Shown in pieces: positions 1-64,000 of a stretch of DNA of 64,000 bases. The DNA lies in assembly GCA_945910005.1 (NCBI GenBank), contig OX246744.1, forward strand, positions 1,095,992-1,159,991, written 5' to 3'. This DNA is from Isoperla grammatica. Taxonomy: Eukaryota > Arthropoda > Insecta > Plecoptera > Perlodidae. Numbering within the stretch: position 1 is the first letter of the stretch; each line of letters begins with the position of its first letter. The notes under the pieces were generated by a model that had not been told where the DNA came from, did no database searches, and saw only the letters and a list, made by a program, of their open reading frames with translations. The translations under genes and the position numbers were made by a program.

Positions 1-305
1 AATGACGATTATTACAGATTGAATGCGCGTGTCAGATGGTGTTTGGTGACAAATGACGATTATAACAGAGTGAATGCGCGTGTCAGATGGTGTTTGGTGA
101 CAAATGACGATTATTACAGAGTGAATGAGCGTGTCAGATGGTGTTTGGTGACAAATGACGATTATTACAGAGTGAATGAGCGTGTCAGATGGTGTTTGGT
201 GACAAATGACGATTATTACAGATTGAATGCGCGTGTCAGATGGTGTTTGGTGACAAATGACGATTATTACAGATTGAATGCGCGTTTCAGATGGTGTTTG
301 GTGAC
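1..305. repeat. 51-bp minisatellite, about 6 copies
   Basis: Six near-identical 51-bp units run off the left edge of the window. Because 51 is a multiple of 3, one frame stays open for about 97 codons as a 17-residue repeat (core VRWCLVTNDDYY). That ORF is a by-product of the repeat and not a credible gene. The array lies in the intron upstream of the terminal exon at 509-666. Confidence 0.95.
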
Positions 306-508
306 TATTTAAACATACTCGATAGCTAGGTCGTATGACATCAGGCGAATGACGGCCATTATCGGGGTTAGGGAGTTATGATTCTTGTGGAGTGGGTCAA
401 GAAGAAGCCGGCAAGTATATGATGAAGAAGAGGAAGTGAGAAAGTGGGAAGAGGAAAAATGACGTGAGAATAACGGAGACACATAATGTAGTAATGTCGT
501 TGTTGCAG

Positions 509-666
509 GAACCGTCTTCGCAGTTCCCACCCTCTCCTCCTGGGAGATGTTCGAGCCCTCTAAGGGCGCCACCGAGATATGTCTGTGTTACTTTCCCAAA
601 TCTAAGCAGTATTCTGATTGTACTGCTACCCTCGAAAACATCATTCTCTGCAAAAAGAGTAAATAA
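509..666 (+). CDS. Terminal exon of an unidentified plus-strand gene (partial; possibly Cu-monooxygenase-like)
   Basis: A good acceptor (TCGTTGTTGCAG, ending at 508) is followed by a 52-codon open frame in phase 1, reading TVFAVPTLSSWEMFEPSKG and then ATEICLCYFPKSKQYSDC, ending CKKSK-TAA at 664-666. Codon content looks coding, unlike the overlapping frames. The spacing of WEM...EICLCYFPKSK...DC recalls the C-terminal end of DBH/MOXD-type copper monooxygenases (the EMCLNY-YYP region). This is a weak resemblance from memory, not an alignment. The rest of the gene lies left of the window. Confidence 0.5.
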
Positions 667-860
667 ACATCTCCAGTCCTCTTCAGAATAACATAAAATA
701 AATTCCATTTCAATTATGTGCAGCATACTTTTGACTTCATGAACGTTTTGCTTTTCAACGAGTTTGTTTGTTATTTTAGCACTTTTGATTCTTGCTGCTT
801 TTCTATGCTAAATGTTATTGAGGATTTGGATTGAACCAATAAAAATACTGTTTCGTCTCT
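667..860 (+). promoter_or_regulatory. Putative 3' UTR with polyadenylation signal
   Basis: AT-rich sequence follows the stop codon of the terminal exon. A canonical AATAAA at 838-843 is followed within about 30 bases by T/GT-rich sequence, as expected of an animal poly(A) site. Another A-rich AATAAA-like run overlaps the stop codon. Confidence 0.45.
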
Positions 861-2490
861 CTGCTTTAAGTGTTTTCTGTTGGTGTACTGTATTATTGTA
901 TTTAAACAAGACCGCGTACCGCGGCCTTGAGCCGCTATACCTCTATTATTTTCGTTTTATGCTTGCTAAAAGTTAAAAAAAAAAGTGTTTTTGTGTAAAA
1001 AACTTTATAAGTAGAAAACCAATTTTTTAAAGTACAATTAGTACATTTATTATGTCAAAGTGTCGTAGATACTTGAGTAAAGAAAGACACTTTAAAATTG
1101 GGGATTCGAATCGCGGATCCTTATAACAGTTGACACTTGCCTATATATACTACGCTACAACATTCGGTAGTTTACATCGTGTAACACGGGCGTGTATGTA
1201 GTGCAGCCAACAAACATCAACAGGACCTCAACCTACCTCACTTTCGAGGGATGTCAGGCAGGTGGGAAAGTAGCTTTTTCCATAAAGTAAGAACGAAACA
1301 TATTTAAAAATGATTGTGGCAAACAAATTCCATCGTCAAAATTTGAGAAAGTTCATTTTTAATACGTACTTTGGGCGTTTAAAAAAAGAAAATTGAAATG
1401 TTAGCACATTTCAGTAAGTAGTAACGCTTCTGGGTACGTTCCGGTAAAGTTGTTGTCAATAAAAAGCACATATTCTGAAAGGTAATGAAACGTGTTATAA
1501 AATATTGCAAAAAGAAAATGTCCGATTTCAAAGGGGGACATTTGGGGGACATTTAAAAATGAAAATAAAAAAACAAATTTACACATGCACCTAATGACGT
1601 ACGAAAATCAGAAGAACGGGACGTGCCGGGTACGTCCGGGTACATTCAATATGTCGTCAATAGTACCGGATACACCCAAAATGAGTAAAAAAAGTAACAA
1701 CAAATTCATTGGTGCTTTTTTCCGACGTTTAAAGATATCTAAAATTGTGGCAAAGCCAATTATTTTTTTTCTAATTTATAAATATAGTAATAATAATTAA
1801 ATAAACAAATATATAAATGTTTACATCACTTAATAAACTTATTGAAACATTTCGAGGTGGGAAAAGCAAAATTAACACGCTGTATTTATAATTAAAAGCT
1901 TGGCCGATGAATTTGCAATTTGGCTTTGGGTAATATATTATTAATATTACGTACTATAAAGCAATAATGGTAATAACTCATCAAGTTAATGAACTTTGAA
2001 ATCAATTTTATAATGTTATTCAAGTAACATTTCAGGAATTGGAAAATAACCTTGGGCTTAGACGGGAATTTGAAAAAACGGATTTATTTAAAACAGAGCC
2101 AAGAGACATACGTTTTATAGTATGTGTGTAAAAAATTGCTTTTTTTTTATACGCATGAGTTTATAGGTAAAGAGGACATATTTTGTTTAAGTAGAAGAAA
2201 CATGTACACAGATTCTCACCAGATTTATTAATGTTGAGGTAGATTGTTTATTTGTATTATTAGTTACATTTTTATTACCAAGAACACTCCGTTTGCAGAC
2301 TAACATATTTTGTGACTATAACAGTCACTGTGTTTATTTCATCGGCTTCCTCGAATACTTTCAACATATACTCTCACAATGCTTCAGGTTAGCCGTCACA
2401 GTAATGCCCTCTTTCAATTGGCTGCATTCAGTGCGCACTGACCTGACTATTGTATTGTTGTGCCACTTGTTATGCCAGGACAGCCATTAT
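861..2490. other. No gene recognised
   Basis: AT-rich intergenic DNA. The short ORFs here (for example 1585-1800) have no recognisable motif or splice context. Confidence 0.5.
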
Positions 2491-2497
2491 TTAGAGT

Positions 2498-2746
2498 TTA
2501 AGTTGTTCGAACTCTGAGTTGATCCAGCCCCAGTTCTCGAGGTAGCCATTTTGTGTTGCTAGTTCTGAGCGTCGCCGCTGCTGCTATGAGGGCGTTGTCG
2601 CTGTTACGGGTACACAGTTCCACGACCTTGGGGTTACGAAGTCCAGCCAAAACGTCTGAGAACAAATACAACAATGGTTTGTCAAGCGTTGGTGAATTCT
2701 TAGGAACTAAAATTGAGCCCGGTTTTGACTTTTTCGATCTTGCCAT
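2498..2746 (-). other. Unrecognised 82-codon ORF
   Basis: An open frame starts MARSKKSKPG and continues with a hydrophobic stretch (LLYLFSDVLAGL). The composition is more protein-like than neighbouring ORFs, but no family is recognised and no splice context supports it. It could be a transposon-derived fragment. The 2747-3420 stretch beyond it shows nothing recognisable. Confidence 0.15.
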
Positions 2747-3421
2747 ATTTTATTTTAAGTGATAATAATATGGTAAGAAACGGTAATTTTTTACGTATGA
2801 GGCGATGTATACTGCATGTGTCAAGCGATATTTGCATAATATTATCAAATACACCATATACTGTATTTTATTTTTAAATTTTCAAAAACTGAACTAGGAA
2901 TTATTTTGTAGATATTGTCTATCAATCGTGTTTGAACTTGTAAAGCTTTGTTTGCAAAATGACGGAACTGGAAGGTTGTTCAGACTGTATTTGTAACAGA
3001 ACGGAAGTACAGACACGCGATAATATACATGGTACATTTACTGATAACATTTAACATCCGCCGTGATGCTATTGGATATCTAATGAGTCTTGTTTGCGAG
3101 TAGATTGGACACCATTCAACACCATAACACCAATCCCATCATTACATTTTATCGTTTTATTGTCATATGTAAGATTATGTCAACAAAGTCATAAAACCAC
3201 CATGTGACCCGTGTGACAGTTCTTCATATGACTGGAAAAGATGCAACTATATTCGCAACACATCGTGTTTAATTTGAAACTTTGAGAAAAAATAAAAAAA
3301 TAAAAACAAATTTAAAAAAATATTTTAAGACACATGAGATGTCCAGTCAGAGCTACGCCGCAAGTGTCGCATGTACGATGTAGATAACTATGACGTCACC
3401 ATGAGACTTGTTACGTCGAGC

Positions 3422-3570
3422 CTACTGTACCTGTGTCTGAACGCAGTTGACCCTGGCGTAGATCTCCATGGTGTAGAAACTCGTGAAGAGTCCTGTACCG
3501 GTGATAAGAATCAGTAGGAAGAAGGTGTTGCCGCCCTTGAGTGAGTCTGAAGGTATGAACACTAGGGTGG
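3422..3570 (-). CDS. SOAT: SOAT exon 8 (C-terminal)
   Basis: Acceptor TTGTGTTACAG. It encodes [20 protein letters not shown], then a last helix and [12 protein letters not shown], ending CVQTQVQ-TAG at 3422. In vertebrate SOATs the same helix is followed by a QEWYARQHCP-type sequence and a longer tail, so this tail is short. Four extra copies of its acceptor lie upstream (3571-3722). Confidence 0.88.
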
Positions 3571-6500
3571 CTGTAACACAAGGAGGGTATGAACACTAGG
3601 GTGGCTGTAACACAAGGAGGGTATGAACACTAGGGGGGTTGTAACACAAGGAGGGTATGAACACTAGGGTGGCTGTAACACAAGGAGGGTATGAACACTA
3701 GGGTGGCTGTAACACAAGGAGGGTATGTGAGGCAAGTTGGGAGGAAATTACAAGTGTAATTTTGTAGTAATCGCTGAATTACATTTTGAATTTCTGTTGA
3801 AGAAAACCTTGGCAAAGATATTCAGTCAGGATTACTAAAATTGATGTCTCACCTCAACCCTGGATTTACCGTTGAGCCACCCCCATCGATCCGTCCTCAG
3901 GTTTCTTACAAAACATGATATTTGTATCAATTTATACATTTGGATCGCCAAGTGGGCCGGCAAGTTTGTAGAAGGTAGAAAACAGTGATAATGACCAATA
4001 AAGGAATAACAAAAGTGATGTACGAGAGCCATCTTTGTGGCAATGACGAAGGACCCACTATACTATCGGTTTCTGTTGTGTTTACCTCCTACTCCGATGA
4101 ACATCACGAACATGAGGGGGTAGAAGAAGCCGAAGGAGAACGCGAAGATGTATTCGTGAACAGCGGCGGAGGTTATGAACACTCCCATGGTTGGCAGGAA
4201 CTTCCCCCTGGACTTGAGCAACTCGTGGAGATCTCTGTAGATGTACGTGTAGAGCCAGTCGTGCACTATCATGTTCCACTTCCGGAAGTAGACCCCGTAG
4301 GAGGCGGCGTTCCACCAGTCCTGGGACATAGAGGAAGAGGGGTGAAACTACCACTTAGGCAGGAACCTCCCCCAAGACTCTTCTCTCTAGATCTAGATCC
4401 TCGCTCTCTGTAGGAGGCGGCGTTCCACCAGTCCTGATGACATGCAGAGAATGGTGGATTATCTGAGGGGAAGAACACCACCTACGACTCGTTGGTCCAG
4501 TGGTTAGCATCCCTGATTCCATTGCAGAAGGTTCCGGGTTTAAATCCCGCTTCAGGCAGAAGTTTTTTAACTTCTAATACGGATTCAATTCCATTACTTC
4601 TTGGCTTAGGAATAAGTAAACGGTGACTTTGGAGCCGTCCTAGCAACGAAGCACTCAATAAATTCAAAGTTGTTCTGAATCGGCCTTGTTGATTCTGGCA
4701 TTTGTCCGCGGGTGTTCGCACTGTCCAATCCCTAATTCATATGTTTCGTATTTGAAATATCGATCTTTGATTGGTTATCGCTCACTCGCCGATAGTGTTC
4801 GAAGCCTACAGGGTTGGTTTAGTCACTTTAAATTACAGTCCCCCACTGAAAATCAGTTAAGTTACTGAGTCTCTAAACTCGAAATGTGAATTTATTTATT
4901 TATTCTATTTTTATTATTTGAGGGGTAGTACACCACCCACGATTTACAAGAAACGCATTCACTATATCTCTCTCTCTAAGGGGCTCTCATAGAAAATACT
5001 GTGACCCAATATCATTCCCAAGGACTGATTTTTGACCAAGGTTACGAAGTGCCTAACATGCCATTATATAAGTACGTACACTGGGAAGTAGTTTGGGAAG
5101 ATTTCCAGTGATTGACATTTCTTTCACAATAATGATGCAAGTGATGGCAGTTCCTTACTTGCAACTATTTGAAACTTGTCTGCAAAGTCACTTTGACCTC
5201 TATTGGGTTTCATAGTTAGTAGGGACGTGGACAATTGTCAATTTATATCCACATTAATTTTGAGTGCTGGTTAGCGGAACATTTTCACTCCATTTTGGAC
5301 ACAAAAAGCAGCTCACACTTTTGATTTGCACTGTGGTAGACTGACAAGGAAATTCATCTTGGCAAGATTTAAAATAGTCAGCAAAGGAGGCAATTGAATC
5401 TACCTGGTAAAACATGCGGTCAGCAAAGCGCGTCAGCTCTGCTGCGGCGTTGCTCCAAGCGTGCAGGAAGCAGTAGATACCGCTGACGTCAGCGAGGATA
5501 GCTGGCAACATTGTACCGAAGATCAGCTCCACGTTCTGTTGGGGGGTGGACGAGCGGAGGCCCCAATCTCTGTAGGCCGGCTGGATCCAGCGTTGCAAGA
5601 TGTAGCAGTGGTAGAAGACGACGCAAACCACCTCGAGGAGATGTTTGGCTACGAAGCCCCAGCGGATCTCTTTCGTTCTGCAACGAGGTAGCAATTAACT
5701 GTCAGAAATATCCGTCAAGAACAACAAATAAACGCCGTAAACAAGAAATGTTACAAATGTAATGTAGCATTCCCAAAATTTCGGATAAGAATTGAAATAA
5801 TATGTAAAGAAAGTGAGTAGTTACCTGAGGTAAGTGTGAGTAGTTACCTGGGGTACGTTTGAGTAACTACCTGGGGTAAGTGCGAGTAGTTACCTGGAGT
5901 AAGTGTGAGTAGTTACCTGGGGTAAGTGTGAGTAGTTACCTGGGGCAAGTGTGAGTAGTTACCTGGGGTAAACGTGAGTAGTTACCTGGGGTAAGTGTGA
6001 GTCGTTACCTGGGGTAAGTGTCCCGGTAGACCAGGGTCGGACAGAACAGGAAGTACAGGAAGTGAGAGAAGCCAGGCCCCGGCCAGGTAGATGTCTTGTG
6101 GGCGACTACTCGGGGGGCGTTGGAGCGCACGAAGGCGTGGCTCTTCATCACCATGCGAACCTGGCGGCGGAAACACACAACACACGGTATCAAAGAGGTT
6201 AGAGCCAAGTCAAGTGCATTGCAAGGCGTGGCTCTTCATCACCATACGAACCTGGCGGCGGAAACACACAACACACGGTATCAAAGAGGTTAGAGCCAAG
6301 TCAAGTGCATTGCAAGGCGTGGCTCTTCATCACCATGCGAACCTGGCGGCGGAAACACACAACACACGGTATCAAAGAAGTTAGAACCAAGTCAAGTGCA
6401 TTGCAAGGCGTGGCTCTTCATCACCATGCGAACCTGGCGGCGGAAACACACAACACACGGTATCAAAGAGGTCAGAGCCAAGTCAAGTGCATTGCAAGGC

Positions 6501-9500
6501 GTGGCTCTTCATCACCATGCGAACCTGGCGGCGGAAACACACAACACACGGTATCAAAGAAGTTAGAACCAAGTCAAGTGCATTGCAAGGCGTGGCTCTA
6601 CATCACCATGCGAAGCTGGTGGCGGAAACACACAACACACGGTATCAAAGAGGTTAGAGCCAAGTCAAGTGCATTGCAAGGCGTGGCTCTTCATCACCAT
6701 GCGAACCAGGCGGCGGAAACACACAACACACGGTATCAAAGAAGTTAGAGCCAAGTCAAGTGCATTGCAAGGCGTGGCTCTTCATCACCATGCGAACCAG
6801 GCGGCGGAAACACACAACACACGGTATCAAAGAAGTTAGAACCAAGTCAAGTGCATTGCAAGGCGTGGCTCTTCATCACCATGCGAACCTGGCGGCGGAA
6901 ACACACAACACACTGTATCAAAGAGGTTAGAGCCAAGTCAAGTGCATTGCAAGGCGTGGCGTAGTTGCCTACCTGTTCACACAGTACTGTGATCGCCGTG
7001 GCTGGGGGGAGGGCCCACCTCACAACCAGCACGGCTGGGATTAGAATGAAGGACACCTGGTATACAACTAACACGCCCAACCAAGCGTAGTCCCAGTACA
7101 TCGTCATCGAAGCTGAAACAAAACCATTGACTATGAACTATCTACTGAGGGTCAGCCTTGCCATAATTGTTCCGTACGTTACGTAATTTTAAACGTGGTT
7201 TTTAAGTACTTGTCAACGAAAGTTGCCTGATACGTAACCCTAATGCAAGGAGCTCACAGTTCAAAGCACTCACATGGAGGATGCAACAAGTAGTTCCTGG
7301 CTGCCCAGCAAGAAGCTTGCCTGATACGTAACCCTAATGCAGAGAGCTCAGAGCTCAAAGCACTCACATGGAGGATGCAACAAGTAGTTCCTGGCTGCCC
7401 AGCAAGAAGCTTGCCTGATACGTAACCCTAATGCAAAGAGCTCAGAGCTCTAAGCACTCACATGGAGGATGCAACAAGTAGTTCCTGGCTGCCCAGCAAG
7501 AAGCTTGCCTGATACGTAACCCTAATGCAGAGAGCTCAGAGCTCAAAGCACTCACATGGAGGATGCAACAAGTAGTTCCTGGCTGCCCAGCAAGAAGCTT
7601 GCCTGATACGTAACCCTAATGCAAAGAGCTCAGAGCTCAAAGCACTCACATGGAGGATGCAACAAGTAGTTCCTGACTGCCCTGCAAGAAGCTTGCCTGA
7701 TACGTAACCCAAATGCAGAGAGCTCAGAGCTCAAAGCACTCACATGGAGGATGCAACAAGTAGTTCCTGGCTGCCCAGCAAGAAGCTTGCCTGATACGTA
7801 ACCCTAATGCAAAGAGCTCAGAGCTCAAAGCACTCACATGGAGGATGCAACAAGTAGTTCCTGGCTGCCCAGCAAGAAGCTTGCCTGATACGTAACCCTA
7901 ATGCAGAGAGCTCAGAGCTCAAAGCACTCACATAGTGGATGCAACAAGTAGTTCCTGGCTGCCCAGCAAGAAGCTTGCCTGATACGTAACCCTAATGCAA
8001 AGAGCTCAGAGCTCAAAGCACTCACATGGAGGATGCAACAAGTAGTTCCTGGCTGCCCAGCAAGAAGCTTGCCTGTTACGTAACCCTAATGCAAAGAGCT
8101 CAGAGCTCAAAGCACTCACATGGAGGATGCAACAAGTAGTTCCTGGCTGCCCATCAAGAAGCTTGCCTGATACGTAACCCTAATGCAGAGAGCTCAGAGC
8201 TCAAAGCACTCACATAATGGATGCAGCAAGTAGTTCCTGGCTGCCCAGCAAGAAGCTTCCCTGATACGTTACCCTAATGCAAAGAGCTCAGAGCTCAAAG
8301 CACTCACATGGAGGATGCAGCAAGTAGTTCCTGGCTGCCCAGCAAGAAGCTTGCCTGATACGTAACCCTAATGCAGAGAGCTCAGAGCTCAAAGCACTCA
8401 CATAGTGGATGCAGCAAGTAGTTCCTGGCTGCCCAGCAAGAAGCTTGCCTGATACGTAACCCTAATGCAGAGAGCTCAGAGCTCAAAGCACTCACATAGT
8501 GGATGCAGCAAGTAGTTCCTGGCTGCCCAGCAAGAAGCTTGCCTGATACGTAACCCTAATGCAGAGAGCTCAGAGCTCAAAGCACTCACATAGTGGATGC
8601 AGCAAGTAGTTCCTGGCTGCCCAGCAAGAAGCTTGCCTGATACGTAACCCTAATGCAGAGAGCTCAGAGCTCAAAGCACTCACATAGTGGATGCAGCAAG
8701 TAGTTCCTGGCTGCCCAGCAAGAAGCTTGCCTGATACGTAACCCTAATGCGGAGAGCTCAGAGCTCAAAGCACTCACATGGAGGATGCAACAAGTAGTTC
8801 CTGGCTGCCCAGCAAGAAGCTTGCCTGATACGTAACCCTAATGCAAAGAGCTCAGAGCTCAAAGCACTCACATGGAGGATGCAACAAGTAGTTCCTGGCT
8901 GCCCAACAAGAAGCTTGCCTGATACGTAACCCTAATGCAAAGAGCTCAGAGCTCAAAGCACTCACATGGAGGATGCAACAAGTAGTTCCTGGCTGCCCAG
9001 CAAGAAGCTTGCCTGATACGTAACCCTAATGCAAAGAGCTCAGAGCTCAAAGCACTCACATGGAGGATGCAACAAGTAGTTCCTGGCTGCCCAGCAAGAA
9101 GCTTGCCTGATACGTAACCCTAATGCAAAGAGCTCAGAGCTCAAAGCACTCACATGGAGGATGCATCAAGTAGTTCCTGGCTGCCCAGCAAGAAGCTTGC
9201 CTGATACGTAACCCTAATGCAAAGAGCTCAGTGGTCAAAGCACTCACATGGAGGATGCAACAAGTAGTTCCTGGCTGCCCAGCAAGAAGCTTGCCTGATA
9301 CGTAACCCTAATGCAGAGAGCTCAGAGCTCAAAGCACTCACATGGAGGATGCAGCAAGTAGTTCCTGGCTGCCCAGCAAGAAGCTTGCCTGATACGTAAC
9401 CCTAATGCAAAGAGCTCAGAGCTCAAAGCACTCACATGGAGGATGCATCAAGTAGTTCCTGGCTGCCCAGCAAGAAGCTTGCCTGATACGTCACCCTAAT

Positions 9501-12500
9501 GCAAAGAGCTCAGAGCTCAAAGCACTCACATGGAGGATGCAACAAGTAGTTCCTGGCTGCCCAGCAAGAAGCTTGCCTGATACGTAACCCTAATGCAAAG
9601 AGCTCAGAGCTCAAAGCACTCACATGGAGGATGCAACAAGTAGTTCCTGGCTGCCCAGCAAGAAGCTTGCCTGATACGTAACCCTAATGCAAAGAGCTCA
9701 GAGCTCAAAGCACTCACATGGAGGATGCAACAAGTAGTTCCTGGCTGCCCAGCAAGAAGCTTGCCTGATACGTAACCCTAATGCAGAGAGCTCAGAGCTC
9801 AAAGCACTCACATGGAGGATGCAACAAGTAGTTCCTGGCTGCCCAGCAAGAAGCTTGCCTGATACGTAACCCTAATGCAAAGAGCTCAGAGCTCAAAGCA
9901 CTCACATGGAGGATGCAACAAGTAGTTCCTGGCTGCCCAGCAAGAAGCTTGCCTGATACGTAACCCTAATGCAGAGAGCTCAGAGCTCAAAGCACTCACA
10001 TGGAGGATGCAACAAGTAGTTCCTGGCTGCCCAGCAAGAAGCTTGCCTGATACGTTACCCTAATGCAAAGAGCTCAGAGCTCAAAGCACTCACATGGAGG
10101 ATGCAACAAGTAGTTCCTGGCTGCCCAGCAAGAAGCTTGCCTGATACGTAACCCTAATGCAAAGAGCTCAGAGCTCAAAGCACTCACATGGAGGATGCAA
10201 CAAGTAGTTCCTGGCTGCCCAGCAAGAAGCTTGCCTGATACGTAACCCTAATGCAAAGAGCTCAGAGCTCAAAGCACTCACATGGAGGATGCAACAAGTA
10301 GTTCCTGGCTGCATGCAAGAAGTACGTAACCCTAATACAAAGATCTCAGAGCTCAAAGCACTCACATGGAGGATGCAACAAGTAGTTCCTGGCTGCCCAG
10401 CAAGAAGTACGTAACCCTAATGCAAAGAGCTCAGAGCTCAAAGCACTCACATGGAGGATGCAACAAGTAGTTCCTGACTGCCCAGCAAGAAGCTTGCCTG
10501 ATACGTAACCCTAATGCAGAGAGCTCAGAGCTCAAAGCACTCACATGGAGGATGCAACAAGTAGTTCCTGGCTGCCCAGCAAGAAGCTTGCCTGATACGT
10601 AACCCAAATGCAGAGAGCTCAGAGCTCAAAGCACTCACATGGAGGATGCAACAAGTAGTTCCTGGCTGCCCAGCAAGAAGCTTGCCTGATACGTAACCCT
10701 AAAGCAAAGAGCTCAGAGCTCAAAGCACTCACATGGAGGATGCAACAAGTAGTTCCTGGCTGCCCAGCAAGAAGCTTGCCTGATACGTAACCCTAATGCA
10801 AAGAGCTCAGAGCTCAAAGCACTCACATGGAGGATGCAGCAAGTAGTTCCTGGCTGCCCAGCAAGAAGCTTGCCTGATACGTAACCCTAATGCAAAGAGC
10901 TCAGAGCTCTAAGCACTCACATGGAGGATGCAACAAGTAGTTCCTGGCTGCCCAGCAAGAAGCTTGCCTGATACGTAACCCTAATGCAAAGAGCTCAGAG
11001 CTCAAAGCACTCACATGGAGGATGCAACAAGTAGTTCCTGGCTGCCCAGCAAGAAGTACGTAACCCTAATGCAAAGAGCTCAGAGCTCAAAGCACTCACA
11101 TGGAGGATGCAACAAGTAGTTCCTGGCTGCCCAGCAAGAAGTACGTAACCCTAATGCAAAGAGCTCAGAGCTCAAAGCACTCACATGGAGGATGCAACAA
11201 GTAGTTCCTGGCTGCCCAGCAAGAAGTACGTTACCCTAATGCAAAGAGCTCAGAGCTCAAAGCACTCACATGGAGGATGCAACAAGTAGTTCCTGGCTGC
11301 CCAGCAAGAAGTACGTAACCCTAATGCAGAGAGCTCAGTGGTCAAAGCACTCACATGGAGGATGCAACAAGTAGTTCCTGGCTGCCCAGCAAGAAGCTTG
11401 CCTGATACGTAACCCTAATGCAGAGAGCTCAGAGCTCAAAGCACTCACATGGAGAATGCAGCAAGTAGTTTCTGACTGCCCTGCAAGAAGCTTGCCTGAT
11501 ACGTAACCCTAATGCAAAGAGCTCAGAGCTCAAAGCACTCACATGGAGGATGCAACAAGTAGTTCCTGGCTGCCCAGCAAGAAGCTTGCCTGATACGTAA
11601 CCCTAATGCAGAGAGCTCAGAGCTCAAAGCACTCACATGGAGGATGCAACAAGTAGTTCCTGGCTGCCCAGCAAGAAGCTTGCCTGATACGTAACCCTAA
11701 TGCAGAGAGCTCAGAGCTCAAAGCACTCACATGGAGGATGCAACAAGTAGTTCCTGGCTGCCCAGCAAGAAGCTTGCCTGATACGTAACCCTAATGCAGA
11801 GAGCTCAGAGCTCAAAGCACTCACATGGAGAATGCAGCAAGTAGTTTCTGACTGCCCTGCAAGAAGCTTGCCTGATACGTAACCCTAATGCAAAGAGCTC
11901 AGTGGTCAAAGCACTCACATGGAGGATGCAACAAGTAGTTCCTGGCTGCCCAGCAAGAAGCTTGCCTGATACGTAACCCTAATGCAGAGAGCTCAGAGCT
12001 CAAAGCACTCACATGGAGGATGCAACAAGTAGTTCCTGGCTGCCCAGCAAGAAGCTTGCCTGATACGTAACCCTAATGCAGAGAGCTCAGAGCTCAAAGC
12101 ACTCACATGGAGGATGCAGCAAGTAGTTTCTGTCTGCCCTGCAAGAAGCTTGCCTGATACGTAACCCTAATGCAAAGAGCTCAGAGCTCAAAGCACTCAC
12201 ATGGAGGATGCAACAAGTAGTTCCTGGCTGCCCAGCAAGAAGCTTGCCTGATACGTAACCCTAATGCTGAGAGCTCAGAGCTCAAAGCACTCACATGGGG
12301 AATGCAGCAAGTAGTTTCTGACTGCCCTGCAAGAAGCTTGCCTGATACGTAACCCTAATGCAGAGAGCTCAGAGCTCAAAGCACTCACATGGGGAATGCA
12401 GCAAGCAGTTTCTGACTGCCCTGCAAGAAGCTTGCCTGATACGTAACCCTAATGCAGAGAGCTCAGAGCTCAAAGCACTCACATGGAGGATGCAACAAGT

Positions 12501-14518
12501 AGTTCCTGGCTGCCCAGCAAGAAGCTTGCCTGATACGTAACCCTAAAGCAAAGAGCTCAGAGCTCAAAGCACTCACATGGGGAATGCAGCAAGTAGTTTC
12601 TGACTGCCCAGCAACGGAAGCAGCCGTAGACTGCGACAGTCGCTCCTGTCATTGAAAGCCAGATGTACAAGCCGAGGTGTAGTTTGCCGAAGTTCCACAT
12701 AATGAAATCCTGCCCGATGTCCAATCTGGAATCAAATATCACGTTATAAATATAGTAGTGTGTAGTTGTTGCGAATAAAATGACGTCATAATTTAGAGGT
12801 CATACTGTGCGTTTATGAACAGTCAAGCATAGAAGCATCAACGTAACTATACTGTCTTGGTGACCTTAGAACCTTATATCTACTGCACATTTCATGCACG
12901 CTGTTGCAACTAAAATCAACGGTATCCTGGCGTACGTTCACACATTCATATCGTAAGCGGCATTAGACACGCCCCCTGCGTTTTGAGTTTCCAGGTAACC
13001 ATGGTAAATTACCCTAGTAGACGTGTTTGAAGTATATGGAAGGAACTACCGAAGAAGACAATTTGTACTGTTGGACTCAGGTATTTAATCAGCATGAGAA
13101 TAATTAGATTGAGCTACTTTAAACTTTGTCCGAGGCAAAGCTGAGAACGCCGCAGGGCATTTGTTTCACTGCATTTATAAGTTGTTTATACACCCCGAAT
13201 TCGACCGCAGATTTCTTGAATTTGTTGGTTCCAAACTGTCAAAACAAAAAGTAATCAAAGATAATCGTTTGTTTGTTGTGTGGACGCGTATTATTTGACT
13301 AGATGTTGTGTTTCCAAGAAATGTGCGCGTGCTTGAACTTCTGTTATGGCTTCCGGTAATGAATTCGGGGATTTCGTCTCATGTTTGTGCTAGCTAGGTA
13401 GTGGGGTGTACATCATTTGAAAATGCCAAGATGGGCGAAAGATCGACTGTTTTTCTTGTCCTCAACTGAGCCACGGACCTACTGTAGTGATAGATGAACC
13501 CGTCTTACCTGCCGGACACGATACCCAGTGTCAGAGTGTGAAGAAACTGAAGTATCAACACCACCACGAACACGTTGTAGAGCGTCTGGATGTGGATAAT
13601 CTTGTACATCTCAGTGTAGACAGATTCGCGGGCTGTGAACACTTTCTCTCTGAGTCTTGGCTCGGATCTCTGCTCTGTCCCTCTACAAGACAACAAGCAG
13701 CGATTATCAGATAAAACAAGAACAATGTTAATGAGTATTCTAGTAGAGAGAAAAACATTTCATTGTCTTCTGTCCAACGTACATCGGGTGACCACAAGGA
13801 CCCAGCATACTAAAGATAATATAAAAAAAAACACACACATTAAATACATTTTGTAAGACTGTCTTTAGTTAACCCCAATCACAATTTATTGATATGCTTA
13901 TATTGCTTATATAGTTTATTACAAATTGTTTGTTTGTTTCATTTTAATACACTGCAAAAAAACGTATAACCCATTAAACAACCCCCTCCCACCCCCACCC
14001 TTAAAGTGGGTTTGCGTACTTCTTTATACATTATTTTGATTTTATGTGTAAGGTATTATGATTTTGAACGTACAACCCCCTAACAGGGGTGCCCAAATAT
14101 TTGGGAGCAAAAATTAAACTGGCTTAATGAAGCCGGTAGATAGTTTGGACACGTTGTGAGGAACGGAGGAGTGTACCTTACTAAAGAATATTGGTAAACA
14201 AGATGAAGTGAAAATGGCAGAGGCACACCAAGATAATCCAGAATATAATTTGTAGAAATGGAAAGATTGGAAGAAGAGAATGGAAGAGAGAATAGATCTA
14301 TGTTTGTATGTATTGATACTATCAACACAATGATGTTGTGTGTCTCGTGACGTCACGCTCTATGATGAGGTGCTCGCACGACGGGCAGAGCTATACGACA
14401 GTGACACAGATACTTACTTGAGTTTCTTGTCCTCTCCCCCTTTGCTCTGAGGTGGGGCAACCTGCTTCTTCGCCTTCGCAGTCATCATAGTCAGTGCTGT
14501 ACTCCGCTTGGTGTCCGT
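3422..14518 (-). CDS. SOAT: Sterol O-acyltransferase (ACAT/SOAT, MBOAT family), 8 exons, N-terminus incomplete
   Basis: Joining 14518-14418, 13682-13509, 12725-12577, 7112-6973, 6160-6009, 5677-5404, 4320-4086 and 3570-3422 gives one open frame of 457 residues with matching phases at all seven junctions. It is an ER multipass enzyme that esterifies sterols with fatty acyl-CoA. Diagnostic features are YRDTYPR at the end of exon 5, FYQ|DWWN (the SOAT FYxDWWN motif) across exons 6/7, [10 protein letters not shown], and the catalytic-histidine context SAAVHEY. SOATs are usually about 500-550 residues; the shortfall is N-terminal (exon 1 has an acceptor, so an upstream exon exists) plus a short C-terminus. 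Introns 3, 4, 5 and 7 are filled or invaded by minisatellites copied from the adjoining exon-intron junctions. Confidence 0.93.
3553..3722 (-). repeat. 34-bp minisatellite carrying the exon 8 acceptor, 5 copies
   Basis: Five 34-bp units, each containing (minus strand) CCTCCTTGTGTTACAG followed by CCACCCTAGTGTTCATAC: the polypyrimidine tract and AG of intron 7 plus the first 18 coding bases of exon 8. The unit nearest the exon is the one in frame with unique coding sequence. The repeat edge coincides with CATACC, present both in the exon (CATACCTTCA) and upstream in the intron (CATACCCTCC). Confidence 0.95.
4086..4320 (-). CDS. SOAT: SOAT exon 7 (active-site exon)
   Basis: Acceptor CTATGTCCCAG; donor GGAG|GTAAAC. 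It begins [19 protein letters not shown], completing FYxDWWN, and continues [11 protein letters not shown] and [20 protein letters not shown], where the H of VHEY corresponds to the MBOAT catalytic histidine. It leaves in phase 1. The exon start is partly duplicated in intron 6 at 4345-4440. Confidence 0.96.
4345..4440 (-). repeat. Degenerate duplication of the start of SOAT exon 7
   Basis: The segment AGGAGGCGGCGTTCCACCAG-TCCTG at about 4411-4435 repeats that at 4299-4324, covering the DWWNAAS codons and the acceptor AG. A diverged flank (GGCAGGAACCTCCCCCAAGA against GGCAGGAACTTCCCCCTGGA in the exon) suggests a once larger copy. A second FYxDWWN-type decoy acceptor therefore lies 116 bases upstream of the real one. 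Confidence 0.75.
4488..4913 (+). mobile_element. tRNA-derived SINE (family 1), full-length copy with target-site duplication
   Basis: The head resembles a tRNA (TTGGTCCAGTGGTTAGCATC as A box; GGTTCCGGGTTTAAATCCCG as B box). It is followed by a ~350-bp body and an AT-rich TTTATTTATTTATT tail. It is flanked by a diverged ~29-bp direct repeat at 4459-4487 and 4914-4942 (core GAGGGG-AG-ACACCACC-ACGA). Two further copies lie at 20318-20617 and 21735-22176. It sits in SOAT intron 6, opposite to the gene. Confidence 0.88.
5404..5677 (-). CDS. SOAT: SOAT exon 6
   Basis: Acceptor CTCGTTGCAG; donor TACCAG|GTAGAT. It encodes [20 protein letters not shown], then [40 protein letters not shown]. The exon ends exactly inside the FYxDWWN motif. 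Confidence 0.95.
5815..6021 (-). repeat. 23-bp minisatellite carrying the exon 5 donor, 9 copies
   Basis: The minus-strand unit is ACACTTACCCCAG|GTAACTACTC: the last 13 coding bases of exon 5 plus the first 10 intron bases. Every unit has the AG|GTAACT donor. Only the first in transcript order (6021-5999) follows unique exon sequence. The repeat edge falls on CACTT, shared by exon (GGACACTTACC) and intron (ACTCACTTTC). Confidence 0.95.
6009..6160 (-). CDS. SOAT: SOAT exon 5, both ends amplified
   Basis: Acceptor CCGCCGCCAG; donor CCCAG|GTAACG. It encodes [19 protein letters not shown] and [21 protein letters not shown], a near-signature SOAT block (MK-HSF-R-N-PRV ... YLYFLFAPTLIYRDSYPR). The acceptor side is repeated as a 91-bp unit in intron 4 and the donor side as a 23-bp unit in intron 5. 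Confidence 0.95.
6131..6960 (-). repeat. 91-bp minisatellite carrying the exon 5 acceptor, 9 copies; fills intron 4
   Basis: Each unit contains (minus strand) CGCCGCCAG followed by GTTCGCATGGTGATGAAGAG, the acceptor and first ~27 coding bases of exon 5, then TTGCAATGCACTTGACTTGG. The array runs from the exon to about 12 bases from the exon 4 donor, so almost all of the 812-base intron is repeat. Using an outer acceptor gives [17 protein letters not shown]. GCCACGCCTT occurs both next to the exon 4 donor and inside exon 5, at the unit edge. Confidence 0.96.
6973..7112 (-). CDS. SOAT: SOAT exon 4
   Basis: Acceptor GTTTCAG; donor GAACAG|GTAGGC. It encodes [20 protein letters not shown] and then [13 protein letters not shown]; the Y-Q-V and L-P-P-A...EQ pattern matches the SOAT core. 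Entry phase 1 and exit phase 0 fit its neighbours. Its donor sits about 12 bases from the start of the 91-bp minisatellite that fills intron 4. Confidence 0.9.
7224..12614 (-). repeat. 94-bp minisatellite carrying the exon 3 donor, about 57 copies; fills intron 3
   Basis: The minus-strand unit includes TTGCTGGGCAGCCAGGAAC, TACTTGTTGCATCCTCCAT| and the donor GTGAGTGC, then the palindromic GAGCTCTGAGCTC and TTAGGGTTACGTATCAGGC. Subtypes exist: CATAGTGG variants cluster at about 7930-8730, 82-bp units lacking CTTGCCTGAT lie at 10310-11310, and TTTCTGACTGCCCTG variants sit near the exon 3 end. The array makes up about 98% of the 5464-base intron. Confidence 0.97.
12577..12725 (-). CDS. SOAT: SOAT exon 3, with 3' end amplified downstream
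   Basis: Acceptor TTTGATTCCAG; donor CCCCAT|GTGAGTGC. It encodes [15 protein letters not shown] and a hydrophobic helix ([20 protein letters not shown]). The last ~38 coding bases plus the donor are repeated about 57 times through intron 3 (7224-12614). The exon 3 copy is the one fused to unique upstream coding sequence. Confidence 0.85.
12726..13508. other. SOAT intron 2
   Basis: Unique intronic sequence; no repeat array or element recognised. Confidence 0.6.
13509..13682 (-). CDS. SOAT: SOAT exon 2
   Basis: Acceptor CTTGTTGTCTTGTAG; donor GGCAG|GTAAGACG. It encodes [19 protein letters not shown] followed by the first membrane helix ([17 protein letters not shown]), matching the F-x-A-R-E-S-L-L-D-E segment that opens the membrane domain of SOATs. 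It is entered needing one base and leaves in phase 2. Confidence 0.88.
14110..14310 (+). mobile_element. Possible degenerate LINE 3' coding remnant in SOAT intron 1
   Basis: With frame shifts the plus strand reads fragments resembling the tail found after the reverse transcriptase in some RTE/R-type LINEs (a [12 protein letters not shown] segment, a GRGTPR-like segment, then a WKDWKK-like basic stretch). It is heavily broken, and only the order of the three fragments supports the call. The remainder of intron 1 (13683-14110) shows nothing recognisable. Confidence 0.25.
14418..14518 (-). CDS. SOAT: SOAT exon 1 (first visible)
   Basis: Bounded by acceptor CATATTCCAG and donor AA|GTAAGTATC. It is lysine-rich ([20 protein letters not shown]), like the poorly conserved cytosolic N-terminus of SOATs. 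Tandem in-frame ATGs at 14488 and 14485 could be the start, but the frame is open upstream to the acceptor. It ends in phase 2 and joins exon 2 to give [12 protein letters not shown]. Confidence 0.7.
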
Positions 14519-14567
14519 CTGGAATATGTAAGACACGTGACATGGTTGCTCACAGGGACAACTTACT

Positions 14568-15010
14568 CCCGCAAGTTACTCTTGCAAGTTTCTCCCACAA
14601 GCTATTCCCGCAAGTTACTCCCGCAAATTACTCCCACAAATTACTCCCGCAAGCTACTCCCGCAAGCTACTCCCGCAAGTTACTCTCGCAAATTACTTCC
14701 GCAAATTACTCCCGCAAATAACTCCCGCAAGTTACTCCCGCATGTTACTACCGCATGTTACTCCCGCATGTTAAACCGCAAGTCACTCCCGCAAATAACT
14801 CCCGCCAGTTACTCCCGCATGCTACTCCCGCATGTTACTCCCGCATGTTACTCCCGCATGTTACTCCCGCAAGTTACTCCCGCAAGTACCTCCCGCAAAT
14901 AACTCCCGCAAGTTACTCCCGCAAGTTACTCCCGCATGTTACTACCACATGTTATCCCGCATGTTACTCCCGCAAATTACTACCGCAAGTTACTCCCGCA
15001 AGTTACTCCC
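14568..15010. repeat. 13-bp minisatellite, about 33 copies
   Basis: Tandem units of CCCGCAAGTTACT with variants (AAATTACT, ATGTTACT). It begins about 50 bases beyond the SOAT exon 1 acceptor, so it lies in the intron upstream of exon 1 but, unlike the other arrays, does not include the splice site. The ORFs across it are repeat artefacts (39-base, 13-codon periodicity). Confidence 0.95.
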
Positions 15011-15120
15011 AATAAAGTATCTCCCAAAGAAATTTGTTCCTTGTTAGAGAATAACGATTGTGATCACGGGATACGGTCTGGTTTGCTCTACGACGAACAG
15101 TTGCCGAGATAATCGAAGAA

Positions 15121-15412
15121 ACCTAACCTAACCTAACCTAACCTAACCTAACCTAACCTAACCTAACCTAACCTAACCTAACCTAACCTAACCTAACCTA
15201 ACCTAACCTAACCTAACCTAACCTAACCTAACCTAACCTAACCTAACCTAACCTAACCTAACCTAACCTAACCTAACCTAACCTAACCTAACCTAACCTA
15301 ACCTAACCTAACCTAACCTAACCTAACCTAACCTAACCTAACCTAACCTAACCTAACATAACCTAACCTAACCTAACCTAACCTAACCCAACCGAACCCA
15401 ACCCAACCCAAC
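15121..15412. repeat. Interstitial telomeric repeat (CCTAA/TTAGG)n
   Basis: About 53 nearly perfect ACCTA pentamers, ending in degenerate CCCAA/CCGAA units. TTAGG is the ancestral arthropod telomere repeat. Here it lies between a gene and unique sequence, so it is internal unless it marks an assembly junction. Confidence 0.96.
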
Positions 15413-16011
15413 CTCGCGTGACCACATATTATACAGCCGCAGTACTCGAGCAAAACAACCAATCCAAACCAGCACGATAACTTCCTCTTAAACATATTAA
15501 ACCCACTTTAAAAATACGTATTTTTTTAAACTACCTGCCGTGCCGTGCTATTGTGGGGGGCGTCCCCCCCCCCACACACAACATTGTCTCGTGTTTGGAA
15601 TACATTTTTACAGTTAGTGCGACTCTGTGCTTCTCTCCTCCCCCCCCCCACTCCGAAATATATTCCTGCGTACGCCACTGACTACCATTATCACTGAGTT
15701 TATTTCATGTAAACGCAAACAATCATCTCAATTTTCGGAGTACGCCTACGTTCTTAGTTATGGTAATAGATACGACTGAAGGTTATTGAAGTTTGGTATT
15801 CCAATGTCTCTACTTTGTTGACTGTTATGTACAAGAGACGGACAATTTTACAGGTAATAAAGGTAACTGTAAGTAACAATATACCTCAAATAAACTGTTT
15901 TTTAATCTTACATCTTCGCGCCAAAAAATATTTACTTTATATTTTCAGGGCCGTCCTCAGAAATGGGACTTAGTAGCCTATAGTGCCCTACCATCAGCAA
16001 AGTGTGGTGCT

Positions 16012-17117
16012 TTAAGGGGAGCAAGCAAGCCCTATGTTCCCCATGTTAAGTTATCACATTTCCGGTACCATTTATTCCCAGGGGTTTTAACTTAGAGACT
16101 ACATTTTTTTTTACCCAACATTTTGATGCTTTATCTACAAACTGTGTTTGGGAAATTTTTTTAGTGATCAGATTTATATTTATTACTAATTTTTGAAATA
16201 TTATCTATTTTTTTTACAAAAACTTGACATTTTGCATAATGTTTTATGTGCTATAATGAGAACAAAATTTTTATATTTTTTTTCCCACACACAGTTTGTG
16301 GTAAATAGTTTAAGGGTTATGCTCAGAAAATTTCAAAGCTCTAACTTCAAAACTCTAAAAGTTATATGTACCTAGGTGGAAGAAAAGTATAGTTTTGAGT
16401 AAATTGATGTTAAAGATAGCACTCGAATTTACATTAAAAGTTGAGTTTAGAGTTTGCCCTAGTGCAAGCTTACCAAGCAGAATCACCCTAGCATACCAGC
16501 TAAGTAGTCCGGGTTGTCTGGGTCATCCGTATTATCAGTATTTGTGACAGGTATAGGTGTTGTCACTGATGTTGAAGGAATTGGGCCTAGGCCTAATGTC
16601 CCAGGTTCAACAATTGAAACATTCACAGTAGTATTTATACTACTAGGCCTAGCCTGAACTTTATTTCCAAACACTCCACTGCGATTACTATACCCTTTTT
16701 TAAGCCTAGGCATGTTGAAATCCTGACACAACTTGAAATATTAATAAAAACACACAAGATTTGATACTCAGACCACGTTGTTGTCATGAAAACTATCAAC
16801 AAAAGGCATCCATCTTTATGCAGGTTAGCCAACGTGAATTTCCGATAATCTCTAGAGTGAAAATAAGGTAAGGCAACCTATGAAAAAAATCACCAAAAGC
16901 GGTAGAATTGAAATTGAATTGAATTGGGTGCAATTTGAACAGAGTTTTCCTCATTTAAAACGTGCAACAATAACTTCAAGAATTATTTTGAAGTGTTAGC
17001 TCAACCGCTAATCATGGGAAGTTTTATTTTGATTGTTCTAAACATATTAAATAAAATTAATAAAAATAAATCCCAAAAAGTCAATTTTTTTTTAATTTCC
17101 TTGCTTGCTCCCCTTAA
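16012..17117. mobile_element. TTAA-flanked TIR DNA transposon, deletion derivative (piggyBac- or Kolobok-type)
   Basis: Terminal inverted repeats GGGGAGCAAGCAAG (16016) and CTTGCTTGCTCCCC (ending 17113) are each bordered by TTAA, a TTAA target duplication. An internal minus-strand ORF (16483-16731) contains MPRLKKGYSNRSGVFGNKVQ, which resembles the N-terminus of Mutator-like/Kolobok-type transposase proteins, then becomes low-complexity and stops. No catalytic domain remains, so the ~1.1-kb element is non-autonomous. Confidence 0.75.
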
Positions 17118-17475
17118 TGGAACAAGAACGATCCGACTGATATATTAAGCTTATTCCCGTTCAAAAACAAACCACAAATGCAAACGCAATCGTCAGGTAC
17201 ATGAGTCTATTATACAGTCTTTGGCCGGGTATATGAACCATTGATAAGTATTTAATAGGCTTCTAAGTTGTTTTCACTATGGCTATGGCACGTTTTCCAT
17301 GGCGAAAACAAGTTACTAACTTAATTTACCCGATTTTACTGGACCTTGGTTCGCAAATTACGGGGTGAATCAAGCTGCGAGAAAGCGGTTACGAAGCATT
17401 CAGCCTAGCGCGCGGGGAACAAGCCACTAAAATACCCCACGCGTAGTGTTGCGTCTCCTTTAAACTATATCTTTG

Positions 17476-17672
17476 TAAAGGCTGGTTCACACAGACTTTG
17501 AAGACATAATGCATAAGGTTTTAAGACGTTGTTTTAAAAACAACAATGAAAACAACGTCCTAAAACTAAACTTTGTGTGAACGCCAGTACGTGTTTCCTA
17601 TGATCTAACTTTACGACTACGCGTTAAACCTTAAATCGTATATCTTAAAAATCTGTGTGGACCAGCCTTTAG
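17476..17672. mobile_element. MITE, about 197 bp
   Basis: A 20-bp inverted repeat (TAAAGGCTGGTTCACACAGA on the left, matching the right end with one mismatch) encloses about 155 bp of non-coding sequence that itself contains an inverted segment (TTTAAGACGTTGTTTT / AAAACAACGTCCTAAAA). Confidence 0.75.
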
Positions 17673-18010
17673 TGTTGCTCGTATCGAGTAAAATGGCAAC
17701 GTATAAAAAAAAAGACAGGGCCTAGTACATATTACTAAAGCAATCTTCAATTTTGTAACGGTTGCCATGCTATGACGGGTTATATTCGCAAAGGTCATTC
17801 AAGTTTTTTACATAAATAAGTTAAAATAGATAACCGTTAAACAAATGAAGCTGAAACATTTAATACTTATAATACTTATAATACTTAGTTTATACACAGA
17901 TTCTTTGAGATAAATATGTTTATAAAATTAATATTGTCTTAAATTTGAACTTATTGTTAAGTTAGGTACAAATGAGCTTTCGTACAGTATCTTCCTCTGA
18001 GGAAAGTTTG

Positions 18011-18113
18011 GTGCTTTAAGCACGAATCATTGTGCTAAAGCCCGTCACTTTACCTTGCATTTAGCACGAAGTACACAATCATTGTGCTTAAGCCTGTCAC
18101 TATACCTTGCAAC
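18011..18113. repeat. Two-copy ~50-bp direct repeat
   Basis: The segment with ATCATTGTGCT-AAGCC-GTCACT-TACCTTGCA occurs twice in a row. The rest of 17673-18490 shows nothing recognisable. Confidence 0.7.
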
Positions 18114-18493
18114 TCGTTCAGGCTGAATCCTAAGTCACACACTTTAGTAATAATCCGCGTTTGGCTCTGATTCGCAATCTCGCCAACTGACAGTTAATAT
18201 CGTCCGCACGTGATTGATCGGTGCGTGCGAACTATCGCATGAGGCCTTCAGATCGATCACCGATAGCACTAATCGCAATCGTCGACCTTTGATCCTTCTT
18301 CGTTCCGATAGAATATGTAAAAAATATCGCTCAAACGTCAGAAACAAAACAACAAACAAAACCTTGTGGAGATTGTCAGTCATAATACAATGCAAGGTGA
18401 TTAGTATTAAAAACACAATTGAGAATGTGACTGAGGTTGCAAGACGTTGAAATAGATTAGTATTTATCGTGATCGATTATATTTTTTTGAACA

Positions 18494-18723
18494 GGGCCTG
18501 GATAACAAGAGGTTCGAAGTCTTTTCTCTGGTCTTAACTCTCCTAACGGACTAGACCCAGGTCACATGATGAAGTTACTAATATTCCTGGTCGGAACAAA
18601 GACGTTCCAATAATGTTTTTAAAAATCTCTAAGCAAATATCGGCCTGGATTGACTTTCTAAGTCAGGCCGGTCTTAGAGTTAAGACGAGAAGAATACTTA
18701 AGGCCTCTTGTGAATCCAGACCC
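18494..18723. mobile_element. MITE, about 230 bp with ~48-bp imperfect TIRs
   Basis: The left end GGGCCTGGATAACAAGAGG ... GGTCTTAACTCT is matched inverted by AGAGTTAAGACGAG ... CCTCTTGTGAATCCAGACCC on the right. The interior is AT-rich and non-coding. Confidence 0.75.
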
Positions 18724-20290
18724 AAGTGCATGAATAGTCAATGAAATATAATAATATTAATCTTCACCTTAAAATTAAAAGGAACGAAATTGAATGGTTT
18801 TAAAAGTAAATGATTCTATATTTAGTTTTGGGAACCACTCATATATTAGCTCAGTTTGATTATGAAGCCGTGTGTACCTTGCAAGCTGTATCTAGTGCAA
18901 TTTAGTTTAGATAATATCTAGTATGTTATTCTTGACTTTCCGCAACAGATTATCTAAATAAAATGATATTACTATTATTATATCTTATGCCATATACATT
19001 GGATTTGTTCAACATGAACATGAATTTGTATTGGAAATATATTAGAAACAAAAAATGTTAGAATCAAATCATAACAAATTTTACAGCCAATTTTATTTAG
19101 GAAATTCATTTATATAATTTATTAAATACACATAATTTATATTGATAGTGTACAATATTCTAGTCAGTAATAAACATTTTGTAGGACTATTACTGATCTT
19201 CACATTCACATTTTATGTTATAACTTAAATAGCATTATTTTATGTTTTGTAAATAAATACATAACACGAGTTATCAAAACTGATAGTTGGTGCATTTTCA
19301 TTGGTATCGTTTAGTGAGGTAAAAGCAAATACCTCAATAAAATGGTTTTCTTATGATCGCATTTTCATTAGTATGAAACAGGTCATACATACAAATAGTA
19401 CACAAAAATGTACTTTTCACAAAATTTATAATTACAAATTATCAAATCATTAAATTAAGAATATTTTTTTAGTATTAAAATACAATATACAATCTACCCC
19501 TATCATAAATCAATAAATAATCAGCCCATTGCGTTGGATTTTTTCTTCTTCTTCGAATTGTTATTTCTAAGTTGCAACCTTCATCTTTATCCAGGGTTTC
19601 ATCTATGAATAATGTTAGTGTTAGTGTCATGTCAATGTCGCAGGTGCGCTGCCGATATGTGTCACTCAAGGGGAGGACTGAACCCTTCTTTAACTTATCA
19701 CAATCGCCCACTTGCCTTGATTACTCTCTAGTCTCAATATAATCTTTGAATCATGACCGATCTTATGACTTCCAACCAAATATTTAAGATGTTTGCATTA
19801 TTGAAACCACCAATCAAAACTTTTAAATGTTCAGCTGTCATAAGTCATAAGACCAGGCATAAGTCATATTCGTAGATGAGAAGCAACACTTGCTGGATAA
19901 CAAGTTTTCACAAGAGTTGTTGAGAGTAAGAGAGTTACGGTCAAACACTTGATTTACTTTTGTCTCCCGCTATGCTTGACTTTCAGGTCTCACTATAGTT
20001 AGCCACAGATAGAACAGTCTTTATATGTCACTGACACAGTTAATTTGTCTCTGCTTTTCTTCCAGTAACACGTTTCGAACCCTTCAAGGGTCTTAACATG
20101 TAATTGCGGGTACACTTACAACTAGCAGAGTGGGACGAATTGTTATACAAATTGTGATACAAGACTTGTGCTACACTTGACGATGGAATAATGATGTAGG
20201 GTGTCTTAGCTTGTCGATAATGATGATGATGATGATGACTATGATGCTGTAGTAGAATAGAAGTGTCAGATGAAACCGCTTGCGAGCTGA
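18724..20290. other. No gene recognised
   Basis: AT-rich intergenic DNA between the SOAT and UNC93-like loci. A short (GAT)n run lies at about 20219-20240. The ORF at 19475-19711 has no recognisable motif. Confidence 0.5.
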
Positions 20291-20317
20291 TACCGTTTCA
20301 ACGTAACTCAAGAATGC

Positions 20318-20617
20318 TTCGCAAAATAAAATAAAAATAAATAAATTCACATTTAGAGTCTACCCACTCAGTAACGAAACTGATTTTCAGTGGGCGACTA
20401 AACCAACCCTGTAGGCTCCGAACACCATCGACGAGTGAGCGATAACCAATCAAAGATCGATGTTTCAAATACGAAACATATAAATCAGTGATTGGACAGT
20501 GCGAACACCTGCGGACAAATGCCAGAATCAACAAGGCCGATTCAGAACCTCTTTGAATTTATTGAGTGCTTCGTTGCTAGGACGGCTCCAAAGTATCCGT
20601 TTACTTATTCCTAAGAC
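20318..20617 (-). mobile_element. SINE family 1, 5'-truncated copy
   Basis: Same body and AT-rich tail as the full-length copy at 4488-4913, in reverse orientation. It lacks the tRNA-like head and breaks off within TTACTTATTCCTAAG. It lies just downstream of the UNC93-like gene. Confidence 0.85.
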
Positions 20618-20796
20618 TACTACTACTAAATACAGAAATGGTAATCGGAACACAACCCTACTGACTATGATGTTATGAATATTAAGCGTTGATCTGTAGT
20701 CTTCACAGCAACACGGGAGTAGTGTTAGGCTGTTTAGCATTGTCGAATGTAACCGGAAACACAATCTTGCGCAGTTTCAACACGAGGAGAATCACT

Positions 20797-21017
20797 TCAA
20801 GGCGCCAACTTCTTCCTCGCCTTCCTCTTCTCCTCCACCTCAATGGTCACGTATCCCCCCATGCCGACAGCAAGCAGCGCTATCACTATGTACAGCTTGG
20901 TCTCTGTACACAGGAACCCGCTGTAGCCGTAAGCTATGATGAAGCCCAGAGACTCCCACAACCGGAAGTTGCTGTAGGCGGCTTCCTCTCGGCCCGGAAA
21001 CAGAATGCCGCACAGCG
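20797..21017 (-). CDS. UNC93-like exon 8 (C-terminal)
   Basis: Acceptor ATTCTTTTCAG. It encodes ALCGILFPGREEAAYSNFRL, two helices and a basic cytosolic tail (VEEKRKARKKLAP) ending TGA at 20797, which is normal for the family. Confidence 0.95.
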
Positions 21018-24000
21018 CTGAAAAGAATACACATAAAGACGTGTTTTTTTAAACTATAATGAGAAAATTAAGACAGTATGAGAGTATAGTTAATGAGTAC
21101 AATGCACGGCCTGTATGTTGCGAGTGTTGCTGTGGACTCACCGTTGATCTGTACCAGCCAGACTCCATCGCAGACGCCCCACAGACCCGAGTTGACGAAG
21201 AACAGAATCTTCTCGTCTGGGTGAGGCTTCCAGAACAGAAGTAACAGCAGGACAGCCAACTGCAGAAAACATAGATACCATGTACGGAATAGAAGTTCTT
21301 ATGTAACTGGCAATATATTCTATAAACAAAGTTCAAAATAAAATTACGTATGCTGAAAGCAGCATTCTCTGGCAGTCAAAAATATCTTTCAATAAAGTGT
21401 GCTACATAATTAATAGAATAACAGTTACTGGTACTATGCAATCATTCACTCAGTCAGTCACTCAGTCAGTCAGTCACTCAGTCAGTCACTCTCTCACTCA
21501 GTCAATCAGTCAGTCAGTCACTCTCTCAGTCACTCACTCAGTCACTCACTCACACTCACCTGTAGCGTGGCGGCTCCACACACGACCGGCAAGCGCCCGG
21601 TAATCTTGACCAGCCAGCCGGCAGTCAACGCCGAAATAGAGTTACACAGACCGTAGCAGATCATGACATAGCCCACGTTCTGTATCCCCCATGCGCACGC
21701 AACATACGACTGAAACACACGGAGAGCAGCCAATTGTTTATAAGAAAGAAAATAAATAAAATACATACATTCACATTTAGAGTCTACCCACTCAGTAACT
21801 AAACTGATTTGCAGTGGGGGACTTTAATTTAAAGTGACTAAACCAACCCTGTAGGTTTCGAACACCATCGACGAGTGAGCGATAACCAATCAAAGATCGA
21901 TATTTCAAATACAAAACATATGAATCAGTGATTGGACAGTGCGAACACCTGCGGACAAATGCCAGAATCGACAAGGCCGATCCAGAAAAACTTTGAATTT
22001 ATTGAGTGCTTCGTTGCTAGGACGGCTGCAAAGTCACCGTTTACTTATTCCTAAGCCAAGAAGTAATGGAATTGAATCCACATTAGAAGTTAAAAACTTC
22101 TGCCTGTAGCGGGATTTGAGCCCGGGACCTTCTGCATTGGAAACAGGGATGCTAACCACTGGACCAACGAGCCACCTAAGATTTGTATGTTATTCTGTCC
22201 AGTGACGTAGCATGGACGCTTACCTCTACCATGGGACTAGAGGTAGAGTGTAGACCTAGGAATATAGTACAGAGAGCCACGGCACCGACTACGGCTATGC
22301 TATATCTTACATTATACCCAGTTGAGGGGACTGTCCAATTCCTTATCTGCAGCCACAGATTGTGTCCGGGATTATAGCCTACAGCCCCTAGCAGAACTTT
22401 AATGGCTATCTAAATGGAACAATCTCATTAAATTGATCCATTATGATCACTTACTTGACTTGATGTAGAGGGTCCGGTCTGGGCCCGGGGAAGAATAGGC
22501 CCAGAGAGACTCTGCTAGTCGTAAGAGGCGACAAAAGAAGACCATGTCCCTTCCCTCCCACTGTCCCATTGAATATTTATCCTCCCACTTGGCCCTGCCC
22601 TCCCTTGCTGGACTCCCGTATGACGACCCACGCGACGTACAATGTATCTGATTCGGATGTGGCTTTATTCTTCATCGTCATCTTTCTCATCTTCATCATC
22701 ACCCGCTCATCGTCTCGATTAGCCATTGTTGCAAACATATGATACGTTAAGCCCCATAAATCAATCAATCAATTGATGTAGAGGGTTGTTGTTGTTGTTA
22801 CCGATGTGAAGTCAGCGCCCATGAAGGCCTGTCCCACCCCCAGCCAGGCAGTCAGGGGGAGAAGCAGAATCTGGTTCCTCTCCATGAGTAGCTTGATGGT
22901 GATGGCCAGGAGCTGCATCCCCGTGAGGCCGCTGCCACTTCCCTCCCGGTCACCCTCGCCATACCTGCAAGACCAGGCATCTATAGTTGTCCCAAGACTA
23001 CCTTACACATGCTTTCGTCACAGGTGACTGGTTCGTAGCCAATCAGCGATCGTTATCTGCGCGCGCTTGTCTCGGGCGGTTCGCCGGTTGGCTACGTTTG
23101 CCCCGGATGTGACGAAAGCAGGTGTAAAGTAATCTTGGGTATAACATTATTCATAGCTTTCCTCAGTGCAGTTTCGCGCCCTTTTTATTATATCTGCTTA
23201 TAAATGGTCTAATGCCAGTTAAGAGTAGGCCAATATGGCCATTGTGACATCAAGTGAAGACTTGAGGGTGAACGGTCCAGTCCAAAGCTTTCCTCCATCA
23301 CAAGAAGAGTCTTGCAAACACTCCTCACCAACGCAACAGGTCTCTGCTCACCTGTCAAGGGAGTCTACCCCGAAGGCCACTATCAACACAGCGGCCACCA
23401 TACAGGCGAGGTAGATCCCAGCTATGCAACAGGTCTCTGCACACCTGTCAAGGGAGTCTACCCCGAAGGCCACTATCAACACAGCGGCCACCATACAGGC
23501 CAGGTAGATCCCAGCTATGCAACAGGTCTCAGCTCACCTGTCAAGGGAGTCTACCCCGAAGGCCACTATCCACACAGCGGCCACCATACAGGCCAGGTAG
23601 ATCCCAGCTATGCAACAGGTCTCAGCTCACCTGTCAAGGGAGTCTACCCCGAAGGCCACTATCAACACAGCGGCCACCATACAGGCCAGGTAGATCCCAG
23701 CTATGGTGAAGATCTTCTCGTCCGAGGGTCGTGTCAAGTTAGGGTTGTCCAAAGCGGTGGACGGACAGAAGTTGGCGCCACACTTGTCTCGCACGTCCAC
23801 GTAGCTGATGTTTGCGTGTTCGTCGCCGGCCAACACTGAAGATAAATGCACTGGTCACTTTCCCTGCACTCAATGAGCTCTACTTACTCTTGTACTCCTA
23901 GTGGTTGCAAAACTTACAAAATAATTAACTTGAAGCTCATCAATACAATACAGTACTACTTTTAAATTATTTAACGGTAAAAATATACGACAGCGAGTCA

Positions 24001-27000
24001 ATTAAAGATACCCATTCCTAGCAATCATAAACTTGACCCAATATTACGTTTACAGAGGCCTTAAGACATGAGGAAACCCATGAAGCAAATGGAAAAACGT
24101 GACTAAAAACAAAACACGCTATCGTTTACCAAATATTTTGTTGTAAACCAGTAATATATTCCGTAGTAATTTGTTTTGAAACTCCAACCTGCTTTTTTTT
24201 CTTTTTTTCAATAATTCTTAGACGTGCGAGCATCTTGTTCCACTTTATGCTTGATAACGGGCAAACTGATTTGATACTACTCCTCCTTCTATTATGACCA
24301 TGCAACTATTATACTTGTACAACTGGTAACACATTATAGTTATAGCTGTGTTGTTACCAGTAGAAGAGATAAGGTTGCCCCAGACTTGAGCAAACTGGAA
24401 GAACATGAAGAAGATTCCAAAGAACCTGACAGTAAGAACTTCCGAGCTGATTCCTGTGATCTTCTGATACTTCTCCGCGACAACACTAAGATAGGTACAT
24501 TTGCCGCACCACAGTGGGCCGCCTCCGAACCTGTAAGCATACAGTGAGTGGTAGCCTTCTCATACATGGGCCAGTCTAATAGTTCCAAACATTATTTTCT
24601 GCCTCTAGTTCGTACCATCTACTTGACACAGGTACAAACATAATAATTTACGATGGTATTTTGGATACCTGAACTAAAGAAGACAATAGCTCTAACATAT
24701 CTCACAGATTCAGATGCCTAACATCGACATGGGAGTTTTCTGGGTCGATTTCGCTACATCAACACTTCTTTTCATCGACATCTCCTTCCTTCCTCAGTCT
24801 TCTAACATGTGAAACCTTCGTCAATCGGGTCGTTCACCGAACAACTATGATTCATGCTCGCAATCTTCATACTATACTTGCACCACTCACCCCACGAACA
24901 GTGCTGCCGGTATCAAGGTGTAGAACGTGGCGTGGAACTGAGCCATGATGTAAGGCATGTAGGCAATGAAGGACAGAGCTACAGCCCACTTGCATCCCAA
25001 CCATCTGAAACATGTGGCGTTCAGTGTTACATGTTACATGTTACATGTTACATGTTCAGCTGTGACAGAGCAACACGATACACATCTATGCTTGACTCTC
25101 AGTAAGATCTGGGAGAAACATTATCCCAAGCATGTGGTTTGGTTTGGACAGACCTTACGGACAATGAGCAACTATGAATAACACTTTGAGTGCATAGTAT
25201 TCGGTAGGAACAATGCCTGAAGCTGTTTGTCTACCGCTGACTACCACTTCAACATATACGCTAGTCGACTAGTGGCAGAATTCATACGCATGCGCAGTGA
25301 CAGCGAGTTAAATAAATTGCTTCAATATCTGTGACGTCATTCATAAAATGTTAATATTTGCAATTTTTTAAACATATTTCTTCTGTAGTGAATCCACACA
25401 CCTGATATGACGACGGGTAGGAAGAGATTGGACAGTATGAGGGACCAATGACCTTGCAGGGACCCACCCACCTGATCATGACGACGAGTAGGAAGAGATT
25501 GGACAGTATGAGGGACCAATGACCTTGCAGGGACCCACCCACCTGATCATGACGACGGGCAGGAAGAGATTGGACAGTATGAGGGACCAATGACCTTGCA
25601 GTGACCCACCCACCTGATCATGACGACGGGCAGGAAGAGATTGGACAGTATGAGGGACCAATGACCTTGCAGGGACCCACCCACCTGATCATGACGACGG
25701 GTAGGAAGAGATTGGACAGTATGAGGGACCAATGACCTTGCAGGGACCCACCCACCTGATCATGACGACGGGCAGGAAGAGATTGGACAGTATGAGGGAC
25801 CAATGACCTTGCAGGGACCCACCCACCTGATCATGACGACGGGTAGGAAGAGATTGGACAGTATGGGGGACCAATGACCTTGCAGGGACCCACCCACCTG
25901 ATCATGACGACGGGCAGGAAGAGATTGGACAGTATGAGGGACCAATGACCTTGCAGGGACCCACCCACCTGATCATGACGACGGGTAGGAAGAGATTGGA
26001 CAGTATGAGGGACCAATGACCTTGCAGGGACCCACCCACCTGATCATGACGACGGGCAGGAAGAGATTGGACAGTATGAGGGACCAATGACCTTGCAGTG
26101 ACCCACCCACCTGATCATGACGACGGGTAGGAAGAGATTGGACAGTATGAGGGACCAATGACCTTGCAGGGACCCACCCACCTGATCATGACGACGGGTA
26201 GGAAGAGATTGGACAGTATGAGGGACCAATGACCTTGCAGGGACCCACCCACCTGATCATGACGACGGGCAGGAAGAGATTGGACAGTATGAGGGACCAA
26301 TGACCTTGCAGGGACCCACCCACCTGATCATGACGACGGGCAGGAAGAGATTGGACAGTATGAGGGACCAATGACCTTGCAGGGACCCACCCACCTGATC
26401 ATGACGACGGGTAGGAAGAGATTGGACAGTATGAGGGACCAATGACCTTGCAGGGACCCACCCACCTGATCATGACGACGGGCAGGAAGAGATTGGACAG
26501 TATGAGGGACCAATGACCTTGCAGTGACCCACCCACCTGATCATGACGACGGGTAGGAAGAGATTGGACAGTATGAGGGACCAATGACCTTGCAGGGACC
26601 CACCCACCTGATCATGACGACGGGTAGGAAGAGATTAGACAGTATGAGAGACCAATGACCTTGCAGGGACCCACCCACCTGATCATGACGACGGGCAGGA
26701 AGAGATTGGACAGTATGAGGGACCAATGACCTTGCAGGGACCCACCCACCTGATCATGACGACGGGCAGGAAGAGATTGGACAGTATGAGGGACCAATGA
26801 CCTTGCAGGGACCCACCCACCTGATCATGACGACGGGCAGGAAGAGATTGGACAGTATGAGGGACCAATGACCTTGCAGGGACCCACCCACCTGATCATG
26901 ACGACGGGCAGGAAGAGATTGGACAGTATGAGGGACCAATGACCTTGCAGGGACCCACCCACCTGATCATGACGACGGGCAGGAAGAGATTGGACAGTAT

Positions 27001-30000
27001 GAGGGACCAACCTTGCAGGGACCCACCCACCTGATCATGACGACAGGTAGGAAGAGATTGGACAGTATGAGGGACCAATGACCTTGCAGGGACCCATTCA
27101 CCTGATCATGACGACGGGTAGGAAGAGATTGGACAGTATGAGGGACCAATGACCTTGCAGGGACCCACCCACCTGATCATGACGACGGGCAGGAAGAGAT
27201 TGGACAGTATGAGGGACCAATGACCTTGCAGGGACCCACCCACCTGATCATGACGACGGGTAGGAAGAGATTGGACAGTATGAGGGACCAATGACCTTGC
27301 AGGGACCCACCCACCTGATCATGACGACGGGCAGGAAGAGATTGGACAGTATGAGGGACCAACCTTGCAGGGACCCACCCACCTGATCATGACGACGGGT
27401 AGGAAGAGATTGGACAGTATGAGGGACCAATGACCTTGCAGGGACCCACCCACCTGATCATGACGACGGGCAGGAAGAGATTGGACAGTATGAGAGACCA
27501 ACCTTGCAGGGACCCACCCACCTGATCATGACGACGGGCAGGAAGAGATTGGACAGTATGAGGGACCAATGACCTTGCAGGGACCCACCCACCTGATCAT
27601 GACGACGGGCAGGAAGAGATTGGACAGTATGAGGGACCAATGACCTTGCAGGGACCCACCCACCTGATCATGACGACGGGCAGGAAGAGATTGGACAGTA
27701 TGAGGGACCAATGACCTTGCAGGGACCCACCCACCTGATCATGACGACCGGCAGGAAGAGATTGGACAGTATGAGAGACCAACCTTGCAGGGACCCACCC
27801 ACCTGATCATGACGACGGGTAGGAAGAGATTGGACAGTATGAGGGACCAATGACCTTGCAGGGACCCACCCACCTGATCATGACGACGGGCAGGAAGAGA
27901 TTGGACAGTATGAGGGACCAACCTTGCAGGGACCCACCCACCTGATCATGACGACGGGCAGGAAGAGATTGGACAGTATGAGGGACCAATGACCTTGCAG
28001 GGACCCACCCAACTGATCATGACGACGGGCAGGAACAGATTGGACAGTATGAGAGACCAACCTTGCAGGGACCCACCAACCTGATCATGACGACGGGTAG
28101 GAAGAGATTGGACAGTATGAGGGACCAATGACCTTGCAGGGACCCACCCACCTGATCATGACGACGGGCAGGAAGAGATTGGACAGTATGAGGGACCAAC
28201 CTTGCAGGGACCCACCCACCTGATCATGACGACGGGTAGGAAGAGATTGGACAGTATGAGGGACCAATGACCTTGCAGGGACCCACCCACCTGATCATGA
28301 CGACGGGCAGGAAGAGATTGGACAGTATGAGGGACCAACCTTGCAGGGACCCACCCACCTGATCATGACGACGAGCAGGAAGAGATTGGACAGTATGAGG
28401 GACCAATGACCTTGCAGGGACCCACCCACCTGATCATGACGACGAGCAGGAAGAGATTGGACAGTATGAGGGACCAACCTTGCAGGGACCCACCCACCTG
28501 ATCATGACGACGGGCAGGAAGAGATTGGACAGTATGAGGGACCAATGACCTTGCAGGGACCCACCCACCTGATCATGACGACGGGCAGGAAGAGATTGGA
28601 CAGTATGAGGGACCAACCTTGCAGGGACCCACCCACCTGATCATGACGACGGGCAGGAAGAGATTGGACAGTATGAGGGACCAATGACCTTGCAGGGACC
28701 CACCCACCTGATCATGACGACGGGCAGGAAGAGATTGGACAGTATGAGAGACCAACCTTGCAGGGACCCACCCACCTGATCATGACGACGGGCAGGAAGA
28801 GATTGGACAGTATGAGGGACCAATGACCTTGCAGGGACCCACCCACCTGATCATGACGACGGGCAGGAAGAGATTGGACAGTATGAGGGACCAACCTTGC
28901 AGGGACCCACCCACCTGATCATGACGACGGGCAGGAAGAGATTGGACAGTATGAGGGACCAATGACCTTGCAGGGACCCACCCACCTGATCATGACGACG
29001 GGCAGGAAGAGATTGGACAGTATGAGGGACCAACCTTGCAGGGACCCACCCACCTGATCATGACGACGGGCAGGAAGAGATTGGACAGTATGAGGGACCA
29101 ATGACCTTGCAGGGACCCACCCACCTGATCATGACGACGGGCAGGAAGAGATTGGACAGTATGAGAGACCAACCTTGCAGGGACCCACCCACCTGATCAT
29201 GACGACGGGTAGGAAGAGATTGGACAGCATGAGAGACCAATGACCTTGCAGGGACCCACCCACCTGATCATGACGACGGGTAGGAAGAGATTGGACAGCA
29301 TGAGAGACCAACCTTGCAGGGACCCACCCACCTGATCATGACGACGGGTAGGAAGAGATTGGACAGTATGAGGGACCAATGACCTTGCAGGGACCCACCC
29401 ACCTGATCATGACGACGGGTAGGAAGAGATTGGACAGTATGAGGGACCAACCTTGCAGGGACCCACCCACCTGATCATGACGACGGGTAGGAAGAGATTG
29501 GACAGTATGAGGGACCAATGACCTTGCAGGGACCCACCCACCTGATCATGACGACGGGTAGGAAGAGATTGGACAGTATGAGGGACCAACCTTGCAGGGA
29601 CCCACCCACCTGATCATGACGACGGGTAGGAAGAGATTGGACAGTATGAGGGACCAATGACCTTGCAGGGACCCACCCACCTGATCATGACGACGGGTAG
29701 GAAGAGATTGGACAGTATGAGGGACCAATGACCTTGCAGGGACCCACACACCTGATCATGACGACGGGCAGAAAGAGATTGGACAGTATGAGAGACCAAT
29801 GACCTTGCAGGGACCCACCCACCTGATCATGACGACGGGCAGGAAGAGATTGGACAGTATGAGGGACCAACCTTGCAGGGACCCACACACCTGATATGAC
29901 GACGGGTAAGAAGAGATTGGACAGTATGAGGGACCAATGACCTTGCAGGGACCCACACTTCTGATCATGACGACGGGCAGGAAGAGATTGGACAGTATGA

Positions 30001-30777
30001 GGGACCAATGACCTTGCAGGGACCCACCCACCTGATCATGACGACGGGTAGGAAGAGATTGGACAGTATGAGGGACCAATGACCTTGCAGGGACCCACAC
30101 TTCTGATCATGACGACGGGTAGGAAGAGATTGGACAGTATGAGGGACCAATGACCTTGCAGGGACCCACCCACCTGATCATGACGACGGGCAGGAAGAGA
30201 TTGGACAGTATGAGGGACCAATGACCTTGCAGGGACCCACCCACCTGATCATGACGACGGGCAGGAAGAGATTGGACAGTATGAGGGACCAATGACCTTG
30301 CAGGGACCCACCCACCTGATCATGACGACGGGTAAGAAGAGATTGGACAGTATGAGGGACCAATGACCTTGCAGGGACCCACACTTCTGATCATGACGAC
30401 GGGCAGGAAGAGATTGGACAGTATGAGGGACCAATGACCTTGCAGGGACCCACCCACCTGATCATGACGACGGGTAGGAAGAGATTGGACAGTATGAGGG
30501 ACCCGTAGATCGTGGCCAATGAGGCGACGCCCAGTCCCGCGTCACTGTTGATCGTGCTCTGCAGGTTGCCCGCGCCCTGGAACGCGGTGAAGTGGATCAT
30601 GAAAGCGAAGCTCAGAACGCAGACGTTGCGTATTATTCTGCGTCGTTCTGCGGGATCTTCGGTGGCGACCAGTTGCGTGGAGGACACAGATGTCTTGGGG
30701 TCACCTCGGGCGTCGTCGTCCTTCTTCGCCACGCTGGCCGCCACTGTGGCCAGCTCGGAGTCTCTCCTTGTAGACAT
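20797..30777 (-). CDS. UNC93-like multipass membrane protein, complete, 8 exons
   Basis: Joining 30777-30458, 25004-24891, 24530-24358, 23835-23631, 22964-22802, 21709-21560, 21259-21142 and 21017-20797 gives 487 codons from ATG to TGA, with every junction in phase. The UNC-93 family (MFS fold, about 11-12 helices) includes the potassium-channel regulator UNC-93 and UNC93A. Diagnostic blocks are FQGAGNLQSTIN, IRWLGCKW...YMPYIMAQF, LWCGKCTYLSVVAEKYQKIT, VRFFGIFFMFFQFAQVWGNL, DEKIFTIAGIYLACMVAA and GLWGVCDGVWLVQIN. No frameshift or premature stop is seen. Introns 1 and 4 are filled or invaded by exon-junction minisatellites and intron 6 by a tetranucleotide-type repeat starting at the donor. 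Confidence 0.95.
21142..21259 (-). CDS. UNC93-like exon 7
   Basis: Acceptor TTTTCTGCAG; donor AACG|GTGAGT. It encodes LAVLLLLLFWKPHPDEKILF and GLWGVCDGVWLVQIN, a highly conserved UNC93 block. Leaves in phase 1. Confidence 0.96.
21434..21559 (-). repeat. Imperfect (GTGA/GACT)n repeat starting at the exon 6 donor
   Basis: On the minus strand the intron opens GTGAGTGTGAGTGAGTGACT and continues for about 120 bases as GTGA, GACT and GAGA tetramers. The donor sequence itself is the first unit of the repeat, so alternative GTGAGT donors recur along it. Confidence 0.9.
21560..21709 (-). CDS. UNC93-like exon 6
   Basis: Acceptor GTGTTTCAG; donor CTACAG|GTGAGTG. It encodes SYVACAWGIQNVGYVMICYG and AGWLVKITGRLPVVCGAATL, in phase 0 at both ends. 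A GTGA/GACT-type simple repeat starts at the donor and extends ~120 bases into the intron. Confidence 0.94.
21735..22176 (-). mobile_element. SINE family 1, near full-length copy
   Basis: Reverse-oriented copy with the tRNA-like head at the high-coordinate end (B box complement GGGATTTGAGCCCGGGACC; A box complement GGATGCTAACCACTGGACC), the same body as 4488-4913 and an AT-rich tail at 21735-21760. It lies in UNC93-like intron 5. Confidence 0.88.
22224..22402 (-). CDS. Possible orphan exon inside UNC93-like intron 5
   Basis: A ~59-codon frame with no stop reads KVLLGAVGYNPGHNLWLQIR, then NWTVPSTGYNVRYSIAVVGA and VALCTIFLGLHSTSSPMVE, ending at a good donor (GAG|GTAAGCG). It contains an N-W-T glycosylation sequon and a plausible membrane segment. 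The acceptor is uncertain and its phase does not fit exons 5 and 6, which already join cleanly. It may be an unrelated or alternative exon, or a chance open frame. Confidence 0.25.
22410..22790. other. UNC93-like intron 5, remainder
   Basis: No gene recognised. GCTAGTCGTAAGAGGCGACA at about 22514-22533 resembles sequence common in insect interspersed repeats, but no element boundary can be drawn. Confidence 0.35.
22802..22964 (-). CDS. UNC93-like exon 5
   Basis: Acceptor GGTCTTGCAG; donor TCG|GTAACA. It encodes YGEGDREGSGSGLTGMQLLA and LLLPLTAWLGVGQAFMGADF, matching the central cytosolic loop and seventh helix of UNC93 proteins. Ends in phase 0. Confidence 0.95.
23333..23705 (-). repeat. 93-bp minisatellite carrying the exon 4 donor, 4 copies
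   Basis: Four 93-bp units each hold (minus strand) ATAGCTGGGATCTACCTGGC ... CCCTTGACAG|GTGAGC plus 19 intronic bases. Ninety-three is 31 codons, so the frame is kept between copies, but GACAGGTGA puts a TGA stop at every donor; use of an outer donor would truncate the protein. The units differ by only a few bases. Confidence 0.96.
23631..23835 (-). CDS. UNC93-like exon 4, 3' end amplified
   Basis: Acceptor TTTATCTTCAG; donor GACAG|GTGAGC. It encodes a probable extracellular loop (DKCGANFCPSTALDNPN) and DEKIFTIAGIYLACMVAAVL with IVAFGVDSLDR. The last 74 bases plus the donor are present in four tandem 93-bp copies. The copy continuous with the unique 5' part is the real exon end. Confidence 0.93.
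23836..24357. other. UNC93-like intron 3
   Basis: Unique AT-rich intron; no repeat or element recognised. Confidence 0.6.
24358..24530 (-). CDS. UNC93-like exon 3
   Basis: Acceptor ATGCTTACAG; donor CTACTG|GTAACA. It encodes FGGGPLWCGKCTYLSVVAEK and VRFFGIFFMFFQFAQVWGNL, very close to UNC93A-type proteins. It leaves in phase 1. Confidence 0.96.
24891..25004 (-). CDS. UNC93-like exon 2
   Basis: Acceptor ATGTTTCAG; donor GTGGG|GTGAGTG. It encodes WLGCKWAVALSFIAYMPYIM and AQFHATFYTLIPAALFVG. Phase 2 to phase 2; the junction completes the family block IRWLGCKW. Confidence 0.95.
25392..30465 (-). repeat. 71/68-bp minisatellite carrying the exon 1 donor, about 72 copies; fills intron 1
   Basis: The minus-strand unit is CTCATACTGTCCAATCTCTT, CCTACCCGTCGTCATGATCAG| and the donor GTGGGTGGGTCCCTGCAAGG, then TCATTGGTCC. 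It thus has ~41 coding bases of exon 1 (SLILSNLFLPVVMIR) plus the donor. The 68-bp form lacks three bases (CAACC in place of CAATGACC). From about 27776 to 29590 the two forms alternate strictly, giving a 139-bp higher-order repeat. The many ~60-codon minus-strand ORFs here are repeat artefacts. Intron 1 is 5453 bases, about 93% array. Confidence 0.97.
30458..30777 (-). CDS. UNC93-like exon 1
   Basis: ATG at 30777-30775. A hydrophilic cytosolic N-terminus (MSTRRDSELATVAASVAKKD) is followed by NVCVLSFAFMIHFTAFQGAG, NLQSTINSDAGLGVASLATI and SLILSNLFLPVVMIR. Donor ATCAG|GTGGGTGGG, phase 2. Its last ~41 bases plus the donor form the unit of the intron 1 array. A different minisatellite begins 3-20 bases 5' of the ATG. 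Confidence 0.92.
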
Positions 30778-30784
30778 AGTGGAA

Positions 30785-31612
30785 CACTTGTTGCTCCCAG
30801 GACACTTGGTGCTCTAGGACACTTGTTGCTCCCAGGACACTTGTTGCTCTAGGACACTTGTTGCTCCCAGGACACTTGTTGCTCTAGGACACTTGTTGCT
30901 CCTAGGACACTTGTTGCTCTAGGACACTTGGTGCTCCCAGGACACTTGTTGCGCCCAGGACACTTGTTGCTCTAGGACACTTGTTGCTCCTAGGACACTT
31001 GTTGCTCTAGGACACTTGGTGCTCCCAGGACACTTGTTGCTCTAGGACACTTGGTGCTCCCAGGACACTTGTTGCGCCCAGGACACCTTGTTTCTCCCCC
31101 CAAGACACTTGTTGTTCCCAGGAAACTTCTCCTAGGACATTTGTTGCTCCCAGGACACTTGTTATTCCCAGGAAACTTCTCCTAGGACACTTGTTGCTCC
31201 CAGGACACTTGTTATTCCCAGGACACTTCTCCTAGGACACTTGTTGCTCCCAGGACACTTGTTATTCCCAGGAAACTTCTCCTAGGACACTTGTTGCTCC
31301 CAGGACACTTGTTATTCCCAGGACACTTGTTGCTCTAGGACACTGGTTGCTCCCAGGACACTTGTTATTCCCAGGACACTTCTCCTAGGACACTTGTTGC
31401 TCCCAGGACACTTGTTATTCCCAGGACACTTCTCCTAGGACACTTGTTGCTCCCAGGACACTTGTTATTCCCAGGACACTTCTCCTAGGACACTTGTTGC
31501 TCCCAGGACACTTGTTATTCCCAGGACACTTCTCCTAGGACACTTGTTGCTCCCAGGACACTTGTTATTCCCAGGACACTTCTCCTAGGACACTTGTTGC
31601 TTCCAGGACACT
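30785..31612. repeat. ~18-bp minisatellite abutting the UNC93-like start
   Basis: Units of AGGACACTTGTTGCTCCC alternate with TTGCTCTAGGACAC, GTTATTCCC and the short CTTCTCCT form; the distal half is a ~49-bp higher-order unit. It begins within 10 bases 5' of the exon 1 ATG. Whether it is in the 5' UTR, an intron (units contain TAGAG|CAACAAG on the minus strand) or the promoter cannot be told. Confidence 0.95.
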
Positions 31613-31615
31613 TGT

Positions 31616-32440
31616 TGCTCACAAGCCACGGCTGAAAGTAGAGTGAAACATCTGTATTGAGTTTTATTCATACGTAATTCACATCCATATCGCCCATCGA
31701 TTGAGAATACAAAGGCGAAGAACTGCGAAAGAGTTCCCAAAGCAGCCGTTAGAGTAATTCTTGGGTGTACAAGGTAGGTGCCTGTGTGATGCCAGAATGA
31801 GCCCCGTTTGGCTCTACGATGCACAATGGAAACAATCCCAAGGCAGCCAAGTATTGTGTGGGTCTAGTGAGGATACGAGTCTACGGAGATTAAGCTCCGT
31901 TTTGCTCTAAGACGCACGGTTGAGTAGATAACTGAAATAAAAGATGAACACGAGTGTTTTAATGGAGTATGTAAGTGGTCCCTGTGTGATTATGCTGAAT
32001 TCCCAAATGCACAATACTCTGTTTTGGCAAATTGTGATCTTTTATTTAAATAAATTATCATTAGATATCAATTTTATGTTTATTAGTTTCTTTATTTAGT
32101 TAAAATCACAATGTTATCCAATTTAGTTACATTTGTTTTGATTTCATAAATTACAAATCCGTACGTGCTCCAGTTTAGATACATTTATTTTGATTTTATA
32201 AATACAAATCCGTACGTGCGAGTTTGTCTTGTATTTAAGTGTACTGTAGAGCAAGGAAATATATCATTGTCTCCATAGTTTACCCTTCGTTCTCAAGATT
32301 TTATGTATAAGGAAAGAGGAATTGATTATGCACATATAATTATATTTATTGTTGTTAATCAGCCTTGAAGGTTTCGTTAAGATATGCTCGAAGTTCAAGG
32401 AGACAATTGTGAAGATATATGAACGATAACACATGATATG
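31616..32440. other. 5' flank of the UNC93-like gene; nothing firm
   Basis: Moderate-GC sequence to about 31930, then AT-rich. It may hold the UNC93-like promoter or a 5' UTR exon, but no TATA box or clear splice donor was identified. Confidence 0.35.
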
Positions 32441-32451
32441 TTGATAATACC

Positions 32452-32515
32452 GGAGTCGATCCCATGACCTCCCCAATAGAGTCCTGCTGTTACCACTGAG
32501 CCACCTGTATCTATA
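32452..32515 (-). mobile_element. tRNA-like SINE head fragment
   Basis: The minus strand reads GGTGGCTCAGTGGTAACAGC ... GGTCATGGGATCGACTCC, A- and B-box-like segments at tRNA spacing. Same class of head as SINE family 2 but diverged. It lacks a complete cloverleaf and is not a functional tRNA gene. Confidence 0.45.
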
Positions 32516-32764
32516 TAATAGCTGTGACATCAGCATACTTGGTTGTAGAAGACAAAAGCAACACTTTAGATCTGTCGAACTTTTCAGCTAAATTTAGACA
32601 AAGATAATAAAGTAGGGTTGACGGGATTGAGCGTTGTGATAATTAATTCAAATCAATCTTACTTTCGTTCTTTCCTTCAAGTATGCATTACTTGATAAGA
32701 TTATAGTTAACCTTGAAAGCGAGACAAACTATGCAGTTTCTCACCTTTCTATGTGACTCACCGA

Positions 32765-32870
32765 TAAGAGGTGGCTCTGTGGTGGCTCATGAGGTCTTTA
32801 ACTCGGAAGCTCTCGGGTTCGATACCCGGAGCTGAACGTTTTGCAGAGGTTTTGCCCACTCACAGAGCGA
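32765..32870 (+). mobile_element. tRNA-like SINE head fragment
   Basis: GAGGTGGCTCTGTGGTGGCTC ... TCTCGGGTTCGATACCCGGA gives A-box- and B-box-like sequences, followed by a short body ending near TTTTGCCCACTCACAG. Part of the GGTGGCTC SINE group; diverged. Confidence 0.45.
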
Positions 32871-33645
32871 ATAATCTTATTGTTCCAAACCACGCTACTC
32901 TGCTTACTATCACAATCACCGCAATATCGATTTAGTAAACTGATAAAGGCCATTAATACGCACACAAATAAGAATATTACGATCATGAATTACATTGCAA
33001 TGGGCATTGTCTTCGGACATGCACAGATTGGGTTTACAATGTAGTTAATATATGTTTACTATTGGAGTTAAGTTACAGAAACAGCCTTTGCCACACTCGC
33101 ATTATGTTTACTTTCGATATTGATATCACTCTATTTAGAAAAGATGCTCAACATTACAATAAATCAATAATAAGATTCATCAGAATTATTGCCTTTTATT
33201 CTAATTTTATTGTATTTTGTTCGTTGCGTGTATTTTGTAATTTTATTTTCTGCTAATTAGTGCTAACATATTAATGATATTAAATAACGTTTGTTATTTC
33301 CACTAAAATCAGATTACTTATAATTGTTGATACCTAATCAATAATATTAAAAATGTTTTAATCTTTTATGTTGGAAACATTTAAAATATCAACTGTGCTT
33401 TAAATTTGATCAACTTGTCGAGTAATTTCTAGTAAAGCAAAGAGTCCCGATTCAAAATTAGCATTAAAATTATCTCTGTCCCCACTTCGTTACACCCCAA
33501 AGTTTACGGGTAACTAATTATAATCAAAACTACAACAGATAGTTAACGGGGTCCTACGTCTAATGATATAACATCTGATGTGTGAATGCCTCCTTGAGTG
33601 TTGCTGTTACCTGTGTTGCAGGGTCGCTCACAGCTGTACTTGTCA
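32871..33645. other. No gene recognised
   Basis: AT-rich intergenic sequence. Confidence 0.5.
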
Positions 33646-33647
33646 AC

Positions 33648-33684
33648 GCACTCACTCACTCACTCACTCACTCACTCACTCACG
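33648..33684. repeat. (ACTC)n microsatellite
   Basis: About nine perfect tetramers. Confidence 0.95.
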
Positions 33685-34059
33685 CAGCAATGCACAAATG
33701 CAGTTGTGAACCTGACACGATATTTATGACTTGCTAATGACCCGTGAGATGAGTTCTACACAACAGAGATCGGTTGACTAGGCGCTAGTCTAATCAACTG
33801 ATAAGCCTAATTCTTCCACTAAACTAGATAAGAATCGTGTTGTGAAATGATTTATTGCCGAATCTATAGCCAATAAAATGACGATACTAAATTAGTCTAA
33901 TCTTTGAACGCGGCAATCAAGAGGAAATCTAAAACAAGTGTGGGTTGTGACGTCATGCATGAGTGTTGCAGTTTATTGCAGTTAGTTATTATGCTCTATG
34001 GGGTCTACAAGTGTTGTAGATACTCATACTACTTGTAGAGCTGGCTCTGTGTTAGAACA

Positions 34060-34140
34060 CTCGCGTCGAGACCCGGTACCGGTAATCCTGACTGAAGATT
34101 CCTCAGTCACAAGGCGAGGGTAGTGGTATAACCGCTACCG
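34060..34140 (+). mobile_element. SINE family 2 fragment
   Basis: Contains ACCCGGTACCGGTAATCCTG and ACTGAAGATTCCTCAGTCAC, matching the middle of the adjacent full SINE at 34143. It is a truncated copy immediately upstream. Confidence 0.6.
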
Positions 34141-34142
34141 AT

Positions 34143-34425
34143 AGAGGTGGCTCACCGGTAAGACGCGAGACTCTAATTCGGGAGGTCCCCGGTTCGATTC
34201 CGACCACCGGCAGTCCTGACTGAAGGTTTTTCCCGAGGTATTCCTCAGTCGTTAAGGCGAATGCTGGGATTGAGTCCTACTATCAGCTCTCGGACAATCC
34301 TTCCCAACTATCCAAACATCCTAATAACCTAGTTAGTCACCTGAAGAGGGGCACATCAGGTAAATTGGTGTGCACCCTATAACAGGTATTCATACAAAAA
34401 TTATTATTATTATTATTATTATAAC
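34143..34425 (+). mobile_element. tRNA-derived SINE (family 2)
   Basis: The head GATAGAGGTGGCTCACCGG ... GGTCCCCGGTTCGATTCCG has clear A and B boxes. The body includes CTGACTGAAGGTTTTTCCCG, ATTCCTCAGTCG and ACATCAGGTAAATTGGTGTG, ending in a (TTA)n tail at 34402-34425. A second copy is at 62309-62535. Confidence 0.85.
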
Positions 34426-35124
34426 CGCTTATCTTACATATAAAATTACATTACTATATAACTTAACTGTTTTGTTAAAACATTCAATGTAGAGAATATG
34501 TCGATTCTACTCAATATTTTGTTAAAATATATCAAAATAGTTATAATTTAGTGTCTTGCGCATACTTGACATTATAGCGTGCATTCTTGATTAAACGCTT
34601 TGCATGTAGCACTTCACTTCATAATCGATATTTGTTGGCTCAGCATCTATTGAGCAAGACGCTAAATGTAGTATTACATACCTCGCGTCGTCTAGATAGC
34701 CCTAGTTGCACCAGTGTCTCGCCCCAGACAGACGTTTCAAGACTGCCTCATTGTTGGAGTGGCCCATTATCCTATCTGAGTAGCGATTATCATCACAGTT
34801 GTCGAATCAGCTTAGTAGGGGGCACTTGAACATAATAGCCGACACTGTCCACCAAAGCTCTCAATTATGGGCAGAAAAATGTCACAACTGGTGTTCAAGG
34901 GATTTTGGCCCCAGATCCTTTGTTACTTGGAACGTTAAAACTCACCCCACTAAGATTTGCTTCCCAAAAAACATTATAAACCAGAATCCCGGTCAAGTTT
35001 GGAGTTATTAATTTCAAATTTGTGGTTTCATACTTGAAATGTACAGACTATCATTAGTTGTAAATAACAGCACCGAAACTCAAAACGTTCGGTTTCCTGA
35101 TCTGGGGGTATCAGTTTATTTACT

Positions 35125-35148
35125 GGGGGGGGGGGGGGGGGGGGGGGG
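35125..35148. repeat. Poly-G tract, 24 bases
   Basis: Uninterrupted G run. A second interrupted G run follows at about 35195-35208. Confidence 0.95.
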
Positions 35149-35448
35149 CGTTCGCGTCATATATTAAGAGGGGGCTAATACAGTCTGAGTGAAGGGGGGG
35201 GGGGGGAGGTATTGGTTGCTATACATAATTCACCTCCAGCTTTTGTATTCGAAATTGGCAAAACGAGTCAAAGGTAGCAAAGAAAAATATATTGATTCAC
35301 TTACGAAATTATGTCGGTGCTATAATTTGGACTTGTCATATCTGTTTAGTAAAACATTCTTGAATCTTACTTACTCATACTTAAGTAAATGACTGATCTC
35401 CTTCCACATTTGTGTGCGTTTTGGTATGACAATGTATTATTTCTATCT

Positions 35449-35452
35449 ATCT

Positions 35453-35512
<60 letters not shown>

Positions 35513-35513
35513 T
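35449..35513. repeat. (CTTT)n microsatellite, about 16 copies
   Basis: Perfect tetranucleotide run; the FLSF-rich ORF across it is an artefact. The flanks 35150-35445 and 35520-36060 show no gene. Confidence 0.95.
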
Positions 35514-36065
35514 GCCCATTCCATTATCATCTATTTGTACATTTTTTTTTTCAGTATTTAATGTCTCTTTTTATATTGGATTGATTTGTTCATACATTCG
35601 TATTTCATTGTCATTTTGTTTAGTGTTTTTATTGTTGTATTGCATATTGTATATTGCGATTTTTGTCCTCGCCTTGTCGCCAGTTTGATTTTAAAATAAA
35701 CACTTCTTTGAAAACACTTATACTGCATAATTCTGTAATAAATAAATACAACACATTTAATAGGTATAATAATGTAATAAAATAGATAATTATTTTGATA
35801 AAACGAATTGTTAGCTTTGTACCTTGCATCTGTTAGTCCGCCTAATCGCAGCGTAATATCAAGTGCACACCAGTGTATCAAACCACACAGTCAACAACCA
35901 AGGCTCCAAGTTATATCAGATAACAAAATATTGGCCAATATAAAAACGCCATTATCTTTCTTGTACAAACAATATAACAATGTTATTGAAAACAAGTCAA
36001 GATTGATTTGATTATTACTGGACAGGAAACTCGGTAGCACTTAATACGTGGCCTTGGTTTTCGAA

Positions 36066-36087
36066 CCCCCCCCCCCCCCCCCCCCCC
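36066..36087. repeat. Poly-C tract
   Basis: Uninterrupted run of about 22 C. Confidence 0.9.
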
Positions 36088-36312
36088 CTTCTCTGCCACG
36101 CGGCGTCGCAGCCGCTAGGTAGAGGGTCATTCCCCTGTAAGGGTTGATTAAATCGAGAACGAAAACTAACACTAACAGAACAATATCAGTAAGGTTTTAA
36201 CCAATCATGTTGGCTGATGAGAGACCCATGTTGCTCATAAGCCAATAGGATTAGTTAAAACATTACTGATTAATGTTAATTTTTATTGTGAATTGGCTTT
36301 TAACTGCGTCAT

Positions 36313-36375
<63 letters not shown>
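36313..36375. repeat. (AAC)n microsatellite, about 21 copies
   Basis: Perfect trinucleotide repeat running directly into the 33-bp minisatellite, whose unit ends in CAAACAACAAG. The minisatellite may have grown from the end of this run. Confidence 0.95.
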
Positions 36376-36376
<1 letters not shown>

Positions 36377-36588
36377 GCAAGAGTTGCAGCACATGCTCCG
36401 AGTACAAACAACAAGAGTTGCAGCACATGCTCTAAGTACAAACAACGAGTTGCAGAACATGCTCCGAGTACAAACAAGAGTTGCAGCACATGCTCCGAGT
36501 ACAAACAATCAGAGTTGCAGAACATGCTCCGAGTACAAACAACAAGAGTTGCAGGACATGCTCCGAGTTCAAACAACAAGAGTTGTTT
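36376..36588. repeat. 30-33-bp minisatellite, 6 copies
   Basis: Units of AGAGTTGCAGCACATGCTCC followed by GAGTACAAACAAC. Length variants of 29-33 bases arise by loss of ACA or AAG. Confidence 0.93.
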
Positions 36589-36929
36589 ATTTAATCAACT
36601 TGTCGTTAATGTTTGATTGGCAAGTTCTTTGAATAATCAATTGAATGTTGTTAAATCATCGAGAGGCTTCTTCCAGTTAGTTTATTATCTTTTATCATAG
36701 TCACGTTTAAATATAGAGAACTATACAGACACCACACAGATATAAACATGAGTCAAGTGTCATGGTTAAATACCCCAGCCACAGTGCAATAAATATCGCA
36801 TTTTAAGTTTTAACGCAAGTTGTATCTGATGGTTATGTTTGTTTTGTTTTATTGCATTATTGTACAAAACTGACAAAACGTATATAATTATGTATCAATC
36901 AGTATCATGTATCAATTGGTTGGATTAAA

Positions 36930-37165
36930 TTACTCTACTCTACTCTACTCTACTCTACTCTACTCTGCTCTACTCAGTACTCTACTCAGTACTCTACTCT
37001 ACTCTACTCTGCTCTACTCAGTACTCTACTCTGCTCTACTCAGTACTCTACTCTACTCTACTCTACTCTACTCTACTCTACTCTACTCTACTCTACTCTA
37101 CTCTACTCTGCTCTACTCTGTACTCTACTCTACTCTACTAAACTCTCCTCCACTCTACTCAACTG
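36930..37165. repeat. (CTACT)n pentanucleotide repeat with interruptions
   Basis: About 45 pentamers CTACT with CTGCT and CAGTA variants, forming a secondary ~25-base periodicity (TACTCTGCTCTACTCAG). Confidence 0.95.
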
Positions 37166-37534
37166 TACTCAGGATTTCTTATTTCATCATACCATCATAC
37201 TCCCTACACCGTAGTACAAGGTAATCGATCTTCAGTGACTATCGAGTTCTTTCGATAGCCGGTATTCGATTCGATTGTTATTCGATCCTCGATTCAAAAT
37301 GGTTTCCATTTCCATTGTTTTGGAAGCCTACTTTAATTTTTATTACTTTTAATTATTTTATTATATTTTCAAGCATCATTATGACTCATCAATCGGTCAT
37401 TGCAAACTATTAAACACGTGAGTAGATAAATTTGAATTAACCATTATGAATAGTTATTTACTAGGCCCTATTCTCACGTCCAAAGCTGAGGCTGGGCGAG
37501 CCAAGGCCCATGGGCGCCTGGCTAGCCTAGCCCA

Positions 37535-37810
37535 GGCGCTTCATATGGCCTAGGCCTAGGCCTAGGCAGGACAAGGCGCGTAGAGCTTCGGCCTCGGCTA
37601 GACCTACAATCAAAACAATACAAATATTTGCTGTAGACCCTACATTTGGAAGTAGGCATATTTAAAAGAATCGAGGCTAACAGTCATTTGTGACAGCTAG
37701 GTATACCAGCTAGGCTTATGCCTTTGTATATAGGCCTATGCCTAGCCTAGGCTAGGCCTATACAAAGCTTGCTCGGTGGTAGGGCTATAGGCTAGGCCTA
37801 GCCTATAGCC
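37535..37810. repeat. AGGCCT-rich palindromic low-complexity region
   Basis: Many copies of TAGGCCTA/GCCTAGGC, often in runs. The same word is scattered elsewhere (42470, 42660, 50040-50300). No element boundary is visible. Confidence 0.7.
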
Positions 37811-38062
37811 CTGCCCAGGCTTGTAACTTAGTTGCTGCCAAGGGGGGCGGGGCAATGCCCCCCTTGGCCCTTCACTGGTCACCCATGGTCTTAGCCTTGG
37901 TTGTAGTTCTCTGTTTGGATCTCAAACCTTGGATCATTGCAATGCCAAGTAGACAAGATATGCACGTCATATTTTTGCAGGTGTGCTTGCGCGCACCTTT
38001 TCAACTAACATGGTGCACAATCGTACTCTTACAGATCTGTGTTTCATCCCCCGCCAGTCAAG

Positions 38063-38283
38063 ATGGTTGCTGTAGTACTACAAGTTGTCTTCGCAGCACG
38101 CTTGGTCCAACAAGGCGAGTCGCGGAAGTAAGTAGCCTACGTGTAAGATGGCAGGTCATAGAACCACAGATTCCTTGCCTAAGGCTTGTATCTTATCTAC
38201 TCTTGTATTGGTACCTTATTTTAGTGATTTCTTTTCATTTCAGGACAGCAGATCTCAAGAAAGAAGCCAAGATTTCAGTATAG
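38063..38283 (+). CDS. Possible short spliced ORF, 34 residues
   Basis: ATG at 38063 in a CAAGATGG context opens MVAVVLQVVFAARLVQQGES, reaching a donor CGGAA|GTAAGTAG at 38127. A good acceptor (TTTTCATTTCAG, ending 38243) joins in phase to TADLKKEAKISV-TAG. A further exon-like segment on the same strand lies at 38583-38641 (TTCTTTACAG ... AAATG|GTGAGT) and an acceptor at 39056, so this may be the 5' part of a larger or non-coding transcript. No family recognised. Confidence 0.25.
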
Positions 38284-38649
38284 GCGTAGGTTTTGTTCCA
38301 TTCAGACGTTCAGTTACTTAATTTCGTTAGGTTGTGTGCATTACTATAAAGTAGCAAGAAATTTGTGAACCAACCAGTGTTCGAAACTAGATAGAGATAT
38401 CGACATCAAGAGTTCAGCGTTTTGTAAATCCTGAACGAACATTTAAAACAATGCGAAAGTGTAAATGATAATTCCTCAAGAACCGTGGCAGAAATGAACT
38501 CATAATATTCTTCTGATCCACTTGAATTCAAATCGTTGAGTTTTGCTTTTCATTTCCATGCGAGTATGTATTTTCTTTACAGCTTCGGTTATGCCACATA
38601 TCACCGATCTCCTCCTACGGCCGCGTCTTGGAGGGAAAATGGTGAGTAG

Positions 38650-40290
38650 CATAATATAGGTAGAGTTTTTTTTTACAGTGACGCACACTTTCTCTTATCG
38701 AATAGGCACTTTCACATGTAATCTAGATCAATGGAGGATTTGAGATTTTGTCTAGCAAGTTTCAAGAAAAATATCATAACATTACCAAGTTCAGTCAATA
38801 AGTAATTTAGGCCCATCATTTAATATTAGGCTATGTTATCTGACTAAGGCCTACTTTAGTTCCTTTTTTGTTTTATGTCTACTTCTTCAAATATTTAATT
38901 AAGGCTCCTGTTTCGAAAGTTGTTTTAGTCAGTTAATGTTGTAGCTTCTCTGCTGATATTATATTATATGCCTACCTACTCTAGTCACCACTTTCTTACA
39001 CTGACATTTCTAATTATCATTGCGAAACAGTTGCTTTCACGTGCGTCACTTTTCAGTAACGGCTTCAGTCGGCTCTGCTTGCGCTCGAGACCGCGAGCAT
39101 CAACATCGACTGCCGGCGTGGGACGTAGACTGAGGAAACTTTGTGTGTGAGCCGGTCGTGGGACCACGTCATACTATCTGGCGTAGAAAAGACCGAGCTC
39201 GTTCCGTTATCGCATGCTCGGTAGGATAACGGAGTAGGCAAGGCAACTTTTAACTCAGTGAAATCCTTTTGCGATGAAAATGGGTAGGCCAACCATTTTA
39301 CTAACTTATAGGGATGACAAAGCAGAAGAAAAGAAAACATTTACTCAAGTCATTTATTATTAGACACAGTGTCCATTGTAATATGTAAACTAAGAACTAA
39401 CACAGTATTAGACTTAGCCTACTGTAGTTTAATTGAACTCGATGATTTACAAACATCGCATATTTCTGTAGTTGTTCATTTCGAGTCAAGCTCCAAGGTT
39501 TCGCTGGACACCTGTTGGGCCAGTCAGTCAGTGATCGATGATTTCACCGAGTTAGAAGTTATGACAACTAGTGTCATAGTAGTTGATGCTACGTAGTGTA
39601 CACTAGGCGTACTGCACAGTTGATGAGAGAGTAGGCTTTTAAGTATAACACTTGTTTAAAAGCATTTAATCTACTTGCTTCAGTATTAAGTAGGAATGAC
39701 TTTGGGTACACCCGGAAACCGGAGCGGAACCAGTTCCATCAAGAACCGGTCAACTTGGTTTGTTCAAGATTTTGATTTTCATAACCATTTTTCCATCTCT
39801 CTTCTGAAGATCATGTTTGGATTTTTTACATATGACTAGAGATACATTTGTTTAGCGTTTTAAGTTTTAGATGCTAAATTTGTGAACATTTTTTTAAACT
39901 ACAAAATGGTAATTTTACAACAACAAAGAATGAGCCGTTCCCATTCCTATTGAGCTTTAAGTGGAAAAGTTAATTTATTCTAGTCCTTTTAAGTATTTAC
40001 AACTTACAATGGAATGGATTTTAAATATCTGCACATAATTTTCCATTAGAGGAGCAAGAAAACTCCTCATATTCAAGGTTTTGATGAAAAGAAAAAAATG
40101 CTAAATTTAAAATAATTAATGCTAATTTTATAGAAAATGAATGCTAAAAAGACGTATCTCTACATGCCAATATACCTACTCCTTTCCAGTCTGCGCAGGC
40201 CCTGTGGACATTTATATTGAGTAGCTTTTGTTTGAAGTCATTGCTCTAAGCCCGATTATCATCATTTCATGTGCCCACAACTGGTCTTGC
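38650..40290. other. No gene recognised
   Basis: Mostly AT-rich DNA. The ORFs at 38968-39150 and 39065-39340 lie in a GC-richer patch without recognisable motifs. Confidence 0.45.
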
Positions 40291-40299
40291 CGACCATCA

Positions 40300-40856
40300 T
40301 GCTGGATCTCGTCAACCACTAGAGATTCGCCTCCCTGTCGTGAACCTTTATACCCCCCCGGCACAGCGTCATTGTGGGCTCTCAGTCCCTCACAAGTCAG
40401 CAGATGTCTTCTGGTCTGCTCCTCCTTCCCACAGGCAGCCCTATCCTACGCAGTTGCAGCTTTAGGAGGTCGTGTCCTGTATTCAGTCCAGATTGGGCAG
40501 TTTCCACTTTTCTGTTTGTGTATTTTGCTCTCTGAGTAGATCTTGCATAAATTTCCCATTTCTTCCCTCTTCCTTGTTCCCTCCACTTATGCTTAGTTTG
40601 TTGCATTGTAGGAGAGTTCTTTGTCTTCCTGTTGAAATTTACTCCCTTGCTTGGCCAAGTAGTCTGCCTTCTCGTTTCAAAGAATGTTACAAGGAGGTGG
40701 TATCCACTGTAGTTTCACAGCTTTTCCTGCATTTTGTAATCGTAATATTTGCAGCTTGCATTGTATAATGTCTTCTACTGCTTCCTTCGTTGCTAACTAT
40801 TGCCTGGATCGCTGCTTTGGAATCAGAGAGTAGGACACAATTCCTTTGCTGTACGT
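40300..40856 (-). pseudogene. LINE A: C-terminal part of RNase H domain and tail of ORF2
   Basis: The minus strand reads DVQQRNCVLLSDSKAAIQAI, the DSKAA block of retroelement RNase H, then a WIPPPC-like and a NEKADYLAKQGS-like segment, then LNTGHDLLKLQLRRIGLP, the conserved segment before the terminal zinc-knuckle region of RNase H-bearing LINEs. Frameshifts and stops interrupt it. The domain's N-terminal half is about 2.4 kb away (43250-43390). Confidence 0.75.
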
Positions 40857-41770
40857 CTTTTATTTATTTATTTATTTTCGGTCGTTTGACTCTTTACAAA
40901 ACATACATGATTCGTAAATCGTATTGACCATGTCAATTTAGAAGTACGTACGGCCTGTACATACTTCTGGTGGGTAAGTTATAGGTAAGTAAAGGTATGT
41001 ACATAGTTAAGTTAAGTTAAGTATATAGTTATATAAGCAAGCCTAGTTTACAAATAGAAATAAAGTATTGGTCACTAAAATAAAGTAAAGTATAGTGCGT
41101 GTCAGTTCTTGTTCAGGTATGTCTCGATCTCGTAGAATGAGTGGTCCAGCAGGTACTTTTTTAAAGTTCTTCTGAACACCGCACGATCTTGGCAGTCCCT
41201 GATGTCGGTCGGCAGTTTGTTATACAATCTCCTACCGGCTTGCATCACTCTGTTGCTGGTGGATCTTAGCCGGCAGTAGACGTGGGCGAGTTCTCTGGCT
41301 TGTCTTGTGTGATGGCCGTGATGGGAGCCGTCCTCGAAGAGTGCCAGGTTGTCCCGCGTGAACTGGCACACCGCCTGGATGTACAGGCACGGGAGTGGCA
41401 GGATGTTCAGTGCTTTGAATCCCGGCTTGCACGACTCTCGAGGACCTATGGCCAGCATGTATCGAATGATTCGTTTCTGGGCTTTAAATGCCTCGATGCT
41501 TCTTGTAGCAGCTCCCCAGAATATTACCCCATATTGTAAAAGCGATTGGGCTTGCGCAAAATATACCATTCGCAATGTTCTTGTGTCGCAATGTTGCGCC
41601 AGCACACGTATTGCAAAGCTGACTTTCGTCAGTTTGGAGACTAGTTTCTCAATATGGGGTACCCAAGCTAGTTGATGATCAATGACTAGACCTAAAAATC
41701 CCCCTTTTTTTCCTTTCCAGTGCTTTACATAGCCACTATTTCACCGTCAAAGTTACTTCCATGTTCTCCT
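40857..41770 (-). mobile_element. LINE B: 5'-truncated non-LTR retrotransposon, reverse-transcriptase C-terminus and 3' UTR
   Basis: The 167-codon ORF at 41605-41102 plus the frame upstream encodes FLGLVIDHQLAWVPHIEKLV, LLQYGVIFWGAATRSIEAFK, LYNKLPTDIRD and FRRTLKKYLLDHSFYEIE, the typical thumb and C-terminal region of LINE reverse transcriptases without an RNase H domain. A ~240-base 3' UTR ends in an AAATAAATAAATAAAT tail at 40857-40875. The FADD catalytic region is missing. It lies inside LINE A. Confidence 0.85.
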
Positions 41771-41779
41771 GCTGAACAG

Positions 41780-43240
41780 GATGCTTTAAAGTCGTTCCAT
41801 TGATCAAACTACCAGTTTCAAGCAATGATTTTAATATTTGTTAAAAATCGAAATAATTATTTCTTTGACAATTATTATGTTAAATAACTATAAAATGTAA
41901 AATATATTCAGTAATCAAGTAAGAATACTATTTTAAAATCCAGTATTTACACGAAAATGCAGTTATTTATAATGGCATGATTCTAGACACTAGTTTGACT
42001 GCAGAATAGCCAATCCCTAAAAACGAAATTAGTTCAACAAAACTCCAAATAGTAGTCAACTTCTTATCTCGCTTTTGGCTTTAATTACACCACAACACAT
42101 TCACAAATTATAGACTTTATAATGGATACAAATCTAAATTGATTTACAAAGCCAAGGAAACAAAAAACTCGTTTTTAATATTCATCGACAAAGTATTGCC
42201 AACCTCCAATATACTTGGCAACGCTGCAAAGACATTGTTATTGTCAGATCGTGAAAATGGCGTCGAAAAAATACGGAATACGAAGCGGAGGACGTTTTAT
42301 TACGATAAAAGAAAATGATAGGATTGTATATTTTGTATCGTATCATGTTGTTTGAGCAATTGTTTACCTGACGAAGTGATCTCAAGTAACTTAAGTCCAT
42401 CTAGGACATGTGAAGGCATGCAATGGATGTAAATTATTTCAAATGCGTGTAGGGGGGCTACATAAATGGTAGGCCTAGGCCTTGCACATGTCAAATGATC
42501 ACAAAACGTCCTTGAGTGGCCTTAGGGCTTGGCATATTTTCTTTCATATTATACAGATGCCTCCTGGCATACTATACTTAGCATATCTACATTGGGGAAA
42601 ATGTTTGCGTTTACGGACGTACAATACATGAATTTCATTTCGGATCAGTCAATATAGGCCTAGGCCTAAGTCTAAATAAAGGTGGCCTAAGCTAGGCCTC
42701 ACGTACCGTATTCAGATATATTCCCGTTTCTAACTGTGCCTTCAATTTGAATTGAGTGCATTATTTGTATGACGCAAAATGTTATTGGAAATAAGCGACA
42801 ATAAATGTAAATAAGAAAAAGTCCAGTCACGTCGCATCGTGGAAATGTGACAGCCAGCTCATGTTTTGACGTGAGGCGGAGGCGGGCTCAAAGAGAAATG
42901 ACGTCATCGCACGCAGTGTTGCCATAGTTTCACGGCTCGCGCGATTTCCCATCAAATGTTCTTGTAGTGAAGCCAATATTGACCGAAAACGAGTCGAGAG
43001 ATTGTATTCATACATACATATTTAGAATTGTCGTTCAATCATCTTCAAATTGAGTATAAAATAAAGAAAATGACAAATGTTTAGTATCTACTTAGTCGAT
43101 GCTTTATATTCGAAAGTTTATGATTTTTGACAGTTTCAATGGTAGGGGATAGGGAAATCGACGGATTTCAAATATTTATATTAAAAAAAGTAGTCGATGA
43201 AACTACTTTATTTTTCGCTAATATTTAACATGATATTTAA
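41780..43240. other. No gene recognised (between LINE fragments)
   Basis: Mixed AT-rich sequence with AGGCCT-type words near 42470 and 42660. An ATGGCGTCGAAAAAATACG start-like context at 42257 opens a 32-codon frame without splice support. Confidence 0.4.
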
Positions 43241-43249
43241 GTGTATATT

Positions 43250-43840
43250 CAACATGATTTGTAGCACAATGACAAATAGTTGGGTAAACAGTGGATCGAC
43301 TTTAAACTCTCTACTATATATTCCTGCTCCCGCTCTTCCTACTCCAGGTGTTGCCGTTCCATCTGTGTGGACATTCAACCATTCAATTTCAGGGTAGGCC
43401 TACTGCTCATGTATATGTTTTAATGCTGTTCTTCTCAGTTCCTCCTGTATGTATGTTGATTTTTTGTGGTCTAATTTTCTATTGATAAATTATGTTGGAC
43501 TTCCAATGCAGCGATGTTGACATTGGGAAGTGGAAGTTTCTCTCAGGCCGTGTACTGAATATGTCCAATAAGTTCTTGCAAGTAATTTCTTCGGCTGTTG
43601 TAATACATGTTTTATGGGATTTCAATGCTTCGCACGCTTGCCCGTTCCATTCTCTCTCATCAAGTCGTATCAACTTTTCATGTAAACATGCTGCGGCAAT
43701 GTTTCTTCCGTCTCGCAAAGGTGGGATCCTGGTTTTTGCTTCCGTGGCTACTATAGGCGCTGAGGTTTTGACTCCTGTGATTATTCTGAGTGCCTGGTTT
43801 TGAACTTTGTCCTATGCTGCTACAGAATGTTTAGGTGTCG
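43250..43840 (-). pseudogene. LINE A: reverse-transcriptase thumb and N-terminal part of RNase H
   Basis: The minus strand reads LDKVQNQALRIITGVKTSAP and PPLRDGRNIAAACLHEKLIR (RT C-terminus), then after a spacer WLNVHTDGTATPGVGRAGAG, IYSREF, the first RNase H strand with its TDG aspartate. The coding resemblance ends near 43240 and resumes at 40856 with DSKAAIQ, so one element appears interrupted by about 2.4 kb containing LINE B. Confidence 0.8.
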
Positions 43841-43849
43841 TTATTAGGA

Positions 43850-45005
43850 GAGCATTGACATTCTAGAACAACAGGTCATATGAATACTCTCATGCAAACT
43901 GTGTGTTGCCTAGTGTTAACTATGTAGTAGTTGGTGGTGGGTATGCCAGTGGTGCAATACGGATACACGATCAAGAGCTGCTGCAGTGGAGTGCGTACAC
44001 GCTACCCTACAACACAAGCTAAAGCAGTATGGAAACAGCATGGCAAAGTACATCTAATACTAGCATGTTTGCCTACGAAGTGGTTACCTGTGAGAATTTT
44101 TGTTTGTTTGATTTAATACTTTTAATCTAGTTTATGAGAGTGCATTGCCATTTCATTGTCGCATGAATGAGCGGTACGATTTTTGTAGTAAAAATAAAAT
44201 AACTCATGTAAGAAGCATTATTTTCTGGTAACACTTTCAGTCTTGTTTGTAATGGAGTAAACTTGAAATTTGAGCCAAAATCGATATTAATAGGCACTCG
44301 ATGTAGTTACGTTTCTTTCCCTCCAACAATTGCTAGAAAGCATTATAATGCCAGCTTTATTGGTCACTGAGGATAATCAGTTCTCATCGAGTAGCGTCTC
44401 ACTTTCGTTAGTTTAATATTCTTCTGTAAAGCGTACGATCAGTGTCGCAGACTTAGCATTCCGGGTACTCGTGTTGTGTTTATAAAATAGCGTTGAGGTT
44501 TAATAAACATAAAGATGTGCTTTGGATGTGGATGATGTTTCCAAACTGTCTTATTAGCGGGGTGTCGGCCATCTATCTACTGAGTTTTGGATGGATTACA
44601 AAAGTTCACTACTTGACATCAATAATGACATTAAAAACTATTTATATAAATTGAGTTAGTGTCATGTGAGAATAAGTAAGCTGCATTAGGCCTACCTGGT
44701 TATTGTAATTTTGTAATACATATCAATGAAAGTTTCTAGAAATCATTTATTCTTAAATCTATTTTCTCTGTAGCTATTTATTAAGTAACAATTGAACTGT
44801 AACCATAACTCTCAAGCCTGGTGACAATCCTCTCTTGGTGTGTGACTGAGTAAAAGCATTTCGTGCGTAGAAAACTTGTATTCAACTGTTGATAGTTAAA
44901 TTTTTTGCTGTTCATTACCTAATCAGCAAATCAAATGAAGCAAATCATGTATTGATTTTGTATTCCATCCATAAACTTGTTGCCACTCTACCCACAACAC
45001 ATTTA
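43850..45005. other. No gene recognised
   Basis: AT-rich intergenic DNA. Confidence 0.5.
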
Positions 45006-45009
45006 CACA

Positions 45010-45277
45010 GTGAACTATTTACGTGAACAGTATCATTCGTGCGCAAGGGTGTCGTATCTTTCTGTTAGTTGTGCATGCCGGTCTGTAAAAGCGCGAACGT
45101 GTGAGATATGGACATCAATCTTTCACGTAAACAACCAGAGGTCCGTGAAAATGGCCCGGTTATCGTCGTGCCGCTAGTGTCACGGCAATCCGCACACAAC
45201 CGTGTCGCGAGAATTGTATCACAATTGGGTTTCGAGACTAAACGAAACCTTAGATGCTGTTCACGTAAATAGTTCAC
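45010..45277. mobile_element. MITE, 268 bp with perfect 21-bp TIRs
   Basis: GTGAACTATTTACGTGAACA(G) at 45010-45030 is exactly inverted at 45257-45277. The interior has no coding capacity. No clear target-site duplication was found. Confidence 0.85.
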
Positions 45278-45740
45278 ACTCGCAACTCTAGTAGTTGTGG
45301 CTCTGCAATCACGGCCAAATGGAAGCGTTGAAGTGGAGTTGCACTAATTTGCATCTTTAAAAATAACTTTGAGCGTTCTGCACATGGCCGTGGTTTCTGC
45401 GGCAGCTCTTATGTCTGTGTATCTAGTACCATTGGTATACTTAGAATTAACAATAGACCTGTTTATTTTGGCTACACCAATTACCCCTGAAATGTTTTAC
45501 ATTCAACTAAAGAGGAATCCGGTTTAGGAGCGTTTACAATAGACGCAGATGCATACAGGTATTTGTGGTGTTCATGAAAAAAGAAAAAAAACATTTTTGA
45601 GTAACTTTTTTTTCTATCTTTTCTTTTTAAATGTCTAAACAAGGTAAAAATGTCCCACTCATTACCAAATCAGTGTACTATCTTGTTTTTCTAACCTTAA
45701 TATTACAAAATTCTTTTAAAATAATAAATTAATAATATTA

Positions 45741-45910
45741 TATATTAAGTGAGGAAAGGATCCAACAGCTTACCTTCGTGTAGTAAGATGACGGATTTGC
45801 GAGTTTGAAGTACACATGAAGACATATGTCTTCATGTGTACTTCAAACTCGCAAATCCGTCATCTTACTACACGAAGGTAAGCTGTTGGATCCTTTCCTC
45901 ACTTAATATA
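45741..45910. mobile_element. Perfect 170-bp palindrome (foldback element)
   Basis: Two 85-base arms match exactly as inverted repeats with no spacer; the centre is GACAT|ATGTC at 45825/45826. Outer sequence GGATCCAACAGCTTACCTT closely matches AAACCAACAGCTTACCTT in the 335-bp foldback at 50955, suggesting one family. Confidence 0.95.
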
Positions 45911-47750
45911 CCATTCCAGCCGATTGGCACCTACTTTCATAACCAAATTAATAATATTGATCATATGGTCATACCTAATAAATTATGTGAAATTTAATAG
46001 CAAATTTCTTCGTCATTTAGTAAATGACCTTACATTTCTCTAGTCATTGCTCATTGGGCACTTTGCCAAAGTAAAATTATTGTCTCTATAGAGATAGCCC
46101 AGTGCAATTCATTTATAATAAATTAAGTTACCAACTTTGTTCAGTCAGCAAATGCCTACAATGTTGGCAAAAAGCAACAAACTTTGAATTGCACCTCCAA
46201 TTCACCACTTGGGGCAAACTAGAAATGAATATTGCCAAATTGGCGTTCTTATTCACCACAAATACCCCACTGCAGTTACGTATAATGATAAAAGGTAGTT
46301 CCGTTTCAAAATTAATCCTGTAAACGTTCTGTCAAACTTGTGTACAGAACCCACATAGGTACATAATTTAATAGGGAATGCTCTTTTATTTTCAATAATG
46401 TCTCAAGTATAAAAAATAGATAAAACATTCATCAATTCACCAGATATACGAAAAACTTTCATTCTAATTTTCAAAAGTAATTAATAAATAATTAGTCATA
46501 TTAAATTAGTAATGAATTGATTAGTAGTAGTGATTTGAATATAAAGAGAAAACATTTTATACAATACATAAAAGTAAATAAATATGAGATGAGTTCATTT
46601 GTTACATTATTTTATTATCTGTAAAATATTCATACCAATCTTGTTGAAAGATGTGATTTCCAATTAATTATTCTCTGAAATTAGCCATCAGCAGCAAATG
46701 TAAATATATATTTGTATTGAGCTTGGTATGATTCCTCAAAACCATTGATGCCATACCCTGTTTTTTGCCGCTAGAGTGGCATTCAACAATCTAAATAACT
46801 TTTCTATAATAATTTCAAATCAAAACATTTTTGCACTCATAATGCACTCTTTAATTTAGTGGAATAAAAAAGTGAAGTGATAGAGCATTCCCTGGCTTAA
46901 AAAATCGGTGATAGTTTTTTCAGTACCTAGTCGTGAAAAGTGGCGCTCAATTCTCTGGGTAGCCGGCTTCTTTCCACATGGAGTAGGACTCAGGGTTTGC
47001 ACAGCCTTTAAAGGTTTCTGACAGCGTGCTAGGAATTTCAACCCAGGATTAGATTACAGAAAAAAAAACAACTAGGTCATTACTCATTACTGAGTTTACT
47101 AAGATCCTCTATTTAAATATGATGTCTTAAATGAATTGGTGTTGCCAAAATGAACAGATCTATTGTTGTACCTTACAATTTTGAGCATAAATACATTTGG
47201 AAGCACATAATAGTTTGCCGCGACAAGTTAAAACGCTTTTTAACCAAATATGCAACCCTCGAAATTCGCTTCTTTTTGACATTGGTGCGAGAGTCAGATA
47301 GAGTCATCGGAACAGATAAGAAGTCTGGGAAACGTTTTTTGATCCAGAGTTTTGCTTATTCGATTAGGACTACGAACTGAAAGGAACCTTGTAGGCCGTA
47401 AACGTAATCCACAATTGGCATGCCGGCATGCTTTTATCGTTGTCATAAGCGGGAAGGATAAAATAAAAAAACTAAATTTAAATTTGATTAATTCAAATTT
47501 CCTTTTCAATTGAACTAGTGGCGCGTTGTAACCAGAGGGTATTGGGACCGTGTTAATTCTCTATAATTAGAATGTGGAGTCCTTCTATTTTCATTAGTAA
47601 TGTTCAATCGTCGTCGTGACGCAACAAAACTTGTTTTTAGTATCGTCGTTTAAACTGTCGGGGCAAAATAAAATTTCAAATATTGTACTAGGTCTACTTC
47701 TAAAACTTGAGTCACGAAATCTTGAATTCTTCACCGGTTTCGAATGCTTT
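45911..47750. other. No gene recognised
   Basis: AT-rich sequence; ORFs of 60-76 codons without motifs. Confidence 0.5.
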
Positions 47751-47756
47751 ACGTTT

Positions 47757-48035
47757 CGGTTGCGAGCAGGAAAATTGCGTTCAAACTAGATCGTATAGTT
47801 GACGTCTGCCATTACTCGCGAGCACCAAATTTGTGATTTTCGAGAGTTTCCTATTCTTGCATTCAATTCACAATTCACTGTCAATTCACTTTGCTAAATT
47901 AGGAAAGTTGCGAACAGGAAAATTGCGTTCAAACTAGGTCGTATAGTTGAGGTCTGCCATTACTCGCGAGCACCAAATTTGTGATTTTCGAGAGTTGCCT
48001 ATTCTTGCATTCAATTTACTGTCAATTCACTTTGC
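47757..48035. repeat. ~140-bp tandem direct duplication
   Basis: GGTTGCGAGCAGGAAAATTG ... TGTGATTTTCGAGAGTTTCC ... CATTCAATTCAC at 47757-47890 recurs at 47905-48035 with a few substitutions. Confidence 0.9.
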
Positions 48036-48569
48036 CAAATTAGGTCGAAACTTCTTGATGAATACACTCTTTGTGTTTGGAGTTGTGCTCTTTCATGCCA
48101 ACACTATTCATTATTGTATATAATATGAATAGAAACATTTAATAAATAAAGAAATACTAAGTCCATAAACTAGTTCATGTCCATTAATTAGGTCGCAACC
48201 TCTATATGACCTTCAAAAAATATACTAAGTCCATAAATTAGGTCGCGATGAATTCGTTGTCTGATCTGTGCTTCCAATTATTCATGCTCATTGTTGTATG
48301 TGTACGTAGTGTGGTGCTGGTATCTTTGCATGCGACCGATCCTCTCGCTCAGACAGGACTGATGATGGAATTGTTGGAAAATGTTTCGATTTCCGTCGTC
48401 AGTCCTGTCTTTGCGTTGGGCTGAACACTCTGTGAAGCTGAAAAGTTTCGATGCTAAACCTGGTCGCTTGAAAAATGCAAAAAGACTTAGGGTATATAAA
48501 AGGGCTTTTTTTGGCTAATTTTTCCTGTTTTTTGCTTAATTTTTTGTATTTTTCCTAGATATTTCTTAA

Positions 48570-48668
48570 ATTTTATGAAAATTTTATAATTTTCATAAAA
48601 TTTATAGAAATATTTATAAATTTTATGAAAATTATTATAATTTTCATAAAATTTATAGAAATATTTAA
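48570..48668. repeat. Nested AT-rich inverted repeats
   Basis: AATTTTATGAAAATTTTATAATTTTCATAAAATT and a second similar copy alternate with TATAGAAATATTTA, giving stacked hairpins. Confidence 0.85.
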
Positions 48669-48703
48669 TATTTCAATTGTAATGCTGTTGGAAATAAATA
48701 AGG

Positions 48704-48846
48704 ATGGAAAAAAAGACTATCAGTTTAATTACCCACGAAGGGTTAAAACCTATTATTGTTGGTTGATTGGTCTATTGGGAAAGGAAGTATCCAGGATTTG
48801 GCCTTGGAAAAAAAGACTATCAGTTTAATTACCCACGAAGGGTTAA
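48704..48846. repeat. ~42-bp direct repeat separated by 57 bases
   Basis: GGAAAAAAAGACTATCAGTT, TAATTACCCACGAAGGGTTAA occurs at about 48705-48746 and again at 48804-48846. Confidence 0.9.
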
Positions 48847-49049
48847 GCATGGGAAAGAAAAGGATTAAATAACAAGTAAACACAACAGCATAAGTTCAAC
48901 AACATGTATTGAGCGAGCAAGTTTGTACAAAAAAAGTAGGCTATGTCCAATGGCCTTGAAAAAACAAATGGTTAGGGATTAGCATGTAGAATGCTTACAA
49001 GTTCATTGCTTCAGAGGTGTGCATGGCATGTAGTCGATCGAGAGAAGAG

Positions 49050-49145
49050 CCGAAGATGTTGGAAGTGTGGCCAGCAGATCGTTGTCGAGAGGAGAGATGA
49101 AGATGTTGGAAGTGTGGCCAGAAGATCGTTGTCGAGATGGTCGAG
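49050..49145. repeat. ~45-bp tandem duplication
   Basis: GAAGATGTTGGAAGTGTGGC, CAG(C/A)AGATCGTTGTCGAGA occurs twice in succession. Confidence 0.85.
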
Positions 49146-49260
49146 AGAAGCGATGAATGGCAGTAGTAAAGCGGTGCATTAGCGACGGACACAGACATGT
49201 CCAACAACCTGAAACAGAGAACGTTGTTAGACAGAGATATTGCATTTGACAAGAGTGCTT

Positions 49261-49420
49261 GTTTAGCCCCGATATTATGACGGCCCGCTAAATATTCAGT
49301 CCACGAGTAACGTTTTCTCCGTGGCAACCACACTTCAGAAGCGTGATTGCCACGGAGAAAGCAGTTTCCGTCACGTACTAAATATTTAGTTGGCCGTCAT
49401 AATACCGGGTCTTAGCCAGC
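49261..49420. mobile_element. Palindromic MITE, about 160 bp
   Basis: Long imperfect inverted repeat. The left arm has GATATTATGACGGCCCGCTA and TTTTCTCCGTGGCAACCA; the right arm has TTGCCACGGAGAAA and GGCCGTCATAATACCGGG. A decayed relative is at about 60920-61047. Confidence 0.8.
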
Positions 49421-49693
49421 TAGATAGGTAGGAATTACAGGTTATGTTACACAGCATTGTGAACATGGTATTATGTCTACAAAATTGGCATGATCAGGAT
49501 TCGAACCCAAATGCAGCCATAGAATTGATGTGATAGGTTGTTTGTGAAGCAATGATAGTGGGACTCGAACCCAAAACTCAGATTCACCCATGGAAAGTGT
49601 ATAAATATGCAATAGAAAGACCTCATGTGTGCCTAACCTACATGTTCGTAAAAATATCAATGCAATTCTTATCATTACAGCCAACAATAATAC

Positions 49694-50671
49694 CATTGAG
49701 TTTGTTAGTGTAGCGGCCATTGGCGGCTGTCTACCAATAAATTTCCCGTGGACTCGAGTAGTACGAGCGCGTACCGCTAGAAAGCGCTAAACGTACCCAC
49801 TGATGTCAGCGTTCCTGTGGAAAGAAAGGGATACTACGTAGTACGCGCAGATGCGAAGTCGGTAAGGTAGTAGTATCCAGATGGCGGTGGATATTGTTAT
49901 TTTTAGCATTATCATTTGTTCTGATAAACATGTCAAACGGGCACGAAGTTTACAATAAGTAAGCTAACTTTTTTATTACAACACATTATATAAGGTTTTA
50001 TACATTATATAGGCTAGGCTGTAGTACTACGTTACTTATGTAGGCCTATTAATGTAGGCCTAGGCTTATTGTAATCTAGTAATGGCCTAGACTAAAAGAG
50101 TTGGGCCTAGACCTAGGCTCGGACTACACCACGTGATCTTCTGACGGCACTTTCGTCTGTAGGTTGTAATTCCGACAGCCAAATTGCAGATGGAATTACT
50201 TTCCACAGTCGAAAGTGACGTCAGAAGATCACGTGGCTTAGGTCTAGGCCTAACTCTTTTAGTCTAGGCCATTACTAGGCTACAATAAGCCTAGGCCTAC
50301 ATTAATAGGCCTACATTAGTAACGTAGTACTACAGCCTAGTCTATATAATGTATAAAACCTTATATAATGTGTTGTAATAAAGTATTAGCTTACTTATTG
50401 TTAACTTCGTGCCCGTTTGACATGTTTATCAGAACAAATGATAATGCTTTAATAACAATATCCACCGCCATCTGGATACTACTACCTTACCGACTTCGCA
50501 TCTGCGCGTACTACATAGTATCCCTTTCTTTCCACAGGAACGCTGACATCAGTGGGTACGTGTAGCACGTTCTAGCGGTACGCGCTCTTACTACTAGAGT
50601 CCACGGGAAATGTATTGGTAGATAGCCGCCAATGGCCGCTGGGTCTCTACCCTACACTAACAAACTCAATG
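49694..50671. mobile_element. 978-bp imperfect inverted repeat (large foldback)
   Basis: Arms of about 450 bases each match over nearly their full length, from CATTGAGTTTGTTAGTGTAG on the left to CTACACTAACAAACTCAATG on the right. They include AGGCCT-rich stretches and a CAGATGGCGGTGGATATTGT segment. The loop lies at about 50152-50205. No coding potential and no clear target-site duplication. Confidence 0.92.
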
Positions 50672-50954
50672 ATAAAACCCTGAAGAATTAATGCCAATTA
50701 GTTCCATCTCAAGAACGTAGCGTAAAACTTGAATAATGTCAAATGAGGGAAAGCTGTTTGTATGCGAAGACTAACAAACAGCACAAGAAGTTAGTGGGGT
50801 GCACAACAACGCGATGGCTACGATTGTTACCTAGAGATACGTTTTTTAAGCGTTTTAGATGCTAAATCGGTGACCCCATTTTTGGAAACGCTACAAAATG
50901 CTAATTTATAAAGAGTAAGGTTTTCCCGTTGCTATTGGGATTTAGTTATTAATT

Positions 50955-51289
50955 ATTTAGTAGTGGGGGTGGATAAGAAGGAAACCAACAGCTTACCTTG
51001 TTGCTGACGACCTTCGGAGTTGGTAGACACATATATAGACTAAACAATAACGTCGATACTGTTTCGGCCTGACGTGGCCTTGTTCACCCGACGAAAGTGG
51101 AGAGGAGACTCATCAACGACCACGAACTCATGGAGTCTCCTCTCCACCTCAGTCGGGTGAACAAGGCCACGTCAGGCCGAAACAGTATCGACGTTATTGT
51201 TTTGTCTATATATGTGTCTACCAACTCCGAAGGTCGTCACCAACAAGGTAAGCTGTTGGTTTCCTCCCTATCCACCCCCACTACTAAAT
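50955..51289. mobile_element. 335-bp foldback element
   Basis: Arms of about 155 bases with a few mismatches: ATTTAGTAGTGGGGGTGGAT ... GTGGAGAGGAGACTC against GAGTCTCCTCTCCAC ... CCCCACTACTAAAT, around a loop of about 20 bases. It shares the sub-terminal CCAACAGCTTACCTT with the perfect palindrome at 45741. Confidence 0.92.
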
Positions 51290-52015
51290 ATCTAAAGCCG
51301 TTAGGCACTCTAAACAAATTCACACCTTTAATTAATTACAATTAAATTGATTTTAAATATCTGCACATAATTTTCCATTACAAGTGCAAGAGACATGCTC
51401 ATATTTAAAGTTTTGATGAAGAGAAGAACTAGATGTTACAAAATGCTAAATTTATAATAATTAATTCTGAATTTAGAGAAAATTAGGTAACGCTAAAAAG
51501 ACGCAGCTGCATTAATACCTACAAATCGGTTCAAGGAAATCTAATTTTATGGCAGGTAGAGGAGAGGTTCTCCCATATGTTGTTTTATGAAACTGATTCC
51601 AGAATTACTAATAACATAATTTTATTATATATTTTTAAGAAATACATAACGTTCTTGAGACATATTATAATTAACAATAGACATTACATCTGCAAGGTTT
51701 TCATATTGGCTGTAATAATGACTTAGCTTTTAAAGATGTCAGAAGTGTTGGAAAGTGTTCACATTACAATACCATTTATTAGTTCATCGTGTGTCAATAC
51801 TGTGTATGTGTGTGTCGATACTGAGTGGGGGGGGGGGGGGGGGGGCTTTTTGCTAAACATCTCAATCTTTACAAAATTAGTTTTAATGACAGTTGACTTG
51901 CAATCAATATAGTAATCAGTGCTCGAAGAAATTAATGACATCCTGAGGCTCCCTATAAGATTCTTTTAACGGTTAACAATATTGTAAGATTAAAACAAGA
52001 TATCAATCAACATCA
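51290..52015. other. No gene recognised; poly-G at 51829-51846
   Basis: AT-rich sequence with one ~18-base G run. Confidence 0.5.
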
Positions 52016-52020
52016 CCAAG

Positions 52021-53073
52021 TAGGGTTGCCGTTCAATATGAATTTTAAAATCGTTAATCGTTCATGTTAAATGGATCATTGATCGATATTAATAGATTTT
52101 TTTTGGCGATCGATAATCGAATCAAAATAACCGTTATCTCAGCGTAATAGCAGCAATTCATGTCGACTTCCCGCAGTTTACGTAACCCCCTCCCTGGCAA
52201 TACTTGTGCGTAAGCCCTCGTAAATATCTCGGATCACAAGACCCCACTGGACATCCCAGCCATAAAACCACGGAAGCAAGGAAAACATCGCCCAGTCGCT
52301 TTTCGTGAGCAACGTAACTTACATCCGAGTTTCCTCATAGTTTAGTTTCATCAAAATACCAGTATTTTATGATATGCGGCTTTAATTTAAAAATCCAGGC
52401 AGGATGGCAGCAGATTGCATTTACGGGAACGACTAGCGACGGTAGAACGCAGTTAAAACGATTCGCAAGTGAGTTACTGATGAACCTCATCGTACGTAAG
52501 TCTACTTATGTGGAACGAGGTCATGCCGTAAAGTTAATCATTTTCCTTCAGCAAAAAACAAAGAAAATCTTTATAACACCTGTACCATTAGATTTACATT
52601 TTCCACGAGATTGAAAGATTCAAAAAGTTGTTCCCAGGAATGATTTTGCAGTAATTCTATTAATTTAATACCAATTTGCCCTCCATCTTCACTGTCCTTT
52701 TCTGACATCCGAGGGTGAAAACAGAACTCGCAACTCTTCCGGCATTTTTTCTGCCCCCCTCCCTTATACGATTGGTTCATCGACAAAAAGGATAATTAGA
52801 CCGAAAAGAGACCTTCCGTGGACAACCTTCCCCTGTTCATAGCAATACAAATTGGAATAATATACCCGCACATATTGCACTTAAAAAAAATCTAATCTCG
52901 TGAAAGAGCATCGTATTTCACGGGGCTGGGAAGTCATGCCGTAACGAGCGGTAATTTTGAAATGTCGATTATCGATCGTAACAATAATTGATTAGAGAAT
53001 GCTGAATCGACTATAGATCATTTAGAGAATTAATCTTATTGATCGATATATCAATTATCAAATGGCAACCTTA
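52021..53073. mobile_element. Possible hAT-like TIR element, about 1.05 kb
   Basis: The ends TAGGGTTGCC (52021) and GGCAACCTTA (about 53064-53073) are inverted repeats, followed inward on both sides by AT-rich GATCGAT/ATCGATTA-rich sequence. Interior ORFs (52369-52614 plus; 52571-52786 minus) have no recognised motif. No target-site duplication is evident, so the class is uncertain. Confidence 0.45.
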
Positions 53074-53289
53074 CTTATTTTGATATGCTTAGGATGACCT
53101 TCTGATGAAGCATATTCTGTTATTCTTTTAAAAACAGAACTGAATATTTATTTGTATCTTAAAGAAAAATCAATCAAATTTAAATAATAATGAAGTATCG
53201 CGAGTCATGTTATCGGGCTACAAAAACCAACAGCAACCCCCCCAAAAATGTCATATTTTGAGCACTGCTTACAATTGTCATAATGAAAT

Positions 53290-54150
53290 CATAATGGATC
53301 ATAATGGAAGCTACGTTTTCAATCATTTTCATTGTGTGGAGCTAAATTGTATTGTTGATTAGATTGTCGATTTAGAGCACTTTACAGTGAAGTTTATTCG
53401 TGTTGTATTGTTGTGATTTATTTAGATTTATGTCTGATAAATATAGAAGCTACGTTCTCCGTCATTTAAAAGTATAGTGCTAAATGGTATTGTTGTGATT
53501 TATTCAGATTTATGTCTGATCAAAATACAAGCTACGTTCAACATTTAATTGTGTGGAGCCAAATGGTATCGTTGTGATTTATTTAGATTTATGTCTGATA
53601 AATATAGAAGCTACGTTCTCAATCATATAATTGTGTGGAGCTAAATGGTATTGTTGTGATTTATTTAGATTTATGTCTGATAAATATAGAAGCTACGTTC
53701 TCAATCATATAATTGTGTGGAGCTAAATGGTATTGTTGTGATTTATTTAGATTTATGTCTGATAAATATAGAAGCTACGTTTTCAAGCATATAATTGTGT
53801 GGAGCTAAATGGTATTGTGATTTATTTTCATTTATGTCTGATAAATATAGAAACTACGTTTTCAATCATATAATTGTGTGGAGCTAAATGGTATTGTTCT
53901 GATTTATTTAGATTTATGTCTGATAAATATAGAAGCTACGTTTTCAATCATATAATTGTGTGGAGCTAAATGGTATTGTTGTGATTTATTTAGATTTATG
54001 TCTGATAAGTACAGAAGCTACGTTTTCAATCATATAATTGTGTGGAGCTAAATGGTATTGTTGTGATTTATTTAGATTTATGTCTGATAAGTATAGAAGC
54101 TACGTTTTCAATCATAAAATTGTGTGGAGCTAAATGGTATTGTTGTGATA
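53290..54150. repeat. ~82-bp tandem repeat, about 10 copies
   Basis: The unit includes GTGTGGAGCTAAATGGTATT, GTTGTGATTTATTTAGATTT and ATGTCTGATAAATATAGAAG, CTACGTTCTCAATCAT. The left-most copies are diverged or truncated and the right ones nearly identical. No splice-site signature is obvious. Confidence 0.93.
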
Positions 54151-54930
54151 AACTATGTACTTCGATACACTAGTAGAGTTCACTTGCACATTAATATTCT
54201 ATTGGGTCTGTTTTTACAGTTTCCTAATAAATCCCAAAATGTGCCAAGTTTGAAATGGCCAACTGTAATTGAACGCCGCACAGCAGAAGGTGGGTCACCC
54301 TAGCACTCTGAGGCCTTCGTCTAAATCTTAGGAATTTCTTTCTGTCTTAACGTATTTTCCACAATAAAATGTACAAAATGTACGCGCACAACTATCCGTA
54401 TGTGAGCATTCTTTATTTTCCAACCGTCCTTTAATCCTTCATCCTTATAGCTTATAAAATAAATAAAATATTCAGAATATGAATATAGGTTTTACAAATT
54501 TATAAAATTTTGGTCCTATCATTGTTTTTTAAAATATAATAATTTATATAAAATTTGAATTACATTAAACACAAGTGATTCACTGGGTAGCTGCATTCTG
54601 CATATTAACTTTGCTGTATTGCGTTCAATTTATGGCCGGCCTTATATTGTGTTTACATCCTCTCAATGTTTGTACATTAAGTTACTTGACGAACACAACA
54701 AACAAATGAAATACAAATCAAATGGCTTTGTCTACATTGAAATCAGGTTTGTGCCAAGCGAAGGCATGAGGAAATTTCAAACAAATTGTCAACGTTTTCT
54801 TGGATTTGACTAAGTTGGTCATTCTTTTCGTTCTAGACCTTTCATCTAAACTTGCCGAATTCATGTAATTTGAGTATGGTAATTTACGAACGTTGAGTGG
54901 ATGCAGCTTTATTCTGAGAAGTTTACTCAC

Positions 54931-57900
54931 CGAATCGTCTTGATTCCGATGCTCGTCAATGAAGTCTCGAGGTAAGCTGGATGTCGGCGATGCCGATCCA
55001 GTGAAGAGTCAAAATGTCTCTTCTTGCAGCCAGGTGTTGTGCAAGTCATTTACCAGCCCAGGCATTTATCTCATCATCCAGATATTTGGGGTTTTACGTC
55101 CCATATTTTGCAACAAGGCTAATCGAGACGAATCTCATCTGGAAACAAAGGTTTAACGTCAGTCATATTCACAATGAATCTAAGCCTATGCATAAATAAC
55201 TCTACCTATTCACTTTTGATTTGAATCCTACTTGTTAGTTATTGAACAATGCAACACTGATAGGCAATTAGTATATTGATTGTGATATGTAGTTTAGATT
55301 TGCAATAATTTGTATTACTATAGACAAGTTTAGATTAGATTAAAACTGTACTGTGTAATGTCTAGTCTTACGACTTTCATTGGTACCCGTCATTGAAATT
55401 CCTAAGGCAAACTAGTTTCCGACACATTAGCTTCAAACCAAGTCACCTATTTTACCCTGATTTTACGAATTTATTTTTGAATATATAGTTACATTATAGG
55501 GAACGTGCAACTGACGTAACAGCCCAAGTACAACAATGGAATAAATGAATTGAACTGGTGGACAAACAACAATCTGTCAAAGTAATATCTTTGCAAATAA
55601 TGAGGAGAAACAATTAGTTGTAACGATAGTAACTGCTGGACAGTTTAAAGTTTTGTTCAGTAATGGACAGCAACTATCTGAAAGTTTGTAAACGTTCTGA
55701 ACGTTTGTTTTTTCCAACTTCAGAACTTCATTTTTTTGACAGCTTGTTTGTCCATCGGTTCTATTCATTTGTTTCATTGTTGTGTTTTGGTGTTGTGCGT
55801 ACCCTAGTTATATTTGTAGGTTAAACTCACCGAAATAGAAATCTTGAAGTGCCGCATGTGACTGCGAAAAAGATCTCGAGGTAAGCTGGGTGTCTGCGAT
55901 GCTGTGAGGTGAAGAGTCTTCTTGCAGCCAGGCCGTTGTAGCCTTTCAGTCGTTTCATCTGGAAACAAGAGATTCAACGTCAGTCATATTCACAACAAAA
56001 CTAGCCTATGCATATATAAACCTTATTACTCTTGATTTGATGAATGTTCTGACTTTGCTTCGACTGAACGATTATTGCTTCATTTCAATGGAAACATAGC
56101 AACTTGTTACTGAGTGTGTAGTCTATACAAATTTATTTTTTAATTTCTTTAACAATGTGATACGTACTGTGGGCAATTATATTGATCGTGCTGTCTATGT
56201 AGTTTAGATCTGCAATAATTGTATTACTATAGACAAGTTTAGATTAGATTAAAACTGTACTTTGTAATGTTTAGCCTATGACTGTCATTGGTACCAGTCA
56301 TTGAAATTCCTCAGGCAAACTAGTTTCCTACACCAGCTTCAAACTAAATCACTAATTTTACTGATTTTACGAGTTTATTTTTGAATATTTATTTATTCAT
56401 GATTTAAATACAGCTATACAGCCATTTAATTTAACATTAAACCTTCAAATATGATACTTGGATTCTACCCACACTTTCGTGCCCCTGAGACGACCTAACC
56501 CTGAGGTTTACCGAACCTCCGCCGGGGTAATAGTTACGGTTAGTTATATTCGTAGTTTAAACTCACCGAAATGGAAATCTTGAAGTGCCGCATGTGACTA
56601 CGTAGAAGTTCTCGAGGTAAGCTGGGTGTCTGCGATGCTATGAGGTGGTTCTCTAGCAGCCAGGCATATCCATGTTGTGTAGCCGTTCACCAGCCGTTCA
56701 GTCGTCTCATCTGGAAACAAGAGATTCAACGTCAGTCATATTCACAACTAAACTAAGCCTATGCATATATAAACCTAACTACTCTTGATTTGATGAATGT
56801 TTTTACTTTGCTTCAACTAAACAAATTGCTTCAATTCAATGTAAACATAGCAACTTGCTACTGAGTGAGTAGTCAATACAAATTTATTTTTTAATTTCTT
56901 AACAATGGGCAATTATAGTGACTGTGCTGCTACGTATGTAGTTAAGACTTGCAATAATTTGCATTACTACAGACAAGTTTAGATTAGATTAAAACTGTAC
57001 TTTGTAATGTCTAGTCTTATGACTTTCATTGGTACCAGTCATTGAAACTCTTACGGCTAACTAGTTTCCGACACATTAGCTTTAAACCAAGTCACCGATT
57101 TTACTCCAATTTTACGACTTTATTTTTGAATAGATATGTTACGTTGTAGTTGTAGTTAAAACTCACCGAAATGGAAATCTTGAAGTGCCGCGTGTGACTG
57201 CGTAGAAGTTCTCGAGGTAAGCTGGGTGTCTGCGATGCTATGAGGTGGTCCTCTTGCAGCCAGGCATATCCGTGTTGTGTAGCCGTTCACCAGCCGTTCA
57301 GTCGTCTCATCTGGAAACAAGAGATTCAACGTCAGTCATATTCACAACAAAACTCAGCCTATGCATATATAAACCTAATAACTCTTGATTTGATGAATGT
57401 TCTTTCTTTGCTTTGACTAAACAATTATTGCTTCAATTCAATGGAAACATAGCAACTTGTTACTGAGTGGGTAGTCTATACAATTATGTATTAATATATT
57501 TAACAATGTGATACTGACGGGCAATTATATTGATTGTGCTGTCTATGTAGTTAAGATTTGCAATAATTTGCATTACTATAGACAAGTTTAGATTAGATTA
57601 ACTGTACTTTGTAATGTCTAGCCTTATGACTGTCATTGGTACCCGTCATTGAAATTCCTAAGACAAACTAGTTTCCTACACATTAGCTTTAAAATAAATC
57701 ATTGATTGTACTCCGATTTTACGAGTTTATTGTTGAATATATATATAGTAATAGTTACGTTATAGTTATAGTAGGAGTTTAAACTCACCGAAATGGAAAT
57801 CTTGAAGTGCCGCGTGTGACTGCGTAGAAGTTCTCGAGGTAAGCTGGGTGTCTGCGATGCTATGAGGTGGTCCTCTTGCAGCCAGGCATATCCATGTTGT

Positions 57901-58877
57901 GTAGCCGTTCACCAGCCGTTCAGTCGTCTCATCTGGAAACAAGAGATTCAACGTCAGTCATATTCACAACAAAACTAAGCCTATATGCATATATGAACCT
58001 AATTACTCTTGATTTGATGAATGGTTTTACTTTGCTTCAACTAAACAATTGCTTCAATTCAATGGAACCATAGCAATGTACCGGTAACTTGAGTGGAAAG
58101 ACTATACAAATTTATGTATTAATATCTTTAATAATGTGATACTGATGGGCAATTATATTGACTGTGCTGTTAAGATCTGCAATAATTATTGTATTATATG
58201 AGTATATTATAAACTGTACTTTGTAATGTCTATAGTCTTGACTTTCAATGGTACCCTGTAAATTCAATCCAAGGTACCTAATGGAGCTGTACATAAGCTG
58301 CATTTTACTTATATTTTAGAAACTTGAAATAATTAGGATATAAAAAGTATTGTACCACAAGAATTGGCATAGATTAGTCACATTTACTGAAGACAATCGA
58401 AGAAAAATGCACTAATGGCAATTTGTGCCGACTCATTAGCTTCAAACAAAATCATTGATTTTACTCTGATTTAATTTGGAATTTATAGTAAAAGTTACGG
58501 TAATTGTACAGTATCGCTGATCGCGTTTCGTACTCACTTTTCGTGGGATGTCGGGCAGCTAGGCCAAGATCGACCAGATACAATAACCCCCCACTAACCG
58601 ATTTGCGCTCGAAAGTGATTTTGCCCGAGGTAAGGGGGGGTTATTGTATCTGGTCGATCTTGGCCTAGCTGCCCGACATCCCACGAAAAGTGAGTACGAA
58701 ACGCGATCACCGATACTGTATAATTACCAAAGTTACGTTTAATTATAGCTTAAACTCACCGAAATGGGAATCTTGAAGTGCCGCATGTGACTGCGTAGAA
58801 GTTCTCGAGGTAAGCTGGAAGTCTCCTCTAATGATGACGCGACAGCTGGACGAGTCATCAGTCATCAACCAGACCAG
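54931..58877 (-). CDS. Array of duplicated exon cassettes of an unidentified gene
   Basis: Six related exon-like segments, each with acceptor TTG(T)TTCCAG or TTTGCAG and donor TTTCG|GTGAGTTTA (ATTCG|GTGAGTAAA in the last): 58877-58760, 57932-57789, 57310-57167, 56710-56567, 55958-55831 and 55138-54931. The second to fourth are 144 bases (48 codons) and symmetric in phase 1-1. From the first ATG of the 58877 exon (58865) a frame runs through three cassettes, each encoding ETTERLVNGYTTWICLAARG and QLTSRTSTQSHAALQDFHF, until a TAG in the fourth; the last two differ by indels. A second frame in the first exon (MTRPAVASSLEETSSLPREL) is also open. Product unknown; a non-coding transcript is possible. 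Confidence 0.5.
55530..55783. mobile_element. MITE, about 254 bp with ~45-bp TIRs
   Basis: The left end ACAACAATGGAATAAATGAA ... GGACAAACAACAATCTGTCAAA is matched inverted by TTTGACAGCTTGTTTGTCC ... CATTTGTTTCATTGTTGT. A second copy is at 60467-60717, with homologous left flanks (GGGAAC-TGCAACTGACGT-AC). Confidence 0.85.
58499..58728. mobile_element. 230-bp foldback element
   Basis: Arms of about 98 bases (GGTAATTGTACAGTATCG ... CAGATACAATAACCCCCC and its inverse) enclose a ~34-base loop (CTCGAAAGTGATTTTGCCCG). The arms are nearly perfect. It lies in the intron between the first two cassettes of the exon array. Confidence 0.93.
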
Positions 58878-58879
58878 CT

Positions 58880-59730
58880 GCAAACAACAGAAACACTCAT
58901 TAGTCGCGTGATCAATTAGAGGAGTATGGATACCCCCTAGAAAGTATGAACCCACGACGCGACCAGCTACCAGGGCGCGCCCAGGCCCTGCATTTCATTT
59001 AGAGGGGGGGGGGGGGGGGGAGGGGTAATTAATTTTGATCGTCAATAATTAACAATAAATCTGAATAATTTCAACTTGAAGCAAACTGCAAAAATAATTT
59101 AAAAACATCAGATCAAAAAGAAAGCGTCTGCATTATCATTACTATCAATTTGCAAGCCCGATAGCCGAAGCCCCCCCCCCCCTAGACCGGGGGAAAAAAA
59201 ATCAAGAATTTATAAAAATGTTATTTCGTTGCGTATAACTGAATATAACAATAATACATTATACAAAGCAAACCGCGTCACATAATGAAAGAGAAGCAAG
59301 AATACTGAGAGGATGGGGACAGATTACAAGATCGCACACAAATGCCAACGGACAACGGCATTAATATTTTAGTCTCTGTAATTCTAAATTTTGTCAAATA
59401 TTCATTCAAAATTAATGCTAAAAGAGCGCTGCATGGAAATTTCATAAAGAATTAATGATATTGATTATTGAATGAATTTAGCAAGATTACACAGAAACGG
59501 TGAACAACCACACCACACCCAACGAAATAGAATTGAAATGTATCGTAAATTATAATATTTTGTAAATGAAATATTCAGTTAAATTGTTGAAATTTACTGC
59601 GGTGCAGATATAAAGTTTAAAAAAGGAATAATTTTGAATGAATGGAGAAATACTACACAGACACAGCAAACAATGCAACACAATGGGCGATATCAAAGCA
59701 GACAGATAACGTATGTAATGCCGAGGCTTA
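58880..59730. other. First intron of the cassette gene; homopolymers
   Basis: Contains G-rich (59003-59023) and C-rich (59171-59182) runs; otherwise AT-rich with nothing recognised. Confidence 0.45.
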
Positions 59731-59731
59731 C

Positions 59732-59805
59732 CTGGTGATGTGTTGACTCCACGAACTCTGTCAAGCGAATGAGAAGACGCGCCAGGGTGCGTCAGACTTT
59801 ATATA
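59732..59805 (-). promoter_or_regulatory. TATA-box core promoter and 5' UTR exon of the cassette gene
   Basis: On the minus strand TATATAAAG (59805-59797) is followed ~30 bases downstream by an initiator-like TCATTC (about 59770), then a short leader ending CACATCACCAG|GTAAGCC at 59732. A TATA box, initiator and strong donor at the expected spacing, upstream of the first cassette with its acceptor and ATG, support a real transcription start. Confidence 0.65.
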
Positions 59806-59809
59806 GCCT

Positions 59810-60460
59810 CGCCCTTGTTCTGGTTGCGTCGTCATCAACCGACTGTTGTGTTGCTAAGCGGCCAACTACAACTATCACTATCACGAGATAACAACGGGGT
59901 ATTGATTATTTTACGTCAACGACTACGAGGCTAATCGAGACGATGATGGCAGCACGCAGCCTACTCCTGCCTAATAAAGTGGTGTACGAGTTTTTATGCA
60001 TTGTTTGAGGAAAGATATTTAGATGAATTTAAAAAAAAATGGATGTTTTAGCTCCGTCTTGCAAACTTAACAATTGGTTTCGGTTGTTTTTCTATAATTG
60101 TTTAAATATGGCCGGCATTAAATTGTAATGTGGGTCGCTGTGGGCATACATATAAATATGTGGGTATAAATATGTGAATGTGTTTTAGTGTGTGTGTACG
60201 GGTGATTTGGAAAGACACGCACAATCGTACACACAGCAATACAGTTAATAATTTCCAATGAGTAAAGTGACCAGTACAAGTGTAAATGTATTGTTACTCC
60301 CACTAGAGGTAGATTACGATTTTCAAATTATAAAATAACGTTTACCTTTTCTTTCTGCAAAACAACTAATAGAAATTAATTTATCAAAACGTTTGTTGTG
60401 TAGCTTAGTGAGGTGAGGTGAGGTGTACCTTGTAGGGAACTTGCAACTGACGTCACAGCC
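59810..60460. other. Upstream flank of the cassette gene
   Basis: No gene recognised. Confidence 0.4.
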
Positions 60461-60466
60461 GAACTC

Positions 60467-60717
60467 ACAACAATGTAACAAATGAATCGAACTGATGGAC
60501 AAACAACGAGCTGTCAAAATAATAAAATTGCAACATGAAACGAGGTATGGCGATAGTAACTGCTCACCAGTTAAAACGTTTAATGATGGACAACCAAGTT
60601 GTGAAAGTTTTGTATGTTTCTTGTTTGTTTTGAAGATTTGTTTTCAAAATCAGAATATTTTATTGTTTGACAGCTTGTTGTTTGTCCATCGATTAATTTC
60701 ATTTGTTTCATTGTTGT
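60467..60717. mobile_element. MITE, second copy of the 55530 family
   Basis: The same ACAACAATG ... CATTGTTGT ends and inverted TGTCAAA/TTTGACA sub-ends as at 55530-55783. The interior is diverged. Confidence 0.82.
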
Positions 60718-60719
60718 AA

Positions 60720-62300
60720 AGCAAGCTTGCAAGAAGCCTATAGATACCATCTGCAACCTGGATGCCCCACAGAGCTGCCACACAAACCACGAACCCTCCC
60801 CACGGACTGGAGCGGTCACCCACCATCTCCTGTCCTTGGCCGACGTTGCTTAACCTACACGTCCGCAGTTATTGAACTGACTTATGATGCCCTGTTTTAT
60901 GAACTTCGGCTGAAAGATGAGTAAGCTACTAACGTGTTTTCTCCATGCCAACCAGACTTCCCCGTGATCGCTGGCATTGTGATAACAAGACTCTAGTAAT
61001 ATAATTAATATTTATCCGAAGTTACTTCATAATACCGGGCCTTACAAATATAGGGAGTCTAACAGCAGCTCTGCCTGTCATACGAGGCGTAATGCAACGT
61101 TTCCCCGAAGTAAGCGTGTCCTAATTTCGCCCTCCCAATTTATTTGTATCTGTTAATCTGAACAACCCTGGAAAGTAAAGAATATTGTTTGTTTTGTTTC
61201 CTACCGGAATTTGTATGTTCATTAATTTTACGTTTGCAAACATCTAATACCTAGTATAATCATGTTTAAGACCGGAATAGCTCTCCCCATCGTACGAGAC
61301 GACTAAAACAGCCGACAACATATCAGTGTTAATTTTGGAGGTCGCTGAAAAATGTAAAATAATAACCATACTAATATTAATGATAATAATAATACGACCG
61401 TAGATAACATCTATAAAGATGGTTTTGGAAAAATAATATGAATGATATATTTAATTAATTAGTTGCAAGTAGAGTTCAATACGGTAGACACATGGAAATA
61501 CTTGACATTTATGTTCGTACAACATGTTTACGCCGGTTTTGACCGTGTTTGTATGTATTATTACACCAATATAATAATAAGTTCGGTTAGTACTAAAAGT
61601 TAACTGAATTCGTGGGGGGGGGGGGGGGGGGGGGGGTTTATTACAAATTTATTAGAGTCCAGTGGCGTAACTAGTAACTTATTTCGTGGGGGGTTCAACA
61701 GGGGAAAGCGAGGTGTGGGAACTGTAAGAGTTCTGGGGCGAATAGGCATCCTTAATATATATATATATAGGTATATTGTTATTTCAGTCGGGCCCACTTT
61801 TAAAAAACTCTCTTTTAAACAAATTCTGGATTTTACGAAGTAATTTTTTGATTCATCTTAAACAAAAATACATGTAAATTGGTTCTGTTTTAACAAAGTT
61901 ATTTTTCAACAAAGTAAAAATCAGCTCAATTTATGTTCATTATAAAGTGGGCTTGACTGTATTATTAATAGGCCTACCTTGGTTTTGGAAGAGCCCGTCT
62001 GCTGACCTGCACTCGTACCCCCTATAACCACCAACCGCCTCAGATACCGTGACTAGCTCGGCAAGTCAACCTTATCATGTTTACTGGGTTTGCTGCGAGA
62101 TCCCGTCATGAAATGATCGAGTGACTCAACACTTGAATCCTTGGCAAGTTGGCTTTGTTCGAATATCACGGAACATGTTTCTTCTAAGAAGTGGGAGCCA
62201 ACCTGCGGCTCGCGGGCCAACACTGACCCGCGTGTGGGGGGTAGTCAAAATATCAAAACTGCGCGAAATACAGCATAAGTCAAATACCTCAAGAACGTCA
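60720..62300. other. No gene recognised; decayed MITE and poly-G
   Basis: 60920-61047 is a decayed relative of the palindromic MITE at 49261 (GTTTTCTCCATGCCAACCAG ... CATAATACCGGGCCTTA). 61614-61636 is a poly-G run. GCCAACCTGCGGCTCGCGGG at about 62199 resembles hAT-type MITE ends. No coding frame is recognised. Confidence 0.45.
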
Positions 62301-62308
62301 TCATAACC

Positions 62309-62535
62309 GATAGAGGTGGCTCAGCGGTGAGACGCGATACTAGTTCGGGAGGTCGCCGGTTCGATTCCGGCCACCGGCAGTTCTGACTGAAGGTTTTTTC
62401 CGGCGATTACCTCAGTCGTAATAGCGAGTCCTACTAACAGCCCTCGGACATTCCTTCCCAACTGCCTAATATCATAGTCACCTGTAGAGGGAAACATCAG
62501 GTAAAGCTGGTGTGCACCTATAACGGGTATTGCGG
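62309..62535 (+). mobile_element. tRNA-derived SINE (family 2), second copy
   Basis: GATAGAGGTGGCTCAGCGGT ... GGTCGCCGGTTCGATTCCGG is followed by the same body as 34143 (CTGACTGAAGGTTTTTTCCG; ACATCAGGTAAAGCTGGTGT), ending near ATAACGGGTATTG. Confidence 0.85.
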
Positions 62536-62684
62536 CACTAACGCCCTCATGCCGACTTCAAACCTTTAACACCATTCATGCACGCTGTTTCAACGCAAAT
62601 AAGCATCCATTTATCCATCCGCATCTTCGAGTTTAGGGGAAAATCGCGAAAAAGAAACTGTCAAAAGCAGGGTTGTATGAATAC

Positions 62685-62843
62685 CGGGGGGGGGGGGGGG
62701 GGGGGGGTCTCTAGATGAGCACAGATTACTACTTGTTTCGCTCTAGCTCTCTTAGTTTAGAAGAGCAACGCAAATAAAGAAACTGTCCACGGCAGCCAAT
62801 ATAGATTTTCCTAGATTTTCTTAGTTTAACGCACCCCTCCTGC

Positions 62844-62875
<32 letters not shown>
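62685..62875. repeat. Long poly-G and poly-C tracts
   Basis: A G run at 62685-62707 and a C run at about 62847-62875 lie about 140 bases apart and could pair as an extended hairpin. Confidence 0.93.
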
Positions 62876-62877
<2 letters not shown>

Positions 62878-62879
62878 CT

Positions 62880-64000
62880 CCACCCTTACCCGGGTGACAA
62901 CTTGACAAAATAATATATTCATTCCTATCACATTATATTATTTATAATCAGCGGTATTTGTTATACTGGGCGATGGTCATATAACTAGAGAGTGGAGTTT
63001 CAAACAATGTCAATCCAATAAATACTAGCATTCTCCCTGTGTAGACACTACTGATACATTCGTGATGTCGTGTTGACAGCCAGTCCAAAGGGACTGGAGG
63101 GTAGGTGGAGACTGTATGAGGGGTTGGGGGGATGATGAGCTGAGCTGTTCACGTAGGTGGTTTTCAGTCTTTTTTTGAGTTCTAAAATAAGAACACACAC
63201 AATTTGAACCCCATGAAATTTAAACGTTGACATTTGAAAACGTTAGAACAAATTGTAATTCTCAATTAGCATCGGCTTCTTACATACTTATTTATTTAAT
63301 ACTGTAAAAGTACAAGTAATACTAATAAGTACTGTCAAAAGTTTTGCTGGAAATGCAACCAGCAGCTGTTGACAAAACAATTTTTATTACGCTTAAAAAA
63401 TGATGCTGTCATGAATGAATTAATTATAAATACATAAAGTAATTAATTATATAATGAATTAATTATAAAAGACACGTTCGTCGTAACGTAATGCGTTATT
63501 TCGTTCTCCTTGGGCATTTGTAGTTTTGAAATACCCGAAGATATCGCCAACATATTATAGAGCCTCAGTGACCTTTCAACCTAAAGTGTGTAAGCTCAGT
63601 GACTGCATCATAATAGCAATACCATGTAACTCTATGTCGTTATGTGTATGAGTAACTCGCTGTCTCCCATTGTTGCCAGGTTACAATTTCACGCGTTATT
63701 TCTCATATCGTAAAGAAATCCTTAGCCACAACGGGCGCCCCTATAGGGGAAGGGGAGAAGGGAAAAGAAGGGGATATAACTATGAATTGCAGCTTATATG
63801 CTTACTTGACAGTCATAATATGTATGGACACTCGTAGAAATAATATTCTGGCATTGTTATTCCAACAATGAACGAATACCTTGAACAGGGTTTGAATGTA
63901 AATGGGGGGAGTTCTGGGAGGAGCCACCATACACGCTTTGTACATGCTGCGTGGGACATGAGAGAAAATTAAAATAAACAACTATTTAAGTAACAGGAAA
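62880..64000. other. No gene recognised
   Basis: AT-rich sequence to the window edge. Confidence 0.5.

Follow-up and report, generated by a model that had tools for sequence, protein, structure and literature searches.

Minisatellites across the splice junctions of two adjacent genes in the plecopteran insect Isoperla grammatica resemble the mirages of amphioxus

The analyzed window, a stretch of 64,000 nucleotides from Isoperla grammatica (assembly GCA_945910005.1, contig OX246744.1), contains a sterol O-acyltransferase-like gene (SOAT, positions 2575..14518) and an UNC93-like gene (20797..30777), both on the reverse strand. SOAT was modelled by hand with nine exons at 14518-14418, 13682-13509, 12725-12577, 7112-6973 and 6160-6009 (exons 1-5) and at 5677-5404, 4320-4086, 3570-3431 and 2655 to ~2575 (exons 6-9), with the 5' end and the exact 3' end being provisional. 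The likewise hand-built UNC93-like model has eight coding exons that run from the ATG at 30777 to the stop at 20797 (exons 1-4: 30777-30458, 25004-24891, 24530-24358 and 23835-23631; exons 5-8: 22964-22802, 21709-21560, 21259-21142 and 21017-20797). Each model gives one open frame, and GT-AG borders are present at all 15 modelled introns. A preliminary description of this DNA, made from the letters alone, had numbered the exons in agreement with our models and had spoken of two unrelated genes. The genes are indeed unrelated, but they are adjacent on the same strand and therefore do not represent independent regions.

A database search with SOAT returned 312 proteins with E ≤ 0.001, headed by a sterol O-acyltransferase of Periplaneta (E 4e-136, 45% identity), and the SOAT product contains Pfam domain PF03062. 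For the UNC93-like gene, 630 homologous proteins were found among 7998 candidates scored. The top match is an unnamed protein (E 6.5e-204) and the top named one is a Periplaneta UNC93-like protein; the homologues carry PF05978, and the best named ones are 61-68% identical and stem mostly from Polyneoptera, with one caddisfly included. In a tree of UNC93-like sequences the gene groups with Orthoptera at a support of 0.865; the grouping of SOAT with Orthoptera reaches 0.520, within a polyneopteran group at 0.964. Outside the two genes, a Pfam comparison of 10 open reading frames, picked from 35 of at least 100 aa, gave one sub-threshold match, and neither Rfam at gathering threshold nor ARAGORN returned anything.

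To check the exon borders, each gene was aligned across its introns (15 in total) with 12 named homologues taken from the 120 listed. Among the junctions that bear the arrays described below, SOAT exon 4-5 and UNC93 exon 1-2 are ungapped, SOAT exon 5-6 and 7-8 as well as UNC93 exon 4-5 show small gaps a few residues away from the junction, and SOAT exon 3-4 is the weakest, with 5 of 12 homologues gapped. Elsewhere, the SOAT exon 1-2 junction is poorly conserved, gaps that are small or a single column wide occur close to SOAT exon 2-3 and 8-9, there is a variable loop after UNC93 exon 3-4, and the remaining junctions are ungapped over the aligned stretch. As the homologue alignments agree with them, the six array-bearing exon borders are well placed, conservation being lowest at SOAT exon 3-4.

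Minisatellites were defined by a unit of at least 20 bp and at least 4 copies among the 40 rows that Tandem Repeats Finder (TRF) reported on the window. Eleven distinct arrays fall under this definition, five outside and six inside the two gene bodies, and each of the six inside straddles a splice junction, four at donors and two at acceptors. The preliminary description had listed six such arrays, and all were found by TRF and the exon models at or very near the places given. At the SOAT exon 3 donor, a 94-bp unit is present 57.9 times (58 units; 7223..12614, reverse strand like all six) and combines about 42 bp of exon tail, the donor and 52 bp of intron, its first unit touching the exon body. 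The 91-bp unit at the SOAT exon 5 acceptor (9.1 copies, 9 units; 6132..6960) joins 61 bp of intron end, which include the branch-point-like word CTAAC, to 30 bp of exon head; intron 4 (812 bp) thus consists of 800 bp of array plus 12 nt. The donor of the same exon is spanned by a 23-bp unit of 14 bp exon tail and 9 bp intron (9.1 copies, 9 units; 5813..6021), and the exon 8 acceptor by a 34-bp unit of 14 bp intron end and 20 bp exon head (5.2 copies, 5 units; 3552..3727). In the UNC93-like gene, a 71-bp unit at the exon 1 donor comprises 48 bp of exon tail and 23 bp of intron (72.8 copies, 73 units; 25394..30503), and a 93-bp unit at the exon 4 donor 76 bp of exon tail and 17 bp of intron (4.0 copies, 4 units; 23333..23705). 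Array sizes had been given as 4 to about 72 units, of which the lower end holds and the upper one is 73.

All six arrays reach into the exon on their gene side, by 38 bp (exon 3 donor), 29 bp (exon 5 acceptor), 13 bp (exon 5 donor) and 19 bp (exon 8 acceptor) in SOAT and by 46 bp (exon 1 donor) and 75 bp (exon 4 donor) in UNC93-like. In every case it is the outermost copy that touches the exon body, the first in 4/4 donor arrays and the last in 2/2 acceptor arrays. None of the TRF rows describes an array wholly within a modelled exon, and no minisatellite of the defined size lies wholly within an intron of either gene. The position of the junction within the unit differs in every minisatellite, with exon sequence contributing 14-76 bp and intron sequence 9-61 bp, and none of the six has an edge that coincides with a splice site. 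The TRF coordinates show short partial copies of 10, 6, 2 and 1 bp at the ends of four of the arrays, such as duplication between short repeats may leave.

Most copies retain the dinucleotide of their splice site. Functional copies included, GT is found in 140 of 144 donor units (SOAT exon 3, 58/58; SOAT exon 5, 9/9; UNC93 exon 1, 69/73; UNC93 exon 4, 4/4); of the acceptor units, 11 of 14 carry AG (SOAT exon 5, 7/9; SOAT exon 8, 4/5). The exact 9-mer of the functional donor recurs in 51/57 decoy copies of SOAT exon 3, 63/72 of UNC93 exon 1 and 2/3 of UNC93 exon 4; it is found in 0/8 decoys of SOAT exon 5, where 7/8 differ at +6 alone. The functional acceptor 15-mer is exact in 5/8 decoys of SOAT exon 5 and 3/4 of SOAT exon 8. 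Translation continued beyond each of five donors (the four array donors and that of UNC93 exon 6) reaches an in-frame stop after 1-64 nt. Of 13 upstream acceptor copies, three of the 13 lacking AG, 12 likewise lead to a stop. The nearest copy of the exon 8 acceptor shows no stop over the short stretch translated, but with 34 additional bases it causes a frameshift. Because of these downstream stops, use of a decoy is predicted to yield a truncated protein.

In neither long array does the exon part of the decoys vary less than the intron part (SOAT exon 3, 57/2393 vs 49/2909; UNC93 exon 1, 51/3454 vs 19/1587). For the short arrays, small counts point either way; the exon part is less variable, for example, in the decoys of the SOAT exon 5 acceptor (exon 3/240 vs intron 12/488) and of UNC93 exon 4 (2/228 vs 2/51). 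Compared with the other columns, the splice-site columns of the decoys vary less in two of the six arrays and more in four, reaching twice the variability in the longest array (16/648 vs 54/4393 elsewhere). Exon-part variants of the SOAT exon 3 decoys are spread over the positions modulo 3 as 15, 16 and 26. In contrast, 45 of 51 such variants in the UNC93 exon 1 decoys fall on one position modulo 3, in 10 variable columns; we read this skew as a matter of few shared variants, yet it counts against a purely neutral reading and could hint at coding constraint. A coding role of the decoys was considered and rejected in view of the stops and of the unconstrained exon part in the long arrays. We read the decoys as homogenized intronic DNA that experiences little constraint, if any.

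Units are 89-97% alike within arrays (TRF), and the two long arrays, with 26 distinct unit types among 73 copies (UNC93 exon 1) and 31 among 58 (SOAT exon 3), show homogenization from which the functional edge copy is left out. In the SOAT exon 3 array the functional copy differs from the others by a mean of 7.6 columns vs 4.9 between decoys, and in the UNC93 exon 1 array by 4.2 vs 3.1. The latter array also has a two-unit higher-order period, even lags showing fewer differences than odd ones. At the SOAT exon 5 acceptor, the edge unit is identical to the consensus.

Two further events resemble the arrays. In SOAT intron 6, local alignment detects a partial, decayed second copy of the exon 7 acceptor region (4355..4433, reverse strand), in which an AG precedes the exon head at 4433 and which starts 113 nt before the true acceptor; the alignment matches 4428 to 4315 and 4202 to 4367, with a second piece of exon 7 lying near 4367. 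In the UNC93-like gene, a GTGA/GACT-type repeat begins at the exon 6 donor (21442..21559, reverse strand; TRF 21442-21552 plus edge sequence). Since these two events add to the six arrays, six to eight of 31 junctions are affected. A scan with 24-mers, in which the arrays themselves were excluded from the exon and intron position counts, found near copies at 6/31 junctions, 0/591 exon positions and 100/2092 intron positions, the intron copies collapsing to a few loci. That near copies are absent from exons was nevertheless rejected, as a finer scan matches the exon 7 positions 4202 and 4314. Among the arrays outside both genes is one of 21 bp x 4.7 at 48571-48667 with a GC content of 0.06, and the window also holds a 295-bp TTAGG-type block.

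The recurrence at junctions exceeds random placement. With each array collapsed to one unit and placed at random over introns and junctions, 1.28 of 6 would be expected to straddle with a minimum of 5 bp to either side (P(6/6) = 3.5e-5) and 1.10 of 6 with 10 bp on each side (P = 4.4e-6), values that are post hoc like all statistics given here, as they concern two adjacent genes in a window picked for the feature and rest on thresholds set with the arrays known. The GC content of the array units (0.48-0.57) and of the exons (0.557) exceeds that of the non-array introns (0.393) and we therefore also used a GC-conditioned null. Requiring a GC content of at least 0.45 raised the expectation to 2.61 of 6 (P = 0.0029), or to 2.33 (P = 0.00049) with 10 bp on each side. 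At 0.48, which is the lowest GC content of any unit and was chosen once the arrays were known, the expectation was 3.06 of 6 (P = 0.0073), or 2.76 (P = 0.0012) with 10 bp on each side.

Comparison with the DNA outside the genes, that is, the rest of the window, which may contain unrecognized exons, gave the same direction. With a 70-bp seed, 6 arrays fall on 1830 junction-straddling positions vs 5 on 38730 outside (p = 3.2e-6), and at a GC content of at least 0.48 the figures are 6 on 1103 vs 1 on 6369 (p = 6e-5). When the seed was varied between 30 and 90 bp under three GC settings, the junction rate was 15 to 119 times the outside rate (p from 0.0005 to 7e-9); at the 0.48 setting the factor is 22-119, depending on seed length (p from 0.0005 to 8e-8). 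We read the local enrichment at junctions as real. A large part of it may come from GC-rich exon DNA together with purifying selection, but these would not account for all of it, the GC-conditioned P(6/6) still being 0.0073.

The original paper on mirages is reportedly that of Canestro in 2002. In the amphioxus globin genes BflGb6 and BflGb9, minisatellite-like duplications of intron-exon borders have been described under this name, which was taken over from earlier work on Adh3 (PMC3087553). A second article adds PGBD5 and names TnC (PMC3902484). Such duplications involve both 5' and 3' borders and have units of 10-160 bp (PMC3087553, PMC3902484). They are unstable in length, RT-PCR suggests undisturbed splicing, and concerted evolution acts inside the clusters, whose edges escape homogenization (PMC3087553). 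The insect arrays share with the amphioxus mirages units that span exon and intron across the junction, at donors or acceptors, and an edge copy outside the homogenization, which on the insect side was seen in the two long arrays. They differ in their extent, with 58 and 73 units compared to 6 and 3 for the BflGb6 haplotypes, and in their host, an insect rather than a lancelet, where the affected junctions are concentrated in two adjacent genes. On the features that a single genomic sequence can reveal, the arrays match mirages and would thus belong to a kind already described in amphioxus. A literature search, whose coverage left out most subscription journals, found no insect report of mirages, and in the available texts they were described solely from lancelets. 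Junction-spanning units are not mentioned in the available part of the Sparus myostatin paper.

Two other systems come close. Minisatellites at exon-intron borders, with variable repeats averaging 30-bp units, are known from human segmental duplications (PMC2812944), but there they are regarded as a source of novel introns in recent paralogues, whereas the insect units represent one end of a pre-existing intron that has been lengthened. Intron gain in Drosophila by tandem duplication of an exon segment bearing AG/GT (PMC2891723) likewise involves tandem duplication and splice signals. However, that duplication lies within coding sequence and creates a new intron, while the insect units repeat one of the two ends of an intron. 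Intron gain by tandem genomic duplication was accordingly rejected for the present arrays, each unit containing the junction at one end of an intron whose other modelled splice site falls beyond the array.

Taken together, we consider it probable that these are mirage-type arrays in an insect, that is, ordinary tandem duplications which happened to cross a junction, were tolerated and subsequently grew and were homogenized, with GC composition and selection favoring junctions. In a first step, a tandem duplication of 23-94 bp, presumably seeded by short chance repeats, would cross an exon-intron border; the duplicated segment is compatible with any rotation of the unit. As the copy that touches the exon would retain a good splice site, such a duplication may amount to a harmless extension of the intron, in which the mRNA can stay intact and the decoys remain intronic. 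A duplication wholly within an exon would, in contrast, change the protein. Unequal exchange or slippage could then enlarge and homogenize the array without drawing in the functional edge copy, a pattern seen in the two long arrays. The junction excess would arise at least partly from GC-rich, minisatellite-prone exon DNA combined with purifying selection, junction-straddling events being the main survivors. Of the two readings offered in the preliminary description, tolerance of those duplications that keep a usable splice site is the better one once GC composition is added. Its filter agrees with the lack of wholly exonic arrays and with the outermost position of the exon-touching copy in 6/6 arrays; on its own it predicts only about 1.3 of 6 junction-straddling arrays, or about 3 of 6 with exon-like GC content.

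The other reading, a junction-linked duplication process, would have transcription or splicing target the junctions, for instance through R-loops, polymerase paused at exon ends or reverse-transcribed splicing intermediates. It would account for the recurrence above random placement, for the fact that all six gene-body minisatellites straddle junctions and none is purely intronic despite more intronic seed positions (6154 vs 1830 junction-straddling ones at 70 bp), for the far lower array rate outside genes and for the start of the GTGA-type repeat at the UNC93 exon 6 donor. The anatomy of the arrays gives it no support, however: the junction has no constant position in the unit, which is evidence against initiation at the splice site, and no minisatellite edge lies on a splice site; donors and acceptors are both affected, and some of the bias is accounted for by GC-rich exon sequence. 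We therefore regard such a process as unlikely. Similarly unlikely is a regional effect, in which a minisatellite-prone domain, for example near a chromosome end, would combine with chance and the choice of a striking window to mimic a junction bias. The five further arrays, the TTAGG-type block, the adjacency of the genes and the selection of the window for the feature agree with it. Still, a regionally raised mutation rate does not predict straddling, and of the 11 arrays, 6 lie at the 1830 junction seed positions as opposed to 5 at the 38730 positions outside.

Positive selection for the arrays themselves, in which spare splice sites would aid the splicing of an enlarged intron, for instance through U1 snRNP recruited along its length, might be read from the retained GT and AG and from the exact functional donor 9-mer in most decoys of the two long arrays. 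The same pattern would follow from recent homogenization, as the similarity of the units indicates, and the splice-site columns are more conserved in just two of six arrays and twice as variable in the longest; we judge this explanation very improbable. That the pattern is an artefact of mis-modelled exons or misassembled repeats is a concern insofar as arrays of 5 kb are difficult to assemble and the exon models were derived from genomic sequence. The agreement of homologues with the exon borders and the structured differences between units in both long arrays argue against it, and we give it hardly any credence.

Whether junctions are targeted by a dedicated process is a question for the whole genome, and the present evidence comes from one 64-kb window with two adjacent genes. 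We rather doubt, but would not dismiss, that splice junctions are genome-wide hot spots of tandem duplication in this insect lineage beyond the effects of GC content and selection, and that introns routinely grow by amplification of their own ends. With its unusually dense and long arrays, the SOAT/UNC93-like locus is a good place to ask why exon-intron borders amplify, and the arrays provide a case for measuring how introns grow. They also pose the question of how the spliceosome chooses its site among dozens of near-identical ones, with 58 donors in one intron and 69 intact among 73 in another. The occurrence of such a dense and long set of mirages in an insect suggests that the underlying process is not peculiar to cephalochordates.

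The upstream flank of the UNC93-like gene carries a minisatellite with 18/50-bp units (30784-31620) that ends 6 bp short of the ATG and contains TCCTAG words, and a putative 5' UTR acceptor might lie inside it. If such an acceptor is present, the minisatellite would add one more member to the junction arrays, the six minisatellites of SOAT (the sterol O-acyltransferase-like gene) and the UNC93-like gene whose units straddle a splice junction; in the comparison of junction rates with DNA outside both genes it was scored as 'outside'.

Between the two genes, a TTAGG-type block of 59 repeats (15120-15414) adjoins a 13-bp repeat (14559-15010), which stops 40 bp upstream of the first modelled SOAT exon. 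TTAGG is the insect telomere unit. Copies of a dispersed repeat were recognized by sequence match at 21770-22190, within intron 5 of the UNC93-like gene, and at 20340-20640, a short way downstream of that gene, and by eye only in SOAT intron 6 (4540-4830). Its head appeared tRNA-like, also only by eye, and ARAGORN found no tRNA in the window, this repeat included. On visual inspection, a 212-aa ORF on the minus strand (41102-41740) resembles the C-terminal portion of the reverse transcriptase encoded by non-LTR retrotransposons; a Pfam search of the ORF returned no match.

An inverted repeat (58499-58728) has 94-nt arms, 98% complementary and separated by 42 nt, and visual inspection showed hairpin-like stretches resembling it at about 45.8, 50.2 and 51.1 kb.

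Tandem exon-bearing repeats with a copy spacing of 600-971 bp occupy 54931-58840 on the minus strand. A TATA-like box and a candidate first exon lie near 59758. Within the repeats, a script identified five exon-like segments of 128-208 nt bounded by TTTCCAG and GTGAGT. Three of the five measure 144 nt, and two of these three share a common open frame. These repeats may be the equivalent, at the level of whole exons, of the junction arrays in SOAT and the UNC93-like gene.
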